Positions 1 through 64,000 of a stretch of DNA of 64,000 nt are shown here, in pieces. The position numbers and the translations under genes are program-made. A model generated the notes under the pieces. The model had not been told where the DNA came from. It searched no databases and saw nothing but the letters and a program-made list of their open reading frames with translations. This DNA is from Pontiella agarivorans (GTDB lineage Bacteria; Verrucomicrobiota; Kiritimatiellia; Kiritimatiellales; Pontiellaceae). The stretch lies in NCBI RefSeq assembly GCF_034531395.1, contig NZ_JARVCO010000002.1, positions 434,001-498,000 of the forward strand. The letters are read 5' to 3'. The first letter of the stretch is position 1. Every line of letters begins with the position of its first letter.

Positions 1-2
1 CT

Positions 3-311
3 GCCGGCGCGATCTATCTTCCGGGAATGACGGGACTCTGGTCGCTGGTTATGATTTCAGCATGTATGTCATTAATGTTCCCGACGATATATGGAATCGC
101 TCTGAACGGCCTGAAGATCGAAGAGGCTAAGCTGGGATCTGCATTCCTTATCATGTCGATTGTCGGTGGAGCCGTGCTGACCAAACTGCAGGGGGCGGTT
201 ATCACGGACTTTGGTGTTCGGACTTCCTTCTGGCTGCCGGCAGGATGTTTTGTACTCATTGCTCTCTACGGACTGCGCTGTATTCTGGCGCATGATAAGA
301 GCCGGGTTTAA
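3..311 (+). CDS. MFS sugar permease, FucP-like (3' end only)
   Basis: This is the C-terminal part of an inner-membrane proton/sugar symporter of the major facilitator superfamily; the gene runs off the left edge. About 100 residues remain, with three hydrophobic segments. The pattern SLMFPTIYG, then KLGSAFLIMSIVGGA, is typical of the FucP/GluP group (L-fucose and related hexose permeases). The assignment to fucose is supported by the next gene, a FucU-type mutarotase 87 bp downstream on the same strand. Substrate cannot be fixed from this fragment; other FucP-family members carry glucose, galactose or N-acetylglucosamine. Confidence 0.75.
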   Translation, partial: AGAIYLPGMTGLWSLVMISACMSLMFPTIYGIALNGLKIEEAKLGSAFLIMSIVGGAVLTKLQGAVITDFGVRTSFWLPAGCFVLIALYGLRCILAHDKSRV

Positions 312-398
312 TTTCCTGCTCCGTTCGATGCAGGCAGCGAATCATGAGGCGGAATAGAAACGTTTCTGTTTATTGAAAATTCACAAAGGAGAAAAATC

Positions 399-833
399 AT
401 GCTTAAAGGAATTGATCCGATTATCAGCCCTGAACTGTTGAAAATCCTCGCTGAAATGGGGCACGGCGACGAAATTGTGCTGTCCGATGCCCACTTCCCG
501 GGCCACACCTTCTGCCCGAAAAATGTACTGCGCGGTGATGGTCTGCAGATTCCGGATCTGCTCGAAGGCATCATTCCGCTGTTCGAACTCGACAGCTATG
601 ATGATCCGCTGATCATGATGGCCGCAGTTGAAGGCGATGAGCTCGATCCGCAGGTGGAAGCCGATTATATGGCCGCCATTAAAAAAGCCGCTCCGGATGC
701 TCCGGCCCCCAAGCGCATCGGCCGGTTTGAATTTTACGACCGTGCTGAAAAAGCATTTGCCTGCGTCGTTACCGGGACAACCGCCAAATACGGCAACATC
801 ATTCTGAAAAAGGGTGTAACGCCGATTGGCTGA
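399..833 (+). CDS. fucU: L-fucose mutarotase, RbsD/FucU family
   Basis: Cytoplasmic enzyme of 144 residues that interconverts sugar anomers so that imported fucose matches the anomer needed by the next enzyme. The N-terminal block [14 protein letters not shown] (about residues 21-34) carries the family His and Asp residues, and the C-terminal [15 protein letters not shown] block is also characteristic. Length matches FucU (about 140 aa). A strong AAAGGAG ribosome site sits just before the ATG. It follows the FucP-like permease, so the two probably form one transport-and-isomer-conversion unit. RbsD (ribose/pyran) is the alternative; the neighbour favours fucose. Confidence 0.85.
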
Positions 834-840
834 TTCATGA

Positions 841-904
841 ACCACTGAATACACGGAATGCACGGAAAGTGCGGTTCGGTGTATTCAGTGTACTCCGTGG
901 TTTT
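841..904. repeat. Intergenic inverted-repeat hairpin, element A
   Basis: Fills the gap between fucU and the histidine phosphatase gene. CTGAATACAC at 845-854 is the exact reverse complement of 879-888, and the outer edges read ACCACTGAATACACGG and CTCCGTGGTTTTCA. It belongs with the other ACCAC...CGGA elements of this window (7856-7911, 45227-45288, 58024-58454) and contains no gene. It ends four bases before the next start codon, which has no clear Shine-Dalgarno of its own. Confidence 0.7.
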
Positions 905-907
905 CAA

Positions 908-1525
908 ATGACTGTATATTTTATCCGACACGCACAGAGCGAAGCGAACCTGAAGGATATTCTGGCGTCGCGCCGGGATTTCCCTCTGACTGAAAAGGGT
1001 CGGGCCGATGCTCAGGCCATTGCTGCGGAGTTCCGGGAGATCGCCGAACTCGACCGGGTGGTCAGCTCGCCGTTGCTGCGTGCGCAGCAGACTGCGGAGC
1101 CGATCGCCAAAGCGTTCGGGCTGAAGGTTGAAACGGATGAGCGGATTATTGAACAGGAGCTGGGCGTTTTTTCCGGAATGACGTATGCGCAGCTGGATGA
1201 ACGGCCGGATTATGAGCACGAACGTTCCAAACGCTGGAACTGGGTGCCGGCGGGCGGCGGGGAGTCGTATGAAATGATCGCAGAACGGCTGGAGCCGTTT
1301 TTCCGGTCTCTGGAAAAAAAGCCGGAGGAGCGGGTGCTGTTTGTTACGCATGCCGTGACGATGCGGCTGATTAAAGCGCATCTTGAGCAGACTCTTCCGC
1401 AGTACCCGAATCCGATCGCCAAAAACGGTGAAATCTGGAAAACCGAATTTACAGGCCTGGGAAAGAAACACGAAGTGGAATCCATTTTCCTCGGCGGCAG
1501 TGCGGCCGCCGAATCACGGGCATAA
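908..1525 (+). CDS. Histidine phosphatase family protein (phosphoglycerate mutase-like)
   Basis: 205-residue member of the branch-2 histidine phosphatase/phosphoglycerate mutase superfamily. The catalytic RHAQSE motif is at residues 7-12, followed by the SSPLLRAQQTAEPIA block and, near residue 156, the VTHAVTMR block with the second catalytic His. Substrate cannot be told from sequence; small-molecule phosphate esters or sugar phosphates are likely given the neighbours. Start at 908 was chosen because translation upstream would run through repeat element A. It lies in the same orientation between fucU and the FGGY kinase, so it may serve the same sugar pathway. An exact TTCCA-N5-TGGAA palindrome lies inside it at 1225. 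Confidence 0.8.
   Translation: MTVYFIRHAQSEANLKDILASRRDFPLTEKGRADAQAIAAEFREIAELDRVVSSPLLRAQQTAEPIAKAFGLKVETDERIIEQELGVFSGMTYAQLDERPDYEHERSKRWNWVPAGGGESYEMIAERLEPFFRSLEKKPEERVLFVTHAVTMRLIKAHLEQTLPQYPNPIAKNGEIWKTEFTGLGKKHEVESIFLGGSAAAESRA
1225..1239. repeat. TTCCA-N5-TGGAA palindrome, copy 1
   Basis: Exact copy with centre AACGC, inside the histidine phosphatase gene (read as SKRWN). Confidence 0.8.
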
Positions 1526-1565
1526 GTATAAATGCACTATGCAACAGCAATCAGAGGGTTGAATT

Positions 1566-3077
1566 ATGGCTGAATATATTCTGAGTATCGACGTAGGCAC
1601 ATCAAGCACGAAGACCGTGCTCTTCGATACCGACTTTAATGTGGTGGCAACGGCCCGCAAAAAATATGACACGTCTTATCCGCATGCAGGTTGGGCTGAA
1701 CAGCCGGCGGAACAGTGGTGGGACGCGCTGAAAGAAAATACGACGAATATGCTGGCGGAAAGCCGGGTGAATGCCGCCGACATTATTGCGGTGGGGATTG
1801 ATGCCTTTTCAACCACGGTTGTTCCGGTGGATGACAATGGGAACGCTCTCCGGCCCGGGCTGATCTGGATGGACCGCCGTGCATCTGCTGAAGCGGAATG
1901 GATTCGTGAACATCTGGGGGAAGAACTCTGGGAAATTAACGGCAATGTTTCGGATGCAGGCAACCCGGCACCGAAGATTATGTGGATAAAAAAACATGAG
2001 CCGGAAGTGTATGATAAGACTCATATGTTCCTGCATGCCAACGGCTATCTGGTGCATCAGCTGACCGGGGAATATTCGATGGATATTTCCGAGGCGGGGC
2101 TTTCACAGTTCTGCAATACGAAGACCGGCGAATATTCCGATGTGCTGCTGGAAGGCTGCGGAATTGACCGGGCGAAACTTCCGCCGGTTTTCAACTGTAC
2201 TGATATCGTGGGAAAGGTGACCGCTGACGCCGCTGCGCTGACCGGACTTGCCGAAGGGACACCGGTAATTGCAGGATCAATGGATAACGTGGCCGCGGGG
2301 CTGGGCGCCGGCGTTTCCAAAGGCGGTGAAGTGTTTATTTCGGGTGGAACGGTAACCACGAACAACGTTTGCCTGGACGAACCGAAATATAACAAAAATC
2401 TGCACGTCTATCCGCACATTGTTCCGGGTACCTGGATCACCGCCGGCGGCGTCGACTTCGGCGGAGCGGTCATTCGCTGGTTTAATGAGGAAATTCTGGA
2501 GCTGGACGGCTATCAGGAACTGGATAAACTGATCGATACCTCCGTAACGGCGGAAAGTTCGGTGGTTTTTCTGCCGTATATGGTGGGGCAGCGCTGCCCG
2601 ATCTGGAACGATAATACAACCGGTGTGGTGATGGGGCTCAAGCCGCATACCAGCCGCCGCGATTTCACCCGTGCTGTAATTGAAGGCACCACGTATGGCT
2701 CGCGCCATGTGCTGAGCATTGCCGAGGAAGAAGGGGTGGAAATTAAAAATGTGAAGATTACCGGCGGGGTTGCCAATTCGGCCGTCTGGGTTCAGATCTT
2801 TTCCGATGTGCTCGGGCAGTCGATTGAAATCCCGGGCGCGGTGGATCTTCCGCCGCTGGGGGTGGCAATCGCTGCGGCCTATGGCGTGGGAGCCATTAAG
2901 AGCTTTGATGAAGCCATTGAAAAAATCCCGACCCGCGCGAGTTTCTCACCGGATGCGCATAATCATGCGTATTACAGCGAGATGTATACGGTGTTTCGTA
3001 ACCTCTACAGCAACCTCGTCAATGAATTCGATATGCTCGCTGAAATTGATAAGAAGTACGGAAAGAAACGCACATAA
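1566..3077 (+). CDS. FGGY-family carbohydrate kinase (xylulokinase-like)
   Basis: 503-residue cytoplasmic ATP-dependent sugar kinase. The N-terminal phosphate-binding stretch SIDVGTSSTKTVLFD (residues 7-21), the WMDRRA block, the catalytic Asp in AGSMDNVAAGLGAG (about residue 239) and the late TGGVANSAVW adenine-site block are all present, so it should be active. It is closest in feel to xylulokinases, but L-fuculose, D-tagatose or another ketose is possible. The next two genes encode a polyol-type dehydrogenase and a GatZ/KbaZ protein, making a ketose/polyol phosphate route plausible. Probably transcribed with the genes from fucP to the terminator at 5567. Confidence 0.85.
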   Translation: MAEYILSIDVGTSSTKTVLFDTDFNVVATARKKYDTSYPHAGWAEQPAEQWWDALKENTTNMLAESRVNAADIIAVGIDAFSTTVVPVDDNGNALRPGLIWMDRRASAEAEWIREHLGEELWEINGNVSDAGNPAPKIMWIKKHEPEVYDKTHMFLHANGYLVHQLTGEYSMDISEAGLSQFCNTKTGEYSDVLLEGCGIDRAKLPPVFNCTDIVGKVTADAAALTGLAEGTPVIAGSMDNVAAGLGAGVSKGGEVFISGGTVTTNNVCLDEPKYNKNLHVYPHIVPGTWITAGGVDFGGAVIRWFNEEILELDGYQELDKLIDTSVTAESSVVFLPYMVGQRCPIWNDNTTGVVMGLKPHTSRRDFTRAVIEGTTYGSRHVLSIAEEEGVEIKNVKITGGVANSAVWVQIFSDVLGQSIEIPGAVDLPPLGVAIAAAYGVGAIKSFDEAIEKIPTRASFSPDAHNHAYYSEMYTVFRNLYSNLVNEFDMLAEIDKKYGKKRT

Positions 3078-3116
3078 TTTAGATAAGTGGAAATCAACCT
3101 CTGGAGAGATAAAATC

Positions 3117-4151
3117 ATGAAAGCTGCACTGCGTAACGGCGTGAAAAAAGTTGACGTCATTGAAATGGAAAAACCTGAGCCGCTGGCGAATGAAGTTCTG
3201 ATTGCGGTCAAATCCTGCGGAATCTGCGGGTCGGACATTGTCCGTATTCAGGAAGACAACCCGAAGTGGGATGATATTGTGCTCGGGCATGAATTTGCCG
3301 GCGAAATTGTGGCGGTCGGTGAAAATGTCGAAGGCTGGAACGTGGGCGACCGTGCCTCGGCTGCGCCGCTGATGCCGTGTATGAAATGCGATAAATGTGC
3401 ACAGGGAAACTATTCACTCTGCAAGGGCTACAGTTTCATCGGTTCTCGTGTGCAGGGTGCTTTCGGCGAATTTCTCCGGGTGCCTGCGCAGAACCTCGTG
3501 GCCATCGGTAATCTGTCGTATGATCAGGCGGCTTTCATTGAGCCGATTACCGTCTGTCTGCATCCGATCCTGCGGCTTGAAAACCTGCTGGGTAAAGACG
3601 TGGTGGTGACCGGTGCGGGAACTATCGGCCTTCTGGCCATCCAGATTTTCAAGGCCATGGGTTGCCGGGATATTGTTGCTTCGGATATTTCCGACGGCAA
3701 ACTGGAAATGGCGCGTGCGATGGGGGCGACCATTGTCTGCAATCCGATGAAAGAACCGCTCGAAGAGGTCTGTGAGCGCGAGCTCGAAGACGGTGCCCAC
3801 GTGGTGTTCGAATCGTCCGGCGCCGGGCCGGCTAAGATTTCCGCCATCAATGTGGCAAAAGGCCGCGGAAAGATCCTTTTGGTTGGTACGTCCCATGCGC
3901 CGATCACTTTTACAGGACCTGAGTTTGAGCGGATCAGCCGTCAGGAGCTGGAGGTTATCGGTTCGTGGATGAACTATTCCGCGCCGTTCCCCGGCAAGGA
4001 GTGGACCACTGCTGCCTGGATGATGGATGCCGGGCTGATTGATGTTGCGCCGCTGCAGACCCACACCTTCCCGATTGAGCAGATTCAGGATGCCTATGAT
4101 GTCATTTATAAAAATGACGAGCTGTGGGCGAAAGTGATGATCAATTTTTAA
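3117..4151 (+). CDS. Zinc-dependent alcohol/polyol dehydrogenase (GatD/sorbitol dehydrogenase-like)
   Basis: 344-residue medium-chain dehydrogenase. The catalytic zinc site is visible as CGICGSD and GHEFAG (residues 36-42 and about 61-66), the structural zinc site as the CMKCDKCAQGNYSLC cluster, and the NAD(P) Rossmann motif as VTGAGTIGLLA. It resembles galactitol-1-phosphate 5-dehydrogenase and sorbitol dehydrogenases. Start at 3117 was preferred over an upstream in-frame codon at 3087 because a GGAGAG ribosome site precedes it. It lies 39 bp after the kinase and before the GatZ/KbaZ gene, suggesting oxidation of a sugar alcohol, free or phosphorylated, to a ketose. Confidence 0.8.
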   Translation: MKAALRNGVKKVDVIEMEKPEPLANEVLIAVKSCGICGSDIVRIQEDNPKWDDIVLGHEFAGEIVAVGENVEGWNVGDRASAAPLMPCMKCDKCAQGNYSLCKGYSFIGSRVQGAFGEFLRVPAQNLVAIGNLSYDQAAFIEPITVCLHPILRLENLLGKDVVVTGAGTIGLLAIQIFKAMGCRDIVASDISDGKLEMARAMGATIVCNPMKEPLEEVCERELEDGAHVVFESSGAGPAKISAINVAKGRGKILLVGTSHAPITFTGPEFERISRQELEVIGSWMNYSAPFPGKEWTTAAWMMDAGLIDVAPLQTHTFPIEQIQDAYDVIYKNDELWAKVMINF

Positions 4152-4226
4152 TACAGAGCAACTGTTCTGAATTAGACGATTTGAAATTTGATATCCGAGA
4201 TTTAAAATCTCCAAAGGAGTAAAAAA

Positions 4227-5540
4227 ATGAACGCTGTAGAAAAATATGTACAGATTCTGGCCGATAACCGGGCCGGAAAGGGAACCGGCATCTATTCGGT
4301 CTGTTCCGCACAGGCAACCGTACTGGAGGCTTCCATGCTCCAGGCAAAAAAAGATGAATCGATCCTGCTGATCGAATCCACGTCCAACCAGGTGGACCAG
4401 TTCGGCGGATACACCGGAATGAAACCGGCGGATTTTGTGGCCTATGTTCATGGCATTGCCGATAAAGTCGGATTTAATAAAGACGATATCCTGCTCGGCG
4501 GCGACCATCTGGGACCGAATGCCTGGCAGAATGAAAACGCTGCGCCGGCCATGGAAAAAGCACTGACGCTGATCAAAGAATATGTGAAGGCCGGATATCA
4601 GAAAATCCATCTTGATGCATCGATGTTCTGTGCCGACGACGCCGGCGACCGTCATCAGCCGCTGGCCGATGAAATTGTGGCTTCCCGCGCTGCGGCCATG
4701 GCTAAAGTGGCGGAGCAGACGCATCAGGAATTTCGTGCGGACCAGCCGGCGCCGGTATACATTATCGGTACGGAAGTTCCGATTCCGGGCGGTGCTCAGG
4801 AAGAAGAGGAAACAGTTACTCCGACGACGCCGGCGGATGCCATTAAAACGATTGAAGTGACTCAGGCCGCGTTTGAAGCTGAAGGGCTTTCCGAGGCCTG
4901 GAACCGGGTTTACGGCGTGGTGGTTCAGCCGGGCGTGGAATTCGGCGATGATCAGGTTTTCCACTATGACCGCGAAGCCGCCAAGGGACTGAGCGACGAA
5001 ATCATGAAGCAGGAACGTTTTGTTTATGAGGCGCATTCCACGGACTATCAGTCTGAAACCGGGCTGACCAAACTGGTGGAAGATCATTACTGCATTCTGA
5101 AAGTCGGTCCGTGGCTGACCTTCGGATACCGCGAAGCACTTTTTGCTCTGGCAATGATCGAGGAGGAGATGCTGGCACCGCGCGGTATTGAAACCTCAAA
5201 ACTGCGGGAAGTGATCGATGCGGTGATGGTTGAGGAGCCGAAATACTGGAAAAAATATTATCCGGGCGATGATGTGGAGCAGGCTTATAAACGCAAGTAC
5301 AGCTTCTCTGACCGTTCGCGTTATTACTGGCCGAATGAAAAGATTCAGACGGCCGTTGCGAAGCTGATTTCCAATCTGAAGGAAAATCCCATTTCGCTTT
5401 CGCTGTTGAGCCAGTATATGCCGAATCAGTACAATGCGGTTTCTGAAGGCATCATTGAAAACGATGTGGAGCAGATCATTATCAACCGCACGCAGGATGT
5501 TATCGGCATTTATGCCCGCGCCTGCAAGATGGCAAAATAG
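4227..5540 (+). CDS. GatZ/KbaZ family protein (tagatose-bisphosphate aldolase subunit or tagatose-6-P epimerase)
   Basis: 437 residues, full length for the GatZ/KbaZ family. These were named as the non-catalytic subunit of tagatose-1,6-bisphosphate aldolase; some stand-alone relatives act as 4-epimerases of tagatose-6-phosphate or uronates. Recognisable blocks are GGDHLGPNAWQ, KIHLDASMFCADD and IGTEVPIPGGAQEEEE. No GatY/KbaY catalytic aldolase lies in this window, which favours the epimerase reading, though that gene could be elsewhere. AAAGGAG precedes the ATG. It is the last gene before a clear terminator. Confidence 0.82.
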   Translation: MNAVEKYVQILADNRAGKGTGIYSVCSAQATVLEASMLQAKKDESILLIESTSNQVDQFGGYTGMKPADFVAYVHGIADKVGFNKDDILLGGDHLGPNAWQNENAAPAMEKALTLIKEYVKAGYQKIHLDASMFCADDAGDRHQPLADEIVASRAAAMAKVAEQTHQEFRADQPAPVYIIGTEVPIPGGAQEEEETVTPTTPADAIKTIEVTQAAFEAEGLSEAWNRVYGVVVQPGVEFGDDQVFHYDREAAKGLSDEIMKQERFVYEAHSTDYQSETGLTKLVEDHYCILKVGPWLTFGYREALFALAMIEEEMLAPRGIETSKLREVIDAVMVEEPKYWKKYYPGDDVEQAYKRKYSFSDRSRYYWPNEKIQTAVAKLISNLKENPISLSLLSQYMPNQYNAVSEGIIENDVEQIIINRTQDVIGIYARACKMAK

Positions 5541-5566
5541 TTCCGTCGTCCGAATGTTTTGCAGAG

Positions 5567-5595
5567 ACCGGTTCCTTCGGGAGCCGGTTTTTTTT
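5567..5595 (+). terminator. Rho-independent terminator after the kinase-dehydrogenase-GatZ genes
   Basis: Stem ACCGGTTCC (5567-5575), loop TTCG, arm GGAGCCGGT (5580-5588; one G-T pair), followed by eight T. It ends the sugar operon. Confidence 0.9.
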
Positions 5596-5849
5596 ATATG
5601 CCATCGGGATGTTTCGGCTTTCGTCGGTTTTATTGGACTATCGTCCTTATTTTTGGGAATAAGTTTGTGGCGGAACGGGGATGTTTATGTGATTCTGCGC
5701 GCTCAGGTCGGCCTGGAGCGGGCCGGAGGGGCTGATGTTGAGGTAAATGGGCGCATAATCTTCAATATATTGCGTAATTCGGGTTGTTAGCAGGCCGGGA
5801 GCGGCCTTACTATCTCCCGTTCATTTTTAGTAGAAAAAAGGAAAAAAGA
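5596..5849. other. Intergenic region upstream of transketolase
   Basis: About 250 bp between the terminator and the transketolase start. It probably holds the transketolase promoter, but no confident -35/-10 pair stands out. No gene-like reading frame and no repeat seen. Confidence 0.4.
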
Positions 5850-7832
5850 ATGGATCTTAAACTTACAGCAAATACGATTCGCGGACTTGCGATGGATGGC
5901 GTTCAGGCCGCGAAATCCGGGCATCCTGGCATGCCGATGGGAATGGCCGACGTAGCGGCGGTTCTCTGGGCTAAATATTTGAAATATAATCCGGTGAATC
6001 CGGACTGGCCGGATCGGGATCGGTTTATTCTCTCCGCCGGGCATGGGTCGATGCTTCATTATTCGCTTCTTCATCTTGCCGGATACGATTTGCCGATCGA
6101 AGAACTCAAGAATTTCCGCCAGTTCGGATCTAAAACCGCGGGTCACCCTGAATATGGTCATACCGTCGGCGTGGAAACCACCACGGGTCCGCTGGGACAG
6201 GGCGTGACCAACGGGGTTGGTATGGCGATTGCCGAAAAAATGCTCGAAGCCCGTTATAACAGCGCCGAACGAAAAATTGTGGATCATTTCACCTATGTGA
6301 TTGCCTCTGAAGGGGAGTTCGAAGAAGGGGTATCGCACGAAGCGTTTTCGCTGGCGGGTAACCACGGTATTGGAAAACTGATTGTTTTTTACGATCAGAA
6401 CTTTATTTCGATCGAAGGTGACACCCACATCACCTACACGGACGATGTTACTAAACGTATGGAGGCCTACCACTGGCAGGTGCTGGAGGTCGACGGTCAC
6501 AATCACGATGAGATTGCCGCAGCCATTGAAGCGGCTCAGGCGGAAACTGAAAAGCCGACGGTCATTATCTGTAATACGAAAATCGGCTATGGCTCCCCGA
6601 ACAAAGAAGGCGGCCATGAATGCCACGGTGCTCCGCTGGGTGAAGAGGAAATCCTGCTGACCAAGAAAAATCTCGGTATGCCGGAAGATAAATTCTACGT
6701 GCCGGCCGAAGTTTATGAAGGTTTTAAAGCGGTTGCTCGGAAGAACGCTGAAACTGAAGCACTCTGGAATGCGGCCTTTGCCCAGTTTGCGCAGACTGAT
6801 CCGGAAAAAGCGCTGGAGTGGGATATTGCCCAGAAGGGTGAACTTCCGGATTTGAAGGAAGTTCTTCCGGAATTTGAAAAGGGCAGCTCGCTGGCGACCC
6901 GTTCGGCTTCCGGTAAAACGATTAATGCGATTGCAAAGAAAATGCCTTTCCTGGTTGGGGGATCTGCTGACCTTGCTCCGTCGAACAATACCTATATGGC
7001 CGATATGGGCGATATCGGAAAAGATGCATTTGATGGCCGCAACTTCCACTTCGGTGTGCGTGAGCTGGCCATGGGGGCCATCATGAACGGAGTGCAGCTG
7101 CATGGCGGATTCCGCATTTTCGGCGGAACCTTCCTGGTGTTTGCCGACTATGTCCGCCCGGCTGCGCGTCTGGCGGCGCTGATGGGACTTCCGGTGATTT
7201 ATGTCTTCACGCATGACAGTTTCTGTGTGGGTGAAGACGGTCCGACGCACCAGCCGATTGAAACCTGCGCGAGCCTTCGCATGATTCCGAATATGACGGT
7301 GATCCGTCCGGCCGATCCGACAGAAACAGCTATGGCCTGGGTGGCGGCGCTGGAGAATAAATCGGGGCCGACAGCGCTGTTGCTGACCCGCCAGAATCTG
7401 CCGGTGATTGATCGCGATGAATATCCGGCGGCCGATAATCTGAAGAAGGGGGCCTACACGCTCTGGCAGAGCGGTGAAGGCGATCCGGATCTGCTGATGA
7501 TCGCAACCGGTTCCGAAGTGGAGATTACACTTGCTGCGGCTGAAAAGCTGGGCGGCGAAGGAGCCAATGTCCGTGTGGTCAGCATGCCTTCCTGGGAATT
7601 ATTTGAAAAACAGGATCAGGACTATCAGGATAGTGTACTTCCGCCGGCGTGTGTGAAACGTGTTGCGGTTGAAGCCGGCACCTCGTTCGGATGGGAGCGT
7701 TATGTTAACCGTTGCGGCGTGATGATCACTAAAGATGATTTCGGGGCATCCGGACCGTTCAAGGTGCTTCAGAAAGAATTCGGCTTTACGGCGGAGAATG
7801 TTTACGAAAAAGCCAAAGTGCTGCTGGGCTGA
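5850..7832 (+). CDS. tkt: Transketolase
   Basis: 660-residue thiamine diphosphate enzyme that moves two-carbon units between sugar phosphates in the pentose phosphate pathway. Domains in order: TPP-binding (GHPGMPMGMAD near residue 23, HGSMLHY, GPLGQG), pyrimidine-binding (about 360-520; FGVRELAMG, THDSFCVGEDGPTHQP) and C-terminal domain. The usual metal-binding GDG/SDGD stretch reads SEGEFEEG near residue 152, so the Asp that normally coordinates Mg2+ is Glu. Start at 5850 is preceded by a purine-rich AAAAAGGAAAAAAG ribosome site. It likely consumes hexose and triose phosphates from the upstream sugar genes but has its own transcription unit. Confidence 0.95.
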   Translation: MDLKLTANTIRGLAMDGVQAAKSGHPGMPMGMADVAAVLWAKYLKYNPVNPDWPDRDRFILSAGHGSMLHYSLLHLAGYDLPIEELKNFRQFGSKTAGHPEYGHTVGVETTTGPLGQGVTNGVGMAIAEKMLEARYNSAERKIVDHFTYVIASEGEFEEGVSHEAFSLAGNHGIGKLIVFYDQNFISIEGDTHITYTDDVTKRMEAYHWQVLEVDGHNHDEIAAAIEAAQAETEKPTVIICNTKIGYGSPNKEGGHECHGAPLGEEEILLTKKNLGMPEDKFYVPAEVYEGFKAVARKNAETEALWNAAFAQFAQTDPEKALEWDIAQKGELPDLKEVLPEFEKGSSLATRSASGKTINAIAKKMPFLVGGSADLAPSNNTYMADMGDIGKDAFDGRNFHFGVRELAMGAIMNGVQLHGGFRIFGGTFLVFADYVRPAARLAALMGLPVIYVFTHDSFCVGEDGPTHQPIETCASLRMIPNMTVIRPADPTETAMAWVAALENKSGPTALLLTRQNLPVIDRDEYPAADNLKKGAYTLWQSGEGDPDLLMIATGSEVEITLAAAEKLGGEGANVRVVSMPSWELFEKQDQDYQDSVLPPACVKRVAVEAGTSFGWERYVNRCGVMITKDDFGASGPFKVLQKEFGFTAENVYEKAKVLLG

Positions 7833-7855
7833 GCAATCCGCAGGGCTGAGCGGCT

Positions 7856-7911
7856 AACCACGGAATACACAAACCACACGGAATTACGTGAATTGGGTGT
7901 ATTCCGTGGTT
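7856..7911. repeat. Intergenic inverted-repeat hairpin, element B
   Basis: AACCACGGAATACAC (7856-7870) and GTGTATTCCGTGGTT (7897-7911) are perfect 15-bp inverted repeats around a 26-bp spacer. It lies between transketolase and the phosphohexomutase and contains no gene. The outer ACCACGGA matches the outer ends of the GxxExxY element at 58024. Confidence 0.85.
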
Positions 7912-7933
7912 TTCAGTTAACAGGGGAAAAGAG

Positions 7934-9412
7934 ATGGATACGTATTACAGACTGCAGAATGGAAGCGATGTGCGGGGAATTGCTCTGGAGGGCATTGAAG
8001 GCGAACCGGTAAATTTGACGCCTGAAATTGCGCGGACGATCGGTTTTGCTTTTGCAAAGTGGCTGGAGCAGAAACTGGATAAAACGGAATTGAAGGTTGC
8101 GGTAGGTAACGACTCACGCCTTTCGGCCGAAGCGATTAAAACCGGAACGTTCCAGGGATTGGAAAAAGCGGGCGTTACCTGTTTTGATAGCGGACTCTCT
8201 TCAACCCCGGCGATGTTTATGTCGACCGTTTTTGAAAATCATGGTTACGACGGATCCATCATGCTGACTGCGAGCCATCTGCCGTTCAACCGAAACGGCC
8301 TGAAATTTTTCACCCGCGAAGGCGGACTCGGCAAAGAAGATATTAAAGCGATTCTTACCATTGCCACGGAAACCGGCGCGTTCCAGCCGTTGGAAAATTC
8401 CCATGTTCGGAAAATTGATCTGATGGGCGATTATGCGGCGCATCTTGTGAACATTATCCGTGAGGGTGCCGGCCGTGAAAAGCCGTTGGACGGACTGAAT
8501 ATTGTGGTGGATGCCGGTAACGGCGCGGGCGGTTATTTTGTGGCGAATGTGTTGCAGCCGCTCGGGGCGGATACAACGGGAAGCCAGTTTCTTGATCCCG
8601 ATGGATCTTTTCCGAACCATATTCCGAATCCGGAAGACGGCGAGGCGATGGAAGCCATTATTTCTGCTGTGGAAAACAATAGCGCGGATTTCGGGATCAT
8701 TTTTGATACCGATGTGGACCGTGCGGGGGCCGTGGACAAAAACGGGAAACCGATCAATCGAAACCGTTTTATTGCATTGATGGCAACGATTGTACTCGAA
8801 GAGTATCCCGGATCGACGATTGTGACGGATTCTGTGACCTCCACCGGGCTGAAGTGGTGGATCGAAGACAACCTGGGCGGGGTTCATCACCGGTTTAAAC
8901 GCGGCTATAAAAATGTAATCAATGAAGCGATTCGTCTGAACGAAGCGGGTACACCGAGTTTTCTGGCGCTGGAAACCTCGGGCCATGGCGCATTAAAGGA
9001 AAACTATTTTCTGGATGACGGCGCGTACCAGATTGCCAAAATCCTGATCAAGATCGCGAAGCTGAAGGCGGCAGGCGAGGGCACCGTGGATGAGCTGATT
9101 GCCGAACTGCCGGAACCGGCGGAAGCGATTGAGTTTCGCCCACGGATTACGGTGGATGAGTTTTCGGCCTATGCGGATGAGGTGTTGGAAGCCTTTTCCG
9201 CTTTTGTTGAAGAACAGGAGGGGTGGTCGCTGACGCCGAATAATTTTGAGGGAGTGCATGTCACCACTCCAAACGGTTGGATTCTTGTGCGCAAGTCGTT
9301 GCACGATCCGCAGATTCCGATCAACATCGAAAGTGATGTCGTTGGCGGGACGAAACCGCTGAAAGCGGCTGTACTGGAGTGTCTGTCGACTTTCGAGGGC
9401 CTGCAGATCTGA
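7934..9412 (+). CDS. Phosphomannomutase/phosphoglucomutase (alpha-D-phosphohexomutase)
   Basis: 492-residue enzyme that converts hexose-1-phosphates and hexose-6-phosphates. The phosphoserine loop is TASHLPFNRNG (Ser near residue 114), the metal loop is DTDVDRAG (about 257) and the sugar-binding loop is LETSGHGA. All active-site elements are present. A GGGGAAAAGAG site precedes the ATG. It would link glucose- or mannose-1-phosphate from glycan breakdown with glycolysis or with nucleotide-sugar synthesis; Man versus Glc preference cannot be judged. Two exact TTCCA-N5-TGGAA palindromes lie in it, both read as FQxLE. Confidence 0.9.
   Translation: MDTYYRLQNGSDVRGIALEGIEGEPVNLTPEIARTIGFAFAKWLEQKLDKTELKVAVGNDSRLSAEAIKTGTFQGLEKAGVTCFDSGLSSTPAMFMSTVFENHGYDGSIMLTASHLPFNRNGLKFFTREGGLGKEDIKAILTIATETGAFQPLENSHVRKIDLMGDYAAHLVNIIREGAGREKPLDGLNIVVDAGNGAGGYFVANVLQPLGADTTGSQFLDPDGSFPNHIPNPEDGEAMEAIISAVENNSADFGIIFDTDVDRAGAVDKNGKPINRNRFIALMATIVLEEYPGSTIVTDSVTSTGLKWWIEDNLGGVHHRFKRGYKNVINEAIRLNEAGTPSFLALETSGHGALKENYFLDDGAYQIAKILIKIAKLKAAGEGTVDELIAELPEPAEAIEFRPRITVDEFSAYADEVLEAFSAFVEEQEGWSLTPNNFEGVHVTTPNGWILVRKSLHDPQIPINIESDVVGGTKPLKAAVLECLSTFEGLQI
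8150..8164. repeat. TTCCA-N5-TGGAA palindrome, copy 2
   Basis: Exact copy, centre GGGAT, in the phosphohexomutase gene; read in frame as FQGLE (residues 73-77). Confidence 0.8.
8381..8395. repeat. TTCCA-N5-TGGAA palindrome, copy 3
   Basis: Exact copy, centre GCCGT, in the phosphohexomutase gene; read in frame as FQPLE (residues 150-154). Confidence 0.8.
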
Positions 9413-9495
9413 CCGAAAGATCTAGTGTTCTACGCGTTACTCGCAGTTTTAAATGTGGGACGATCTCCGCTGTTTTAATGCAGTAGGAGATACAG

Positions 9496-11955
9496 ATGAA
9501 CAGACGGTATTTTGTGGGAGCAACCGCGGCATTGGCGGTTTGCAGTCGTGCGATGTCTTCGCATCAGCCATCCGGCTTGAAGATGCATCAGTCTTTCAAT
9601 GAGGGGTGGACCTTTCACAAAGGTACTGCTAAGGGTGCAGAAGCTGCCGGGTTCGATGATTCCGGCTGGCGCACTCTGGATCTTCCGCACGACTGGGCGA
9701 TCGAGGGCCCGTTTGACGAAAAATACAACGCCCGTTCCGGTGGACTGCCTTTTCACGGTACCGGCTGGTATCGGAAAACCTTTGATGTTCCGGCTGAAGC
9801 GGCCGGAAAACGGGTATTAATCACTTTTGACGGGGCAATGTATAATGCACATGTCTGGGTCAACGGTCATTTTGTCGGTAATCGTCCATACGGCTATATC
9901 GAATTTCAATACGACATCTCAAAGTATCTGAAATTCGGAGCCGCCAACGTGATCGCTGTGCGTCTGCAACCGGAGGATCTTTCCACCCGTTGGTATCCCG
10001 GCGCGGGGATTTACCGCAATGTGTGGCTGGATTATCGTAATCCCATTCATGTGAAGCAATGGGGCGTAACGATTGAAACGCCGGAGATCAGTGATCACAT
10101 TGGAAAAGTCGCGGTTCGAACGGAACTCGCCGGCGATACGGAAGACCGGACGCTTTCGATTCTGCATGAGGTGATCAGTCCCGACGGTAAAACGGTGGCG
10201 CAGCTTGAAGTGCCGGGCGTGTCAACCGGATTTCAGACGATGTCGGTGGAAAAGCCGAAGCGCTGGGATCTCCATTCGCCGAATCTGTATACATTGGTGA
10301 CCACGGTCAGAAAAGCGGGGGAAGAGATGGATCGGGTTGAAAACCGGTTTGGTTTCCGAACCTTGGAATTCACCAAAAAGGAATTCAGACTGAACGGCCG
10401 ACCGGTACGGATTCAGGGGGTTTGCCTGCATCATGATAACGGGCCGTTGGGTGCCGTAGTCAACCGCCGGGCGGATGAGCGGAAACTGCAGATCATGAAG
10501 AAGATGGGGGTGAATTCCATCCGCACCAGCCATAACCCGCCGTCGAATGAGGTGTTGGATCTGTGTGATGAACTTGGCATTCTGGTACAGGATGAGGCCT
10601 TTGATGTCTGGGAGATCGCTAAAGTACCCAATGGCTACAATATGTTTTTTGCGGAATGGGGTGAGCGGGATCTGAAGGATATGGTTCGGCGCGATCGAAA
10701 CCATCCGTCTGTTTTCATGTGGAGTATCGGGAATGAAATTCTGGAACAGCGCGATGCGAAAATCGGCCCGGAAATGGCGAAAAAGCTGAATGACTGGGTG
10801 AAGGAAGTCGATACCACGCGGCCGACGACCTGCGGATTCAACTGGTGGCCGGGCCCTTATGAAACCGGTATGGCGGCGCAGATTGATATTGCCGGAATGA
10901 ATTATAAGCCGCTGGCTTATGGAGCTCCGGTGAATGAATATCTTCCGGATAATCCGGTGGTTGGGTCGGAAACGTCTTCATGTACCAGCAGTCGCGGAGT
11001 CTATCATCTGCCGATCGAAAAGTATAAAACGCATGAATCAAAACAGGTTTCCAGTTACGACATTATCGGTCCGCCGTGGGCTTATCCGCCGGATGTGGAG
11101 TTTCATCAACTGAAACTGAATCCGGAGGTTTACGGGGAATATGTCTGGACGGGGTTCGACTATCTGGGCGAGCCGACGCCGTACGGCGGACGGGATAACA
11201 GTACGAATGGGTACTGGAATGATGACTGGCCGTGCCGAAGTTCCTATTTCGGGGCGGTTGATCTTTGCGGTTTTCCGAAAGACCGCTTTTATCTCTATCA
11301 AAGCCAGTGGACCCGGGAGCCGATGGTACATGTGCTGCCGCACTGGAACTGGGAGGGATCCGGGCATGAATCTATTCCGGTGATGGCCTATACGAACTGC
11401 GAAGAGGTTGAACTGTTTGTGAACGGCGTTTCCAAAGGGCGGAAGGTGAAAGGTAAAGATCTCACCCGTCTGCCGGTAAAATTCAACCATTATGAAAAAG
11501 ATTATTTTGATTCGCCGTACCGTCTTTCCTGGGAGGTGCCCTACGAACCCGGCGCGATCCGGGTAGTGGGGTATATCGGGGGGAAGGCCGTTGCAGAGAA
11601 AGAGATTGAAACCGCCGGGGCTCCGGCGAAAATCAAGTTGATTCCTGACCGTAGGAAATTGATGGCTGACGGCTCTGATCTCTCGTATGTGACGGTGCGA
11701 ATTGAGGACAGGAAAGGCCGATTGTGCCCGTTGGCAGATAATACCGTTAAATTCCGTGTGTCCGGAGCCGGAACTATTGCCGCGGTAGGCAATGGCAATG
11801 CTGCCACCACCGCACCTTTTCAGGCGGATCATCGGGATGCCTTCAGCGGTATGTGCATGCTGATAGTGAAAGCCGGTAAAAACAACGGGAAAATCAGGGT
11901 AAAGGCGGAATCGGATGGGCTGCAGCCGGATGAGGTGAAACTGGTCTTAAGATGA
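9496..11955 (+). CDS. Glycoside hydrolase family 2 (beta-galactosidase-like), exported
   Basis: 819 residues. An N-terminal export signal (NRRYFVGATAALAVCSRA) is followed by the GH2 sugar-binding jelly roll (about 40-190, with the WYRKTFDVP and AMYNAHVWVNG blocks), an immunoglobulin-like domain and the TIM barrel. The proton donor is the Glu of WSIGNEILEQ (about residue 415) and the nucleophile is probably the Glu of VVGSETSS. C-terminal domains resemble DUF4982 and Ig-like modules (EEVELFVNG). This architecture is common in polysaccharide-utilisation enzymes acting on beta-galactosides or beta-galacturonides; substrate is not fixed. It is followed by an exported reductase and faces the sulfatase operon. 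Confidence 0.88.
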   Translation: MNRRYFVGATAALAVCSRAMSSHQPSGLKMHQSFNEGWTFHKGTAKGAEAAGFDDSGWRTLDLPHDWAIEGPFDEKYNARSGGLPFHGTGWYRKTFDVPAEAAGKRVLITFDGAMYNAHVWVNGHFVGNRPYGYIEFQYDISKYLKFGAANVIAVRLQPEDLSTRWYPGAGIYRNVWLDYRNPIHVKQWGVTIETPEISDHIGKVAVRTELAGDTEDRTLSILHEVISPDGKTVAQLEVPGVSTGFQTMSVEKPKRWDLHSPNLYTLVTTVRKAGEEMDRVENRFGFRTLEFTKKEFRLNGRPVRIQGVCLHHDNGPLGAVVNRRADERKLQIMKKMGVNSIRTSHNPPSNEVLDLCDELGILVQDEAFDVWEIAKVPNGYNMFFAEWGERDLKDMVRRDRNHPSVFMWSIGNEILEQRDAKIGPEMAKKLNDWVKEVDTTRPTTCGFNWWPGPYETGMAAQIDIAGMNYKPLAYGAPVNEYLPDNPVVGSETSSCTSSRGVYHLPIEKYKTHESKQVSSYDIIGPPWAYPPDVEFHQLKLNPEVYGEYVWTGFDYLGEPTPYGGRDNSTNGYWNDDWPCRSSYFGAVDLCGFPKDRFYLYQSQWTREPMVHVLPHWNWEGSGHESIPVMAYTNCEEVELFVNGVSKGRKVKGKDLTRLPVKFNHYEKDYFDSPYRLSWEVPYEPGAIRVVGYIGGKAVAEKEIETAGAPAKIKLIPDRRKLMADGSDLSYVTVRIEDRKGRLCPLADNTVKFRVSGAGTIAAVGNGNAATTAPFQADHRDAFSGMCMLIVKAGKNNGKIRVKAESDGLQPDEVKLVLR

Positions 11956-11991
11956 GTTGTGCTGAAAAAGATGATCATCTAACTTGTCTTC

Positions 11992-13143
11992 ATGAGCCCT
12001 TCATCTGAAACCCGCCGATCTTTTTTCCAAAAGTCCGCTTTCACCATTCCGCTCGTTGGATCTGCAGGAAACGTCGTTCATGCGGCCCCGGCGGCCGGGG
12101 AGGTGGAGTGGCGAAATAAGAACGACGCCATGAGCTATCGGGTTCTGGGGCGCACCGGTTTTATGGTTTCGGAAATTGTGCTCGGGACCTTTCCGTTTAC
12201 CTCACCGGACAGTGATCCGCTGTTTGATCGGAGTCTGGAGCGCGGGATTAATTATTTTGACTGTGCTTCCGCTTACAGTCAGGGCGGAGTGGAGGAAAAT
12301 CTAGGGCGCTATTTTAAACAGTCGGGGAATCGCGAACGTCTGTTTCTTTCGACCAAACTGAGTGCCTATTACGGCATGGTTGAGCAGTGTGTTCAGGAAA
12401 TCCTGAAAGGACTGCCTGCTGCCCGGCAGAAAGAACTGCGGAAAAAAGCGCAGGATCTGTTGGAGCGGCGAACGGTAAAACGGCCGGGATATCACATCAA
12501 CTATTTCGGCGGGCAGGAAAAGCAGTTTGACAAAGCATACCTTCGGTATGTGGTTCTCAAAGAATACGGCATGACGGATGCGTGGCGAGCGCGCATCAAG
12601 GCGAATGCGCATAAGCTGCTCGAAGAATCCTTGCAACGGTTGCAGACCGATTATGTTGATGTGCTGTTCCTGCCGCACGGTTCGGCTCTGCCGGAACTGA
12701 TGGATGACATCGTGGAAGAGCTTTTTTCTGAATTTAAAAAAAAGGGGCTGATTCGGGCATCAGCAGTTTCGTTTCATAACGATGTAACCAACAATCTGTT
12801 GAATGCCTCGCAAGTCGGTTTTTATGACGTGGCGATGTGTGCCTATAACATTGCCAATCATGCAGCGCTTGATCCGGCAATGTATAAAGCCCGGCAGTCC
12901 GGCATGGGGCTGATTGCCATGAAGGTGGCCAAGCTGTTCAGTATGCAGAATCAGCCGCCGTGGCGGGCCGGAAAGCTCAATGCCACGCTGCCGGATGAAA
13001 ACCTCTCTATCTTTGCCAAATCCTACCTCTGGGCACTGCAGAATCCGAACCTTTCGTGCTGCGTTTCCCAGATGGAAACTGCCGCGGAACTCAATGATAA
13101 CCTGCAGGTGGTCGGTCGAAAAGTTCCGCTTAAAGCGGTCTGA
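11992..13143 (+). CDS. Tat-exported aldo/keto reductase
   Basis: 383 residues. It starts with a twin-arginine signal (RRSFFQKSAF, then a hydrophobic run to about residue 31) and so is probably exported folded. The mature part is an aldo/keto reductase barrel: YRVLGRTGFMVSEIVLGT at the first strand, the NYFDCASAYSQGGVEENLG block with catalytic Asp and Tyr, STKLS, and the LQTDYVDVLFLPHG block. Such Tat-linked relatives are frequent beside sugar-processing genes in Planctomycetes and Verrucomicrobia; their substrates are mostly unknown. It starts 36 bp after the GH2 gene and converges on a sulfatase with a 5-bp gap. Confidence 0.82.
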   Translation: MSPSSETRRSFFQKSAFTIPLVGSAGNVVHAAPAAGEVEWRNKNDAMSYRVLGRTGFMVSEIVLGTFPFTSPDSDPLFDRSLERGINYFDCASAYSQGGVEENLGRYFKQSGNRERLFLSTKLSAYYGMVEQCVQEILKGLPAARQKELRKKAQDLLERRTVKRPGYHINYFGGQEKQFDKAYLRYVVLKEYGMTDAWRARIKANAHKLLEESLQRLQTDYVDVLFLPHGSALPELMDDIVEELFSEFKKKGLIRASAVSFHNDVTNNLLNASQVGFYDVAMCAYNIANHAALDPAMYKARQSGMGLIAMKVAKLFSMQNQPPWRAGKLNATLPDENLSIFAKSYLWALQNPNLSCCVSQMETAAELNDNLQVVGRKVPLKAV

Positions 13144-13148
13144 TCCTT

Positions 13149-14573
13149 TTACAGGTTAACGCCGGTTCCCTGCATATTTGATTTGTTGCCCCAAATGATC
13201 TGCCAGGGATCGTTGGTCTCAATCTGGAAGGCCTGAATCTTTTTCTTCATGGTTTCCAGTTGATTTGCGTATGCGGGATCATCGGCAAGGTTCCGGCTTT
13301 CTTCAGGATCGCTTTTGAGGTCGTAGAGCTCGAACTCGGGCCGGAAGAGATAGTCCTGCACCTTGCGGTGCCCGAAGTATTCTCCTTTATTCCGGTATAC
13401 ACTCTGCCAGGTGGATGCCGCCCAGAGGTCGGATGCAAACGGGTATTTCAGACCGTAGGCGATATTCCAGATCAGCTTCATGTTGTCTTCGCGAATAACG
13501 CGCATGGGATAATACATGGTTAATTCGTGGAAATTGTGTGCGGCATAAACTGTGTTCCAGGATTTGGAATTTTTCTTTCCAAGGATGGGAAGAAATGAGC
13601 GGCCGTGAAAGCGGCTCTTTTCTACCGTCACACCGGCGAAGTCGAGAATGGTCGGAGTGAGATCCACCCAGGAAATCATGCTGCGGTTTTTCAGGCCCTG
13701 GAAATCGGTGCGCGGATCTTTAACAATGCAGGGGAGTTTGATGCCGGGTTCATAAACCGTGGTTTTTGCCCCCGGGAAGGCAATGCCGTTGTCGGAAATA
13801 TAGATGATAACGGTATTGTCGGTTTTTCCTGAATCATCAAGAATTTTCAGCAGTTTGCCGAGACCCTGATCAATCCGGGAAATGGACTGATAATACTGGG
13901 CCAGTTCTTCGCGGCATTCCTGAGTATCGGGAAGAAATTCGGGAACGATCACGTCTTTAGGATCATACTTCACGATGGTTTCGCCGGGATAAGGTTCGCT
14001 TTTATTACCGAATGAGTTCGGTGCATTCCAGGGATCGGGAGTGAAGGGATCGCCGCGATGGGGGTCGTCCGGGCAGAAGTAGAGAAAGAACGGTTTATCC
14101 TGCCGGATGGTCGGGGTAACGGTTTCCGCCATTTCGATTGTGGATCGGGGATCGCATTTATAGCGGACATCAAATTTATATACCGATTCCGGGGCTACGT
14201 GATATTTGCCGATCTGGGCGGTATGATAGCCCGCTTCGGAGAGCATGACAGGCAGCGATTTTACGGTGTCGAATGTGCTGAAGTGGTGATAATCGTGCAC
14301 ATGGCCGTAGGAGCCGGTGGCATGGCCGAATTTGCCGGTCAGGATGACGGAGCGGCTGGCGGCGCAGCTGGCGCTGGTGCAGTAGGCCCGGGTGAAACGA
14401 ACGCCATCGGCGGCGAGCTGATCCATATTCGGCGTTTTAATGACGGGGTTGCCGTAGCACCCCAGCGCATCCAGTCCATGATCGTCGGAAACGAAAAGAA
14501 TGATATTCGGTTTTTCGGCCATGGTCTGAATACATGTAATCAGAACAATCACCACAAGATGTAATGCTTTCAT
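13149..14573 (-). CDS. Sulfatase 1 (Cys-type, exported)
   Basis: 474 residues; signal peptide (about 1-18), then PNIILFVSDDHGLDALGC with the metal-binding Asp pair, and the formylglycine motif CAASR in SASCAASRSVILTGK (CxAxR type, where Cys is converted to formylglycine). Later YISDNGIAFPGAK supplies the second Asp-Asn metal site. It is nearest in style to N-sulfoglucosamine sulfohydrolase-like sulfatases (S1 family). It removes sulfate esters or N-sulfate from a glycan outside the cytoplasm. It lies 147 bp downstream of the esterase gene of the same operon. An exact palindrome copy is at 13555. Confidence 0.92.
   Translation of the reverse strand: MKALHLVVIVLITCIQTMAEKPNIILFVSDDHGLDALGCYGNPVIKTPNMDQLAADGVRFTRAYCTSASCAASRSVILTGKFGHATGSYGHVHDYHHFSTFDTVKSLPVMLSEAGYHTAQIGKYHVAPESVYKFDVRYKCDPRSTIEMAETVTPTIRQDKPFFLYFCPDDPHRGDPFTPDPWNAPNSFGNKSEPYPGETIVKYDPKDVIVPEFLPDTQECREELAQYYQSISRIDQGLGKLLKILDDSGKTDNTVIIYISDNGIAFPGAKTTVYEPGIKLPCIVKDPRTDFQGLKNRSMISWVDLTPTILDFAGVTVEKSRFHGRSFLPILGKKNSKSWNTVYAAHNFHELTMYYPMRVIREDNMKLIWNIAYGLKYPFASDLWAASTWQSVYRNKGEYFGHRKVQDYLFRPEFELYDLKSDPEESRNLADDPAYANQLETMKKKIQAFQIETNDPWQIIWGNKSNMQGTGVNL
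13555..13569. repeat. TTCCA-N5-TGGAA palindrome, copy 4
   Basis: Exact copy, centre GGATT on +, in the sulfatase 1 gene (read as SKSWN). Confidence 0.8.
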
Positions 14574-14720
14574 GACAATCCTTTATGTTGATTAAGCATG
14601 TCAGAATACCCGAAGAGCAGAGATCAAAATATCAGATATCACGTAAAGATTATGTTCGATAACGACGTGGGCCGGCTGTTTTTTCACGCGCCTCCGAAGA
14701 GACGCATGAATGGGGAGGGT

Positions 14721-15611
14721 TTATTGATCGGCTGATTCTTTTTGCTCCTGCTGGAGTGCAAGCAGCGCGTCGGCCATGGCCAGGCCAAGGCGCTTCTGAC
14801 CGATAGCATTGTAGTGAACCTGATCCTCATGTTTCGGAAAATCGCTCCACGGAGGCTGGGGCACAGTTCGGATGACTTTCACCCGGGCATCATCGTTAGC
14901 AACATCGATAAACGCTTGTCGTACCATGGCAGGGCCTTCTTCAAAATCACCATAGCGGGAGTTGATTTGCCCGGCGACAAAAGGCATGTCGGGCTGGTTG
15001 AACGTGCTGCGGTAACCCGCGATCAATTTTTTCAAATTGCTCTTGTAGCTACGCGAAGAAATTTCTTTTGCCGCATCATTTTCACCCTGCATCCAGACCA
15101 TGCCGATGAGGTTGTATTTCCGCCCTTGAGCCTTCAGCTGCGCCAGGTTTTCTTTGATGACACTAATATGCTGCTGATAGAGTTTCATCTGCTGTTTGCG
15201 GGTTCCGACCTCGATGGCTTTTGCTTTTTCCTCGGACCATTCCGGATTCCAGGCTCCGTAGAGTGCAGTTCCGCCCTGAGCAATTTTAATCAACAGAAAG
15301 TCCTGATCCGGATTTTTTTCAGCCAGGGTCAGACCGATAAACATTTCCGGACCAAAACAATGGATGAATCCGCGTTTTTTCAGCTCATATTCAGATTCAA
15401 GCGGAGCAAGTGGAGTTGCGGCGCCGCCGTTACGGCTGAGCATTACGCGGGGGGCAACGGCTTCGATGCGGCTCCGGTCGTTTTCAGAGAGCGCATCATA
15501 GTTTCCGTGCCCGCCCATATTGGATTGTCCGCCAAGAAAAAGCACTTGAACGGGGCCTCCTGCAAAGGTGCAGACACCGGCCATGATGAAGATTGAGGAA
15601 AGCAGTTTCAT
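14721..15611 (-). CDS. SGNH esterase, sialate O-acetylesterase (SASA) family, exported
   Basis: 296 residues. Signal peptide, then FLGGQSNMGGHG with the nucleophile Ser in GQSNM (about residue 30), and VWMQGENDA (block III) in mid-protein; the late HYNAIGQKRLG block supplies the catalytic His. Members remove acetyl or similar esters from polysaccharides, including xylan and sialic acids. The start codon directly abuts the stop of the upstream sulfatase 2 gene, so the two are almost certainly co-transcribed. Its place in a sulfatase operon suggests de-acetylation of the same sulfated glycan. Confidence 0.88.
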   Translation of the reverse strand: MKLLSSIFIMAGVCTFAGGPVQVLFLGGQSNMGGHGNYDALSENDRSRIEAVAPRVMLSRNGGAATPLAPLESEYELKKRGFIHCFGPEMFIGLTLAEKNPDQDFLLIKIAQGGTALYGAWNPEWSEEKAKAIEVGTRKQQMKLYQQHISVIKENLAQLKAQGRKYNLIGMVWMQGENDAAKEISSRSYKSNLKKLIAGYRSTFNQPDMPFVAGQINSRYGDFEEGPAMVRQAFIDVANDDARVKVIRTVPQPPWSDFPKHEDQVHYNAIGQKRLGLAMADALLALQQEQKESADQ

Positions 15612-16985
15612 CTATTGTACGCCGGAATATTTTTCAACCTTCATCTCTTTCTCCCAGTTCACCAGTTTGCTTTTGAGTTTTTCAACTTTTTCGGGATGGG
15701 AGGAGGCGAGGTCGGTGGTTTCTCCTTCGTCATTGGCAATGTTATACAGTTTCAGCAAACCGCTGCGGTAGGCGAGAAGTTTCCAGTCACCTTCACGAAC
15801 GGAGGCATAGAGATCTTCATAGGCGCGGTAGCCAATGAGGGGCTCGCTGCGTTGAAGTTCGCTGTTTTCCCGTATGGTTTTTACGAGTGACACGCCATCA
15901 AGATTTTTGAATGTTGAAGGATCACCACCGGCGATTTCAATCAGTGTCGGAAAAAGGTCGGTTGATTGAACGATACTGTTATTGACTGAACCCGGCTGGG
16001 TAACGCCCGGCCAGTTAAAGACGAACGGCACGCGTGCGCCGCCTTCATACAGTGTGTCGCTTTTTTTGCCGCCGTGGAAGGGGGGATTATCGAATGCTCC
16101 TCCTTGGTCAGAGAGCAGAATAATGATGGTATTTTCGGTCATGCCTTTCTTTTCCAGGGCGGTGCGGACACGATAGATCGATTCATCAACGGATTTTACC
16201 ATGGCTGCATAATCGGCATATTTTCCCTCGAGTCCTTTTTCTTGGAAATGTTTCAGATAATCTTTTCGGCCGATCTGCGGGCCGTGGACCGAATAGTACC
16301 AAAGGGAAATCATGAGCGGCTGTTCCTGATCCCATTCTTCGATAAACTTAACCGTTTCATCAGTGAGCTTATCTGTCAGATAGGCTTCTTTCTCATCTGC
16401 CAATACATCAGAATTTTTGAAATAAGGCGGATAGTACGATTTTGGATGGCCGGCATTGGAGGTTCCAATCTGGCGATCAAATCCCTGATGGATCGGATGA
16501 TAGGGTTCGTGGCCGAGGTGCCATTTTCCGACGAACAGGTTGTAGTAGCCCAGGTCCTTTAATGCTTCGGCGTAAGTCGTTTTCTCAAGGGGCAGCCAGT
16601 TGATGCCGGGAACCTGTGCAGGATCCTTATCCCAATAGCTGTATTTTTCATCGGTACGTCCATATTTATCGAAGCCGTGTTTTTCGTCATTCGGGATATG
16701 ACGGACCAGTTCTAGCCGGGTCGGGTGCTGGCCTGTGAGCAATGTGCCGCGACTTGGGCTGCAGGTCGGTGTGGCAATGTAGGCTTGCCGGAAGTCAGTT
16801 CCCTGTTGCATCAGTTTATCGATATTGGGCGATTCAAACACGTCGGGCTGCCGCAACCCCATGTCGGCCCAGCCCCAGTCATCCACAAAAAAGAGGACGA
16901 TGTTCGGCTGATGCCGGGGCGGTATGGACCCGGCAAAAATCTGGGCGGATAGTGCGAGAAGAGAGAGAAGGAATATTTTTTTCAT
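15612..16985 (-). CDS. Sulfatase 2 (Cys-type, exported)
   Basis: 457 residues from the start at 16985, chosen because a typical signal peptide (MKKIFLLSLLALSAQIFA) begins there. PNIVLFFVDDWGWADMG gives the metal-binding Asp pair, and the formylglycine site is CSPSR in TCSPSRGTLLTGQ. LLSDQGGAFDNPPFHGGK contains the second metal and Lys residues. It is of the arylsulfatase A/N-acetylgalactosamine-6-sulfatase-like type. It sits 4 bp after sulfatase 3 and directly before the SASA esterase. Confidence 0.92.
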   Translation of the reverse strand: MKKIFLLSLLALSAQIFAGSIPPRHQPNIVLFFVDDWGWADMGLRQPDVFESPNIDKLMQQGTDFRQAYIATPTCSPSRGTLLTGQHPTRLELVRHIPNDEKHGFDKYGRTDEKYSYWDKDPAQVPGINWLPLEKTTYAEALKDLGYYNLFVGKWHLGHEPYHPIHQGFDRQIGTSNAGHPKSYYPPYFKNSDVLADEKEAYLTDKLTDETVKFIEEWDQEQPLMISLWYYSVHGPQIGRKDYLKHFQEKGLEGKYADYAAMVKSVDESIYRVRTALEKKGMTENTIIILLSDQGGAFDNPPFHGGKKSDTLYEGGARVPFVFNWPGVTQPGSVNNSIVQSTDLFPTLIEIAGGDPSTFKNLDGVSLVKTIRENSELQRSEPLIGYRAYEDLYASVREGDWKLLAYRSGLLKLYNIANDEGETTDLASSHPEKVEKLKSKLVNWEKEMKVEKYSGVQ

Positions 16986-16989
16986 AGGA

Positions 16990-18495
16990 TTAATTTTTCT
17001 TTTTGTTTTTAACCGGTTCGCCCGTTTCATAATCAAAGGGTTTCCCAACATAGGGATAGGTGTCAAAAATGTCTCCCTTTCCGAGCGTGCGTGGATCGCC
17101 CTGGGCAGTCAATTTTTTCTCCATACGTTCACGGAGTTCTTTTTTAAGCGCATCGTATTCCGGGTTTTCGGCCAGATTATTCATGCAGTTCGGATCTTTC
17201 CGGATTTGGTAGAGTTCCTCTTCAGGACGTTTTCCGAAACTCATTTCATAGAACTTGTATTCCGGATCATCCGGCTGCAGCGCAGTGAGATAGGATTTTG
17301 TCGGCCCGTTATCTACGTTGCGCAGGCCGTATTCGGGATTTCCGGCAGGCCAGAGTTCCGGTTTGATATTGTGCACATAGAGAAAATCTTTTGTGCGGAT
17401 GGCCCTCACCGGATAGGCGAGATCGGTTCCGCCTTTTCCATCGGCCCGTCCGGTGTCGTGCCGTTCCTTACCCAGCAGGACGAAATTTCGGGTAGGATCA
17501 ATCTGTCCGGATTCTTTTGATTTCAGCAAATTGAGAAAACTTTTTCCGGTCATCTGCTGATGAGGCTGCAGGCCGACGGCTTCCAAAATGGTCGGAGCAA
17601 CATCCGGGAAGCTGACAAAATCCTCGATGGTCCGGCCCGGTTCGACAATGCCTTTCCAGTAGGCGATGAGGGGGACATGAAAGCCTTCTTCGTAGATCTG
17701 CCCTTTGATGCGAGGGAAAGGCATACCATGGTCGGATGTGACCAGAATCAGGGTGTTATCCAGAAGTCCCCGTTTTTCCAAGGCCTGGATGGCCAGCCCG
17801 ATGTGTTTATCGAAATGTTTCACTTCCAATGCGTAGTCGAGAATATCGCCGCGTATGGTTTCGTTGTCTGGATAGAAGGGCGGCACTTCGGCCTGCTCAA
17901 GCTTCATTCCCTCACGTTTCCAGGAATCTTTTTCATAGAACCGGTGGGGTTCATAGGTTCCGAGCCAGAAGCAGAATGGGGTTTCCGCAGGTTTTTCATT
18001 CAGAAAGGCTTCGAAATTTGCAGCATAGTTTACGGAGTTTATGCCTTTGTATTTCGGTTTTTCTTTAATGGTGTTATACACCGGTCCGGCCGGATTGTGC
18101 TCAGTTGGGTACGAGCCCGGGCCCCATCCTTTTCCGGTATAACCCACATGGAAACCGGCCTCCATAAGGAGGTGTGGATAAAATTTGAATTCGGAAGGAA
18201 ATGCGGGCCAGTGGTTGGCTGCGGCTCCAAGTTGCCAGCTGTAGCGGCCGGTCACCAGACAGGCACGGGCCGGAGCACATTTCGGGTTGCAGTTATAGGC
18301 CTGTCTGAAGACAGCCCCATCCTCTGCAAGTCGGTCAAAAGCCGGCGTTTCAATCATGGTTCCGCCATATGCCCCGAAGGTATTCATGGAGGCATCATCG
18401 GCAATAATAAACAGAATATTCGGCGGAGTTGCTGCGTGCGCAAGGGCCGCGAGCGAGAGCAATAGGAACAGTGAGAGTTTCGTCATCGTTTTCAT
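16990..18495 (-). CDS. Sulfatase 3 (Cys-type, exported)
   Basis: 501 residues; signal peptide (TKLSLFLLLSLAALAHA), NILFIIADDASMNTFGAYGG, formylglycine motif CAPAR in NPKCAPARACLVTGRYSWQ, and VTSDHGMPFPRIKGQ. The PxR-TGRYSWQLG surroundings differ from sulfatases 1 and 2, so this is probably another S1 subfamily with another position specificity. Its start codon overlaps the stop of sulfatase 4 by four bases (ATGA), a sign of translational coupling. Confidence 0.92.
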   Translation of the reverse strand: MKTMTKLSLFLLLSLAALAHAATPPNILFIIADDASMNTFGAYGGTMIETPAFDRLAEDGAVFRQAYNCNPKCAPARACLVTGRYSWQLGAAANHWPAFPSEFKFYPHLLMEAGFHVGYTGKGWGPGSYPTEHNPAGPVYNTIKEKPKYKGINSVNYAANFEAFLNEKPAETPFCFWLGTYEPHRFYEKDSWKREGMKLEQAEVPPFYPDNETIRGDILDYALEVKHFDKHIGLAIQALEKRGLLDNTLILVTSDHGMPFPRIKGQIYEEGFHVPLIAYWKGIVEPGRTIEDFVSFPDVAPTILEAVGLQPHQQMTGKSFLNLLKSKESGQIDPTRNFVLLGKERHDTGRADGKGGTDLAYPVRAIRTKDFLYVHNIKPELWPAGNPEYGLRNVDNGPTKSYLTALQPDDPEYKFYEMSFGKRPEEELYQIRKDPNCMNNLAENPEYDALKKELRERMEKKLTAQGDPRTLGKGDIFDTYPYVGKPFDYETGEPVKNKKKN

Positions 18496-20018
18496 TTCGT
18501 TTTTGATTTCTTGTTTTTCGGTTGACGGTCATCGCGGTACTTTTTGAACTGCTGGGTTTCCATCAGCTCACCGGCTTCCAGGCGTTTCCAGAGATCGGGG
18601 GCCCGTTTTTTGACGCCGGCTTCGGTCTGTGCTGCCCACTCCATGGTCATTTCCGGCACCCGTTTGCCCAGGTCGGCGAGGCCCATGTCGTGATTGGCGG
18701 ATTCCCACTGTTCTTCGTATGTACGCATATGCTGAAGGACTTCGGCATATTCCGGATTCGTGGCCAGGTTGTTCAACTGGTCCGGATCTTTTTCGAGATC
18801 GTAGAGTTCTTCGGGCGGCTTGGAATCCGCCATATAGGCGAGTTGCGCACCGCTGAGTTTTCCTTCAGCTTTGAGTTTACGCATGACATGGATTGCCGGG
18901 CGGTTGAGGTCGAGATAGGCCTGATGGGCATCCCATGGAACTTCGGGCATGAGGTTTTTGATATAGGAAAATTTCCGGGTGGTGATACTCCGGGAACATT
19001 CATCAATTTCGTCCCAGATATCGCGAGCGGAACGGGCATATTCGCGGTAGACCGGGTTTTCGACGCCGAAAATAGGATTCCCGTCGAGATAGTCCGGCAT
19101 TTCGGCGCCGGCCAGTTTCAGAATCGTGGCGGTGATGTCGGTGGTCATGACGATATCTTCAATGACCTGTCCCGGTTCAATAAGCCCGGGGCCCCAGACA
19201 ATCATGGGAATATGGGTTCCGGATTCGTGAAGATAGCCTTTGCCGCGCAGGTTGCAACGGCCGTTGTCAGCGATGAAGACAACAATGGTGTTCTGGTCGA
19301 GCCCCTTGGTTTTGAGGTCTTCGAGAATGATGCCGACTTCGTTGTCCATATATTCAACAGTATCGAGATACGCGGCCCAGTCATACCGGGTTTCCGGCGT
19401 GTCGGTGATCCAGGGCGGCAGAACAACATCTTCGACGGATACAGGGTGTTCTGATTCGCTTCGAATTTTATTCCACCAGTCTCCGCGGTGGGTCACTTTG
19501 TGCTGGATCTGCTGGAAAAAAGGCTGATCTTCGGGGGTGATGACGTTGAGTTTGTCGAACAGACCGAAGTTTTCGACTCCGTCGTAGGGGCCGGTGGGTT
19601 CAGTCTTGAAATTGCAGTCAATTTTCTGGCCGTAACTGTAGACATATTCACTGCCGAGAATGCAGGTATAGCCGGCATCACGCAGAAAAACAGTGAACGG
19701 TTTATAGGGTTCCGGAATCGGTTTGTCGCGGTTGGAACGGTGGTGCTGCGCATCGAACAGGGTCTGGCTGCAGCCGACCATCATGGACGAGCGGCTCGGG
19801 GAGCAAATCGGATTGGCGACGTAGGCGCGTTTGAAGAGCATGCCCTCCTCGGCCATTTTATTGAGGTTCGGTGTTTTGACGGCCGGCATGCCGTAGCATT
19901 CCAGATCAAGTCCCATATCCTCAGACATCAGCCAGATAATATTGGGCCGGTCGGCTTTGTCAGCCCGGCAGAGGCCGGCTCCGGCCAGCAACGCGGTGAA
20001 AATCAGTGCATATTTCAT
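18492..20018 (-). CDS. Sulfatase 4 (Cys-type, exported), first gene of the operon
   Basis: 508 residues; signal peptide about 1-19, PNIIWLMSEDMGLDLECYG (here SED instead of the more usual DD pair), formylglycine motif CSPSR in ANPICSPSRSSMMVG, and FIADNGRCNLRGKG for the second metal site. The basic C-terminus (RQPKNKKSKTK) is unusual but short. It is first in the minus-strand unit sulfatase 4-3-2-esterase-1. AAAGGATTGG precedes the ATG. No sulfatase-activating enzyme (FGE or anSME) is in the window, so maturation must depend on a gene elsewhere. Confidence 0.92.
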   Translation of the reverse strand: MKYALIFTALLAGAGLCRADKADRPNIIWLMSEDMGLDLECYGMPAVKTPNLNKMAEEGMLFKRAYVANPICSPSRSSMMVGCSQTLFDAQHHRSNRDKPIPEPYKPFTVFLRDAGYTCILGSEYVYSYGQKIDCNFKTEPTGPYDGVENFGLFDKLNVITPEDQPFFQQIQHKVTHRGDWWNKIRSESEHPVSVEDVVLPPWITDTPETRYDWAAYLDTVEYMDNEVGIILEDLKTKGLDQNTIVVFIADNGRCNLRGKGYLHESGTHIPMIVWGPGLIEPGQVIEDIVMTTDITATILKLAGAEMPDYLDGNPIFGVENPVYREYARSARDIWDEIDECSRSITTRKFSYIKNLMPEVPWDAHQAYLDLNRPAIHVMRKLKAEGKLSGAQLAYMADSKPPEELYDLEKDPDQLNNLATNPEYAEVLQHMRTYEEQWESANHDMGLADLGKRVPEMTMEWAAQTEAGVKKRAPDLWKRLEAGELMETQQFKKYRDDRQPKNKKSKTK

Positions 20019-20267
20019 ATCGCCAATCCTTTGTACAGTGTTTCAAAGGTTGGAAGATAGCAAACTGCGCGGCATGCCGTAATGCGCTATCCCGTAAAAT
20101 GCATGCAGTTTTTTGCCATAGCCTAGGGGGTTGCGGTTATTGATCTGTATTGGCCGGGAAGGGCACTGCGCTTTTAAGCATGTTCAAATTCGATATGATA
20201 TGAGGAGCCGTGCGGACCGGTGAGCCGCCCATTTGTATCGGGAGCGTGAGTGCCCACCGTCTAATCA
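20019..20267. other. Intergenic region upstream of the sulfatase operon
   Basis: About 250 bp between folE and sulfatase 4, both on minus. It should hold the sulfatase promoter and the folE transcript end. A one-mismatch palindrome copy (TTTCA-N5-TGGAA) sits at 20041-20055, close upstream of the sulfatase start. No gene or clear terminator seen. Confidence 0.4.
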
Positions 20268-20810
20268 TTATTTCCCGATGAGTTTGAGAAATTCGTTTCG
20301 GGTGGATTGGTCGCGGCGGAAGCTGCCGAGCATGGCGGAAGTGACCATGCAGGAGTTTTGCTTTTCGACGCCGCGCATCATCATACAAAGGTGCTGGGCT
20401 TCGATCACGACGCCGACGCCTTCGGGGGTGACGGTGTTCATGAGGGTGGTGGCTACCTGATTGGTGAGCCGCTCCTGAATCTGAAGACGACGGGCAAAAT
20501 GATCGACGATCCGGGCCAGTTTGCTGACGCCGAGGACCTTACCTTCGGGGATGTAGCCGATATGGCATTTTCCGAAGAAGGGAAGCATGTGATGTTCGCA
20601 GAGGCTGTAGAGCTCGATGTCTTTGACGATGATCATGTGGTTGTCTTCAACGGTGAAAATGGCGTCGTTGATGACATCCTCAAGTTTCTGGTGATAGCCT
20701 TTTGTGAGAAATTCCATGGCTTTTGCTGCCCGTTTTGGGGTGTCGAGCAGGCCTTCGCGGGAGGGGTCTTCGCCTACGCTGCTTAGAATCTCTTGATATA
20801 AATGCTCCAT
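20268..20810 (-). CDS. folE: GTP cyclohydrolase I
   Basis: 180 residues. Converts GTP to dihydroneopterin triphosphate, the first step of tetrahydrofolate synthesis. Zinc and catalytic residues are visible in [12 protein letters not shown] (about residues 72-83) and in the HLCMMMRG block; the [10 protein letters not shown] and QERLT blocks are canonical. The start at 20810 was chosen over an in-frame extension to 20894 because a GGAG lies upstream at correct distance and homologues start there. It belongs with folD and the glycine cleavage genes in folate/one-carbon metabolism. It is 90 bp downstream of cstA. Confidence 0.93.
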
Positions 20811-20861
20811 GAATTGTACTCCGTGTTGCCTTTTTTGTGTTGCGGGGTGGAAGGGCGAATG

Positions 20862-20876
20862 TTCCAGAGATTGGAA
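20862..20876. repeat. TTCCA-N5-TGGAA palindrome, copy 5
   Basis: Exact copy, centre GAGAT, in the cstA-folE gap; flanked on one side by AAAA. Confidence 0.8.
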
Positions 20877-20900
20877 AAAATAGGCAATACACAATGCAGA

Positions 20901-22592
20901 CTAATTTCGTCTGAGTTTAGCGAGTACCACCGCGCCTTCGATAATCATCCAGGTTTGCAGAACGGTAATGATGCTGCCGATAACGAAAAGAAGCCATTTT
21001 TCGTCGGCATAATAGGAGAACAAATTGAGGCTCATACCCCAGACCGTCATGGCAATCATGAAGACCATAGGCAGCGCGGTGAAAATGATGTTGATTTTTT
21101 TGCGTGCGAGCCAGACGGTAATAACCAGCAGGGCCAGACCGCCGAGCAGCTGATTGACCGCCCCGAAAAGCGGCCATAAAGCAAGGGCCCCTTTTCCGCC
21201 GCCGCTCGAAAAGGCCAGAGCGAGAGCTGTTGCAACAGCAATGAATGTGGCGGGGTGTGTTTTTCCAAGGGCTGGAACTTTCACCGTTTCAGCGATTTCT
21301 GAAATAATGTATCGCTGGAGACGTGTGGCGGTGTCGAGTGTAGTGGCCGCGAAGGAGGCGACAAATACACCCATGAGAGTCAGGACAACGCCTTTCGGCA
21401 GGCCGATACCGGAGATCATGTTGGCGGCTCCGGTCACGAAAGCTTCAATTTTTGCGCCGAGTCCGCCGGCTGCGGCCCAGCTGGAATACTGTTGGTTGAA
21501 GGCGGCGACGCCGGTATAGGTGGTGCCGTCTTTTTCCAGACCGAGTCCGATGCCGGCGGCGCAGGCGATGATGACGATGATGGCCAGCATGCCTTCGAGC
21601 AGCATGCCGCCATAGCTGATGGGCTGGGCGCTGGTTTCAGCATCGCACTGTTTGGAAGAGGTGCCGGAGGAGACCAGACAGTGGAACCCGGAAATGGCTC
21701 CACAGGCTACCGTGATGAAAAGGATGGGGAAGAGATTCGGCGCGCCTGCGGCGTCGAGGTTGGTGGCCGGAGCGATCATGGGCGGGTGGGTGACGATGAT
21801 GCCCAGGAGCAGCAGGGCCATGGCGATGCAGAGCTGGAAGGCATTGATGTAGTCGCGCGGCTGAAGGAGCACGGTGACTGGAAGGGTGGAGGCGACGTAG
21901 GCGTAAATCAGCAGGGCAATCACCCAGATGCCGACGCTGCTCATGCCGAAGGCTTCGGGCATATTGACCGGAACATATGCACCGATAATGATGGTGGCAT
22001 ACATCAGGATGGTGGCAATGATACCATAGGTGATGTGCGATTTCCCTTTTTTATACACCATGAATCCGAGCCAGATGGCGATGGGCAGCTGCAGCCATAC
22101 CGGAATGACCGATTCCGGGAAAATGGCAAAAACGGCGGCAATCACCACGCCGAAAATCGCAATCACCAGCCAAAGGGCAAAAAAGATGATGAGCATGAAA
22201 AGCGATTTTACACGTGGATTGATCACGGTTCCGGCAATGTCACCGATGGTCCGGCCCTGATGACGCAGGGAAATCATCATGGAGCCGAAGTCATGAACTG
22301 CTCCCATAAAGATGGAGCCGACCAGGATCCAGATCAGTGCAGGGGCCCATCCCCAGATGACGGCGATGGCGGGGCCGACGATGGGCCCGGTGCCGGCGAT
22401 AGAGGTGAAGTGGTGTCCGAAAAGTACGGTTTTGTCGGTGGCCACAAAGTCAATGCCGTCGTGATGCGTTTCACTTGGGCATTTGGCACCGGGATCGACT
22501 TTGAAAATTTTACGACCAAGAAACCGCCCGTAAGTGTGATAGGCGATAATGTACAGTACAGCGGCAGATGCGGCAATAATCAATGAATTCAT
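20901..22592 (-). CDS. cstA: Carbon starvation protein CstA (pyruvate/peptide transporter)
   Basis: 563 residues, with a hydrophobic profile of many membrane helices throughout. The N-terminal YIIAYHTYGRFLGRKIFKVD, the HHFTSIAGTGPIVGPAIAVIWGW block and SGTSSKQCDAETSAQPISYGGMLLEG-type features (about 305-330) are diagnostic of CstA, an inner-membrane transporter for pyruvate and possibly peptides. The gene lies 56 bp downstream of the kinase array on the same strand, so it may be part of that transcription unit. E. coli homologues are controlled by two-component systems, which fits. An exact palindrome copy is at 21263. Confidence 0.95.
   Translation of the reverse strand: MNSLIIAASAAVLYIIAYHTYGRFLGRKIFKVDPGAKCPSETHHDGIDFVATDKTVLFGHHFTSIAGTGPIVGPAIAVIWGWAPALIWILVGSIFMGAVHDFGSMMISLRHQGRTIGDIAGTVINPRVKSLFMLIIFFALWLVIAIFGVVIAAVFAIFPESVIPVWLQLPIAIWLGFMVYKKGKSHITYGIIATILMYATIIIGAYVPVNMPEAFGMSSVGIWVIALLIYAYVASTLPVTVLLQPRDYINAFQLCIAMALLLLGIIVTHPPMIAPATNLDAAGAPNLFPILFITVACGAISGFHCLVSSGTSSKQCDAETSAQPISYGGMLLEGMLAIIVIIACAAGIGLGLEKDGTTYTGVAAFNQQYSSWAAAGGLGAKIEAFVTGAANMISGIGLPKGVVLTLMGVFVASFAATTLDTATRLQRYIISEIAETVKVPALGKTHPATFIAVATALALAFSSGGGKGALALWPLFGAVNQLLGGLALLVITVWLARKKINIIFTALPMVFMIAMTVWGMSLNLFSYYADEKWLLFVIGSIITVLQTWMIIEGAVVLAKLRRN
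21263..21277. repeat. TTCCA-N5-TGGAA palindrome, copy 6
   Basis: Exact copy, centre AGGGC on +, inside cstA. Confidence 0.8.
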
Positions 22593-22648
22593 AGTGCATC
22601 CGTTTTAGCGGTATTCAACTCGGCGGGAAAAGCTTTTTTGACTGTTAA

Positions 22649-23650
22649 CTACTTATTTGACGCGAATTTACATGTAACACAGGTGGAAAGTGTATGTGAG
22701 GGGGCGATGGAGAGTTTTGCTCCGATTTTGGAGGCGCGGAAGCGCATGAGGGGGAGTCCCATGCCCTCGCGGGTGGTGGAGGAAAAGGGTCGGCCATCAT
22801 TTTCAATGAGCACGGTGGTGGTCAAGGGATCCTGCTGGATGCCGATTTTGATCCGTTTCGGCTCTGCGTGGCGCAGGGCATTTGAGACTGCTTCAAAGAT
22901 GATTTCGCTCAGAAAACGGACTTTGCCGTCCTCTATTGAGGCCCAGGCTGGATGATCATCGATTTCAAATTGCACATCATACAGCTGCTCACTCTGCTTT
23001 TTCAGGCTGCTCAAACTACTTTGAAGATCTTCGCCATGAGGCATGAGGTTTAACGTATTTTCGTCCATGGTACGAAGTTGCTTAATGCATGAACTGATGA
23101 CGTGTGAAATTTCTTCGGCATCGGAGATGCGGGGATGATCGAGTTCCTCGAGACGCAGTTTCAGAAGCTGGCTGGTGGCCAGCATGGATTTGAGTTCATT
23201 GTAGGGTTGTTTTAATAGACTGGCATTCAGTTCGCGGCTTTCGAGCTGCTGGGCATCAATCAGATATTGAGTCAGTTTTTCGAGGTCTTCAGTTCGTTCA
23301 AGAACGAGCTCCTCAAGTGATTCATTGAGCCGTTTGTATTCCAGTTGCAGGGAGCGCAGAAGTGCGGTTCCGTATGAGAAAATTAATTGGGAAATGATCC
23401 CGAACGGATTGAAGCTTTCCTGAATAATTTCAGGATCGTTGGAATACGTGGTCAGCAGAAGAAAGTGGACCGGGATTGTGATTGCTGTGGTAATGAGTGC
23501 GCCGCGATACAGGAAAATCCATCCGCCCAGCATGGTCAGGGGAATGGAAAACAGCATGACGGTGATGGTGAGTTGAGGAAAGGTTGCGAACGCAAATATT
23601 ATATATATGGTCCATGCTGCCAGATAGGTTTTTATTCCGATTTTTTTCAT
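22649..23650 (-). CDS. Membrane histidine kinase paralogue D: ATPase intact, phosphoacceptor His lost
   Basis: 333 residues. N-terminal hydrophobic region (three or four helices, about 8-100), coiled coil, a degenerate dimerisation helix and a HATPase domain. The N-box FEAVSNALRHA (Asn at 257), NDG (284-286) and the G-box GMGLPLMRFRASKIGA (296 on) look intact. The dimerisation helix reads LLKQPYNELKSML where its paralogues read GQELHDGIGQQLT, so the phosphoacceptor His is replaced by Tyr150. It therefore cannot autophosphorylate in the usual way, but could bind ATP and act on a partner. Last of four tandem genes, 7 bp after the previous one and 56 bp before cstA. Confidence 0.8.
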   Translation of the reverse strand: MKKIGIKTYLAAWTIYIIFAFATFPQLTITVMLFSIPLTMLGGWIFLYRGALITTAITIPVHFLLLTTYSNDPEIIQESFNPFGIISQLIFSYGTALLRSLQLEYKRLNESLEELVLERTEDLEKLTQYLIDAQQLESRELNASLLKQPYNELKSMLATSQLLKLRLEELDHPRISDAEEISHVISSCIKQLRTMDENTLNLMPHGEDLQSSLSSLKKQSEQLYDVQFEIDDHPAWASIEDGKVRFLSEIIFEAVSNALRHAEPKRIKIGIQQDPLTTTVLIENDGRPFSSTTREGMGLPLMRFRASKIGAKLSIAPSHTLSTCVTCKFASNK

Positions 23651-23657
23651 TGTGGAT

Positions 23658-24659
23658 TCAGTGTGTGGGTAGTGGAACTTTAAAGTAAATGACCGATCGA
23701 CCGGAGGTATCATGGTCTGTCGTCTGGAGGGTTCCGCAGATCTTGTCGGCCCGGTAACGGATGAGGTTGTAGATCGAGCAGGTTTCATCCTCTATCTCGA
23801 CTTGCCCGTTGTGTTCGATTTCGACGACATAATTGTCATTGACGATTTTGAGGGTAAGGAGGATCAGATTTGCATTGCTGTGCTCCAGAAGGAAGGTACA
23901 GCATTCCTGGCACATTCGGTAGAGCTGGAGCGCCAGAGTTTCGGTCATTCCGCGCAGGTCTGAGCATTCGATTACATGCATTGATTTTTGGTGCAGTTCG
24001 GCATAGCAGGAGATCATTTCATTCAAAGCGGAATATAGACCGACCTGAGCAATGCGGACCGGAAACAGTGTGCGGGCAATCATGCGGATATCGTTGTGAG
24101 CATTTGATGCTTTTTGGGAAAGCTTTGCGGTCAGATCGGCCGGAGTTTCCGGTTCATGTTTCAGCTGGCTTTCCAATGAGGAGCTGATCAGTTTAATTCC
24201 AGTGAGCTGTTGGCCGATGCCGTCGTGAAGTTCCTGTCCCAGTGCCACCCGTCTGTTTTCTGCGTTTTCGAGGAGTTCATTGCTCAGCCAAGTCAGTTCC
24301 TGATCGCGTTTGCGGACCAGACTGTCGAGTTCCTGATTCAGCTTGCGAATACCGTCATAGTTTTGGCGCAAATATCCGGCTACATAAGAGATGGTGATAT
24401 AAAGTATGGGGCTGGTGAGTTTTGTCTGGTAGCATACGAATTGATCGCCGTAGAAGAAGCTTAATAAATAAGCATGGTATATCATATTAATCAGTGTGGC
24501 GATGAGGCCGGCTTTAGTGCCGAAAGTCCATGCTGTTACAGCAATCAGTGCAAAGCTTGGAATGGCGGCATTTACATTTAATAGGGGATACATCCTGAAT
24601 GAAAACGTAATGTATACGGCCCATGCTAATGAAAGTAGAATGTGTTGTTTTCGAATCAC
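23658..24659 (-). CDS. Membrane histidine kinase paralogue C: His intact, ATPase motifs degenerate
   Basis: 333 residues: N-terminal membrane module (about 8-98), coiled coil, HisKA_3-type helix and a decayed HATPase fold. The H-box ALGQELHDGIGQQLTG is canonical with His145, and the X-region RTLFPVRIAQVGLYSALNE is typical of NarL-type kinases. The N-box reads QECCTFLLEHS, with Phe256 where the essential Asn should be; the D-box reads EHNGQ; the glycine-rich G-box is gone (CSIYNLIRYRADKI). It can probably accept phosphate but not bind ATP itself. Overlaps the next upstream gene by 4 bp. Confidence 0.8.
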   Translation of the reverse strand: MIRKQHILLSLAWAVYITFSFRMYPLLNVNAAIPSFALIAVTAWTFGTKAGLIATLINMIYHAYLLSFFYGDQFVCYQTKLTSPILYITISYVAGYLRQNYDGIRKLNQELDSLVRKRDQELTWLSNELLENAENRRVALGQELHDGIGQQLTGIKLISSSLESQLKHEPETPADLTAKLSQKASNAHNDIRMIARTLFPVRIAQVGLYSALNEMISCYAELHQKSMHVIECSDLRGMTETLALQLYRMCQECCTFLLEHSNANLILLTLKIVNDNYVVEIEHNGQVEIEDETCSIYNLIRYRADKICGTLQTTDHDTSGRSVIYFKVPLPTH

Positions 24660-25072
24660 TTGTGCATGTCTGAAGGTTTAATGGTTTGACTCAACGGTTG
24701 TTGCATTTCTAAGTAAATGGCCGAACGCATTCGGCGGACGCAGGCAATGCGGACCGGAAGCAACTTGAGGTCGATCCGATTTTTCAGGAGTGACACGGTG
24801 TAGATAATCACGAGGGCTATTCCGGTTCCGGAGGCCTTATCTTCATAGTACACGACATATTCGGCATGGATTTCATAAATGATGCTCAAAATGATTATCG
24901 TTAACAGATAAAAAAGAAGTCCGCGTTCTCTGCCAAAAAGCCAAGTGGCCATGCCGATAAACATCATGAGAGGAATCAGCACATTTGAATTCCATTGCCT
25001 GAACAGGATGAAGCTGAAGACGCATTGAGCGACAAAGAGAGTCCAGAATAACGTTATCGTCAGTTTCTTCAT
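24656..25072 (-). pseudogene. Histidine kinase paralogue B: internally deleted remnant, frame open
   Basis: 138 residues. The N-terminal hydrophobic module (about 5-95) resembles the other paralogues, including WLFGRERGLL against WLYGTTAGLW. It is then joined directly to LLPVRIACV, the counterpart of the X-region LFPVRIAQV, and to a tail SAIYLEMQQPL that matches the last strand (SVIYFKVPLP) of paralogue C. The H-box and the whole ATP-binding core are missing. This is best explained by two internal deletions in a full-length kinase gene. The frame remains open and both ends overlap neighbours by 4 bp, so it may still be translated as a small membrane protein. Confidence 0.7.
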
Positions 25073-26094
25073 GCCGCTGCCCCAGAATATGCAGAGTTGA
25101 GAGGAATGGCACACTCCAGCACGCAGTCGGGGGAAGGGTCTGAGGAAAGCAGGGTGCCGTTAATACGTGCCAGCCGATAGCGAATCAGTTGCGAAATATC
25201 GGGCGGTGTCATCTCGGTATTTGGCGGATTTCTTTTGTATGCGATATGCAGCTGGACGCATTCCTGACGTTCAGTGACCCTGATGTCGATATTTGTTACG
25301 TGCAGTTTATCGATGGCGTGAAGGCTTATTTCCTGACATATGCGGTACAGTTGCAAGGCGATGTCGTCCGGAAGGGGTAAGTCGATGCTCGAGCAGCTAA
25401 TGTGCAGTGTTGTATTTTTGATGCTGTTCAGCGTAGAAGAAAGTTCATTGAGCGCAGGAATCAGGCCGGTGGAACTGATTTTGACCGGAAAGAGCATGCG
25501 TGAAATCTTTCTAATCTGTATGTGTACCCCGGCTGCACGCGATAATATGCGGTCGGAGAGTGCGGCATCCCGATTGCGTTCCTCCAGCAGTTGCTCGGTC
25601 AGGGAGGCGCTCAGGAGTTGGATGCCGGTAAGCTGCTGACCGATGCTGTCGTGCAATTCCTGGCCAAACCGGGTTTTAAAACGTTCTGATTCGGAGAGTA
25701 GTTTGGTGGTCAGCTCATCCAGCTTCCGGTTTCGGAGTTTGACGAGTTGGTCCAGTTCGGCGTGTTTGCTTTTCAGGCCGGTTTGTATGGTGCGCAGATG
25801 GCCGACCAGGTAGGAAATGGCGATGATTATGATATAGCCGTTGAACGTATATTGGTAATACGTAACCTGATCCGCATAAACGATTCCCGTTAGTGCAAAA
25901 TTGTGGAACAGGGATAGCAATGTCATCCAGAGACCGGCCGTTGTTCCGTAGAGCCAGGCACCGAGGCCGATCAGGGGGATCAGAGGAAGCACGCATGTAA
26001 TATTCAGACGGGGAAACAGCAGAAAGGTCGCTACGATGTAGCCGAGCCAGAGTATGCCGTATGTCAGAGCCTGTTTTGATTCGCGTGCATTCAT
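25069..26094 (-). CDS. Membrane histidine kinase paralogue A: His intact, ATPase motifs degenerate
   Basis: 341 residues from the ATG at 26094. Membrane module (about 12-100), coiled coil, HisKA_3 helix with FGQELHDSIGQQLTG (His148) and X-region RMLFPVKISSTGLIPALNE. The HATPase part keeps the lead-in IALQLYRICQE, but the N-box Asn is His259, the D-box is unrecognisable (YKRNPPN) and no G-box glycines are present. Thus an intact phosphoacceptor with a probably dead ATPase, as in paralogue C. First gene of the array and divergent from gcvT; no response regulator is adjacent. Confidence 0.8.
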   Translation of the reverse strand: MNARESKQALTYGILWLGYIVATFLLFPRLNITCVLPLIPLIGLGAWLYGTTAGLWMTLLSLFHNFALTGIVYADQVTYYQYTFNGYIIIIAISYLVGHLRTIQTGLKSKHAELDQLVKLRNRKLDELTTKLLSESERFKTRFGQELHDSIGQQLTGIQLLSASLTEQLLEERNRDAALSDRILSRAAGVHIQIRKISRMLFPVKISSTGLIPALNELSSTLNSIKNTTLHISCSSIDLPLPDDIALQLYRICQEISLHAIDKLHVTNIDIRVTERQECVQLHIAYKRNPPNTEMTPPDISQLIRYRLARINGTLLSSDPSPDCVLECAIPLNSAYSGAAA

Positions 26095-26208
26095 CCTTAT
26101 TTGACCCACCTTAATCTGAGGCGCGCCATTACGAAAGCAAATCGTGCGACAGTCTATATAGGACCATATTTGTTTGCGGCGCTTCGGACCTTTTCGTATG
26201 GTGTTGCT
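26095..26208. promoter_or_regulatory. Divergent promoter region between the kinase array and the glycine cleavage genes
   Basis: 114 bp between two divergent starts, so both promoters should lie here. No glycine-riboswitch core and no confident -35/-10 pair could be recognised. Confidence 0.4.
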
Positions 26209-27294
26209 ATGATGAAGAAAACGCCGCTGCATACGCAGCATCAGCAATTGGGCGCCCGTATGGGGGAATTCGGCGGATGGGATATGCCGATTCAGTATGC
26301 GGGTATTCTCGATGAACACGATCATACCCGGAATCACGCTTCCGTATTTGATATCTGCCACATGGGCGAATTTGAACTTTATGGAAAAACTGCGCTCCGG
26401 GATCTGGAACATCTACTGACCTGCAACATCCGGTCTTTAAAAATCGGGCAGGTTCGCTATGGCTTCATGCTGAATGAAGCGGGAGGAGTGATGGATGATC
26501 TTACCTGCTATCGGCTGGATGAAAACCGCTACATGCTGGTCGTCAATGCCGGAACGCTCGAAAAGGATGCGGAATGGATTCAGAGTCACCTGTCCGCCGA
26601 AACGATTTTTGTCGATCTCTCGGCCGAGACCGCCAAGCTGGATGTCCAAGGTCCGGAATCGCGCGATGTGCTTGAAGAGGTATTCGGCTGCACTCTTCCG
26701 GAGCTCGAATATTTCCGGTTCAAAGAGTTCCATGCCTGCGAAGCTTCAACCATCATCAGCCGGACCGGCTATACCGGCGAACTGGGCTACGAAATCTATC
26801 TGCCGAACGATGCTGCGATCCGGTTGTGGGAAAAGCTGGTGGCGCATCCCTATTGCGAACCTGCCGGCCTCGGCGCGCGCGATACACTGCGTCTGGAAAT
26901 GGGCTATGCGCTTTATGGCCATGAGTTGAATGAAGAGCGTTCCCCCTCCGAAATGACGCGCGGTCTGTTTATTGATCGAAATAAGCAATATATCGGAAAA
27001 CAACGTGTCATGCAGGATCTTGGAGAACCGCAGAATCTGTTGGTCGGTCTCAGGTTTCAATCAAAACGGGCTGCTCGTGAGGGCGATAAGGTTTTTTCCG
27101 GGGACCGCGAAATCGGTGTTGTCACCAGTGGATCGCTGGCCCCGAGTCTGGGGGTAGCCGTTGCCATGGGATATGTTGAACATGCTTTTTCCAGGGTCGG
27201 GAAAGAGCTGGAAGTTGAAATCCGCGGCCGGCGTTTTCCAGCCGAAATCGTTGATCTGCCGTTTTATAAAAAAGGAACCGCAAGGGTATCATGA
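26209..27294 (+). CDS. gcvT: Aminomethyltransferase, glycine cleavage T protein
   Basis: 361 residues. Transfers the methylene group from the aminomethyl-lipoyl H protein to tetrahydrofolate, releasing ammonia. The N-terminal TPLHTQHQQLGARMGEFGGW block, SVFDICHMGE, and the RTGYTGELGYEIY block (about 178-190) are diagnostic. The start was placed at tandem ATG codons at 26209/26212; an open extension to 26101 would use most of the divergent spacer and lacks homologous sequence. The stop overlaps the gcvPA start by four bases. Confidence 0.93.
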   Translation: MMKKTPLHTQHQQLGARMGEFGGWDMPIQYAGILDEHDHTRNHASVFDICHMGEFELYGKTALRDLEHLLTCNIRSLKIGQVRYGFMLNEAGGVMDDLTCYRLDENRYMLVVNAGTLEKDAEWIQSHLSAETIFVDLSAETAKLDVQGPESRDVLEEVFGCTLPELEYFRFKEFHACEASTIISRTGYTGELGYEIYLPNDAAIRLWEKLVAHPYCEPAGLGARDTLRLEMGYALYGHELNEERSPSEMTRGLFIDRNKQYIGKQRVMQDLGEPQNLLVGLRFQSKRAAREGDKVFSGDREIGVVTSGSLAPSLGVAVAMGYVEHAFSRVGKELEVEIRGRRFPAEIVDLPFYKKGTARVS

Positions 27295-28640
27295 AAAAAA
27301 CGCCATTCTGTGCAACGAGTGAGCTGGATCAGCAGGCGATGTTTGAGACGCTTGGAATTCAGGATTATGATGACCTGTTCGAGGCGATTCCGGACGAGCT
27401 GAAGCCCGGTGAGCTGGATATTCCTGAAGGACTCTCCGAAATGGAGATGATGCAGCACATCCGCAGGATTGCTTCTAAAAACTCCACTGACCTGGTGAAT
27501 TTCTGCGGCGCGGGATTTTATGATCATTATATTCCGGCGGCCGTAAATGCGTTGGCGAGCCGCGGCGAGTTTTACACAGCTTATACTCCGTATCAGCCGG
27601 AAGCATCGCAGGGGACGCTGCAGGCGGCGTTTGAATATCAGACCGCGATCTGCCGTCTCACGGGGATGGAGGTGGCCAATGCCTCGCTGTTCGATGGGGG
27701 AACGGCGCTGATTGAAGGTATTATGATGGCTTTGCGACAGACGCGCCGGAATAAAGTTCTGGTTGATGAAGGCGTAAATCCCATTTACCGTGAAATGCTT
27801 CGCTGTTATACGCAGAATCTTTCGGTCGATTATGAAGAGGTGAACCTTTCGCCGACCGGTATTGCCCATCGCAAAGTTTACCGTGAAGTGCTCGACGATT
27901 CCATCGGCGCCGTGGTGCTGCAGAATCCGAACTTTTTCGGCTGTCTCGACAATCTTTCCGATCTGATTGACGAAGTTCACGCGGTTAAAGCTCTGGCGAT
28001 TATGTCGGTTTATCCGATGGCGCTGTCGCATGTGGAAACACCCGGCGCAATGGGGGCGGATATTGTCACCGGGGAGGGGCAGAGTCTGGGGCTTCCGCTG
28101 AACTTCGGCGGGCCCTATCTGGGGTTTATGGCCACCCGTAAAAAACTGGTTCGCAAAATGCCGGGCCGTATTGTCGGCGAGACGGTAGACAATCAGGGCC
28201 GGCGCGGCTACGTGCTGACGCTTCAGGCGCGTGAGCAACATATCCGCCGTGAAAAGGCGACGTCGAATATCTGCTCGAATGTGCAGCTCTGCGCGCTGCG
28301 GGCAATCATTTATCTGTCGCTGATCGGTCGCGAGGGCTTCCGCGAGGTCGGCCGCGACTGCATGGATCGCGCTTCCTATGCCTGGCATAAACTGACGCAG
28401 ATCAATGGCGTGGAGCCCGCGTTCAACCGCCGTTTTTTTAATGAGTTTGCAGTTCGTCTGCCGAAGGATGCCTCGTCGGTTGTGAGTGCGCTGGTCGACC
28501 AGGGCATCGCTGCCGGTTTCCCGGTCGGGCGATACTATGAAGGCATGGACAACGTCCTCCTGCTTTCTTTCACCGAAAAGCGGACGAAAGAAGAGATCGA
28601 TATCATGGTGGCCAAACTCGAAAGTGCATTAAAGGCGTAA
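27291..28640 (+). CDS. gcvPA: Glycine dehydrogenase (decarboxylating) subunit 1
   Basis: 449 residues, the N-terminal half of the split P protein. N-terminal TPFCATSELDQQAMFETLG, then FCGAGFYDHYIPAAV, YTPYQPEASQGTLQ, and GGPYLGFMATRKKLVRKMPGRIVGET are signature blocks. It forms an alpha2beta2 complex with gcvPB to decarboxylate glycine. No gcvH lies between gcvT and gcvPA, where it often is, so H protein must be encoded elsewhere. Confidence 0.95.
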   Translation: MKKTPFCATSELDQQAMFETLGIQDYDDLFEAIPDELKPGELDIPEGLSEMEMMQHIRRIASKNSTDLVNFCGAGFYDHYIPAAVNALASRGEFYTAYTPYQPEASQGTLQAAFEYQTAICRLTGMEVANASLFDGGTALIEGIMMALRQTRRNKVLVDEGVNPIYREMLRCYTQNLSVDYEEVNLSPTGIAHRKVYREVLDDSIGAVVLQNPNFFGCLDNLSDLIDEVHAVKALAIMSVYPMALSHVETPGAMGADIVTGEGQSLGLPLNFGGPYLGFMATRKKLVRKMPGRIVGETVDNQGRRGYVLTLQAREQHIRREKATSNICSNVQLCALRAIIYLSLIGREGFREVGRDCMDRASYAWHKLTQINGVEPAFNRRFFNEFAVRLPKDASSVVSALVDQGIAAGFPVGRYYEGMDNVLLLSFTEKRTKEEIDIMVAKLESALKA

Positions 28641-28651
28641 GGAAATCCAAG

Positions 28652-30100
28652 ATGAAAACGATTTATGAAAAATCTTCGCCGGGGCGTCCCGGAATCCGGA
28701 TGTCTTCATTGAAAATTTCGGCGACGGAGGAGATTCCTACGAAGTATCTGCGGAGTGAGCCGGCGGAATTGCCGGAGGTTTCCGAGGCGGAGGTGGTGCG
28801 CCATTTTACGGCGTTGTCGCGGTTGAATTTTTCGGTGGACACGCATTTTTATCCGCTGGGTTCGTGCACGATGAAATACAACCCGAAAGCGTGTGAGGCG
28901 GCGGCGAACCTGCCGGAGCTGACGGAGGTACATCCGCTCTGGCCGCAGCTGCGCGGCGGGGGCATGCTGACGCAGGGATCGCTGGCGGTGCTGTATAACA
29001 CCGAACGGCTGCTGTCGGAGGCGACGGGACTCGATGAATTTACGCTGCAGCCGATGGCCGGGGCGCATGGCGAACTGACCGGTGTGATGATTATGGCGGC
29101 GTACCATAAAGACAAAGGGAATGCCGATAAGGATCATATTATCATTCCGGACTCGGCGCACGGCACCAATCCGGCCAGCGCGCAGGTGGCGGGCTATAAC
29201 GTGGTGACGATTCCGTCGGATGCAAACGGCGTAATGGATTTTGACCTTTTTATGGAAGCGTTGAATGAAAAAACAGCGGGGGTGATGTTGACGAGCCCGA
29301 ATACGCTGGGAGTTTTCAATCCGCGTATTAAGGAAATCTGTTCGGCGGTGCATGATGTCGACGGCCTGATGTATTACGACGGCGCAAACTTTAATGCCAT
29401 TATGGGTCGTTATCGGCCGGGCGACATGGGCTTTGATATCTGCCATCTGAATCTGCATAAATCCTTTGCGACGCCGCATGGCGGCGGCGGCCCCGGGGCC
29501 GGACCGGTGGGCGTGGTGGAAAAGCTTCGTCCATATCTACCGATTTCGCGGGTTGAGAAAACCAAGGACGGCACTTTTACGCTGAATTATGATGAGCCGA
29601 AGAGCATTGGATATATTGCGCCGTTCTACGGAAACTTCGGTATTATTGCGCGGGCCTATGCCTATATTCTTTCGCTGGGGCGTGACGGTATGCTGGGTAC
29701 GAGCAACCGGGCGGTGCTGAATGCAAACTATTTGCAGGAAAAGCTGCGGCCGCTTTTCGGGGAAAAATACAAAGGCCGCTGCATGCATGAGTTTGTATAT
29801 TCCGGGGATGTGCTGAAGCCGTATGGGGTGCATACGCTGGATTTGGCTAAAGGAATGATTGATCGGGGAATTCATCCGCCGACCGTTTATTTCCCCCTCA
29901 ATGTTTCCGAGGCGTTGATGGTGGAGCCGACGGAGAGCGAGGACCGGGATACGCTGGATCGCTTTGTTGAAGTGATGGAAGAGCTGTTTGAGTTGGCGAA
30001 GACGGAACCGGAGCAGTTGCATAAGGCACCGGTAAGCACACCGGTGGGGCGGCTGGATGAAGTGAAGGCTGCGCGCGATATGCGGCTCAGTCAGGAATGA
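28652..30100 (+). CDS. gcvPB: Glycine dehydrogenase (decarboxylating) subunit 2
   Basis: 482 residues, the PLP-bearing half of the split P protein. The blocks YPLGSCTMKYNPK, QPMAGAHGE, DSAHGTNPASA and the PLP Lys region HLNLHKSFATPHGGGGPG (Lys near residue 269) are present. Starts 11 bp after gcvPA and completes the gcvT-PA-PB unit. It contributes 5,10-methylene-THF, which folD in the same region uses. Confidence 0.95.
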   Translation: MKTIYEKSSPGRPGIRMSSLKISATEEIPTKYLRSEPAELPEVSEAEVVRHFTALSRLNFSVDTHFYPLGSCTMKYNPKACEAAANLPELTEVHPLWPQLRGGGMLTQGSLAVLYNTERLLSEATGLDEFTLQPMAGAHGELTGVMIMAAYHKDKGNADKDHIIIPDSAHGTNPASAQVAGYNVVTIPSDANGVMDFDLFMEALNEKTAGVMLTSPNTLGVFNPRIKEICSAVHDVDGLMYYDGANFNAIMGRYRPGDMGFDICHLNLHKSFATPHGGGGPGAGPVGVVEKLRPYLPISRVEKTKDGTFTLNYDEPKSIGYIAPFYGNFGIIARAYAYILSLGRDGMLGTSNRAVLNANYLQEKLRPLFGEKYKGRCMHEFVYSGDVLKPYGVHTLDLAKGMIDRGIHPPTVYFPLNVSEALMVEPTESEDRDTLDRFVEVMEELFELAKTEPEQLHKAPVSTPVGRLDEVKAARDMRLSQE

Positions 30101-30277
30101 ATTTCTGGTAACCGGATCCGTATTCAATATAGAAAGTCGTAAAGAATTCTATTTTTCCGGTCCTTGGAACGGGTTGTTCGTGACATAGCTGATTATATTG
30201 ATAATATTTTGAACATAATTCGACAGATAGGGTCTTACCTGTTTCAGTTGGTTAAATTAAATCAAGGAGAGTCTAAC

Positions 30278-30475
30278 ATGAAGAAAGTACTGAGTGTCGC
30301 ACTGGTAGCATTGTTTGTTGCAGGAACGTCTGCATTTGCCGGCGAAAGCTGCTGCGCGAAAAAAACAGCGAAAACGGAATGCTCGAAAGAAAAATCCTGC
30401 TCCAAAGACGCTGCTAAAAAATGCAGCGCGGATAAGAAAGAATGCAGCAGCAAAAAAGAGTGCACCAAGAAATAG
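30278..30475 (+). CDS. Small secreted Cys/Lys-rich protein
   Basis: 65 residues; not a family I recognise by name. A signal peptide (KKVLSVALVALFVAGTSAFA) is followed by a 44-residue mature part with seven Cys, including a CC pair, in repeated K/S-rich spacings such as SCSKDAAKKCSADKKEC. It has hardly any hydrophobic core and so is probably a disordered metal-binding or thiol-bearing periplasmic peptide. Start at 30278 follows an AAGGAGAG ribosome site. It has its own terminator 24 bp downstream, indicating a short monocistronic transcript. Confidence 0.75.
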   Translation: MKKVLSVALVALFVAGTSAFAGESCCAKKTAKTECSKEKSCSKDAAKKCSADKKECSSKKECTKK

Positions 30476-30498
30476 TTGATTCTGTTTTGCATGTTTGA

Positions 30499-30528
30499 AA
30501 ACCCTTCCGGAACCGGGAGGGTTTTTTT
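30499..30528 (+). terminator. Rho-independent terminator after the Cys/Lys-rich peptide gene
   Basis: Stem AACCCTTCCGG / CCGGGAGGGTT with a two-base loop and one weak pair, followed by seven T. Confidence 0.88.
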
Positions 30529-30532
30529 ATTA

Positions 30533-30547
30533 TTCCAGTCTTTGGAA
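30533..30547. repeat. TTCCA-N5-TGGAA palindrome, copy 7
   Basis: Exact copy, centre GTCTT, five bases after a terminator T-run. A one-mismatch copy (TTCCG) lies at 30155-30169 in the gap before the small peptide gene. Confidence 0.8.
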
Positions 30548-30669
30548 GGTTTCTGAGGTTGGTGGCTGCGAGCGGGCAGGTTTCCAATTTCCGGAAAAAA
30601 GGGAAATCGGGTTTGCGGCGCGGGTGGGGCGGCGGTATTGTTTAACGCGTCTGGAAAACGGATGGAAAA

Positions 30670-31065
30670 ATGGATGATGAGGATTTCAGGAATAGGGATG
30701 ATGCGGCCAGACCGCCGCATATTTTCAGCCCGGATGCAAGTGAGCGTAACTGGGCGATGGCCTGTCATCTTTCGGCGGTAGGCGGTTACCTGTTGCCTTA
30801 TGTCCTGGCTCAGTTTGTGATTCCGCTGGTGATCTGGCTGATGAAGCGTGACAGCGGCGCGTTTATTGATGCGCAGGGCAAAGAAACGGTTAATTTTCAG
30901 CTCAGCCTGTTGCTGTATGCGGTTGTGCTTACGCTGTCGGTGATCGGTTTGCTGTTGCTTCTTCCGTTGGTCATTTTCGGGTTTGTCTGTCCGATTGTCG
31001 GTGCCGTGAAAGCGAGTGAGGGACGCGAGTTCCGGTATCCGCTGTGTATTCATTTTATTAAATAG
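30670..31065 (+). CDS. DUF4870 domain membrane protein
   Basis: 131 residues. The N-terminal 30 residues are acidic and polar, then ERNWAMACHLSAVGGYLLPYVLAQFVIPLVIWL, the FIDAQGKETVNFQ hinge and a last hydrophobic pair, the typical DUF4870 (Tic20-like fold) layout of three to four helices. Function of this family is unknown. It lies 23 bp before folD in the same direction. Confidence 0.85.
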   Translation: MDDEDFRNRDDAARPPHIFSPDASERNWAMACHLSAVGGYLLPYVLAQFVIPLVIWLMKRDSGAFIDAQGKETVNFQLSLLLYAVVLTLSVIGLLLLLPLVIFGFVCPIVGAVKASEGREFRYPLCIHFIK

Positions 31066-31088
31066 AGCATTCAGGAGAATGGATTTAG

Positions 31089-31976
31089 ATGTCAGCAGAA
31101 CGTATTGATGGAAAACAGATTGCCGCAGATATCCGGGCAGAACTTAAAGCAGAGGTTGCCGCGTTGAAAGAGCGGGGCATTGTTCCGGGGCTGGGCGTGA
31201 TCCTGGTGGGCGAAGATCCGGCGTCGAAATCCTATGTTTCCGCAAAAGAAAAAGCGTGCGAAGCAATCGGCATTTTTTCTGATGACAACCGGCTTCCGGC
31301 TGAAACCACGCAGGAGGAGCTGCTGGCGGTGGTGGAACGTATGAACCACGATCCGAAAATCAACGGTATTCTGGTGCAGCTTCCGTTGCCTGGCCATATT
31401 GATGAATCGGCCGTGCTGCTGGCGATTGATCCGGACAAAGATGTTGACGGATTTCACCCGATGAATGTGGGTAAAATGATGATTGGCGAAGAGGCGTTTC
31501 TGCCTTGTACCCCGCATGGCGTCGTGCAGATGCTGATGCGCAGCGGGGTGGAAACCGAGGGTGCGCATGTGGTTGTGGTGGGCCGCAGCAATATCGTTGG
31601 AAAGCCGGTGGCCAATATGCTGCTGCAGAAAAAAGAGGGGGCGAATGCCACGGTCACGCTGTGTCATACCCGTACGAAAGATCTCGCTTCGCATGTCAAA
31701 CAGGCGGATATCATTATTGCGGCTTCGGGTCGGCCGAATACCATTACGGCGGAAATGGTGAAAGACGGCGCGGTGGTCATTGATGTCGGCGTGAATCGGG
31801 TGGAGGATGCTTCCCGGGAGCGTGGGTATCGCCTGGTGGGGGATGTGGATTTTGAGGAAGTCAGTAAGGTGGCATCGAAAATTACGCCGGTTCCGGGGGG
31901 GGTTGGGCCGATGACCATTACCATGCTTTTGTTTAATACCGTTGAGTCGGCAAAACGTGCAAACAGAATTGACTGA
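31089..31976 (+). CDS. folD: Methylene-THF dehydrogenase / methenyl-THF cyclohydrolase
   Basis: 295 residues. Interconverts 5,10-methylene-THF and 10-formyl-THF with NADP+. The blocks VGEDPASKSYVSAKEKA with the catalytic Lys, LVQLPLPGHID, DKDVDGFHPMNVGK and the nucleotide-binding VVVGRSNIVGKPVANMLLQ are canonical. GGAG precedes the ATG. Together with gcvTPAPB and folE it makes this part of the window rich in one-carbon functions. Confidence 0.96.
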   Translation: MSAERIDGKQIAADIRAELKAEVAALKERGIVPGLGVILVGEDPASKSYVSAKEKACEAIGIFSDDNRLPAETTQEELLAVVERMNHDPKINGILVQLPLPGHIDESAVLLAIDPDKDVDGFHPMNVGKMMIGEEAFLPCTPHGVVQMLMRSGVETEGAHVVVVGRSNIVGKPVANMLLQKKEGANATVTLCHTRTKDLASHVKQADIIIAASGRPNTITAEMVKDGAVVIDVGVNRVEDASRERGYRLVGDVDFEEVSKVASKITPVPGGVGPMTITMLLFNTVESAKRANRID

Positions 31977-32024
31977 GTTTTACAGGGGTGTAAACAACAA
32001 CTAACCAAATGAAGGAGTCATCGT

Positions 32025-32534
32025 ATGATCTCAAAGAAAATGCAGAAGGAACTGAATCAGCAGGTGAACAGAGAATTCTATTCCGCGTATATGTATCTGG
32101 CGATGTCGGCTTACTGTAATACGATCGGCCTGCCGGGGTTTGCGCACTGGATGCGTATGCAGTATGAGGAAGAGAGCATGCATGTGACCAAGATGTATGA
32201 CTATATTCTCGGCCAGGGAGGAGAGATACATCTTCTCGCTATAGAGGAACCGGTAAAAGAATACGGATCCCCGCTGGAGGTATTCGAAAAAACGTTGGAG
32301 CATGAGCAGTATGTCACCAGCCTGATTCATAAACTGATGGATCTGGCGGTGCAGGAAAAAGATTATGCAACGCAGACCTTCCTTCAGTGGTATGTAACTG
32401 AACAGGTTGAAGAGGAAGCAAACGTGAATGATATTCTGGCCCCGCTGCGTATGGTGGGCGAGGATAAAGGCGGATTGATGATGATTGATCAACAACTGGC
32501 CGGACGTGCGGCTCCGACCCCGCTTCCTGCATAA
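32025..32534 (+). CDS. ftnA: Bacterial non-heme ferritin
   Basis: 169 residues, iron storage. The four-helix fold is recognisable from QVNREFYSAYMYLAMSAYC, the ferroxidase residues in MRMQYEEESMHVTKMYDY (about 45-62), and FLQWYVTEQVEEEANVNDIL (about 123-142). Length is that of FtnA. AAGGAG precedes the ATG. Bacterioferritin is excluded because the heme Met context is absent. Confidence 0.92.
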   Translation: MISKKMQKELNQQVNREFYSAYMYLAMSAYCNTIGLPGFAHWMRMQYEEESMHVTKMYDYILGQGGEIHLLAIEEPVKEYGSPLEVFEKTLEHEQYVTSLIHKLMDLAVQEKDYATQTFLQWYVTEQVEEEANVNDILAPLRMVGEDKGGLMMIDQQLAGRAAPTPLPA

Positions 32535-32552
32535 TTATTACGGAGATAAACG

Positions 32553-33341
32553 ATGAGAAAGACGGTTGTTGCAGGATTGATTGTTTTAATGGCTTCCGCT
32601 TCGGCATTTGCATCGCGTAAAGATGAAATTACGCTGGTGATGGTTCCGCGGGAGGACAACGTGGTCCGTGTGGGGCTCGATTTGGCTAACCGATATCCCA
32701 CGCTGCTGGTCAGCTATAAGGTCAACGGCGGTGTCGCATCGCTGCACGGCTGGACCGGCAAGGAATGGGTGAATATTGCAGTTGATGCATTCAAAGCGGG
32801 CGATTTTTTCCGTACGGGACCGGATTCGGCGTTGATTATCGATGAGGATAATGCGCTGGCGGATTCGCTGCTTCCCGCTGAGGACTGGTGCCCGGCCGTC
32901 TATAAAATTACGACCACGGAGACCCGGCCGCTGCTGCATCTGACCGGGCAGTATTACGACTTCGGATACAAGGATTGGAAGTGGTTCTGTGAGAACTATA
33001 AAATGTCTATGGAAGCCATCAATCCGGAGGGGTTGAATGTGGCCTGGTATCACAAACGCTTCAGCGACAACCTTAAAAATAAGCCGGTGGCAGCGGATGA
33101 CCTGAAATTCTGGATGGCCGTGCGCCATCCGCTGCCTGCGGTGACGGAAGCCGTGGTTGAAAACGAGCGGGCGGCGGAAACAAATTCAGTTGAATCCGCT
33201 GTGCAGCCCGAAATGGAAACGCCGGAAGATGCCATGCTCATGAATCCGCTGACGAATGAAGTTCCGGAAGCAGTCGTTGTCGGTTCGGATAAGGTTGAAG
33301 ATCTGAAAAAAGACGCCGGGGAGGCGCGGGATGATAGGTAA
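32553..33341 (+). CDS. Unrecognised exported protein
   Basis: 262 residues; no family recognised. A clear signal peptide (about 1-20, ending ASAFA) is followed by a beta-rich region of about 180 residues with several Trp and Tyr clusters (LHGWTGKEWVNI, YDFGYKDWKWFCENY) and a low-complexity acidic C-terminal tail of about 80 residues (repeated ETN/PE/EVPEA). One possible reading is a periplasmic sugar- or envelope-binding protein, but nothing in the sequence proves it. The stop overlaps the next lipoprotein gene by 11 bp, so the two are probably produced together. Confidence 0.7.
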   Translation: MRKTVVAGLIVLMASASAFASRKDEITLVMVPREDNVVRVGLDLANRYPTLLVSYKVNGGVASLHGWTGKEWVNIAVDAFKAGDFFRTGPDSALIIDEDNALADSLLPAEDWCPAVYKITTTETRPLLHLTGQYYDFGYKDWKWFCENYKMSMEAINPEGLNVAWYHKRFSDNLKNKPVAADDLKFWMAVRHPLPAVTEAVVENERAAETNSVESAVQPEMETPEDAMLMNPLTNEVPEAVVVGSDKVEDLKKDAGEARDDR

Positions 33342-33654
33342 GATTCTTTCAGGATCTCTTCTGTTGCTTTCGCTCGCATTTTCCTGGGGTTGTGCTTCCG
33401 CCCCGGAACAACCCGAACACCGTCCGAAACTGGGGATTGCCCAGAACAGCGATGGGGTAGTGACGTTTGCCATCAGTACGGAGAAAGATTATATCTATGC
33501 TCTCTACTATGAAGATCCGGAAACCCGTGCATGGAAGCTTATTCCGGGCTGTGAAAATATACGGGGAACAGGGGGGCAGGTTGAGGTGCAGAAAACGTTT
33601 AAGTCGCGTGGTCCTCTGCCTTCATTCACGGTACGGCACACACGGGTCAATTAG
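33331..33654 (+). CDS. Small lipoprotein, unrecognised
   Basis: 107 residues. N-terminal lipoprotein signal with lipobox SWGC (Cys about residue 21), then a mature part of about 85 residues with no known domain; the C-terminal half contains TRAWKLIPGCENIRGTGGQVEVQ and is predicted beta-rich by eye. It starts inside the end of the upstream exported-protein gene, indicating coupling, and ends in a 4-bp stop overlap with the convergent EEP gene. Confidence 0.7.
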   Translation: MIGKILSGSLLLLSLAFSWGCASAPEQPEHRPKLGIAQNSDGVVTFAISTEKDYIYALYYEDPETRAWKLIPGCENIRGTGGQVEVQKTFKSRGPLPSFTVRHTRVN

Positions 33655-34532
33655 TCGGTTTTGAAGGTGGTCAGAACGGGACGGTGGTCGGATGCAGCAT
33701 AGGTTAGCGGATGTCTGATCACCGTTGATTTTTCGGGGACGACATCATTGAGCATGACCGCGTTGGCAAAGAAATAGTCGAAACGGGTGTGCAGTTCTGC
33801 TGATGAATCATAATAGGTCCAGGCATCACCGCCCGGTTCCTGAGGCCGGAGATCAAAAAGGTTTTTACGCGATTTTCCGGTAACTTCACGTATTGCGGCC
33901 GAATTCGGGTTGTCATTCATATCGCCGGTAACGAGCAGTTTGCAATCGGGATCTTTATCCAGAATACGGCGTACCACTTTATTCAGCAACCGGGCTTCAT
34001 TGCGCCGCATTTCGGTCTGACCGAGCCGGTTGTAGATCTTGGATTTCAGGTGGGCATTGAGCAGGTGGAATGAATAGGTTTCTGAGATCTGAATCTGCGT
34101 TTCGAGGAAGCCTCGAGCCACCGGCAGCCGTGCCTTTCCGATGGAATACCATTCGTTGGTATGGTGCGTACTGTCCATGATTGGATAGCGGCTCAGTACG
34201 GCCAGGTTGTTGTCGTATCGGCCGCGTTGCAGAAGTTCCACATATTCATACTGTACACCCTGTGTTTTAAGCCATGCCTGTAATGCATGAAGGTAGGTTT
34301 CGTTTCCGATTTCCTGAACGGCGAGAATATCGGGATTCGCTTCACTGATAATCCGGGCAACGGCACGGCATTCGGAGTCCGGTTTCGGATCGTCTGCTCT
34401 GCCATCTCCATCGCGGTCGAGCAAGGTGAAGTTTCTGAGGTTGTATGTCATCACCGTAAATTCCCGGGTCTGCGCCGAGGACCCGGACAAAACCAGGATG
34501 CTAAGCAGGATTTTCAATACGTTCGGCAACAT
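33651..34532 (-). CDS. Endonuclease/exonuclease/phosphatase family protein, exported
   Basis: 293 residues from the ATG at 34532. A hydrophobic signal segment (about 1-20) precedes FTVMTYNLRNF, NPDILAVQEIG (metal Glu), the LNAHLKSK block, LVTGDMNDNP and the catalytic His in ASDHRPVLTTF. All EEP metal and catalytic residues are present. Substrate may be extracellular nucleic acid, phospholipid or phosphoesters. It overlaps the end of the upstream TPR gene by about 30 bp, so it is transcribed with it. Confidence 0.85.
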   Translation of the reverse strand: MLPNVLKILLSILVLSGSSAQTREFTVMTYNLRNFTLLDRDGDGRADDPKPDSECRAVARIISEANPDILAVQEIGNETYLHALQAWLKTQGVQYEYVELLQRGRYDNNLAVLSRYPIMDSTHHTNEWYSIGKARLPVARGFLETQIQISETYSFHLLNAHLKSKIYNRLGQTEMRRNEARLLNKVVRRILDKDPDCKLLVTGDMNDNPNSAAIREVTGKSRKNLFDLRPQEPGGDAWTYYDSSAELHTRFDYFFANAVMLNDVVPEKSTVIRHPLTYAASDHRPVLTTFKTD

Positions 34533-35778
34533 CTCGATATCCAATGTCGAAGGTGTAGATCTCTTTCAGCAGAGCGGTCCCTTTTTCCGGCTCACCGGTT
34601 TGCATTCGCAGTACACCGAGTTCGTACAGCACTTCTTTTCGCGTTTCATTCATATCCGGAAGTTCAGCCAGTGCTTTTTCAAACTGTTCGGAGGCAATAT
34701 CGGCCTGGCCTTTTTCATAAAAGGCTTTCCCCAGATAAATCAGGGCTCTGATTCTTCGGTGGGGGTTGTGCTGTGCAGATTGAAATTGCTGAATGGCTTC
34801 GGTGAGTTGTCCGGCCTTGTAGCAGAGCTTGCCGAGTTCGAATTTAAGTTGAAGATCGTTCGGATAGCGCTCGGTTTCGCGGCGAGCAGATTGAATTTTC
34901 AGGTGGGCAAGTTCTTGTCGCAATAAGACGGCCTCGGCTTCATTCTGGTCATCTTCTGCCGCGGCCAGCCGAATCGCGAGCTGTCTTTCACGGGCGGTTT
35001 GCAGTTTTTTTTCAGCGGCTGTATGTTCCGGGTGCAGTGTGGAGAATTCTTCCAGAATCCGGATGGCACTGTCGTATTTCCGTTCCCGGATCATTTGGTC
35101 GGCGTAGGCCATTTTCAGTGCTGGGTCGGCGGGTTCCTGCATCAGCTCATTCTCGGTTTCAGGTACAGGGGGGGATGACATTTCCGCTTTTCTTCTTCCG
35201 GTTTTTCCCATGGTAAGGCGGGCTGCCGCATCTTTAAGTGCTTTGGCTGCCTGTGCATCGCCGGGAATGAGCTGCGCGATTTTTTCCCGGCATTCAAATT
35301 CGAGGTCGATTTGGTTGGTTTGTTGATACAGTCCGGCCAGGCGGGAGAGCAGGGCAGCCTCTGCAGGTCGGTTTTCGTTGATGATTTCGAGGGTGAGAAT
35401 GGCAATTTCCGGAAGATCAGCAGCTTCGGCGGCATCGGCCTGCAGCTTCGCATATTTCGGATTCAGCGGATCGGATTTGAGCAGTTTTTCCGACAGCTCA
35501 ACGGTCAGTTCGGGCTGTTTTTTCAGCCGTCTTGCGGCTTTTGCATACAAGGCCAGATTTTTTGCGGCCGCCCGTCGGCCGGGCGGGTTCTGTTTTGCGA
35601 GTGTGACGGCTGCTGTACGGAGTTTCCGGCGGACTTGGAGCAGGCGGGGTTCCAGAGCAAGGACCGTTTCGAACATGTCCATGGCATAGGCATAGTTGTT
35701 CCGTTTGAGGGCCTGTAGGCCCTTTTCATAGTAGGGCAGGATATCGTCGGGTGCATTCTCTAGTTTCACTTCAGCCAT
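34501..35778 (-). CDS. TPR repeat protein
   Basis: 425 residues, cytoplasmic by lack of a signal. Helical repeats run through most of it: about 13-46 (YYEKGLQALKRNNYAYAMDMFETVLALEP), about 240-275, and a good C-terminal set (LGKAFYEKGQADIASEQFEKAL, LYELGVLRMQTGEPEKG). A central Ala/Glu-rich segment looks coiled. TPR proteins scaffold complexes; partner unknown. Start at 35778 gives the first TPR a short leader and avoids an implausible extension. Confidence 0.82.
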   Translation of the reverse strand: MAEVKLENAPDDILPYYEKGLQALKRNNYAYAMDMFETVLALEPRLLQVRRKLRTAAVTLAKQNPPGRRAAAKNLALYAKAARRLKKQPELTVELSEKLLKSDPLNPKYAKLQADAAEAADLPEIAILTLEIINENRPAEAALLSRLAGLYQQTNQIDLEFECREKIAQLIPGDAQAAKALKDAAARLTMGKTGRRKAEMSSPPVPETENELMQEPADPALKMAYADQMIRERKYDSAIRILEEFSTLHPEHTAAEKKLQTARERQLAIRLAAAEDDQNEAEAVLLRQELAHLKIQSARRETERYPNDLQLKFELGKLCYKAGQLTEAIQQFQSAQHNPHRRIRALIYLGKAFYEKGQADIASEQFEKALAELPDMNETRKEVLYELGVLRMQTGEPEKGTALLKEIYTFDIGYRDVAERIENPA

Positions 35779-35837
35779 TGATTTACGCCTTCTGGATTCG
35801 GGACATAGTATTCCTGCCCCGGGAAAAATCAATCCGT

Positions 35838-37334
35838 TTACAGCACGGGCGTCATAAGGGCGCAGAGGTTTTCACCGAGTTTTTGCAGACGCGGGCGGTT
35901 AAGCCATTCGTTAAGGTCAACTTCTGAGCTGTCAGCGATGTCCTCTTTGATCATACGTTTGATGGCCGTCACGGCATTCTGTTCTTCGAAAAGAGCCGTG
36001 GTTTCATAGTTCAGTTCCAGACTGCGGATGTCAATATTGGCGGTGCCCACGAGGGCAACCGAGGTGTCGATCACCATGGCTTTGGCATGGATGAACGGAG
36101 GATTGCGGTGAAATATGCGTACGCCGGCATCCAGGAGCTCTTCGTAGAGTGCTTTCGAGGCCATGCCGGCATAACGGTGGTTGTTCTGCTTAGGAACAAC
36201 GATACGGACATCGACTCCTCGCCGGGCGGCGGAACGAACGGCCTGAATGATGTCGGAACTGGGCACAAAGTATGGCGACACGATCAGAATCTGTTCCTGA
36301 GCTTCCACGATGGCATTGAAGAAAACCTCGGCCAGCAGACCGGGGGCGGAAGAGGGGCCACTGTCGATCAGCCGTGCATTTACGTTTCCGCAGGAGATGA
36401 TTTCCGGGAACAGATCGGCCTGTAGAAGATCATCGACAGATTCGCGTGTCATGAAAAACCAGTCGCTTAGAAAGGAGAGTTGCAGCTCGTGGACCATCGG
36501 GCCTTCGACTTTAAAATGGTAATCACGAATGGCCTTCCGACCGTTGGAAGTCACATTTTCCGAGGAGATATTCACGCCGCCGAAAAATGCAATGCGGCCA
36601 TCAACGACCAGATTCTTCCGGTGATTACGCAGGTTGATTTGAAACTGAGCTTTCAGCGGGTTGGCCTGAGTCCAGCCGCAGATTTCGAAGTTGGGAATAT
36701 TCCGGTATTTCCGAAACATACCTCCAAGATAAGCGTGGGTGGAGCCGAACCGGTCAAAAAGAAGGCGGACTTTAACACCTTCCTCGGCTTTTTTTTTCAG
36801 GGCGTCCAACAGCATACGGCCGGTTTCATCGCGGTGGATAATGAAGCTCTGCATGTGAATGTGGTGTTTTGCCGAGCGAATGGACTGAAGCATCAGTGGA
36901 TAAGCGGCATCGCCGCTTGCCAGCGGAAAGACGGCATTGGATGAGAGCAGGGGATGTTCGGGAATGATGGCATCCACGGCTTGATTGAGCTTTCGGCTCA
37001 TGCGGTTTTCAATCGTTTCAGACGCTGAGCAGTAGTCCAGATGCCAGGCGCGCAACGGTGTTTCTGCGGCGAGCCGGGCATCTCTTTTTTTCATCAACAT
37101 CTGGTTGGTGAGCTGTCGTTCCAGGCCCTTTATTGACACGCGGTCGATGCCGAATGAAAGGTAGACGAGCGGACCGATAAGCGGGAAGGACCAGGCCAGG
37201 AAAATCCAGAGGACGGTGGAGCTTGCATGACGGCGGCGCTGCAGGGCATGCAGGGTGACGCCGATGAATGCGCATAAATGCAGCATCGTGCTGAACACAA
37301 CCCAGAATGTGAGGTCGGAACTGTTTGAAATCAT
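35838..37334 (-). CDS. cls: Cardiolipin synthase (phospholipase D family)
   Basis: 498 residues. Two N-terminal membrane helices (about 8-65), then two phospholipase D domains with HKD motifs: HRKNLVVDGRIAFFGG (about 230-245) and HAKAMVIDTSVALVGT (about 410-425). Condenses phosphatidylglycerol (or PE) into cardiolipin at the inner membrane. Start at 37334 was preferred to an in-frame ATG at 37382 because it places the first helix at the usual distance; neither has a strong ribosome site. Confidence 0.92.
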   Translation of the reverse strand: MISNSSDLTFWVVFSTMLHLCAFIGVTLHALQRRRHASSTVLWIFLAWSFPLIGPLVYLSFGIDRVSIKGLERQLTNQMLMKKRDARLAAETPLRAWHLDYCSASETIENRMSRKLNQAVDAIIPEHPLLSSNAVFPLASGDAAYPLMLQSIRSAKHHIHMQSFIIHRDETGRMLLDALKKKAEEGVKVRLLFDRFGSTHAYLGGMFRKYRNIPNFEICGWTQANPLKAQFQINLRNHRKNLVVDGRIAFFGGVNISSENVTSNGRKAIRDYHFKVEGPMVHELQLSFLSDWFFMTRESVDDLLQADLFPEIISCGNVNARLIDSGPSSAPGLLAEVFFNAIVEAQEQILIVSPYFVPSSDIIQAVRSAARRGVDVRIVVPKQNNHRYAGMASKALYEELLDAGVRIFHRNPPFIHAKAMVIDTSVALVGTANIDIRSLELNYETTALFEEQNAVTAIKRMIKEDIADSSEVDLNEWLNRPRLQKLGENLCALMTPVL

Positions 37335-37425
37335 GGAAGGAATCCTAGGCTTGGTATAAGAAAATGAACAGGTAAAATTCATTGTGCGGGGTTGCCTTCG
37401 GAATCCAAAGGACTACAGTTAAGCC

Positions 37426-38166
37426 ATGAGATTTTTGCTATATAATATCTGTTATGGAACACACGGTAACCAGAAAAAATTTCCGTTGCTTGGATTGCTG
37501 GGGGGAACAACGAACCATCTGGGCGAAATCATCAAATTTCTCGGCGAGAAAAATCCTGATGTTATCGGCCTGGTTGAGGTTGATAACGGGTCCTACCGGC
37601 ACGGGAAAAAATGTCAGGTGGAGCATATTGCCGATCAGTTGGGTCATTTTCATTCATACCGCTCAAAATATGCGGAGAATTCCCGGTGGCAGCAGGTGCC
37701 GATCTATAACAAGCAGGGGAATGCGTTTCTGGCCAAGGATGCTATTCATAAAGAAAAATTCCATTATTTTGACAAAGGCATGAAAAAACTGGTGATGGAA
37801 CTGGAGCTGAAGGAAGTGACCTTTTTTCTGGTACATCTGGCGCTCAGTTTTAAAACGCGGCAGCGGCAGATTCTGCACCTGTATGACATGATCAAAAACA
37901 CGGATCGGCCTCACATTGTGGCCGGCGATTTCAATGCGTTTGCGGGGGAGGATGAAATTCGACTGTTTATGTCGGCCAGCGGGCTTAAAAATGCAGATGT
38001 GAATATGCAGCCTTCGTATCCCAGCCGCGGTCCCAAACGGCATCTGGATTTCATCCTCCACAGTCCGGAAATTACCGTCACTGATTTCGAAATGCCGCGG
38101 GTTGATCTTTCCGATCATCTGCCGCTGGTGCTCGATTTTGAGATTGGGAAGAAATCCTGTACTTAA
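37426..38166 (+). CDS. Endonuclease/exonuclease/phosphatase family protein, cytoplasmic
   Basis: 246 residues with no signal peptide. MRFLLYNICYG, the metal Glu in NPDVIGLVEVDNG, FFLVHLALSFKTRQRQ, VAGDFNAF, HLDFILHS and the final SDHLPLVLDFEI give a complete EEP active site. It is divergent from cls. Could act in DNA repair or on lipid/inositol phosphates; no specific subfamily recognised. Confidence 0.85.
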   Translation: MRFLLYNICYGTHGNQKKFPLLGLLGGTTNHLGEIIKFLGEKNPDVIGLVEVDNGSYRHGKKCQVEHIADQLGHFHSYRSKYAENSRWQQVPIYNKQGNAFLAKDAIHKEKFHYFDKGMKKLVMELELKEVTFFLVHLALSFKTRQRQILHLYDMIKNTDRPHIVAGDFNAFAGEDEIRLFMSASGLKNADVNMQPSYPSRGPKRHLDFILHSPEITVTDFEMPRVDLSDHLPLVLDFEIGKKSCT

Positions 38167-38207
38167 TCGGGATAAAGCCATACTCTCCTGTGGCTTGAGG
38201 TGAATAC

Positions 38208-38900
38208 ATGACAGAATTTTTTATTGGTATGGCGGTAATGCTCATTCTGGCGGCGGCGCTGTGGGTGTGGAACAAAACGCGCAAAAAGGCTCCGGCAAAA
38301 GAAGTTCGCGTTTTTTCAAGCATCGAGCAGTTGAAAGCCATTGGCCAGCTCTCCGTTTATAAAGTACTGACCAAGGAAATCGTGACAGAAACCGATCACA
38401 CCTGGGGCGAGTTCGGAAACCGTTATCTCGGCTGGGTGCTCAGTGGAAAAAAGATGGCCATGATTTTCGAATTTGAAATCGATTTTCGTTACAACCTTCA
38501 AAGTCCATATTTTGAAATCAGTGAAAAGGGCGAGGGGATCTATGCGGTGAGCATGCCGCCGTGCGATTACGAAGTGAATATTCGTGATATTCGTTTTTAC
38601 GATGAACAGGGGTCAAAGTTGCTGCCCTGGCTGCTGCCGGATCTTCTCAACGGGTTTCTCAGCGGCGGCTTTAAAGAGCAGGACAAAAACAATCTGGTCG
38701 ATGCCGCTAAAGGGCACGCCCAGAAGCAGGCGCTGGAGCTGATCAATAATATCCAGTCCGAAGTTCAGAAGTCGGCCAAGAATACGCTGAAATCGCTCAG
38801 TCGCGCATTTGGAGCTCGGGAAATCGATTTCGCGTTCACAGCGCAGGAGGCGGAAGCCAAACAGGTTTCGGTTGAAGTTTCAGAAAAAATTGCATCGTAA
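38208..38900 (+). CDS. DUF4230-like membrane-anchored protein
   Basis: 230 residues. One N-terminal transmembrane helix (about 3-22), then a mixed alpha/beta region whose order (SSIEQLKAIGQLSVYKVLTKE, GKKMAMIFEFEIDFRYNL, IYAVSMPPCDYEVNIRDIRFYDE) resembles the DUF4230 family of unknown function. The rest is helical (about 160-215). Homology is by pattern only. It follows the EEP gene by 41 bp. Confidence 0.55.
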   Translation: MTEFFIGMAVMLILAAALWVWNKTRKKAPAKEVRVFSSIEQLKAIGQLSVYKVLTKEIVTETDHTWGEFGNRYLGWVLSGKKMAMIFEFEIDFRYNLQSPYFEISEKGEGIYAVSMPPCDYEVNIRDIRFYDEQGSKLLPWLLPDLLNGFLSGGFKEQDKNNLVDAAKGHAQKQALELINNIQSEVQKSAKNTLKSLSRAFGAREIDFAFTAQEAEAKQVSVEVSEKIAS

Positions 38901-38929
38901 ACCGCTGAGATATTGCAGAAACGCTGTAT

Positions 38930-39613
38930 TTAGTAGGTCTCTTCAGAAACTCTGCCGTTCAGCACGGTTTCTGTTGCTCCGATACCCAGCCGGGTAGCGC
39001 CCTGCTGAAGAAATCCAATCGCCTGATCCCATGTGCGGATACCGCCAGAGGCTTTCACGCCCATTGTTTCGCCAACGGTTTTCACCATGACGTCGATTAT
39101 TTCCGGAGTGGCCGAAGAGGGGCCGAATCCCGTAGAGGTTTTCACAAAATCGGCACCGGCTTCTCTTGAGATTTCACAGGCTGCCGCCACTTCTTCCAGG
39201 GTCAGGAAACAGCTCTCCTGAATCACTTTCACGAGGGCATTTTCCGCATGCGCAATCTCAGTGACGGCCTGAATATCTTTTCGCACGTCGTCATAGTTTC
39301 CGGACAAAAAGCGGCCGATATTCATGACCATATCAATTTCCCGGGCACCGTCTTCGAGCGCCAGTCGCGCCTGAGTGATTTTTGCCGCCGTTGTGTCGGC
39401 TCCGTGGGGAAAGCTGAGTACCGTCGAAACCAGCACCTTCGAATCGTTTAAAAGTTCGGACGCCAGTCTCACGTCGCAAGGGCGGACGCACATACTGGCT
39501 ACCCCGTATTTTAAACACATGTCAGCGTTACTGCGCACATCAGCAACAGTCTGATTGGGTTTCAGTACGGCGTGATCGATTGTTGAGGCAACCTGCTCCA
39601 TCGTATAGGGCAT
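38930..39613 (-). CDS. deoC: Deoxyribose-phosphate aldolase
   Basis: 227 residues. Splits deoxyribose-5-phosphate into glyceraldehyde-3-phosphate and acetaldehyde. The Schiff-base Lys is in DFVKTSTGFG (about residue 151), the second Lys in GVKASGGIRT, and the early IDHAVLKPNQT and CVRPCDV blocks are typical. VKVIQESCFLT replaces the more common VKVIxET, a mild departure. It begins 19 bp beyond a hairpin that ends the upstream transcript. Confidence 0.93.
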   Translation of the reverse strand: MPYTMEQVASTIDHAVLKPNQTVADVRSNADMCLKYGVASMCVRPCDVRLASELLNDSKVLVSTVLSFPHGADTTAAKITQARLALEDGAREIDMVMNIGRFLSGNYDDVRKDIQAVTEIAHAENALVKVIQESCFLTLEEVAAACEISREAGADFVKTSTGFGPSSATPEIIDVMVKTVGETMGVKASGGIRTWDQAIGFLQQGATRLGIGATETVLNGRVSEETY

Positions 39614-39632
39614 CGCTTGGTCCTTTCATAGA

Positions 39633-39659
39633 AAAGCCGCCCGGCTGGGGGGCGGCTTT
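39633..39659 (-). terminator. Terminator hairpin after the SHD1-like gene
   Basis: Perfect 10-bp stem AAAGCCGCCC / GGGCGGCTTT with a seven-base loop. On minus it ends the transcript of 39682-40401 and is followed by a short T-run. Confidence 0.82.
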
Positions 39660-39664
39660 CATTT

Positions 39665-39679
39665 TTCCAGCGGTTGGAA
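39665..39679. repeat. TTCCA-N5-TGGAA palindrome, copy 8
   Basis: Exact copy, centre GCGGT, in the gap next to a terminator; extended context TTTTCCAGCGGTTGGAAA. Confidence 0.85.
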
Positions 39680-39681
39680 AT

Positions 39682-40401
39682 TTATTTTGCGGTTATACGA
39701 CGGATGTATTCTTTATCTTCGTCGGAAAAAGCGCTTCCGGGAATGGTTGTTTCGCGACCGTTTTTGGAACTCTTCAGGGTAACCTGTCCCTTTTCGACTT
39801 TTACGAACAGAGCGTTGACGGTGATCGTGCGACCTTTAATGGTGATATTCCAGTCGCGATAGTCGATGACTTCGCCGGAAGCGGAAGTTTCTTTATCCGG
39901 AACTGCCGGAATACCACCACCTGCGACGATCGGACCTTCTTTTTTCTCTTCCAGTCGCGGATTTTTCACAAATTTGGTCGGGATGCCGTCAACACGAACG
40001 GTATCTGCCGGTCCCGATGCGGGAATGGGGAACGGGAAATAAGTGCTTCCATCGCCGGAATCCAGTAATACTGCACCTTCTTCATAATCGACGGGCTCAA
40101 AATCTACGAGGTAGAATCCGAGATATTCAGGAACGTTATTATATACAATGAGGTGGTATCCCCCTTTTTTCAAGGTACCTGAATAAATGTGATAGTAATC
40201 ATCTTCACCATCAGCACCTTCGAATTCCAGCGAGCAGACGCTGTAAACCTTCATTCGATCCTGATAATGGGGGTCGCCGAGTTCCTCCATGAGTTTCTGA
40301 ACGTCTCTTTTATCCGGATCATTTTTTTTGGCGGCCTCAGCCTGCATCAGCCCGGTGACAGCAACAGTGGCGCAAATCAACGTTGTAAGTGTTTTTCTCA
40401 T
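39682..40401 (-). CDS. Exported protein with C-terminal SHD1-like domain
   Basis: 239 residues. Signal peptide (about 1-23, ending MQAEA), a central region of about 130 residues without recognised domain (acidic, Tyr-rich), and at about 182-238 an SLA1-homology-domain-1-like module: DYRDWNITIKGRTITVNALFVK and GRETTIPGSAFSDEDKEYI match its W, hydrophobic and SxxDxxYI pattern. Such modules are abundant in exported PVC-group proteins; their ligand is unknown. Confidence 0.72.
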   Translation of the reverse strand: MRKTLTTLICATVAVTGLMQAEAAKKNDPDKRDVQKLMEELGDPHYQDRMKVYSVCSLEFEGADGEDDYYHIYSGTLKKGGYHLIVYNNVPEYLGFYLVDFEPVDYEEGAVLLDSGDGSTYFPFPIPASGPADTVRVDGIPTKFVKNPRLEEKKEGPIVAGGGIPAVPDKETSASGEVIDYRDWNITIKGRTITVNALFVKVEKGQVTLKSSKNGRETTIPGSAFSDEDKEYIRRITAK

Positions 40402-40619
40402 CCTTGATCGTCTCCTTATCTCATGTTTGATCGGTGCATCCTAAATCTATCGTGTCCACTTTTCCTACATAAATAGAGCTTTTGCTTTGGAATCGCTATG
40501 TTTTTCTCACTTTTATTAAAGGAACGTCCGCGAAATCGTGAATTAGACACTTGGCAGGGTGGTGGGCTTTCTGCATAATGCGCGGCCTTTTTGAAGTTTA
40601 CACAACCGAGGGACATATA

Positions 40620-41186
40620 ATGTACAGTGCATCCGACCTTAAAAAAGGCCTGAAAATCGAGATCGACGGCGACCCGTGCATGATCACCAATTTTGAGTTT
40701 TCCAAACCCGGGAAAGGCCAGGCGCTTTACCGTTGCAAAATCAAAAATTTAATTACCGGAAACACCTTCGATAAAACCTATCGTTCCGTGGAAAAAATTA
40801 ACAAGGCATCGCTGATGTCGCGCGATTTTACTTTTTCCTATATCGATGGGGATAACTATGTTTTTTCCGACAACGAAACATTTGAAGAAGCAATACTCAG
40901 CGACGAACTGCTGGGCGATCTGAAATATTTCATTGTGGATGACATGGAAGTGGAGATTCTGTTCCACAACGAGCGCGCCCTCGACATCACCCTCCCGAAT
41001 TTTGTGGAAATGGTGATTGCCGAAACCGAGCCGGGTGCACGCGGCGATACGGCAACCAATGTCATGAAACCGGCGAAGCTGGACAACGGCTACGAAATCA
41101 ATGTGCCGATCTTCATTAATGAAGGGGACATGATTCGTATTGATACACGGACCGGAACGTATGCCGATCGCGTGGCCAAAGGGTAA
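40620..41186 (+). CDS. efp: Elongation factor P
   Basis: 188 residues. Relieves ribosome stalling at polyproline. Three beta-barrel domains; the modification loop KPGKGQA carries Lys32, equivalent to E. coli Lys34, which receives beta-lysine. GDTATNVMKPA and the C-terminal DMIRIDTRTGTYADRV are standard. Start at 40620 fits homologues. It is followed with no gap by epmA, the ligase that modifies this Lys. Confidence 0.96.
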   Translation: MYSASDLKKGLKIEIDGDPCMITNFEFSKPGKGQALYRCKIKNLITGNTFDKTYRSVEKINKASLMSRDFTFSYIDGDNYVFSDNETFEEAILSDELLGDLKYFIVDDMEVEILFHNERALDITLPNFVEMVIAETEPGARGDTATNVMKPAKLDNGYEINVPIFINEGDMIRIDTRTGTYADRVAKG

Positions 41187-42035
41187 ATGAATACCGGCCC
41201 TGTTATAGCCAGAGACGTCCTGATGCGCGGCATCCGGGCGTTTTTTTATGCACGTGATTACGCCGAGGTGGAAACGCCGATCCGGCTGAAGATTCCCTGT
41301 ATGGAACTCCATATTGATGCGGAGCCTTCCGGGGATCATTTTCTGCGCACTTCACCCGAAATTTTTCATAAACAGCTGCTCGCTGCGGGACATCAGCGTA
41401 TTTTTGAGATCGGCAAATGTTTTCGGCACGGCGAGCGGGGTCCGTTGCATCATCCGGAATACACCATGCTGGAATGGTATCAGACGGGTGCGGATTACAT
41501 GGATATTCTGGAGGAAACCAAACAGTTGATTGCCTGCGTCTGGAAAGGGGTTTCCAGGGATTGGAAAATTCTGCCTGTTTCAGAGGCATTTCAGGAATTT
41601 GCGGGCTGGGATCCGGCGGGGAATTATGATGAAAACCGCTTTGATATCGATCTGGTGGATAAGGTCGAACCCGCCATCCGAAAAATCGGCGGGCCGGTGG
41701 TGCTCAAAGACTATCCGGTTGAAGCAGCCGCTCTTTCGCGTAAAAAAAACGGCAATCCTTTGGTGGCGGAACGGTGGGAGCTTTATATTGACGGAGTGGA
41801 AATAGCGAATGCCTATTCCGAGCTGACCGATCCCGTTGAACAGCGTATGCGGTTCGAAGAATGCGCGGCGCAGCGTCGTGCTCTCGGGAAAACGGTGTAT
41901 CCCATCGATGAGGCCTTTCTTCAGGCCCTGGAACATATGCCGCCGGCCGGCGGTGTTGCACTGGGGGTGGACCGTTTGCTGATGTTGCTCCTTGGAGCGT
42001 CTACGCTGGACGCCGTACTTCCGTTCCGGAATTAG
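41187..42035 (+). CDS. epmA: EF-P lysine ligase EpmA (PoxA/GenX, class II LysRS-like)
   Basis: 282 residues. A truncated class II lysyl-tRNA synthetase core without the tRNA-binding domain. Motif 2 is FRHGERGPLHHPEYTMLEWY (about 77-96), and motif 3 is GGVALGVDRLLMLLLG (about 254-269). It attaches lysine or beta-lysine to EF-P. It begins on the base after the efp stop codon. The partner lysine 2,3-aminomutase EpmB is not in the window. Contains an exact palindrome copy at 41552. Confidence 0.93.
   Translation: MNTGPVIARDVLMRGIRAFFYARDYAEVETPIRLKIPCMELHIDAEPSGDHFLRTSPEIFHKQLLAAGHQRIFEIGKCFRHGERGPLHHPEYTMLEWYQTGADYMDILEETKQLIACVWKGVSRDWKILPVSEAFQEFAGWDPAGNYDENRFDIDLVDKVEPAIRKIGGPVVLKDYPVEAAALSRKKNGNPLVAERWELYIDGVEIANAYSELTDPVEQRMRFEECAAQRRALGKTVYPIDEAFLQALEHMPPAGGVALGVDRLLMLLLGASTLDAVLPFRN
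41552..41566. repeat. TTCCA-N5-TGGAA palindrome, copy 9
   Basis: Exact copy, centre GGGAT, in epmA (read as SRDWK). Confidence 0.8.
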
Positions 42036-42454
42036 TCGGGAGCATGATCATCACTGCTGTCGTGATGATATTTTTCCACGGTTTTTTCCAGGTGACGCAA
42101 TTGTTTGGCCACATCGTTCAGCCGGTATTCAATGGAATTAAGAATCCAGAACTGAAAGTGCTCCACCTTGGTTGATTTATGCATCATCCAGATAATCTTG
42201 ATGGAGACCAGCAGGACCGCAATTTCGAGGGAAAAAAGCGGGGGAATCAGCGGATCCGCAACGTGCAGCAGGTGGTTTACAAAATCGTTGATGGCCAGTG
42301 CCGCAATCGCGATGATGAAAAAACGGTTAACCCAGCGGTCCTGTTTTTCGGCATCTTTCCCGCCGATCTGCCCCATAAGCTGACGTATTTTTTCTTTTTC
42401 TCGTTTAAACTGATCAAGCTCGGCTTTCAGTTTGACGGGATCGAGTTCTTCCAT
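42032..42454 (-). CDS. Small membrane protein with coiled-coil ends, unrecognised
   Basis: 140 residues; no family recognised. A charged helical N-terminus (about 5-32), two hydrophobic helices (about 44-62 and 70-92, LIPPLFSLEIAVLLVSIKIIWMM), and a C-terminal amphipathic helix (RLNDVAKQLRHLEKTVEKY) ending in a His/Asp-rich tail. Convergent with epmA with a 4-bp stop overlap. Confidence 0.7.
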   Translation of the reverse strand: MEELDPVKLKAELDQFKREKEKIRQLMGQIGGKDAEKQDRWVNRFFIIAIAALAINDFVNHLLHVADPLIPPLFSLEIAVLLVSIKIIWMMHKSTKVEHFQFWILNSIEYRLNDVAKQLRHLEKTVEKYHHDSSDDHAPD

Positions 42455-42734
42455 GTTTTAAATCTCCTGTAAAAACTGGCCGGATTATAGTCCCGCCTGA
42501 GCATGCATCAATAAAATCAGTCATCGAATCCCCCGGGCTCGGTGTGGCCGGCCGATCTTTTCTGTGAGAGAAACCAATGTTCTGCAAAGGGATGTTCAAA
42601 GAACTGTGCTGCTGTTCTTTCATTCAGGCCCTCTGCAATGGGGCCGCTCCGCTTTCGGCTTTCATCAATAAATTAGCGTGTCAATCCGGCGAAGTGCGTG
42701 CTAAAAACTGCCCTTATTTTCCACGGGAGTTTCA
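42455..42734. other. Intergenic region upstream of murG
   Basis: 280 bp between divergent genes; expected to hold both promoters. No repeat, RNA or gene recognised; a CGGGAG ribosome site precedes murG. Confidence 0.4.
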
Positions 42735-43829
42735 ATGGGGCGTAAATTAAAAATCGGGGTGGCGTGCGGCGGCACGGGCGGACATATTTTTCCGGGACTG
42801 GCCACGGCCAATGAACTGGCTTCGCGGGGGCATGAGGTAACACTCTGGCTCGCCGGGAAAGACATCGAGCATGAATCGGTCAAAGGCTGGAACGGCGAGA
42901 TTATCACCATTCCGGCGGAAGGCTTTCAGTTTGGCTTTTCATTTCGCAGCGTCCAGACCGTATATCGGCTGCTCAAAGCCTATCGGCTTGCGCTGTCAAA
43001 AATGAAAGCAAATCCGCCGGATGTGGTGCTGGCAATGGGCAGCTATGCCTCTTTCGGTCCCATTAAAGCGGCGGGAAAACTGAATATTCCCTATGTTTTG
43101 CACGAAGCCAATCTGTTGCCGGGCCGCGCCGTTTCCATGTTGGCCGGCAAGGCCGATACGATCGCCGTGAGCTTTGAAAAAACCAGCTATTATCTCAAAC
43201 ATGCCAACATTGTCCGTACCGGCATGCCGTTGCGAAAAGATATTCAGGATGCCAGCGCACGTCCGCGAATTCCCCGGGCAGAAGGCGGACCCATGCGGAT
43301 CATGATCATGGGCGGCAGTCGCGGGGCCCAGGTGCTGAACGAGGTGCTGCCGCGCTCGCTGGCCTTGGTGGCCGAAACAGGGGTGCAGCTGGAAGTGATT
43401 CATATTGCCGGGCTGCAGGACACCGAATCCATTGCCGCCGTCTACGAAAAGGCATGCATCAAAGCCGAAGTTCAGCATTTTATCCAGCACATGGAAGAGG
43501 TCTATCTGAATACCGATCTTGCCATTTGCCGTTCCGGTGCCGCCACCTGCGCCGAGCTCGCGGCCTTTGGTGTTCCTGCCCTGCTGATTCCCTATCCCCA
43601 CGCCGTGCGCGATCATCAAATGGGCAATGCCCGGATTCTTCAGGATTCCGGGGCCGCCGATGTGGTGGACCAGCAGGATATCAGCACAACCTGGCTGCGC
43701 GATTATCTCATCCGCGTATCGGAAAAACCCGGACGACTCGAGCGCATGGCGACGGCCATGAAAAAACGAGGGCAGTCCGATGCTGCGCAGCAGTTGGCGA
43801 ATCTGATTGAAAAAGTGGGTGGTGAATAA
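42735..43829 (+). CDS. murG: MurG, lipid I N-acetylglucosaminyltransferase
   Basis: 364 residues. Adds GlcNAc to lipid I to make lipid II at the inner face of the membrane. The glycine-rich CGGTGGHIFPGLATANEL (about 10-28), GSYASFGPIKAAGKLNIPYVLHEANLLPG, GGSRGAQVLNEVLP and the donor-site RSGAATCAELAAFGVPALLIPYP are diagnostic. Shows that this organism makes peptidoglycan. Followed after one base by murC. Confidence 0.95.
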   Translation: MGRKLKIGVACGGTGGHIFPGLATANELASRGHEVTLWLAGKDIEHESVKGWNGEIITIPAEGFQFGFSFRSVQTVYRLLKAYRLALSKMKANPPDVVLAMGSYASFGPIKAAGKLNIPYVLHEANLLPGRAVSMLAGKADTIAVSFEKTSYYLKHANIVRTGMPLRKDIQDASARPRIPRAEGGPMRIMIMGGSRGAQVLNEVLPRSLALVAETGVQLEVIHIAGLQDTESIAAVYEKACIKAEVQHFIQHMEEVYLNTDLAICRSGAATCAELAAFGVPALLIPYPHAVRDHQMGNARILQDSGAADVVDQQDISTTWLRDYLIRVSEKPGRLERMATAMKKRGQSDAAQQLANLIEKVGGE

Positions 43830-43830
43830 G

Positions 43831-45120
43831 ATGGATCCGGTGGATCAGGCGGCTGAGCTGATTCAAAAAGGCGGCCATGTTCACTTGATCGGCATCGGGG
43901 GCATCGGTATGGCCGGTATTGCCTGGCTGCTGAAAGAACGCGGCTTCTGCGTATCCGGCTGCGACCTGCAACAGAATCGGCAGACCGATTGGCTCTCGGA
44001 AAACGGGATCAACATCGCATCCGATCATACCGAGTCCCACCTCAGCGATGCCGTCGACTGGGTGGTGCGCTCAACCGCCGTTTCGGATGCGCACCCCGAA
44101 ATCAGGGCCGCGCTGAAAAAAGGTCTTCCGGTTTCCCGCCGGGGCGAAGTCCTGCCGGCACTCATGCGCGATCGTACCTGCATTGCTGTCAGCGGCACAC
44201 ACGGTAAAACCACCACCACCGCCATGATTGCGCAGATTCTCAGTTGCGGCTTTTTTGTCGGCGGGGAAATGGCCGGGTTCGATGGTGCCGTCGCGCGCGA
44301 CGGCGAAATTATGGTGGTCGAAGCCGATGAATCCGACGGCACCGTTGCCGGGTATTCACCCGACTTCGCCATCATCACCAATATCGAATACGACCATATG
44401 GAGCACCACGACTCCGAGGCCGCATTCATCGGCTGTTTTGAACAACTGATCCGCCAGACCAAAAAGACGGTATTTTATTGTTCCGCAGATCCCATCGCCG
44501 CGCGCATCTGTTCCGCACATTCCAAATGCGTGCCGTACGGGCTGATCGCGCATCTGAATCTTCCAATTCCCGGAATTCACAACCAATGGAACGCCTCTGC
44601 CGCGCATGCAGTTTCCAGAGCCTGGAAAAACGACAGCGAAATTTTCCAGGCATTGGAACGCATCCGGCCCGTTGCCCGTCGCTTTGAAACCGTCTGCAAT
44701 CAGGATGGAATCCGGATCGTTTCCGACTATGCGCACCATCCGACCGAAATTGCCGCCCTCATCCAGACGGCGCAGGAACTGAAACCAAAGCGTCTGCTGG
44801 CTGTTTTTCAGCCGCACCGCTACACCCGGACCTTGGCGCTCGGAGAAGATTTTCCGCCCAGTTTCCAAGGTCTGGAAAAGCTCTGGCTCGTCCCCGTCTA
44901 TGCCGCCTCCGAACATCCGCTGCCCGGCGGCACCTCCGAAGATCTTCTCAACCGCTTCCCCGAAGACTGGAAAAATCGCCTCCATTATTTCCCAGCACTG
45001 GAAGCTGCCTGGGAGGAGGCCCGAAAAGAACTTCGCGAAGGGGACCTGCTGCTGATCATTGGAGCAGGGGATGTCGAGCAAATCGCCGATTGGGCAAAAA
45101 AGACGGGTGTGGATTCTTAA
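43831..45120 (+). CDS. murC: UDP-N-acetylmuramate--L-alanine ligase
   Basis: 429 residues. ATP-dependent addition of the first amino acid to UDP-MurNAc. N-terminal nucleotide-sugar domain (VHLIGIGGIGMAGIA), ATP loop SGTHGKTTTTAMIA (about 118-131), VEADESDGT and the DYAHHPTEIAAL block of the C-terminal domain. Start at 43831 lies one base after the murG stop. Three exact TTCCA-N5-TGGAA palindromes fall in its last third. The cell-wall cluster stops here; the next genes belong to a restriction island on the other strand. Confidence 0.95.
   Translation: MDPVDQAAELIQKGGHVHLIGIGGIGMAGIAWLLKERGFCVSGCDLQQNRQTDWLSENGINIASDHTESHLSDAVDWVVRSTAVSDAHPEIRAALKKGLPVSRRGEVLPALMRDRTCIAVSGTHGKTTTTAMIAQILSCGFFVGGEMAGFDGAVARDGEIMVVEADESDGTVAGYSPDFAIITNIEYDHMEHHDSEAAFIGCFEQLIRQTKKTVFYCSADPIAARICSAHSKCVPYGLIAHLNLPIPGIHNQWNASAAHAVSRAWKNDSEIFQALERIRPVARRFETVCNQDGIRIVSDYAHHPTEIAALIQTAQELKPKRLLAVFQPHRYTRTLALGEDFPPSFQGLEKLWLVPVYAASEHPLPGGTSEDLLNRFPEDWKNRLHYFPALEAAWEEARKELREGDLLLIIGAGDVEQIADWAKKTGVDS
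44613..44627. repeat. TTCCA-N5-TGGAA palindrome, copy 10
   Basis: Exact copy, centre GAGCC, in murC (read as SRAWK); 17 bp before copy 11. Confidence 0.8.
44644..44658. repeat. TTCCA-N5-TGGAA palindrome, copy 11
   Basis: Exact copy, centre GGCAT, in murC; in frame as FQALE (residues 272-276). Confidence 0.8.
44863..44877. repeat. TTCCA-N5-TGGAA palindrome, copy 12
   Basis: Exact copy, centre AGGTC, in murC; in frame as FQGLE (residues 345-349). Confidence 0.8.
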
Positions 45121-45224
45121 ACCCGGCTGATCTACATGGCATCTTCATGTTTCACCTCCATATAGTTATACCTTGTTTGATTATTTCTCGGTATAAGCAC
45201 TCGCAGTGCAGAACCTTCGGAGTT

Positions 45225-45495
45225 TCACCACAGAGGAACACGGAGGAAGGCCTCTGTGTTCTCCGAGTCCTCTAGCGGAGCGGGTGGTAAAAAGATACCT
45301 GTATGTTTTGGCAAGTGGTATAAATCGAATCCTTCAGCCGTGACTTGGCCAGCATGCAGCAAATCATCACAAAGAAGCTCAACGGCTGATCGAAGCTTAG
45401 TCGGGCAGTTGGGTGCAAAACTCTTTAGCCGATCGATAGGGCTCCGACATGAGCGGCGAAACGGCCTGCACCAATTCATCGTCGGTCATCTTCAT
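45225..45495 (-). pseudogene. Frameshifted small gene coupled to hsdR
   Basis: The ATG at 45495 shares its A with the hsdR stop (TGATG), so this was the next gene of the restriction operon. It reads 32 codons (MKMTDDELVQAVS to KEFCTQLPD) and hits TAA at 45399-45397. Skipping one T there gives an open frame KLRSAVELLCDDLLHAGQVT... running to 45225, and the join reads naturally as protein. I infer a single-base insertion in a gene of about 90 codons; programmed frameshifting or an assembly error are alternatives. The product is not a family I recognise. Its 3' end runs into repeat element C. Confidence 0.55.
45227..45288. repeat. Intergenic inverted-repeat hairpin, element C (imperfect)
   Basis: ACCACAGAGGAACACGGAGG on the left and CCTCTGTGTTCTCCGAG...GGTGGT on the right form imperfect inverted arms, with ACCAC at the outer left edge as in elements A, B and D. 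It sits just past murC at the end of the restriction island. Confidence 0.6.
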
Positions 45496-48473
45496 CAATA
45501 ATATTCTTTGATGTATTCATACGCCCGCTCGAAGAGGGCCTGGTCCGTGTGGAGCTTGTATTTCAGCAGGGCTTTGCGGAGGGATTTCTGGACTTCGCGT
45601 TCGCCTTGGTTGGTGTTTTGCCACCCGGGAAAGCGGACGATGCGCACGATGGCGTCGATGTCCGTGACAATGCGCTCGACCACGGCGGGCGTCTGGTCGG
45701 TCTTGATTTCGAGAAACAGCTCGGTCAGGGCCGCTTTCGGGCTCTTGTCCTGCAGCGCGGCTTCGAGCTCTTTTTCGGCCTGCACAGTTTCCTTGGCCAG
45801 CTTGCAGAGTTCCTTCACAAATTCGATGGAAGAGATCAGCCCGCGCTCGGCCTTATCGCGCAGCTCCTCCAGCCGCTCGCTGAGCGATTTAAATTTGGGA
45901 TCGCCCGCATGTTTCTTAAAGCGCTTGATGAGGGTCTTTTCGAGCTGCTTCACCTTTTTCGGGTCGGGATGGTTGAAGATGTCCTCGATCACATCGGCAT
46001 CAAGCACAAATTCTTCGAGGGTATGCAGCTCGCCGACATGCAGGTTTTCGTGGATCAGCCGGGTCGTCTGCGCGCCGAGCGTCAGCCACAGCAGTTTGCC
46101 GATGTTGTCCGACGCCGGTTTAACCGATTCATAGACCTGTGCCAGCCAGCGGTAGTCTTCGTTGTAAAGATTCAGGATGTTGTCCGGCGACAGCGATTCC
46201 CAGATTTTGCTTAAAAATTTAAAGTTGCGCGCAAAGGCATCCTTCTTCTTATCGTCGCTGATGGCCTCCTGCGCGGCTTCCAGGCCCTCAAATCCTTCGA
46301 GCGTGCGGTCCACGCCCTCAAAATGGGCCAGTGTCTCTTTCATGGCTTTCGGCAGTTTGTCGCGCAGTTCGGAAAGGTTGGTGATCACCTTCCGGATACT
46401 CTCCTCGTCAAACTCCAGCGCCTTGGCGGCATCATCGAACACCCCGAAATAATCCACAATGCGCCCGAAGCTCTTTTGCGGATACAGCCGGTTTGTGCGG
46501 CAGATGGCCTGCAGCAGGGTATGATCCTTCAGCGATTTATCCAGATACATCGTCTGCAGGATCGGCGCGTCAAATCCGGTCAGCAGCTTGGCCGTCACGA
46601 TAATAAACTTCAGCTCGGAGGCAGCATCGTTGAATTCATCCACGATCTTTTCCTGCTGACTCTTATCCACCGCCCACTTTTGCTTAAACTCCAGCGCATC
46701 GTTGGCCGAGGTGGAAATCACCACCCGACTCGCCTCGGTCGGGAAATGTTTATCCAGCTCCTCTTTATACTGCACGCAGGCAAAACGGTCCGGCGTCACA
46801 ATCATCGCCTTCAGTCCGTGCGGCGCCACTTTTTCGGTAAAATGGACCGCAATATCCTTCACAATCCGCGTCACCCGCTCCGGCGCTTTCAAAAAGGCCG
46901 ACATCTTGGCCGACTTCCGGTTCAGCGCATCCGCCTCCTCATCCGTCAGCGCCGCTTCTTCTTTAAATTCAGCAAACGCTTTATCCAGCGCCTCCGTATC
47001 CACATGCACATCTACCAGCCGCGGCTCAAAATGCAGCGGCAGGGTCGCGCCGTCGCGGATCGAATCGTGGAACGTGTAGCGGCTCATATAGCCGCCGGCA
47101 TCCTCTTCCGCGCCAAAGGCCCAGAACGTATTCTTATCCGCCTTATTCACCGGGGTCCCGGTCAGCCCGAACAGAAAGGCGTTCGGCAGCGCGGCGCGCA
47201 TCTGACGTCCCAGATCGCCTTCCTGCGTGCGGTGCGCCTCATCCACCAGCACAATAATGTTATCGCGCGTATTCATATTGGGCCGCGCATCGCGGAACTT
47301 ATGAATCATCGAAATAATGATCTTGCGCGTATCGCGCTCCAGCATCAGCTGGAGCTCCTTAATGCTCTCGGTGCACTCCACATTGGCCACATCCGCCGCA
47401 TTAAACGTCCCGCTGATCTGCGTATCCAGATCCGTGCGGTCTACCAGCACAATCACCGTCGGACTCTTCAGGCTGGCGGCACGGCGCAGCTTCTGCGCGG
47501 CGAATACCATCAGCAGCGATTTTCCCGACCCCTGGAAATGCCAGATCAACCCCTTCTTAATCCGGCCGTCGATCACCCGCTCCACAATCTGGTTCGCGCC
47601 TTCCAACTGTTGGAAACGCGGGATCACCTTGATGCGCTGCTTTTTCTTATTCGTCGTGAACAGCGAAAAATTGCGCAGGATATCGAGCAGGCGCGCCGGA
47701 CTGAGCAGGTCGGTGAGTTCGGCACCCACTTCGGCCAGCCCCAGCGATTTGGCAATCGCGCATTCATCGTCCAGCCGCCACGGCGCCCAGAACTCCAGCG
47801 GACAGCGAATCGCGCCGTAAAACAGCTCCTTGCCCTCCGTCGCGAACGACAGAATGTTCGGCACAAACAACTGCGGAACCGCATTTTCATAGATGTTATG
47901 AATCTCGTGCGCGCCGTCCAGCCAGCTGACCGACGGGCGGATCGGCGTTTTGGCCTCGCCGACCACCACCGGCATCCCGTTCAGCAGCAGCACCACATCC
48001 GGAATCTTGGTTTCGCGATGATGTATCCGAAACTGATTGGTGATGACATAGGTGTTCTGCGACAGATCCTCAAAATCGACCAACCGCACCGGAACATGCC
48101 GGTTATTCTCGCCAAACGGCATCGTCTTTTCGCCGCTCAACCATTGGAAAAATTCCTCGTTGGCTTTGACGAGTCCGACCTGATTGACCGAAATCAAAAT
48201 CGCGCGCAGTTTATAGATCACCTCATCGGCCAACTCCGGCCGTTCGGCAATTTCCGGATTGAGCCGAATCAACGCCGCTTTGACCTCCGACTCCACCAGC
48301 ACCTCATTCACACCGCGTTGCAACTGCTCGGCCGACTGATAACGCCATTTTGCGCCATAGGCCTGCTCCGCCGCTTCCGCGCCCGACCACTCCGGCACAT
48401 CGCGGTTCAAATCCATGCCCGACAACTGATGGACAATGTAATGCTCGACGCTGTTGAGTTCGGTAAAGGCCAT
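45495..48473 (-). CDS. hsdR: Type I restriction enzyme HsdR (motor and nuclease subunit)
   Basis: 992 residues. The N-terminal PD-(D/E)XK nuclease has PDVVLLLNGMPVVVGEAKTP (about 174-193). The helicase motor has Walker A in GSGKSLLMVFAAQ (about 316) and DEAH in LVDEAHRTQEGDLG (about 412), then RecA-like domain 2 with TAKLLTGFDAP and QAICRTNR. The C-terminal helical part binds the methylase. It translocates and cuts unmodified DNA with HsdM and HsdS. It follows hsdS by 2 bp. Exact palindrome copy at 47601. Confidence 0.95.
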   Translation of the reverse strand: MAFTELNSVEHYIVHQLSGMDLNRDVPEWSGAEAAEQAYGAKWRYQSAEQLQRGVNEVLVESEVKAALIRLNPEIAERPELADEVIYKLRAILISVNQVGLVKANEEFFQWLSGEKTMPFGENNRHVPVRLVDFEDLSQNTYVITNQFRIHHRETKIPDVVLLLNGMPVVVGEAKTPIRPSVSWLDGAHEIHNIYENAVPQLFVPNILSFATEGKELFYGAIRCPLEFWAPWRLDDECAIAKSLGLAEVGAELTDLLSPARLLDILRNFSLFTTNKKKQRIKVIPRFQQLEGANQIVERVIDGRIKKGLIWHFQGSGKSLLMVFAAQKLRRAASLKSPTVIVLVDRTDLDTQISGTFNAADVANVECTESIKELQLMLERDTRKIIISMIHKFRDARPNMNTRDNIIVLVDEAHRTQEGDLGRQMRAALPNAFLFGLTGTPVNKADKNTFWAFGAEEDAGGYMSRYTFHDSIRDGATLPLHFEPRLVDVHVDTEALDKAFAEFKEEAALTDEEADALNRKSAKMSAFLKAPERVTRIVKDIAVHFTEKVAPHGLKAMIVTPDRFACVQYKEELDKHFPTEASRVVISTSANDALEFKQKWAVDKSQQEKIVDEFNDAASELKFIIVTAKLLTGFDAPILQTMYLDKSLKDHTLLQAICRTNRLYPQKSFGRIVDYFGVFDDAAKALEFDEESIRKVITNLSELRDKLPKAMKETLAHFEGVDRTLEGFEGLEAAQEAISDDKKKDAFARNFKFLSKIWESLSPDNILNLYNEDYRWLAQVYESVKPASDNIGKLLWLTLGAQTTRLIHENLHVGELHTLEEFVLDADVIEDIFNHPDPKKVKQLEKTLIKRFKKHAGDPKFKSLSERLEELRDKAERGLISSIEFVKELCKLAKETVQAEKELEAALQDKSPKAALTELFLEIKTDQTPAVVERIVTDIDAIVRIVRFPGWQNTNQGEREVQKSLRKALLKYKLHTDQALFERAYEYIKEYY
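47601..47615. repeat. TTCCA-N5-TGGAA palindrome, copy 13
   Basis: Exact copy, centre ACTGT, in hsdR; in frame as FQQLE (residues 287-291). Confidence 0.8.
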
Positions 48474-48475
48474 AT

Positions 48476-49597
48476 CTAAAACACCTGGTTGATGAGTGAT
48501 TTCTGGAGAGTTTTTGATCTGATGAGTTTCGCTTTTGCTGATTTATACGCGCCCATTACCGTCTCCATTTTATCTAGAATCTCATGTTCATTAGTTGGGA
48601 CCTTTATTTCATACTCCCCAATTATCTTGTGACTAACCCTTGGCATCTTAGTCCCAAACCCTTTCCCTGAAACGAAATGAACAAATTCATCGCTGTGAAG
48701 GTGGAACAAGACATACTTTTTCGTCACATCCTTTGTGTCGTATATTAATAGTTCAGTTGTCGAAACAGCATCAAACGAGGCAATGAATGCCTTGTCTAAA
48801 TAGGGCCGCAACTTGCTGTAACAAAGATCCCCAGATTCAACTAAATTACATTGAGTTAACGCTTTGCCTGAAGATCCAAATTCAGTGCATTCATACTCAC
48901 CCGATATAACATGCTCTAACCCAATATATTTTTCGTTTTCATGTGGCGGTTTGCTTTTTGACTTCTTGGGTATAAGCAACTCAGACAGAGGCGAAACTCT
49001 TCCTGTTGATGAGTTTATAAGATCGCTAAAAAATGACTTTCTGTAGATGTCGAGTGAATTTAATAGCTTCACCTCACTCTCAATTACCTCCTCCATCGCC
49101 CATAAAAGTTCGGCGATTTCGGCTTGTTGTTCTTTACGAGGAATCAGGAATTCATAGCTGGCGACATCGCGCCATCTGCAATGCGGATTTGTAGAACCGA
49201 TTATTGATGAAGTTGTATGTGCATAGAAACCTTCGCTATGGAACAGGAATGGTATGAACTCTGGCAAAATAAACTCTTCATTAGGCTGAAGGGTCAGAGT
49301 TTTCTCCCCGCAGATGCCGTCAAAGGAGGCGAGTACCGTTCGGCGCAAATGAGGATTACGTGTAGGGAACAGCATTTGACCTTTGCGGAATATCTTAAAG
49401 AACGTTGGGTTGATCTCATCCCCTTGTTCCTGACTCGCCCAGCGTTTGATGTGCAGGGATTCCGCATCCATGTGCTCGACTTTAAGAAAACGATCAAATC
49501 TCTTATGCGCATTTTCCCGATCATTTTCTTCGATCTTGGTAACAACGTCGTCCAGTACGACCTTCTTCCAATTAGATTTATCAAATTTAAGGTCCAT
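48476..49597 (-). CDS. hsdS: Type I restriction enzyme specificity subunit HsdS
   Basis: 373 residues with two target-recognition half-domains, about 1-165 and 195-345. Each ends in the conserved dimer helix: PRKEQQAEIAELLWAMEEVIE (about 153-173) and PTNEHEILDKMETVMGAYKSA. It sets the bipartite DNA target. The DNA is visibly more AT-rich than the surrounding hsd genes, as expected for a frequently exchanged specificity gene. Starts 3 bp after hsdM2. Confidence 0.92.
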   Translation of the reverse strand: MDLKFDKSNWKKVVLDDVVTKIEENDRENAHKRFDRFLKVEHMDAESLHIKRWASQEQGDEINPTFFKIFRKGQMLFPTRNPHLRRTVLASFDGICGEKTLTLQPNEEFILPEFIPFLFHSEGFYAHTTSSIIGSTNPHCRWRDVASYEFLIPRKEQQAEIAELLWAMEEVIESEVKLLNSLDIYRKSFFSDLINSSTGRVSPLSELLIPKKSKSKPPHENEKYIGLEHVISGEYECTEFGSSGKALTQCNLVESGDLCYSKLRPYLDKAFIASFDAVSTTELLIYDTKDVTKKYVLFHLHSDEFVHFVSGKGFGTKMPRVSHKIIGEYEIKVPTNEHEILDKMETVMGAYKSAKAKLIRSKTLQKSLINQVF

Positions 49598-49600
49598 ACG

Positions 49601-51064
49601 TTACGCCAGTGTTTTGAAGAGAAGGTCCATGCTATTCTGGAGCTCTTGTGAAGCGCTTTCCCAAGCGCTGTATGCTTTGTCAACCGAAGGAATATCCACA
49701 TCAGACAAACGAGTGGACCTTACGTACTTTGTAACCAAAAGAGACCCGTCATTTTTCATAATCTCCTCGACATCAACTAGCCGAGCGAAGCCTTCGACAT
49801 CCTTATACGCAGTGTAGGCATTGAATATTTTTTCAATGTGCTCATCGAGCAGGTAGGCGATCGTTTTCTCATCCTTCACTTCATTGAAGGCATTTATAAA
49901 AAGGATTTTCCCTTTGCGCTCAGCGCTCTTGTTTGTTCGACGGATCAGCAAGGCAGATTCCATCGATGAGTTGTAAAAAAGATTTTTCCCCAACGCGATG
50001 ACGCACTCAACGGTATCCGTTTCTATCATCTTCTTACGCATTTTCTTTTCATTGTCGCGGAAAAGAATCCCGTGCGGCCAGAGCTGCACACAACGACCGT
50101 TATTTTCATCCATGCTTTTATGAATATGCTGCTCAAAGGCATAGTCGGCGCAGCCCTGCGGCGGGGTGCCCCAGAGGTTGCGGCCATAGGGATCGTTCTC
50201 GAAGCTTTTGCGGTCCCACGATTTGATGGAATACGGCGGGTTGGCGAGGATGACGTTGAACTTTTTCAGCTCGTCGTTTTCCAGCAGGCCCGGATTGGAC
50301 AAGGTATCGCCGCGCACAATATCGAACTCTTCGATGCCGTGCATAAACATGTTCATGCGGGCGATGGCGGAGGTGAGCAGGTTGATCTCCTGGCCGTAGA
50401 GCTTCAGCGTGCGGTATTCCTTGCCTTCGTCTTTCAGATGCAGCGCGCAGTTCAACAGCAGTCCGCCGGAACCGCAGGTGGGGTCATAAACCGATTCGCC
50501 GGGCTGCGGGTCCATAATCAGGGTCATCAGTTTGACGACGGTGCGGTTGGTATAAAACTCGGCGGCGGTATGGCCGGAGTCGTCAGCGAACTCTTTGATC
50601 AGATATTCGTAGGCATTACCCAGCTGATCATCCGGCACATTCTTTAGGTTCAGTTTATGCTGCGAAAAGTGCTCAATCAGATTGGTGAGCATTTCGTCGG
50701 AGAGCCGATCCTTATTCGTCCAGCTGGCATCGCCGAAGATCCCGTGCAGCGTATCGGGATTCGCCTTTTCAATTTCGCGCATCGCATTCTGCAGAGCGAG
50801 GCCGACGTTCACCGTCACCTCGCGCACATCGTTCCAGTGCGCGCCCGCCGGGACGACAAAATGATGGTGCTCCGCAAAGGCGGCATACGCGGTATCGCCA
50901 TCGCTCTCCGCCAGCGCGGTTTCAAACTCCTCGTCGTAGACATCCGAGATGCGTTTAAAGAAGAGCAACGGAAAGATATACTGCTTATAATCCCCGGCAT
51001 CAATCGTGCCCCGCAGCGCCGTCGCCGCCCCCCATAAATATTTTTCCAGTTCTGATTGGGTCAT
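49601..51064 (-). CDS. hsdM: Type I DNA methyltransferase HsdM, second copy (M2)
   Basis: 487 residues. Adenine-N6 methyltransferase of the type I complex. N-terminal helical domain (LWGAATALRGTIDAGDYKQYIFPLLFFKRISDVYDEEF), SAM motif DPTCGSGGLLLNC (about 195-207) and catalytic NPPY in VILANPPYSIKSWD (about 277-290). The last third is more AT-rich, like hsdS, hinting at exchange together with hsdS. Its start overlaps the stop of the HEAT/nuclease gene by 4 bp. Confidence 0.93.
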   Translation of the reverse strand: MTQSELEKYLWGAATALRGTIDAGDYKQYIFPLLFFKRISDVYDEEFETALAESDGDTAYAAFAEHHHFVVPAGAHWNDVREVTVNVGLALQNAMREIEKANPDTLHGIFGDASWTNKDRLSDEMLTNLIEHFSQHKLNLKNVPDDQLGNAYEYLIKEFADDSGHTAAEFYTNRTVVKLMTLIMDPQPGESVYDPTCGSGGLLLNCALHLKDEGKEYRTLKLYGQEINLLTSAIARMNMFMHGIEEFDIVRGDTLSNPGLLENDELKKFNVILANPPYSIKSWDRKSFENDPYGRNLWGTPPQGCADYAFEQHIHKSMDENNGRCVQLWPHGILFRDNEKKMRKKMIETDTVECVIALGKNLFYNSSMESALLIRRTNKSAERKGKILFINAFNEVKDEKTIAYLLDEHIEKIFNAYTAYKDVEGFARLVDVEEIMKNDGSLLVTKYVRSTRLSDVDIPSVDKAYSAWESASQELQNSMDLLFKTLA

Positions 51065-51975
51065 ATTGATCTATCCTGTCGGGCGGGATTCCACCCGAAT
51101 TGTTTAAGTTTTTTGCCGAGCGTTCCATCGAGATCGGGTTGGTCGGCCGGGTAGAGCGAAATCAGCTTTTTACCCGTTTTCTGATAGAGATCCTGCTTGA
51201 GATACATGCCCGCTTTGTAGCGCGGCGTGTCCATTCCCCAATATTCAATATAGACATCGAATTGGGGCAGATAAAAATCGGGGCGAATCTGAAAGCCCTC
51301 CAGAATGCGCAGGCGTCCGTCGTAGCGATAGTCGAGCCCGGCTTTCGCCAGCCAGTCGGCAATCTTTTTTTCGCCGCTCGACTGAACGAGTGTGCCATCG
51401 ACCGTTTTAATGTTTTTCTTTTCCTCAACACCGGTTTCCCAGTTGCGGCGTTTGACGCAGGTTTCATCAAAGCATTTGTCGCAATAGATACGCTGAAAAA
51501 GACGCATCGAGCGCTCAAACTCGTCGAAGGCCACCCGTTGGCCACACTTCAGGCAACAGCGTTCTTTTTGCTGTTCACGATGCTGAACGGCCTCGCGAAT
51601 GGTTCGGGCCGCCGCGGCGGCGGCAACGGGAATATAGTCCTTTCGGTTGGGGCGCGCGGCCAGGTCGTCAAGCTCATCCAGCCAGGCTTCGGCATATGCG
51701 CCGTAGGTTTTGAGCGCCTTGAGGGCATATTGCCGGGTTTGCGGATGCGGATCGTGCAGGGCCACGGGCGCGAGCGCTTCCACCGCCATGGAGCCATCCG
51801 CGCCGAAGCCGGATAGTTTTCCGATGGCCGAGGCCGCCAGCCGCTGCACATCGGCGGAGGGGGTTTTCAGCAATTGAACCAGCTCAGGAAGTGCCGCAGG
51901 ATCCTGCGACCGGCCCAACGCGACGGCCCGCTGCCGCGCCTCCTGATGCTGTTTTAAATCCATGTTGCTGTCCAT
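51061..51975 (-). CDS. HEAT-repeat / Zn-ribbon / PD-(D/E)XK-like protein in the type I R-M operon
   Basis: 304 residues, in order: HEAT-type helical repeats (about 13-130; ALPELVQLLKTPSADVQRLA, LHDPHPQTRQYALKALKTYG), a zinc-ribbon-like pair CLKC (141-144) and CDKC (165-168), and a C-terminal restriction-endonuclease-like fold (about 195-280). The last has Glu202 in SSGEKKIADWL, Asp233 in RPDFYLP, Glu244 in YIEYWG and Lys260 in YLKQDLY, the layout of the PD-(D/E)XK nucleases found at the ends of some UvrD-like helicases. A GGGAGGAAG ribosome site supports the start at 51975. Not a standard part of type I systems; the 4-bp overlap with hsdM2 implies joint production. Active-site assignment is by eye. 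Confidence 0.75.
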   Translation of the reverse strand: MDSNMDLKQHQEARQRAVALGRSQDPAALPELVQLLKTPSADVQRLAASAIGKLSGFGADGSMAVEALAPVALHDPHPQTRQYALKALKTYGAYAEAWLDELDDLAARPNRKDYIPVAAAAAARTIREAVQHREQQKERCCLKCGQRVAFDEFERSMRLFQRIYCDKCFDETCVKRRNWETGVEEKKNIKTVDGTLVQSSGEKKIADWLAKAGLDYRYDGRLRILEGFQIRPDFYLPQFDVYIEYWGMDTPRYKAGMYLKQDLYQKTGKKLISLYPADQPDLDGTLGKKLKQFGWNPARQDRSI

Positions 51976-52066
51976 TGCTTCCTCCCGGGCTTATTCACTC
52001 CGTTCATGGATGCCCTATCTCAACCCTGAAACCGGCCGTAGACGAGCGGAGCGAGATAGAGCATAT

Positions 52067-53545
52067 TTATCCCACAAACCTCGCCAGAACTTGCTTAAAT
52101 TTCTCTTCCGCCTTCAGGCTTTCACTCCAGGCGGCCTTTAAATCGTTCATCGCCTCTTCAACAGTCGGCAGATTATCTTCAATAATTTTTTCGACGTAGA
52201 GCGGAATGTTGAGGTTGTAGTCGTTTTCTTTCAGCTCGTCGGCATCGGCGACCTTGACGTAGTTTTCCACGTCGGCGTAACCGCTATACCAGTCATAGAT
52301 CTGCTTCACATGACTGGGTTCCAGAAAATTCTGGGCGCGGCCCACACGGATCTGATCGGAGGCGTCAATGAAGAGGACTTTGCCCTTTTTCGCGGCGGGC
52401 TTGTTCTGCTTAAACACCATCACGCAGGCGGCCAGCTGGGTGCCGTAGAAAATGTTGGGGCCCAGGCCGATCACCGCTTCGAGCAGATCGGCTTCCAGCA
52501 GCGCCTTGCGGATTTTGCCTTCGGCCCCTTTGCGGAAAAGCGCGCCATGTGGCAGCACGACGGTCATGCGGCCGGTGCTGTTCATGGATTTAATCATGTG
52601 CTGGACCCAGGCCATATCCCCGTTGCCTTTGGGCGGAACCCCCGCGATATTGCGTCCAAATGGATCATTGGCCCAGGTTGAAGCGCCCCAGTCTTTCAGT
52701 GAAAACGGAGGGTTGGCAATGACGCAGTCAAAGGTTTTGAGCCCGTCGGCTTCAAAGAAGCCGGGGTTACGCAGGGTATCCCCGCGGATAATCTCGAAAT
52801 CCTCCATCCCGTGCAGGAACATATTCATCCGGGCAATGGAGCTGGAGGTGAGGTTTTTTTCCTGACCAAACAGCTTGAGCGTACGGTAGTCTTCGTTGTT
52901 TTGCTTCAGATGGTCCACGCATTCCAGCAACATGCCACCGGTCCCGCAGGCGGGGTCATACACCGACTCGCCTTCATGAGGATCAAGGATCAGTCCGAGC
53001 AGATGCACCACCGAGCGCGGGGTGTAGAACTCCCCGGCTTTCTTGTTCGTCAAATCAGCAAAGTGCTTAATGAGGTATTCATACGCCTGCCCCAGCATAT
53101 CCGGATCGACCGTTTCATTGCTCAGCTGGTATTGCGAAAAATGTTCAACCAGATTGATGAGCAGCGCATCCGAAAGCTTGTTTTTATTGCTCCACTGCGC
53201 ATCGCCAAAGATGCCGTATAGAAATTCCTGGTTTGCCTGTTCAATCCCGCGCAGGGCCTGCTCGATAGTCATGCCCACATTCGTTGTGGTCTCGCGCACA
53301 TCTGTCCAGTGGCACCCTTCCGGAATCTCAAAGCGGTGCATTTCGGGCAGTGACGCATATTCCGTGTCGCCATCGGACTCTTTAAGGGCGGCCTGGTATT
53401 CACCGTCATAAACATCGGAGATCCGCTTAAAGAAAAGCAGGGGGAAAATGTAGACCTTGAAGTCCGAAGCATCGACCGGCCCCTTCAGGATCCAAGCCGC
53501 TTTGGACAGGTACTGTTCAAGTTGTGAAAGTGTGAGTTTTTCCAT
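52067..53545 (-). CDS. hsdM: Type I DNA methyltransferase HsdM, first copy (M1)
   Basis: 492 residues. Domains as in M2: helical N-terminus (LSQLEQYLSKAAWILKGPVDASDFKVYIFPLLFFKRISDVYDGEY), SAM motif DPACGTGGMLLEC (about 199-211) and catalytic NPPF in VIANPPFSLKDWG. It is clearly a paralogue of M2, yet only one hsdS and one hsdR are present. First gene of the operon; 91 bp separate it from the HEAT/nuclease gene. It may pair with M2 on one HsdS, or be the survivor of a second system whose hsdS was lost. Confidence 0.93.
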   Translation of the reverse strand: MEKLTLSQLEQYLSKAAWILKGPVDASDFKVYIFPLLFFKRISDVYDGEYQAALKESDGDTEYASLPEMHRFEIPEGCHWTDVRETTTNVGMTIEQALRGIEQANQEFLYGIFGDAQWSNKNKLSDALLINLVEHFSQYQLSNETVDPDMLGQAYEYLIKHFADLTNKKAGEFYTPRSVVHLLGLILDPHEGESVYDPACGTGGMLLECVDHLKQNNEDYRTLKLFGQEKNLTSSSIARMNMFLHGMEDFEIIRGDTLRNPGFFEADGLKTFDCVIANPPFSLKDWGASTWANDPFGRNIAGVPPKGNGDMAWVQHMIKSMNSTGRMTVVLPHGALFRKGAEGKIRKALLEADLLEAVIGLGPNIFYGTQLAACVMVFKQNKPAAKKGKVLFIDASDQIRVGRAQNFLEPSHVKQIYDWYSGYADVENYVKVADADELKENDYNLNIPLYVEKIIEDNLPTVEEAMNDLKAAWSESLKAEEKFKQVLARFVG

Positions 53546-53953
53546 GCCAATAACACCTTAAGTCTATGAGAGTTTTCAATAGAATCAAACTGGAAACAGT
53601 TTACTCGGTCCGATGAACAATTGGAAGAACAGACGAATATTTTGAAGTTTATCAGTGGTGTGATAAGTCAAAAAACACCGTTTTTAAGGGCATGGGAAAG
53701 AGCTGGATCGTCAGGTTCTTCCAGTCGAAACCCGTACTTTTTATACCCGTTCAATAAATTGGGATTCTGCTTTAATCCGTCGGGAACGACTGATCCCCGG
53801 ATCTGCTGGTCTCCGGTTTTCCGGACTTTGGGAATCATGGTTTTCAGCAGATGGGTTTCGATGCTCAGCCGCCTGTAATTGAAATTCAGTATGCGGGCGT
53901 GGGTATAACAGAACCAGAGGAAGTGTTGGGGTGGAGGATTTGCAAAAAAATAC
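53546..53953. other. Non-coding stretch upstream of the restriction operon
   Basis: About 400 bp between hsdM1 and the tRNA genes. It should hold the promoter of the restriction operon. I see no convincing gene, repeat, integrase remnant or copy of a tRNA 3' end; short open frames here have no protein-like composition. Confidence 0.4.
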
Positions 53954-54030
53954 TGGTACCCCGGAGAGGGCTCGAACCTCCTACCTACGGATTAGGAATC
54001 CGTCGCTCTGTCCAGGTGAGCTACCGGGGT
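53954..54030 (-). tRNA. tRNA-Arg (anticodon CCT)
   Basis: Minus-strand cloverleaf. Acceptor ACCCCGG pairs with CCGGGGT, anticodon stem ACGGA/TCCGT with loop TTCCTAA (anticodon CCT), T-loop GGTTCGAGCC, and encoded CCA at the 3' end. Length 77 including CCA. Reads the AGG codon. Confidence 0.95.
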
Positions 54031-54092
54031 GCCATAAGGGGAGATAAAATCCGGAAATCCGGTTGAATTTGCAACCTTCAAAATCAAAAAGA

Positions 54093-54122
54093 AAACCCGG
54101 TCCGAAGATTCAGACCGGGTTT
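54093..54122 (-). terminator. Terminator between tRNA-Gly and tRNA-Arg
   Basis: Perfect 10-bp stem AAACCCGGTC / GACCGGGTTT, four bases after tRNA-Gly on minus, followed by TTTTCTTTTT. Confidence 0.88.
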
Positions 54123-54126
54123 AAAT

Positions 54127-54201
54127 TGGAGCGAGCGATGAGATTCGAACTCACGACAGTCACCTTGGCAAGGTGGGGCTCTACCACTGAGCTACGCTCG
54201 C
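54127..54201 (-). tRNA. tRNA-Gly (anticodon GCC)
   Basis: Minus-strand cloverleaf. Acceptor GCGAGCG pairs with CGCTCGC, anticodon loop TTGCCAA (GCC), T-loop GTTCGAATC, and encoded CCA. Length 75 including CCA. Own promoter upstream and terminator downstream. Confidence 0.95.
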
Positions 54202-54223
54202 GTTTTCCTCGAAAGGAGCGCCT

Positions 54224-54251
54224 ATAGTATGCATAGCTTTTTGGTTTGCAA
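54224..54251 (-). promoter_or_regulatory. Sigma70-type promoter of tRNA-Gly
   Basis: On minus: -35 TTGCAA (54246-54251), 16-bp spacer, -10 TACTAT (54224-54229), 22 bp before the mature tRNA 5' end. Confidence 0.55.
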
Positions 54252-54331
54252 GCCGTTTTTTTGCAAAAAATGAACGCGGGGTGCCGGGATGGAATCGAAG
54301 ACGTTTTTAAGTGTGGATCTGCATCGAAACA

Positions 54332-54341
54332 GGGGGGGGGG
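54332..54341 (+). repeat. G10 homopolymer tract upstream of the exosortase gene
   Basis: Ten consecutive G, about 88 bp before the exosortase start, in the presumed leader. It is the longest G run I noticed in the window. Such tracts are prone to slippage. Confidence 0.85.
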
Positions 54342-54428
54342 AAGAAAGGCCGGGAGCAACGGTTCTTGAGTTTTCAGGGGGTGTTGTATATACCATCTGA
54401 AACGGACGAATTGCACGGGAGTCTGATT

Positions 54429-55403
54429 ATGGAAGAAGTGAAAACCTCAACTGCGCTGATCTGGAGTGATCGCTGGCGTCTGGGGGCTTTGTCGAAGACG
54501 GAGATGCTCAATATCGGTTTTGCGTCGGTACTCATCGGTATGCTGTTTGTGCTGTTTCATCTGTTCGGCAATACGGTGGAGAATGTGGGGAGCAAGTCGG
54601 CGTTTGTCTGGATGGTTGCCCGCTGGGGGGATAAAATTTCGTTCGGTGCGGACTATTCGCACGGTTATCTGATCCCGTTTGTGAGCTTGGGTGTGGTCTG
54701 GTATAAGCGCGCAGATTTTTTTGCGGCCCAAAAAAAGAGCAGTTACTGGGGGCTTGTTGTGGTGATCGGCTCTCTTTTTATGCACTGGCTGGGCGCCAAA
54801 ATGCAGCAGCCGCGTTTGTCGCTGATGGCGCTGATCGGACTGATCTGGGGGATTCCGTTTTATTTCTACGGGTGGGAAGTGGCGAAGCTGCTGATCTTTC
54901 CGTGTTCGTATTTGATTTTCTGTGTGCCGCTTAACTTTCTGGATGCCCTTTCGGGACCGTTGCAGCGGGTTGCGACGACGATGGGGTACAACCTGCTGAC
55001 GGATATGGGCATTCAGGTGCAGCGGGTCGGTACACAGCTGATTTCGGATTATTTCCAGCTGAACGTGGAGGCGGCATGTTCGGGATTGCGATCATTGCTG
55101 GCCATGACGGCGCTGACGGCGGTTTATGCGTATTTCACCCAGAAAACCTTTGTGAAAAAATGGCTGTTGTTTCTTTGCTGTATTCCGATTGCGGTGGCGG
55201 GGAATATCGGGCGGATTATTTCGATTGCGCTGGTATCGATCACCACGGGGCAGGAATTCGGCGCCGGTCTGCACCATGACTGGTCGGGGTATGTTCTCTT
55301 TACGGTTGCCATCAGTCTGATGGTCGGTTTCGGAAAATTGCTGGATGTAAATTATAAGGAACTTTTTGTGTCATGGAAAAAAGCCTATTTAAGCCGTTCC
55401 TGA
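54429..55403 (+). CDS. Exosortase (transpeptidase-like membrane enzyme)
   Basis: 324 residues. Inner-membrane protein with about eight hydrophobic helices, of the exosortase/archaeosortase family, which cleaves C-terminal sorting tags (such as PEP-CTERM) from exported proteins. The active-site Cys is in AACSGLRSLLAMTAL (about residue 216), the Arg in AGNIGRIISIALVS (about 260) and the His in HHDWSGYVLF. Start at 54429 has GGGAG upstream. No PEP-CTERM substrate is recognisable in the window. Overlaps the EpsI-like gene by 31 bp. Confidence 0.88.
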   Translation: MEEVKTSTALIWSDRWRLGALSKTEMLNIGFASVLIGMLFVLFHLFGNTVENVGSKSAFVWMVARWGDKISFGADYSHGYLIPFVSLGVVWYKRADFFAAQKKSSYWGLVVVIGSLFMHWLGAKMQQPRLSLMALIGLIWGIPFYFYGWEVAKLLIFPCSYLIFCVPLNFLDALSGPLQRVATTMGYNLLTDMGIQVQRVGTQLISDYFQLNVEAACSGLRSLLAMTALTAVYAYFTQKTFVKKWLLFLCCIPIAVAGNIGRIISIALVSITTGQEFGAGLHHDWSGYVLFTVAISLMVGFGKLLDVNYKELFVSWKKAYLSRS

Positions 55404-56167
55404 TCGTTGTTATTCTGATGACGGTGTCGGTGTTTGCGCTCGCCTTTACGGTGGGGGTGGAACTTGACTTTGTTCCGGGGGTGAAGATGGAGCTTCCGGA
55501 AGAGGTGCAGAACTGGCATGGCAACCAGCTTAAATTCTGCCATAACCCGGAAGAGTGCGCCAAGGACTACCGCGATGCATCGTTTTATGTCAGCGAGCTT
55601 GAAATTCCGGATATCTGCCCGGTCTGCGGCTCCCGGCTGTATAATATGGCCCGGGCTGAGAAGGAACAGCTTCCTGAGGATACGGAATTTGTGAAATCGG
55701 CCTATACCAACGAGGCGGGAACCCGCCTTTTTACATCGATCGTACTTTCTGGAACGGCGCGCGATTCTATCCACCGGCCGCAGCGCTGTCTTAAAGGGCA
55801 GGGCAATACACTCGACGGGGAGTATGATCTCGAGGTGCCGATGGAGGGGCGCGATCCGCTGAAGGTGCGCGTCATTAAAACCTCCCGGACCTTCCGGACC
55901 GAAGAAGGGGAGCAGCCATACTATTCGTTTTATGCCTACTGGTTTGTGGGGCAGGACCGGGAAACACCGTCGCACTATTCCCGCATGTTCTGGCTGGCCT
56001 GGGACCGCGTGGTCCGTTCGACCGCCAACCGTTGGGCCTATATTGCCGTGCAGGGCGAACGCGAGGCGGAGGGGACCGAATATGAAGGGGAGATCATCAG
56101 TTTTGTTCAGGAGATCTATCCGCAGATTCTGACTGAGACCATGCGAAAAAAGGCGTATGGCGACTAA
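55373..56167 (+). CDS. Exosortase-associated EpsI-like protein (DUF3485)
   Basis: 264 residues. One N-terminal membrane helix (about 8-30), then an extracytoplasmic domain with the EpsI signature SIHRPQRCLKGQGN (about 137-150). It has two extra Cys-containing stretches (FCHNPEECAK and CPVCGSRLYN, the latter zinc-ribbon-like), which I do not expect in typical EpsI. Overlap with the exosortase gene shows coupling. EpsI proteins accompany exosortases in exopolysaccharide/sorting loci; the biochemical role is not settled. Confidence 0.8.
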   Translation: MEKSLFKPFLIVVILMTVSVFALAFTVGVELDFVPGVKMELPEEVQNWHGNQLKFCHNPEECAKDYRDASFYVSELEIPDICPVCGSRLYNMARAEKEQLPEDTEFVKSAYTNEAGTRLFTSIVLSGTARDSIHRPQRCLKGQGNTLDGEYDLEVPMEGRDPLKVRVIKTSRTFRTEEGEQPYYSFYAYWFVGQDRETPSHYSRMFWLAWDRVVRSTANRWAYIAVQGEREAEGTEYEGEIISFVQEIYPQILTETMRKKAYGD

Positions 56168-56169
56168 TC

Positions 56170-56184
56170 TTCCACGCCTTGGAA
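56170..56184. repeat. TTCCA-N5-TGGAA palindrome, copy 14
   Basis: Exact copy, centre CGCCT, in the gap between the EpsI stop and its terminator. Confidence 0.8.
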
Positions 56185-56193
56185 GTTGCGCAG

Positions 56194-56228
56194 GCCCGCA
56201 GTTTATTTATACTGCGGGCTTTATTTTT
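56194..56228 (+). terminator. Rho-independent terminator after the EpsI-like gene
   Basis: Perfect stem GCCCGCAGT (56194-56202) / ACTGCGGGC (56211-56219), eight-base loop, followed by a T-rich run. Confidence 0.9.
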
Positions 56229-56245
56229 GGAAATTGAGGAAAATT

Positions 56246-56542
56246 ATGTCCGAAGAAAATAACGGGATAGACGTGGGCTACGTCGCCAAACTGGCCTGCA
56301 TTGACCTGACCGAAGAAGAGAAAGAGCTGTTTCACGGCCAGCTGGACCAGGTGCTGCACTATGTCGAGCAGCTGAACGAGCTTGATGTGTCCGATGTTGA
56401 ACCGACGGCGCATGCCATTCCGGTATTCAACGTATTTCGTAAAGACGAAGTCGGCACCAGTCTGAATCATCAGGAGGTCATTGCAAACTTCCCTTCGGCC
56501 GCCGACGGCCACGTCCGCGTTCCCAAAATTATCGACCAGTAG
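56246..56542 (+). CDS. gatC: Asp-tRNA(Asn)/Glu-tRNA(Gln) amidotransferase subunit C
   Basis: 98 residues. Small subunit that clamps GatA to GatB. VGYVAKLACIDLTEEEKE at the N-terminus and LDVSDVEPTAHA are characteristic. Start at 56246 was preferred to an extension through the terminator hairpin. Ten bases before gatA. Confidence 0.93.
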   Translation: MSEENNGIDVGYVAKLACIDLTEEEKELFHGQLDQVLHYVEQLNELDVSDVEPTAHAIPVFNVFRKDEVGTSLNHQEVIANFPSAADGHVRVPKIIDQ

Positions 56543-56551
56543 GAATTTCAA

Positions 56552-58015
56552 ATGGCTGATCTACATAAACTTACAATTTCAGAACTCTCTGAAAAGCTGG
56601 CTGCGGGCGATTGCACCTCGGTCGATATTGTCAATGACGTACTCGCGTCAATCGAAGCGAACGACGGCAGCGTCGGGGCCTATCTGACGCTGAATGCCGA
56701 AGATGCGCTGGCACAGGCCGAAGCGGCCGATGAGCGGCGGGCGGCGGGAGAAAAACTTCCCATGCTCGGCATTCCGGTGGCGATCAAGGACCTGCTCAAT
56801 GTCAAGGGGCAGCCCTGCACCTGCTCTTCAAAAATCCTTGAAGGCTACACCGCGCCGTATGACGCAACAGTGATTGCCAAACTGCGCGAAGCCGGTGCCA
56901 TCCTGCTCGGCCGCGTGAATATGGATGAATTTGCGATGGGCTCGAGCACCGAAAATGCGGCGCTGGGCAAAACATCCAATCCCTGGAATCTCGACCATGT
57001 GCCCGGCGGTTCATCCGGCGGTTCGGCGGCCTGCGTGGCGGCGGATGAGGCGATTGCCTCGCTCGGTTCGGATACCGGCGGTTCGATCCGCCAGCCGGCG
57101 GCGTTCTGCGGCTGTGTCGGGGTGAAACCGACTTATGGCCGGGTTTCGCGCTTCGGCCTGACCGCCTTTGCGTCCTCGCTGGATCAGATCGGGCCGATCA
57201 CTAAAACGGTGAAGGATTCCGCCATTCTGATGGAAGCCATCTGCGGGCATGATCCTATGGATTCCTCCTCCATTGAAATGGATGTTCCGGCCTTTGGAGA
57301 AAAACTGACGGCTGACACATCGCTGGCCGGCATGAAACTGGGTCTGCCGAAAGAATATTTTGTGGAAGGTATGGACCCGGAGGTTGAACAATCGGTGCGC
57401 GATGCCGTTGAGCACTGCAGAAACCTCGGGGCGGAAATTGTGGATGTCAGCCTGCCGAATGCAAAATATGCCATTGCTGTGTATTACATTATCGCCACAG
57501 CCGAGGCTTCGGCCAATCTGGCGCGTTTTGACGGTATTCGCTATGGCCGGCGCATCGACGGAAAAGATCCGGCGGATCTGTATGGAAAAACGCGCTCGGC
57601 GGGATTCGGTCCGGAAGTCAAACGCCGGATTATTCTGGGCACCTATGTGCTGAGCAGCGGGTATTACGATGCGTATTATAAAAAGGCGCAGAAAGTCCGC
57701 ACGCTGATCCGCAATGATTTTACCGAGGCGTTCAAACAGTGCGACGCAATCCTGGCACCGGTCACGCCGACGCCGGCCTATAAAAAAGGCGATAAGACGG
57801 ATGACCCGCTGAAGATGTATCTCGACGATATCCTGACGACGCCGATCAATCTGGCCGGCAACTGCGCACTGTCGCTGCCGTGCGGGTTTGCATCGAACGG
57901 CCTGCCGATCGGGCTGCAGATCATCGGCGACGCGTTTCAGGAAGACACCATTCTCAAAGTCGGGCATGCCTATGAGCAGACGACGGAGTGGCACACCCGT
58001 AAACCGGAGCTTTAA
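56552..58015 (+). CDS. gatA: Asp-tRNA(Asn)/Glu-tRNA(Gln) amidotransferase subunit A
   Basis: 487 residues. Amidase that releases ammonia from glutamine for tRNA-dependent amidation. The Ser-cisSer-Lys triad is visible: Lys in IPVAIKDLLNVKG (about 79), and the two Ser in the PGGSSGGSAA and GSDTGGSIRQPAAFCG blocks. Presence of GatCAB implies that Gln-tRNA and/or Asn-tRNA are made by the indirect route. Separated from gatB by the GxxExxY element. Confidence 0.96.
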   Translation: MADLHKLTISELSEKLAAGDCTSVDIVNDVLASIEANDGSVGAYLTLNAEDALAQAEAADERRAAGEKLPMLGIPVAIKDLLNVKGQPCTCSSKILEGYTAPYDATVIAKLREAGAILLGRVNMDEFAMGSSTENAALGKTSNPWNLDHVPGGSSGGSAACVAADEAIASLGSDTGGSIRQPAAFCGCVGVKPTYGRVSRFGLTAFASSLDQIGPITKTVKDSAILMEAICGHDPMDSSSIEMDVPAFGEKLTADTSLAGMKLGLPKEYFVEGMDPEVEQSVRDAVEHCRNLGAEIVDVSLPNAKYAIAVYYIIATAEASANLARFDGIRYGRRIDGKDPADLYGKTRSAGFGPEVKRRIILGTYVLSSGYYDAYYKKAQKVRTLIRNDFTEAFKQCDAILAPVTPTPAYKKGDKTDDPLKMYLDDILTTPINLAGNCALSLPCGFASNGLPIGLQIIGDAFQEDTILKVGHAYEQTTEWHTRKPEL

Positions 58016-58023
58016 TTGGGTTT

Positions 58024-58454
58024 ACCACGGAGGGCGCGGAGGTCCACGGAGTATGGAGCACGAACAGTTAACTGAAAGAATTATAGGGGCGGCGATGAAG
58101 GTTCATTCTGCGCTGGGTCCCGGGCTGTTGGAGCGTGCTTATCACGCATGTTTGCTTCGCGAGTTGGAAAAACAGGATTTTTCGGTTTCTTCCGAGGTGA
58201 TGTTGCCTTTGGAGTATGAGGGAGAAACCATTGATGCAGGATTTAGAATGGATTTGCTTGTGGAGGATTCAGTCATCGTTGAGCTGAAATCCGTCGAAAA
58301 GACACTACCCATTCATGAAGCACAGTTAATTACCTATTTAAAGTTAAGCGGGAAGAAAGTCGGACTGCTTATTAATTTTAATGTTTCACATCTAAAGGAC
58401 GGGATTACACGCAGATTTAATTAAAACTCCGTGTATCTCCGCGACCTCTGTGGT
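58024..58454. mobile_element. Inverted-repeat-bounded GxxExxY element, element D
   Basis: ACCACGGAGGGCGCGGAGGT... (58024-58052) and its inverted counterpart at 58426-58454 match at 25 of 29 positions and enclose exactly one gene, with the start codon on the base after the left arm and the stop one base before the right arm. It splits gatA from gatB, which are often adjacent. The outer ends match the gene-less elements A, B and C. No transposase is present, so mobility is inferred from structure only. Confidence 0.65.
58053..58424 (+). CDS. GxxExxY protein (PD-(D/E)XK-like)
   Basis: 123 residues, typical length for the GxxExxY family. The name motif is GPGLLERAY (Gly24, Glu27, Tyr30). The second half has a PD-(D/E)XK-like core: Asp67 in GFRMDLLVED and Glu77-Lys79 in VIVELKS, followed by a helix HEAQLITYLKLSG. 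A nuclease fold is therefore likely, but no activity has been firmly shown for the family to my knowledge. The ATG directly follows the left inverted repeat, whose own CGGAG may act as ribosome site. It lies between gatA and gatB without functional relation to them. Confidence 0.88.
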   Translation: MEHEQLTERIIGAAMKVHSALGPGLLERAYHACLLRELEKQDFSVSSEVMLPLEYEGETIDAGFRMDLLVEDSVIVELKSVEKTLPIHEAQLITYLKLSGKKVGLLINFNVSHLKDGITRRFN

Positions 58455-58473
58455 GAATGAGGAAGAAATAATC

Positions 58474-59898
58474 ATGGAATACGAAGCAACAATCGGTCTT
58501 GAAACCCACATCATGCAGAAGACAGCATCGAAGATGTTCTGCGCCTGCAAATATGAATACGGCGCGAAGCCGAACACCCACGTCTGTCCGGTCTGTCTGG
58601 GTTATCCCGGCGCGCTGCCGGTGATGAATGAAAAAGCCATTGAGCTGATCTGCAAAGCGGGGCTGCTGCTGGGTTGCGAAATCAATCCCTACAGCAAATG
58701 GGACCGTAAAAACTATTTTTATCCGGACATGGCCAAGAACTATCAGATCACCCAGGCCGACGAGCCGGTCTGTCTGGGCGGTGAAGTGACGGTTGAGGTG
58801 GAGGGCGAAATGAAAACCTTCACGCTCGAGCGGATTCATCAGGAGGAAAACGCGGCGAAAAATACGCACGTCGCCGGCGCATCGCTGGTGGATTACAACC
58901 GTGCCGGCACGGCGCTGATGGAAATTGTTTCCAATCCCTGTATGTCTTCAGCGGAAGATGCATTGGCCTATATGACGGCGGTTAAACAGATCATGCAGTA
59001 CGGCGGCATTTCCAACTGCGACCAGGAAAAAGGGCAGATGCGTTCCGATGTGAATGTCTCGGTACGCCCGGTCGGCCAGAAGGAGCTGGGGGCCAAGGTT
59101 GAAATCAAAAACATGAACTCCTTCGCCTTTATCAAAGATGCCATCGAATACGAAATCGAGCGCCAGATTGCGGTGCTCGAAGCCGGTGGCAAGGTGGATC
59201 AGGAAACGCGCGGTTATAATCCGGATCGCGGCGAAACCTTTGTGCAGCGTACCAAAGAGAATGCGCACGATTACCGCTATTTCCCGGAACCGGACCTGAT
59301 GCCGGTGAAAATCACGGCCGAACAGGTGGAGCAGTGGCGGTCCGAACTGCCGGAAATGCCGGCGCAGCGCCGGGCCCGCTATGTTTCCGAGCTGGGCCTG
59401 CCGGAATATGACGCCGGTGTGCTGACGGCCGATAAAGCGACGTCGGACTATTTTGAAGCCGTGATGGCGCACACCCAAAATGCCAAGGCGGTTTCGAATT
59501 TCATTATGGGCGAAATGCTGCGCCTGCTCTCGGAATCCGGTTCTTCCATCGAAGACTGCAAAGTGACGCCGGAAAAACTGGCCGAAATTATTGCACTGAT
59601 CGATGCCAAGACGATCAATACCGGCGGCGGCAAACAGATCTTTGAAGTGATCTTTAATGAAGGCGGCGAGCCGAAAAAGATTATGGATGAAAAAGGTCTG
59701 GCACAGGTTTCCGATGATTCAGCGCTGGAAGGCTGGGCGGATGAGGCGATTGCGAATAACCCGAAACCGGTCGAGGAATACAAGGCCGGTAATGCGGCTT
59801 CCATCAACTTCCTGATGGGGCAGGTGATGAAGGCCAGTCGCGGCAAAGCCAACCCCGGTGCTGTGATGCAGATGCTCAAGCAGAAGCTCGACGGATAA
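58474..59898 (+). CDS. gatB: Asp-tRNA(Asn)/Glu-tRNA(Gln) amidotransferase subunit B
   Basis: 474 residues. Activates the tRNA-bound Asp/Glu by phosphorylation. YEATIGLETHIMQKTASKMFCAC (start), CPVCLGYPGALPVMN, NYFYPDMAKNYQITQ, HQEENAAKNTH and the C-terminal YqeY-like tail (NFLMGQVMKASRGKANPG) are all canonical. Start at 58474 is supported by GAGGAAG. It begins 19 bp past the right repeat of the GxxExxY element. Confidence 0.96.
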   Translation: MEYEATIGLETHIMQKTASKMFCACKYEYGAKPNTHVCPVCLGYPGALPVMNEKAIELICKAGLLLGCEINPYSKWDRKNYFYPDMAKNYQITQADEPVCLGGEVTVEVEGEMKTFTLERIHQEENAAKNTHVAGASLVDYNRAGTALMEIVSNPCMSSAEDALAYMTAVKQIMQYGGISNCDQEKGQMRSDVNVSVRPVGQKELGAKVEIKNMNSFAFIKDAIEYEIERQIAVLEAGGKVDQETRGYNPDRGETFVQRTKENAHDYRYFPEPDLMPVKITAEQVEQWRSELPEMPAQRRARYVSELGLPEYDAGVLTADKATSDYFEAVMAHTQNAKAVSNFIMGEMLRLLSESGSSIEDCKVTPEKLAEIIALIDAKTINTGGGKQIFEVIFNEGGEPKKIMDEKGLAQVSDDSALEGWADEAIANNPKPVEEYKAGNAASINFLMGQVMKASRGKANPGAVMQMLKQKLDG

Positions 59899-59900
59899 CT

Positions 59901-59960
59901 ATCCACAGATTTCACGGATGACCTGGATTTAGAATCCTCTAATCTGGGTAATCTGTGGAT
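59901..59960. repeat. Intergenic inverted-repeat hairpin, element E
   Basis: ATCCACAGATT (59901-59911) and AATCTGTGGAT (59950-59960) are perfect 11-bp inverted repeats. It fills the gap between the gatB stop and the Nth-like stop; its last base is part of the stop codon of the Nth-like gene. A different sequence family from elements A-D, but the same architecture. Confidence 0.75.
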
Positions 59961-60601
59961 TATAGAAATTTTTTGAGTGGGCAGTCTTTGCAGTTGGGTT
60001 TGCGGGCGGTGCAGTAATCTTTGCAGATCCGGACGATCAGGGCGTGGTATTCGTTAAAGAGTTGAACGTCTTCCGGCAGGTTGTCGGTGAAGAGTTTGGC
60101 AACGTCGTCGTATTTTGCTTTATCATCGATCCAACTGTGGCGTCGGCAGATTCGTTTAGTGTAGGCATCGACCACAAAGGCGGGCTGACGGGCGGCGTAG
60201 AGAATGATGCAGTCGGCGGTTTCCTTGCCAATGCCTTTCCAGGACAGCAGCTCGGTCCGAAGTGCAGCGCCTTCGAGGTTGAAAAGCTTATCGAGCGAGC
60301 CGTCGAATTTGTTCCGAAGGTTGGAAATCAGTTCCTGCAGGTAGTCCGCTTTCTGATTAAAGAAGCCGGCGGGCCGAATCCATTCCATCAGCTGTTCGCG
60401 CGGCGCATTTTCCAGCGATTGGAAATTGAGGGCCTGGTTTTTCCGAAGGTTGGAAAGGGCTTTCTCGACATTGGTCCAGGCGGTATTCTGGGTCAGAATG
60501 GCCCCGACGATCATTTCGAACCGGGATTCCGCCGGCCACCAGTGCTGTTTGCCGTAATGGGAAAACAGGGTGTTGTAGACGTCATAAATCGGCGGGGTCA
60601 T
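59960..60601 (-). CDS. Endonuclease III-family DNA glycosylase, MagIII-like (no catalytic Lys)
   Basis: 213 residues; HhH-GPD fold with LLSWKGIGKETADCIILYAA (about 118-137) and Asp145 in AFVVDAYTKRI. In endonuclease III the residue before the Thr-Ala of the hairpin is the lyase Lys; here it is Glu127, so it is probably a monofunctional glycosylase. This pattern occurs in MagIII-type 3-methyladenine glycosylases. Of the four 4Fe-4S Cys, C197-x6-C204-x2-C207 are present, but the protein ends at Leu213 where the last Cys should be, at the edge of repeat element E. Overlaps the upstream gene by 20 bp. Confidence 0.82.
   Translation of the reverse strand: MTPPIYDVYNTLFSHYGKQHWWPAESRFEMIVGAILTQNTAWTNVEKALSNLRKNQALNFQSLENAPREQLMEWIRPAGFFNQKADYLQELISNLRNKFDGSLDKLFNLEGAALRTELLSWKGIGKETADCIILYAARQPAFVVDAYTKRICRRHSWIDDKAKYDDVAKLFTDNLPEDVQLFNEYHALIVRICKDYCTARKPNCKDCPLKKFL
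60410..60424. repeat. TTCCA-N5-TGGAA palindrome, copy 15
   Basis: Exact copy, centre GCGAT, in the Nth-like gene; read as FQSLE (residues 60-64). Two one-mismatch copies (TTCCG) lie at 60312 and 60441 in the same gene. Confidence 0.85.
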
Positions 60602-60938
60602 GGGTCTTCAGAAATTCTTCTTCGTGCTGTTTGGTGTTGATGTGCTGCTGGGCCAGAAAGACATCGAAGAGACTGAGCAAATAGATGATGCCCACCAACA
60701 GCAACGGCTGGCCGAATGCGGAAAGCGGAACCGGCTGCGGATCCGCCATGGCTTCGTCGAAGGCCATGGAATAGAGTTCAATGATATTGTGAATGGCCAG
60801 CAGCAGAATCCAGATAAAGCCGGTCATAAAACCGGCTGAAAACAGGAGCCCGGCAAACCAGCGTTTCTGGACAAACTGGCCAAGGCCCGGAAAACCGAAC
60901 GCGGAAAGCCAGATGGGTAGGCGGGGGTTTTTATTCAT
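60582..60938 (-). CDS. Small membrane protein, unrecognised
   Basis: 118 residues; family not recognised with certainty. An N-terminal PIWLSAFGFPGLGQFVQKRWFAGLLF segment resembles small membrane proteins of the DUF5683/DUF6677 kind with a proline-glycine turn before the first helix. Three hydrophobic stretches (about 8-30, 33-55, 75-93) and a hydrophilic C-terminus. The stop lies inside the start of the glycosylase gene, so they are co-transcribed. Confidence 0.7.
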   Translation of the reverse strand: MNKNPRLPIWLSAFGFPGLGQFVQKRWFAGLLFSAGFMTGFIWILLLAIHNIIELYSMAFDEAMADPQPVPLSAFGQPLLLVGIIYLLSLFDVFLAQQHINTKQHEEEFLKTHDPADL

Positions 60939-61085
60939 GAAGGCTATCTATGCTCAATCTGTGCTGTTTTGTCAAAAAGGCATTGATTGAGGTTTTTGCA
61001 TTGGGGGAGGACTAGCGGTATCGCCGATCTGGCATGGCAGGTGCTACAAGTGATTTGTGAATACATCAATGGATAAGAGATAGTT

Positions 61086-62765
61086 ATGAGTGTTGTGGTT
61101 ATTGCCGGTTTGATTTTTGCGATGGTCCTGCTGTCGATATCGCTCTTGGCCAATGTCCGGTTTCGGGCAAGAGCAAAAGAGGCGGAGCAGCGTTATGCCA
61201 AAAGCAGGGACAGGGTACTTCAGCTGTTCGAGCAATCATCGGATGCGATTCTGATTGCCGAAAAAGACGGGCGGCTGAAGGCGGCCAACCGCAAAGCGGT
61301 GGAACTTCTTCAAACCAATTTGAAAACACTTACTGCCCGGCGAATTCAGGACATTGTTTCCGATAAAGATCAGGAAGAGTTCGTTGAGAAGTTATCGGAG
61401 TGGTTTTCGGGGCGGACGGTTCGCTGGGAAGCTGCGGTGAAGAGCGAAGCATTTCGAACGCTTGATGTGGAATTTGTGCCCTGTCTGCAGCAGGTGAACG
61501 GTATACGCCATCTCGAAATCCATGTTTGCGATATCCGTGCGCGAAAAGAGGCTGAAAATAAAATACATGCGGCACGGCAGATGGCGGAAGATGCCCTCGA
61601 AATGGCGCATTCAGCCCGCCGGGAGGCGGAGCAGTCGAGCCAGCGTAAGAGTGAATTTATGGCCGCCATGAGCCGCGATCTCCGGACGCCGCTGAATAAT
61701 ATTGTCGGTGCCGGGCAGTTGCTGAACGAAGAGCTCCCGATTGAAGATCAGAAAGAATATCTGCAGATCATTCAGGATTCCTCGCAGCGTCTTCAGCAGG
61801 TTATTGATCACGTTCTCGATATCGCAAAGATTGAAGCCGGTCAGATGGAAACTCTGTCCGGCAGTTTGGATATTCGTGACATATGCAGGGAACTGGAGGA
61901 ACGGTTCCGGCGGGATTCCACACAGAAAGGACTCTATCTGGAGTGTGCTTGCAAAGAAAATGTGCCCGAGTTTCTCATCGGTGACCGGGGGATGCTCGAG
62001 CATGTGCTCGAAAATCTGCTCGCTAATGCGTTCGCATTCACGGAGTCCGGTTCGATCTGCCTGCGGGTGGAGTGCCGGTCCGTCAACGAATCCGGGGCCT
62101 CGGTCTATTTCGAGGTCAAGGATTCCGGTATTGGTATCCCATCTGAAAAACAACAGTGGATTTTTGAAAAATTTGTCTACACGAGCGAGTTTGCTAAAGC
62201 GCAACCGGATGATGCTGCCTTAGGACTGGCCATCAGTAAACGGCAGGTGGAACTGATGGGTGGAATATTGGGTGTCCACAGTGAAACGGGGCAGGGAACA
62301 ACCTTTTACTTTAATCTGATGCTTCCTGTGGCGACGCCGTCCGGCCTGATGGACCGACCGAAAAGGGAGAGTCTGAACCGGGTGCGATGCGATAATATGA
62401 GCATTCTGCTTGCGGAAGACAATCGTCTGAATCGGAAGGTGGCGGAGGATCTTTTGACGAAAGCCGGGTGCCGGGTTGATAGCGTTGAAAACGGCCGCGA
62501 TGCCGCGCTGCAGGTCCGCAAGGCTGAATATGATGCGGTGTTGATGGACTGCGAGATGCCAGTGATGGATGGTTTTGAAAGCACGAAAAAAATCCGCAAG
62601 ATGCCGGAGCCTTACCGCAGCATTCCCATTATCGCCCTTACGGCCAACGCCATGAAGGAAGATATCGAAAAATGCACTGCCGCCGGTATGACGGCCTATC
62701 TTTCAAAACCCATCAGCCGCAAGCACCTGATTGAAGTGCTCAATCTGCATGTTCAGCAGGTTTAA
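61086..62765 (+). CDS. Hybrid sensor kinase with receiver domain, phosphoacceptor His replaced by Arg
   Basis: 559 residues: one N-terminal membrane helix (about 3-23), a PAS domain (about 42-155), a dimerisation helix, a HATPase domain (about 290-415) and a C-terminal receiver (about 438-555). The H-box reads EFMAAMSRDLRTPLN, where MSHE(L/I)RTPLN is expected; Arg197 (codon CGC) stands in place of His. N-box Asn (LLANAFAFTESG), VKDSGIGIP and IFEKFV are present, while the G2 box reads AALGLAIS with its first Gly altered. The receiver keeps Asp488 (VLMDCEMPVMDG), ALTANA and the SKPIS Lys. Autophosphorylation by the usual route looks impossible. Confidence 0.88.
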   Translation: MSVVVIAGLIFAMVLLSISLLANVRFRARAKEAEQRYAKSRDRVLQLFEQSSDAILIAEKDGRLKAANRKAVELLQTNLKTLTARRIQDIVSDKDQEEFVEKLSEWFSGRTVRWEAAVKSEAFRTLDVEFVPCLQQVNGIRHLEIHVCDIRARKEAENKIHAARQMAEDALEMAHSARREAEQSSQRKSEFMAAMSRDLRTPLNNIVGAGQLLNEELPIEDQKEYLQIIQDSSQRLQQVIDHVLDIAKIEAGQMETLSGSLDIRDICRELEERFRRDSTQKGLYLECACKENVPEFLIGDRGMLEHVLENLLANAFAFTESGSICLRVECRSVNESGASVYFEVKDSGIGIPSEKQQWIFEKFVYTSEFAKAQPDDAALGLAISKRQVELMGGILGVHSETGQGTTFYFNLMLPVATPSGLMDRPKRESLNRVRCDNMSILLAEDNRLNRKVAEDLLTKAGCRVDSVENGRDAALQVRKAEYDAVLMDCEMPVMDGFESTKKIRKMPEPYRSIPIIALTANAMKEDIEKCTAAGMTAYLSKPISRKHLIEVLNLHVQQV

Positions 62766-62853
62766 CCGGGGGCTGCGAGAGATGCATGCATAGAATAACT
62801 TGAACTCTTCGCGGTGAATCCGCATTTTCTTCTGCTGTTTACAGGGGAAGTTC

Positions 62854-63402
62854 ATGAAACTCTTTTTTATTTCCGACATCCATGGATCGCTGTCGGCTCT
62901 GAATGCGGCGCTCGACTGCTTTCGGCAGGAACAGGCTGACCGGATTATCATCCTCGGCGATGCGCTCTATCACGGGCCGCGCAATCCGCTGCCCGACGGA
63001 TACAACCCGGCCGAAACCGCCCGGCTGTTGAATCTGTATAAGGACCGCATCATCGCAGTGCGCGGTAATTGCGACAGCGAAGTGGATCAGATGCTGATTG
63101 AATATCCCATGATGGAAACCTACGCCATTGTTCAGCTCGAGGACCGGAAGTTTTTTCTGACGCACGGGCATATCTATCATCCCGATGAACATCCGCCGCT
63201 GTGTGCCGGTGATATCCTGGCGTTCGGCCATATTCACCTGCCGATGGCGGAAAAGCGCGGCGACCTTTTTGTGTTCAATCCGGGGTCGATCTCACTGCCG
63301 AAGGAAAACAACCCGCCGTCGTACGGGCTGTTTGACGGCGGGAAGCTGCAGGTCAAAACCTTCGCCGGCGAAGTCCTGCGGGAAGTGGCGGGTGTCGGGT
63401 AA
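62854..63402 (+). CDS. yfcE: Phosphodiesterase YfcE (metallophosphoesterase)
   Basis: 182 residues, close to E. coli YfcE in length and motifs: FFISDIHGS (Asp, His), ILGDALYHGPRNPLPDGY, VRGNCDSEVDQM, LTHGH and FGHIHLPMAEKRG, FNPGSIS. All metal ligands of a calcineurin-type two-metal phosphodiesterase are present. Cleaves bis-pNPP-type phosphodiesters in vitro; the physiological substrate is not known. A GGGGAAG site precedes the ATG. Confidence 0.93.
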   Translation: MKLFFISDIHGSLSALNAALDCFRQEQADRIIILGDALYHGPRNPLPDGYNPAETARLLNLYKDRIIAVRGNCDSEVDQMLIEYPMMETYAIVQLEDRKFFLTHGHIYHPDEHPPLCAGDILAFGHIHLPMAEKRGDLFVFNPGSISLPKENNPPSYGLFDGGKLQVKTFAGEVLREVAGVG

Positions 63403-63469
63403 ATTCAGCGCCTTTTGGGCTCTGTCTCGATTTAAATATTTTTTTGTATACGTTTAACAAGGTTTGAAG

Positions 63470-63976
63470 ATGAAGTTTGAAGGTGGGAATTCCGAGCTGT
63501 TGGATAGCGGAACGGCTGAAAATATATCCGGTTCATTTGATGAGGTTGCGGAGCCGCATGAAAGCGGTCGTGACGATACCCTTTCGTTTCTGAACAGTTT
63601 GCCGCTCGTTCATAAACCTAAGCCGAAACATAGTGTGCTTGATGACCATCTTTCCTTTCTTAACAGCTTGCCGAAAGCCGGTTCCTCTACCGGAGAGAGG
63701 GCGACGGAACCGAGTCCCGCTCCCGTAAAGAAAAAGAAAAAAGTAAGTCGCAAGGTAAAGAAGAAGAGTCAGGCGCAGCTGATGCGCGAAGAAAAAAACC
63801 GGCGTGAAAAAGAACGGGCGGAAGCCAAACGGTTGCAATTGGAAAAACAACGGCAGGAAGCCGAGGAACGCCGAAAAAAGCAGGCCGAAGAGGATGAACG
63901 CACCCGAAAACAGATCGAGAATCTAGAAAAGCAAAAAAAGAAAAAGTCCTTTTTCGGAAAGTTCCTCGGGGCTTGA
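63470..63976 (+). CDS. Charged coiled-coil protein with duplicated LSFLNSLP motif
   Basis: 168 residues, no known family. The N-terminal half is disordered-looking and contains two near-identical segments, DTLSFLNSLP (about 35-44) and DHLSFLNSLP (about 57-66). A basic stretch (KKKKKVSRKVKKK, about 86-98) leads into a long single charged helix or coiled coil (about 101-160, rich in E, K, R, Q) and a hydrophobic end FFGKFLGA. It could be an adaptor with two docking motifs, or a nucleic-acid- or membrane-associated scaffold; no function can be assigned. The start could instead be TTG at 63464. Confidence 0.72.
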   Translation: MKFEGGNSELLDSGTAENISGSFDEVAEPHESGRDDTLSFLNSLPLVHKPKPKHSVLDDHLSFLNSLPKAGSSTGERATEPSPAPVKKKKKVSRKVKKKSQAQLMREEKNRREKERAEAKRLQLEKQRQEAEERRKKQAEEDERTRKQIENLEKQKKKKSFFGKFLGA

Positions 63977-64000
63977 GTCTACCTGTGTTTCAATTTCAGC

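Follow-up and report, generated by a model that had tools for sequence, protein, structure and literature searches.

What does a gapped 15-bp palindrome, TTCCA-N5-TGGAA, do in a 64-kb stretch of Pontiellaceae DNA (hereafter the window) in which it recurs both between and within genes? A sequence-only reading of the window had reported 15 exact copies, and all 15 coordinates proved right. Dinucleotide shuffles of the window gave a mean of 0.11 copies and a maximum of 2, and no copy with another spacer length (gaps of 0-4 and 6-14 bp) was found in the window. The spacer was biased as described, with a purine as first base in 14 of the 15 copies and a pyrimidine as last base in every one. The window holds 21 one-mismatch copies; six of the seven positions given for such copies were correct, and the one placed at 1311 starts at 1301. 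Eleven exact copies are genic and four lie between genes. Exact and one-mismatch copies are listed below (no strand is assigned to any of them).

1225..1239, exact copy TTCCAAACGCTGGAA, inside the histidine-phosphatase-family gene 908-1525
8150..8164, exact copy TTCCAGGGATTGGAA, inside the phosphoglucomutase/phosphomannomutase gene 7934-9412
8381..8395, exact copy TTCCAGCCGTTGGAA, same gene (7934-9412), 231 bp or 22 turns of 10.5 bp from the 8150 copy
13555..13569, exact copy TTCCAGGATTTGGAA, inside a sulfatase gene, with a one-mismatch copy 22 bp (2 turns) further on, at 13577
13577..13591, one-mismatch copy TTCCAAGGATgGGAA, in phase with its partner at 13555
20862..20876, exact copy TTCCAGAGATTGGAA, in the gap that separates called gene 20307-20786 from called gene 20901-22592
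21263..21277, exact copy TTCCAAGGGCTGGAA, inside cstA
30533..30547, exact copy TTCCAGTCTTTGGAA, intergenic
39665..39679, exact copy TTCCAGCGGTTGGAA, intergenic, adjoining a DeoC-family gene
41552..41566, exact copy TTCCAGGGATTGGAA, inside the class II tRNA-synthetase-like gene 41187-42035; retained in two of three close motif-rich relatives, with 9/10 bases in the third
44561..44575, one-mismatch copy TTCCAATTCCcGGAA, Mur-ligase gene, lying 52 bp or 5 turns ahead of 44613; the site is exact in the relatives L049, L050 and L052
44613..44627, exact copy TTCCAGAGCCTGGAA, Mur-ligase gene; column common to 7 of 29 orthologues
44644..44658, exact copy TTCCAGGCATTGGAA, Mur-ligase gene, 31 bp (3 turns) from 44613; column common to 5 orthologues
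44863..44877, exact copy TTCCAAGGTCTGGAA, Mur-ligase gene, FQGLE codons; column common to 13 of 29 orthologues
47601..47615, exact copy TTCCAACTGTTGGAA, inside the type I restriction HsdR-like gene 45495-48473
56170..56184, exact copy TTCCACGCCTTGGAA, directly 3' of the stop codon of gene 55373-56167; no other window copy has a pyrimidine as its first spacer base
60312..60326, one-mismatch copy TTCCgAAGGTTGGAA, HhH-GPD gene
60410..60424, exact copy TTCCAGCGATTGGAA, inside the HhH-GPD DNA-repair gene 59960-60601
60441..60455, one-mismatch copy TTCCgAAGGTTGGAA, 31 bp (3 turns) from 60410

The whole genome from which the window comes contains 1,146 copies, against 5 for a reversed, non-complemented control. 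On its contig C2 (858 kb), 212 copies were counted, whereas the same palindrome layout built from every other ordering of the five arm bases averaged 0.8 copies and never exceeded 3. Genic copies numbered 154 against 19.4 (maximum 28) after synonymous-codon shuffling within genes, so codon bias is no explanation; the shuffles together with the permuted arms exclude codon or dinucleotide bias as the cause. A count near expectation, or one explained by such bias, had been named beforehand as counting against the motif, and the shuffles, permuted arms and reversed control showed neither. Most copies in the window's genome are genic (156 of the 212 on C2). Across six genomes the density was 2.35/kb in convergent regions, 1.24/kb in divergent regions and 0.16/kb in genes, showing that the sites are not restricted to promoters. 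Copies are common just 3' of stop codons and in convergent gaps, and intergenic arrays comprise 2-7 sites. The earlier view was right in describing an iterated palindrome that spans the genome, occurs within core genes as well and differs from an ordinary operator. Along C2 the copies were uniform with respect to ori and ter (KS p=0.20), and in the complete genome G071, divided into 20 windows, they were moderately over-dispersed (p=0.0003) without a clear replichore trend.

Relatives within the Kiritimatiellia, a class that has received little study, carry up to 3,209 copies per genome, with a density of about 1 per 2-4 kb in the rich genomes, and 190 genomes from other classes of the phylum are at background level. 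Within one genus, sister species range from 7 to 2,297 copies: some have lost the motif wholesale, and genomes of low density show its erosion. The residual copies examined in the poor sisters G061 and G081 all lie within reading frames of unrelated genes, on which ground a core regulon there was rejected. A scan of 200 kb from each of these two genomes (arms of 4-6 bp, gaps of 0-20 bp) revealed no comparable gapped palindrome as a replacement. Literature searches returned nothing for Kiritimatiellota with palindrome, nor for Kiritimatiellales with repeat and intergenic, and the string 'palindrom' does not occur in two Pontiella genome papers.

The full site reads tTTCCA-R-N-S-N-Y-TGGAAa, with C or G as the central spacer base in 90% of the 212 sites. 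The spacer ends R and Y vary independently, and the A..C combination, which is unable to pair, is as common as independence predicts. Because the half-sites are independent, the element looks, from its sequence, like a protein-binding dyad rather than an RNA hairpin. Orthologue alignments and shared codon columns revealed that copies originate when single bases change at fixed codons; inserted palindromes were not seen. Among motif-rich relatives, 288 copies are fully conserved compared with 30 expected. In these relatives it is the arms that are conserved (0.87 against 0.70 in control windows) and not the spacers (0.59 against 0.68), and in motif-poor relatives there is little excess conservation of the arms. 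Some genera retain the arms with a different spacer, and thus use a dialect of the site.

Neighbouring copies are helically phased, on the same face of the double helix, and this is new. Over 40 genomes, a spacing of 30-32 bp accounts for 5,059 pairs and one of 35-37 bp for 22; outside the two closest families the figures are 4,764 and 0. Pairs at 30-32 bp make up 99.6% of the close pairs in G006 and 98% in G035. For pair distances of 15-135 bp the best period was 10.5 bp (R=0.64, or R=0.53 when the 30-32 bp pairs were left out), and in-phase spacings reach about 12 turns. The stretches that separate phased copies are for the most part unrelated in sequence. The genus of the window itself shows far weaker phasing, with 16 pairs at 30-32 bp against 0.9 expected among 1,146 copies. 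On viral contigs, phased pairs were seen on 14 viral stretches, and no shared DNA-binding gene was noticed near them. Phasing, spacer dialects and confinement to one class all go beyond the sequence-only reading, which had offered three possibilities. Its chromosome-organising sites fit best because the copies are phased; a HIP1-like element fits the abundance and placement, phasing being unreported for HIP1; and an uptake sequence keeps some probability, although phasing is unexpected for it and one motif-bearing genome of 94% completeness has no ComEC match.

We consider it probable that the copies are sites of a dimeric, cooperatively oligomerizing, nucleoid-type protein specific to the Kiritimatiellia. 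Each TTCCA-RNSNY-TGGAA would be a predicted binding site of a homodimeric DNA-binding protein confined to this class, and dimers on neighbouring sites would be in contact at whole helical turns apart (2, 3, 4, 5 or more). Such a protein may build short phased nucleoprotein arrays between genes, with single or paired sites scattered within genes, much as a sequence-specific nucleoid-associated, chromosome-organizing protein does. Selection for binding, slight at any one site and acting across the genome, would make sites by point mutation where codons nearly permit them, as in FQxLE, SxxWK and xPxxGK frames, and in a lineage that loses the protein or its role the sites would erode within a genus. 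As with the sites of nucleoid-associated proteins, the copies are many, extend beyond promoters and are arranged for cooperative binding. We infer that a single protein is involved, that it is dimeric and that it acts in the nucleoid; as there is no clear ori/ter pattern, a role at the level of the chromosome is suggested by abundance, placement and phasing only. The complete loss in sister species means that this role cannot be essential across the class. Lrp/AsnC and Fis-type HTH_8 candidates were compared across rich and poor genomes, and a reader protein was not found among them. Stand-alone HTH_8 frames of 122-135 aa are present in the rich genomes G000, G108, G114 and G120 and absent from the poor genomes G061, G081 and G126, and no small stand-alone HTH_8 frame was found in the rich genomes G006, G035, G038 and G050. 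A Fis-like HTH_8 reader fits the window's genus and not family f8, and was rejected.

The copies could instead be operators of a global Lrp/AsnC (feast/famine) regulator, with the single Lrp of the class as reader, which we regard as unlikely. Lrp dimers bind clustered inverted repeats of 13-17 bp whose centres are two or three helical turns apart (PMC2995911), an architecture matched by our 15-bp sites at 21-22 and 31-32 bp. Every one of the 55 genomes with at least 40 copies encodes an Lrp homologue, and all 23 genomes without Lrp are motif-poor; however, this association is confounded by phylogeny. The motif-free G061 and G081 retain the protein with a closely similar helix, and the recognition helix of G081 is almost the same as that of its rich sister G120. 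The architecture fits Lrp, and the recognition-helix comparison makes it an unlikely reader. In addition, the Lrp gene adjoins an aminotransferase gene, like that of a local regulator. There is no sign of autoregulation either: of the 40 genomes examined, mostly motif-rich ones, just 3 carry a copy in the 250 bp upstream of the Lrp gene. Lrp sites are degenerate with AT-rich centres, whereas the motif has exact arms, a G/C spacer centre, no promoter bias and in-phase spacings to about 12 turns.

Equally improbable in our estimate is a DNA uptake (self-recognition) sequence, in which a competence receptor would bind the palindrome and biased recombination of imported DNA would spread it, as it does the DUS and USS of Neisseriaceae and Pasteurellaceae. 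The density, core-gene copies, lineage dialects, gain and loss within a genus and low-density erosion are all expected from molecular drive, and DUS/USS, on general knowledge, share with the motif a similar density, dialects, spread by substitution and presence in core genes. They are non-palindromic, however, and our sites are palindromic. Phasing would be unexpected if one site per fragment were enough, and we know of none for DUS/USS. ComEC is found in 139 of 146 genomes, including the poor G061 and G081, and so does not separate rich from poor. G096 (94% completeness), without a ComEC match, has 58 copies/Mb where G006 and G035, of the same genus, have 341 and 393, but its copies still amount to 418 and include 78 phased pairs.

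Far less credible is a HIP1-like origin, in which an orphan methyltransferase would recognize the site and mismatch-repair bias would accumulate copies. The motif core CCANNNNNTGG has a known restriction-site shape, and the motif behaves as a highly iterated palindrome of the HIP1 type in its excess over composition, genome-wide spread and genic and intergenic copies. HIP1 itself (GCGATCGC) has hundreds to thousands of copies per cyanobacterial genome, genic and intergenic, varies between relatives with alternates in some strains, and tracks methyltransferases (PMC4390886); the word 'spacing' does not occur in that paper. HIP1 is, however, a compact 8-mer tied to methyltransferases, unlike our gapped 15-bp dyad, and methylation and repair bias predict neither 10.5-bp phasing, nor intergenic arrays of 2-7 sites, nor constraint on the spacer bases R, S and Y.

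RNA hairpins acting as terminators or processing signals would account for the copies after stop codons and in convergent gaps, but we give them hardly any credence and reject them on the independence of the spacer ends, including the frequency of A..C; phasing would be meaningless for RNA, and most copies in the window's genome are genic. Mobile REP/BIME-type palindromes moved by a RAYT (Y1) transposase, or some other repeat that spreads by insertion, resemble the motif as abundant intergenic palindromes in short arrays, but as a general explanation they are refuted and retain next to no probability: the Y1 profile does not track the motif (no match in the motif-rich G015, G034 and G046 or the motif-bearing G029, and 17-21 matches in the motif-poor G018, G062 and G092), copies arise by substitution at fixed codons and are mostly genic on C2, and DNA between array members is mostly unrelated.

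A partial parallel to the motif is provided by the SegB sites of Sulfolobales, which serve chromosome organization and segregation: a 13-bp palindrome with a central S, about 83% intragenic in S. acidocaldarius, with more than one site under some peaks (PMC12284271). Both are odd-length palindromes centred on S and dispersed along the chromosome; SegB sites number about 35-49 per genome, whereas the motif reaches thousands, is phased, has dialects and is lost wholesale.

Most known highly repeated genomic signals (HIP1, DUS and Chi) are single oriented or compact words. Here, copies stay in helical register for as many as about 12 turns, which implies that assembly is cooperative at many loci; this is familiar at single promoters and, to our knowledge, is not known as a genome-wide code. 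Tentatively, and with slightly less than even confidence, we suggest an undescribed bacterial chromatin system, in which a class-specific protein would coat the chromosome via thousands of exact phased palindromes, rewrite codons of core genes and switch spacer dialect between genera, and would be dropped wholesale by sister species. Because such sisters span 7 to 2,297 copies, comparative genomics, together with pull-down experiments on cultured Pontiellaceae, could reveal what the code costs, what it brings and which protein reads it.

The 15 exact copies of TTCCA-N5-TGGAA that the sequence-only reading had located in the window were all recovered at their coordinates, where dinucleotide shuffles predict 0.11, and its description of the spacer was correct, with a purine as the first base in 14 of the 15 and a pyrimidine as the last in all 15. 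Its list of one-mismatch copies needed one correction (an entry at 1301, not 1311), the other entries standing, and the window holds 21 such copies in total. Among short gaps, only the 5-bp gap showed over-representation in the window. The excess proposed there extends to the whole 4.44-Mb genome (the window lies on its contig C2), with 1,146 copies compared with 5 of a reversed control whose arm letters are reversed but not complemented. On 858 kb of C2, which carries 212 copies, other palindromes built from the same five arm bases averaged 0.8 (maximum 3), ruling out composition. Codon bias was also insufficient, since 154 genic copies were seen compared with 19.4 (maximum 28) after within-gene synonymous-codon shuffling. 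The genic copies on C2 are spread over every reading frame (71, 33 and 50 copies). Almost every one of the 71 in frame 0 encodes F-Q/H-x-L-E, the motif thereby enriching the proteome in the peptide FQxLE.

The 212 copies on C2 gave the consensus tTTCCA-R-N-S-N-Y-TGGAAa (R in 94%, central C/G in 90% and flanking T in 54%). Of 238 one-mismatch copies, 85 carried the most frequent change, a G for the A at arm position 5. The spacer ends were combined as G..T in 60 copies, A..T in 55, A..C in 41 and G..C in 31. The purine and the pyrimidine are thus independent, a pattern that fits two half-sites for a dimer rather than a base-paired stem.

Helical phasing is a point beyond the sequence-only reading. 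Alignment of sites along the same side of the double helix is a hallmark of DNA-bound proteins that contact their neighbours, and such spacing was found in the window.

Phased pairs in the window, one-mismatch copies included
13555 and 13577, 22 bp apart
44561 and 44613, 52 bp apart
44613 and 44644, 31 bp apart
60410 and 60441, 31 bp apart

Intergenic arrays in six genomes (G006, G035, G015, G040, G066 and G104) contain two to seven copies at 31–32 (sometimes 22) bp, separated by mostly unrelated DNA. Across 40 genomes of the class Kiritimatiellia, 5,059 pairs had start distances of 30–32 bp compared with 22 at 35–37 bp, half a turn off; outside f1 and f2, the two families closest to the window, the numbers were 4,764 and 0. 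Chance would give 0.2–4.6 pairs per 3-bp distance window per genome (11 genomes computed). For pair distances of 15–135 bp in f1, f2 and named relatives, the best period was 10.5 bp (R 0.64), and R was still 0.53 without the 30–32 bp class. One genome, G071, reached R 0.78 alone, and f1 alone, outside 30–32 bp, gave a weak signal (R 0.26, p 0.014). Several of the few out-of-phase pairs that the window's genus has at 35–37 bp (G114, G120 and G108) share the coding context S-N-D-W-K-N-G-G-Y-T-E-L-P, perhaps of sulfatases, and their recurrence in one context may reflect an amplified gene family.

Phage-like viral contigs bear four to six phased copies (L145, 3034–3164; L146, 2786–2946; L155, 650–767), ~550–600 bp ahead of terminase-like or late-looking genes, and the phages seem to use the host site.

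With genes called by a simple purpose-written caller, density was 0.20 copies per kb in genes and 0.69 between genes on C2, and 0.05 and 3.7 respectively in G006. Over six genomes, convergent gaps were denser (2.35/kb) than tandem (1.26/kb) or divergent ones (1.24/kb), showing no preference for promoters, and many copies sit at most ~20 bp from a stop codon. Density was even along C2 and moderately uneven in G071, with no clear ori/ter trend in the latter. Near 750 kb on C2 the GC skew falls from ~+0.14 to −0.02, likely a replichore boundary or an assembly feature.

The closest named orthologues of one gene in the window belong to Pontiellaceae and other Kiritimatiellales. When 29 Mur-ligase orthologues were aligned by codon, the motif was seen to arise through point substitution at fixed columns, in many cases changing the amino acid, rather than by insertion as a unit. 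Among reciprocal-best orthologues of motif-rich relatives, arm-base identity was 0.87 compared with 0.70 in same-gene, same-frame control windows, whereas the spacer was not conserved (0.59 compared with 0.68). Fully conserved sites numbered 288 compared with 30 expected. Against motif-poor relatives the excess almost disappeared (19 compared with 10.7). Most of the pairs come from one gene neighbourhood in related species and are therefore non-independent.

Counts ranged from 0 to 3,209 across 146 class genomes and from 7 to 2,297 within the window's genus; the strict motif (R-N-S-N-Y spacer) had 0–9 copies in 190 genomes from the phylum's other classes. Some genomes of the class carry many copies of the arms almost without the strict spacer (total/strict: G047, 302/0; G076, 271/2; G024, 141/2; G026, 183/1), and Y...R spacers, such as TTCCATTGAGTGGAA, form the majority in the parts of G047, G024 and G076 that were sampled. 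G036, of the same genus as G024, has R...Y spacers in 110 of 111 copies, so the dialect switches inside one genus. In f1 and f2, lower density accompanies worse spacer adherence (Spearman 0.89, n=12), fitting erosion as expected; over all families there was no trend. In 200 kb from each of the poor sisters G061 and G081, one-mismatch copies were not clearly in excess, and no other gapped palindrome took the motif's place. In the G061 sample, the compact 8-mer palindromes CGCCGGCG, ATCCGGAT, TGCCGGCA and CCTGCAGG are ~3–4-fold over-represented. The 2.4-Mb genome G187, also of this phylum (genus g112 in family f47), has 52 copies of the reversed control AAGGTYNSNRACCTT, perhaps another iterated palindrome, compared with at most three in each of the other genomes searched.

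The protein recognizing the motif was not found among the ComEC, Y1 transposase, Lrp/AsnC and HTH_8 candidates. An Lrp-type global regulator is an improbable reader: Lrp/AsnC members bind 13–17 bp inverted repeats two or three turns apart (PMC2995911), and the family occurs in all 55 genomes with at least 40 copies, being missing only from poor genomes; however, motif-free G081 retains almost the same Lrp recognition helix as rich G120, the gene adjoins an aminotransferase gene, and its upstream DNA is not motif-enriched. That the motif is a DNA uptake sequence is similarly improbable. ComEC is present in 139 of the 146 class genomes, with no split between rich and poor. The occurrence of Y1 transposases does not track the motif. 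In G011 (two contigs), ComEC and Y1 transposase matches contain three and one in-frame TAG respectively (C1:1409676-1410500 and C1:1893839-1894171), a possible case of recoding or read-through. A stand-alone 70-residue HTH_8 protein is encoded in the window's genome (L243, 1468–1680, minus strand) downstream of a PAS histidine kinase, and small HTH_8 frames occurred in four of four rich and none of three poor genomes tested in the genus; as a class-wide reader it was rejected, as family f8 is rich yet has none.

The searchable literature, which omits most subscription journals, contained no description of the motif. It is a genome-wide, class-specific, dyad-symmetric and helically phased site that varies between lineages and is under selection on its arms only. 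Very probably it is bound by a dimeric protein that oligomerizes cooperatively, and this protein may well act as a nucleoid or chromosome-organizing factor.
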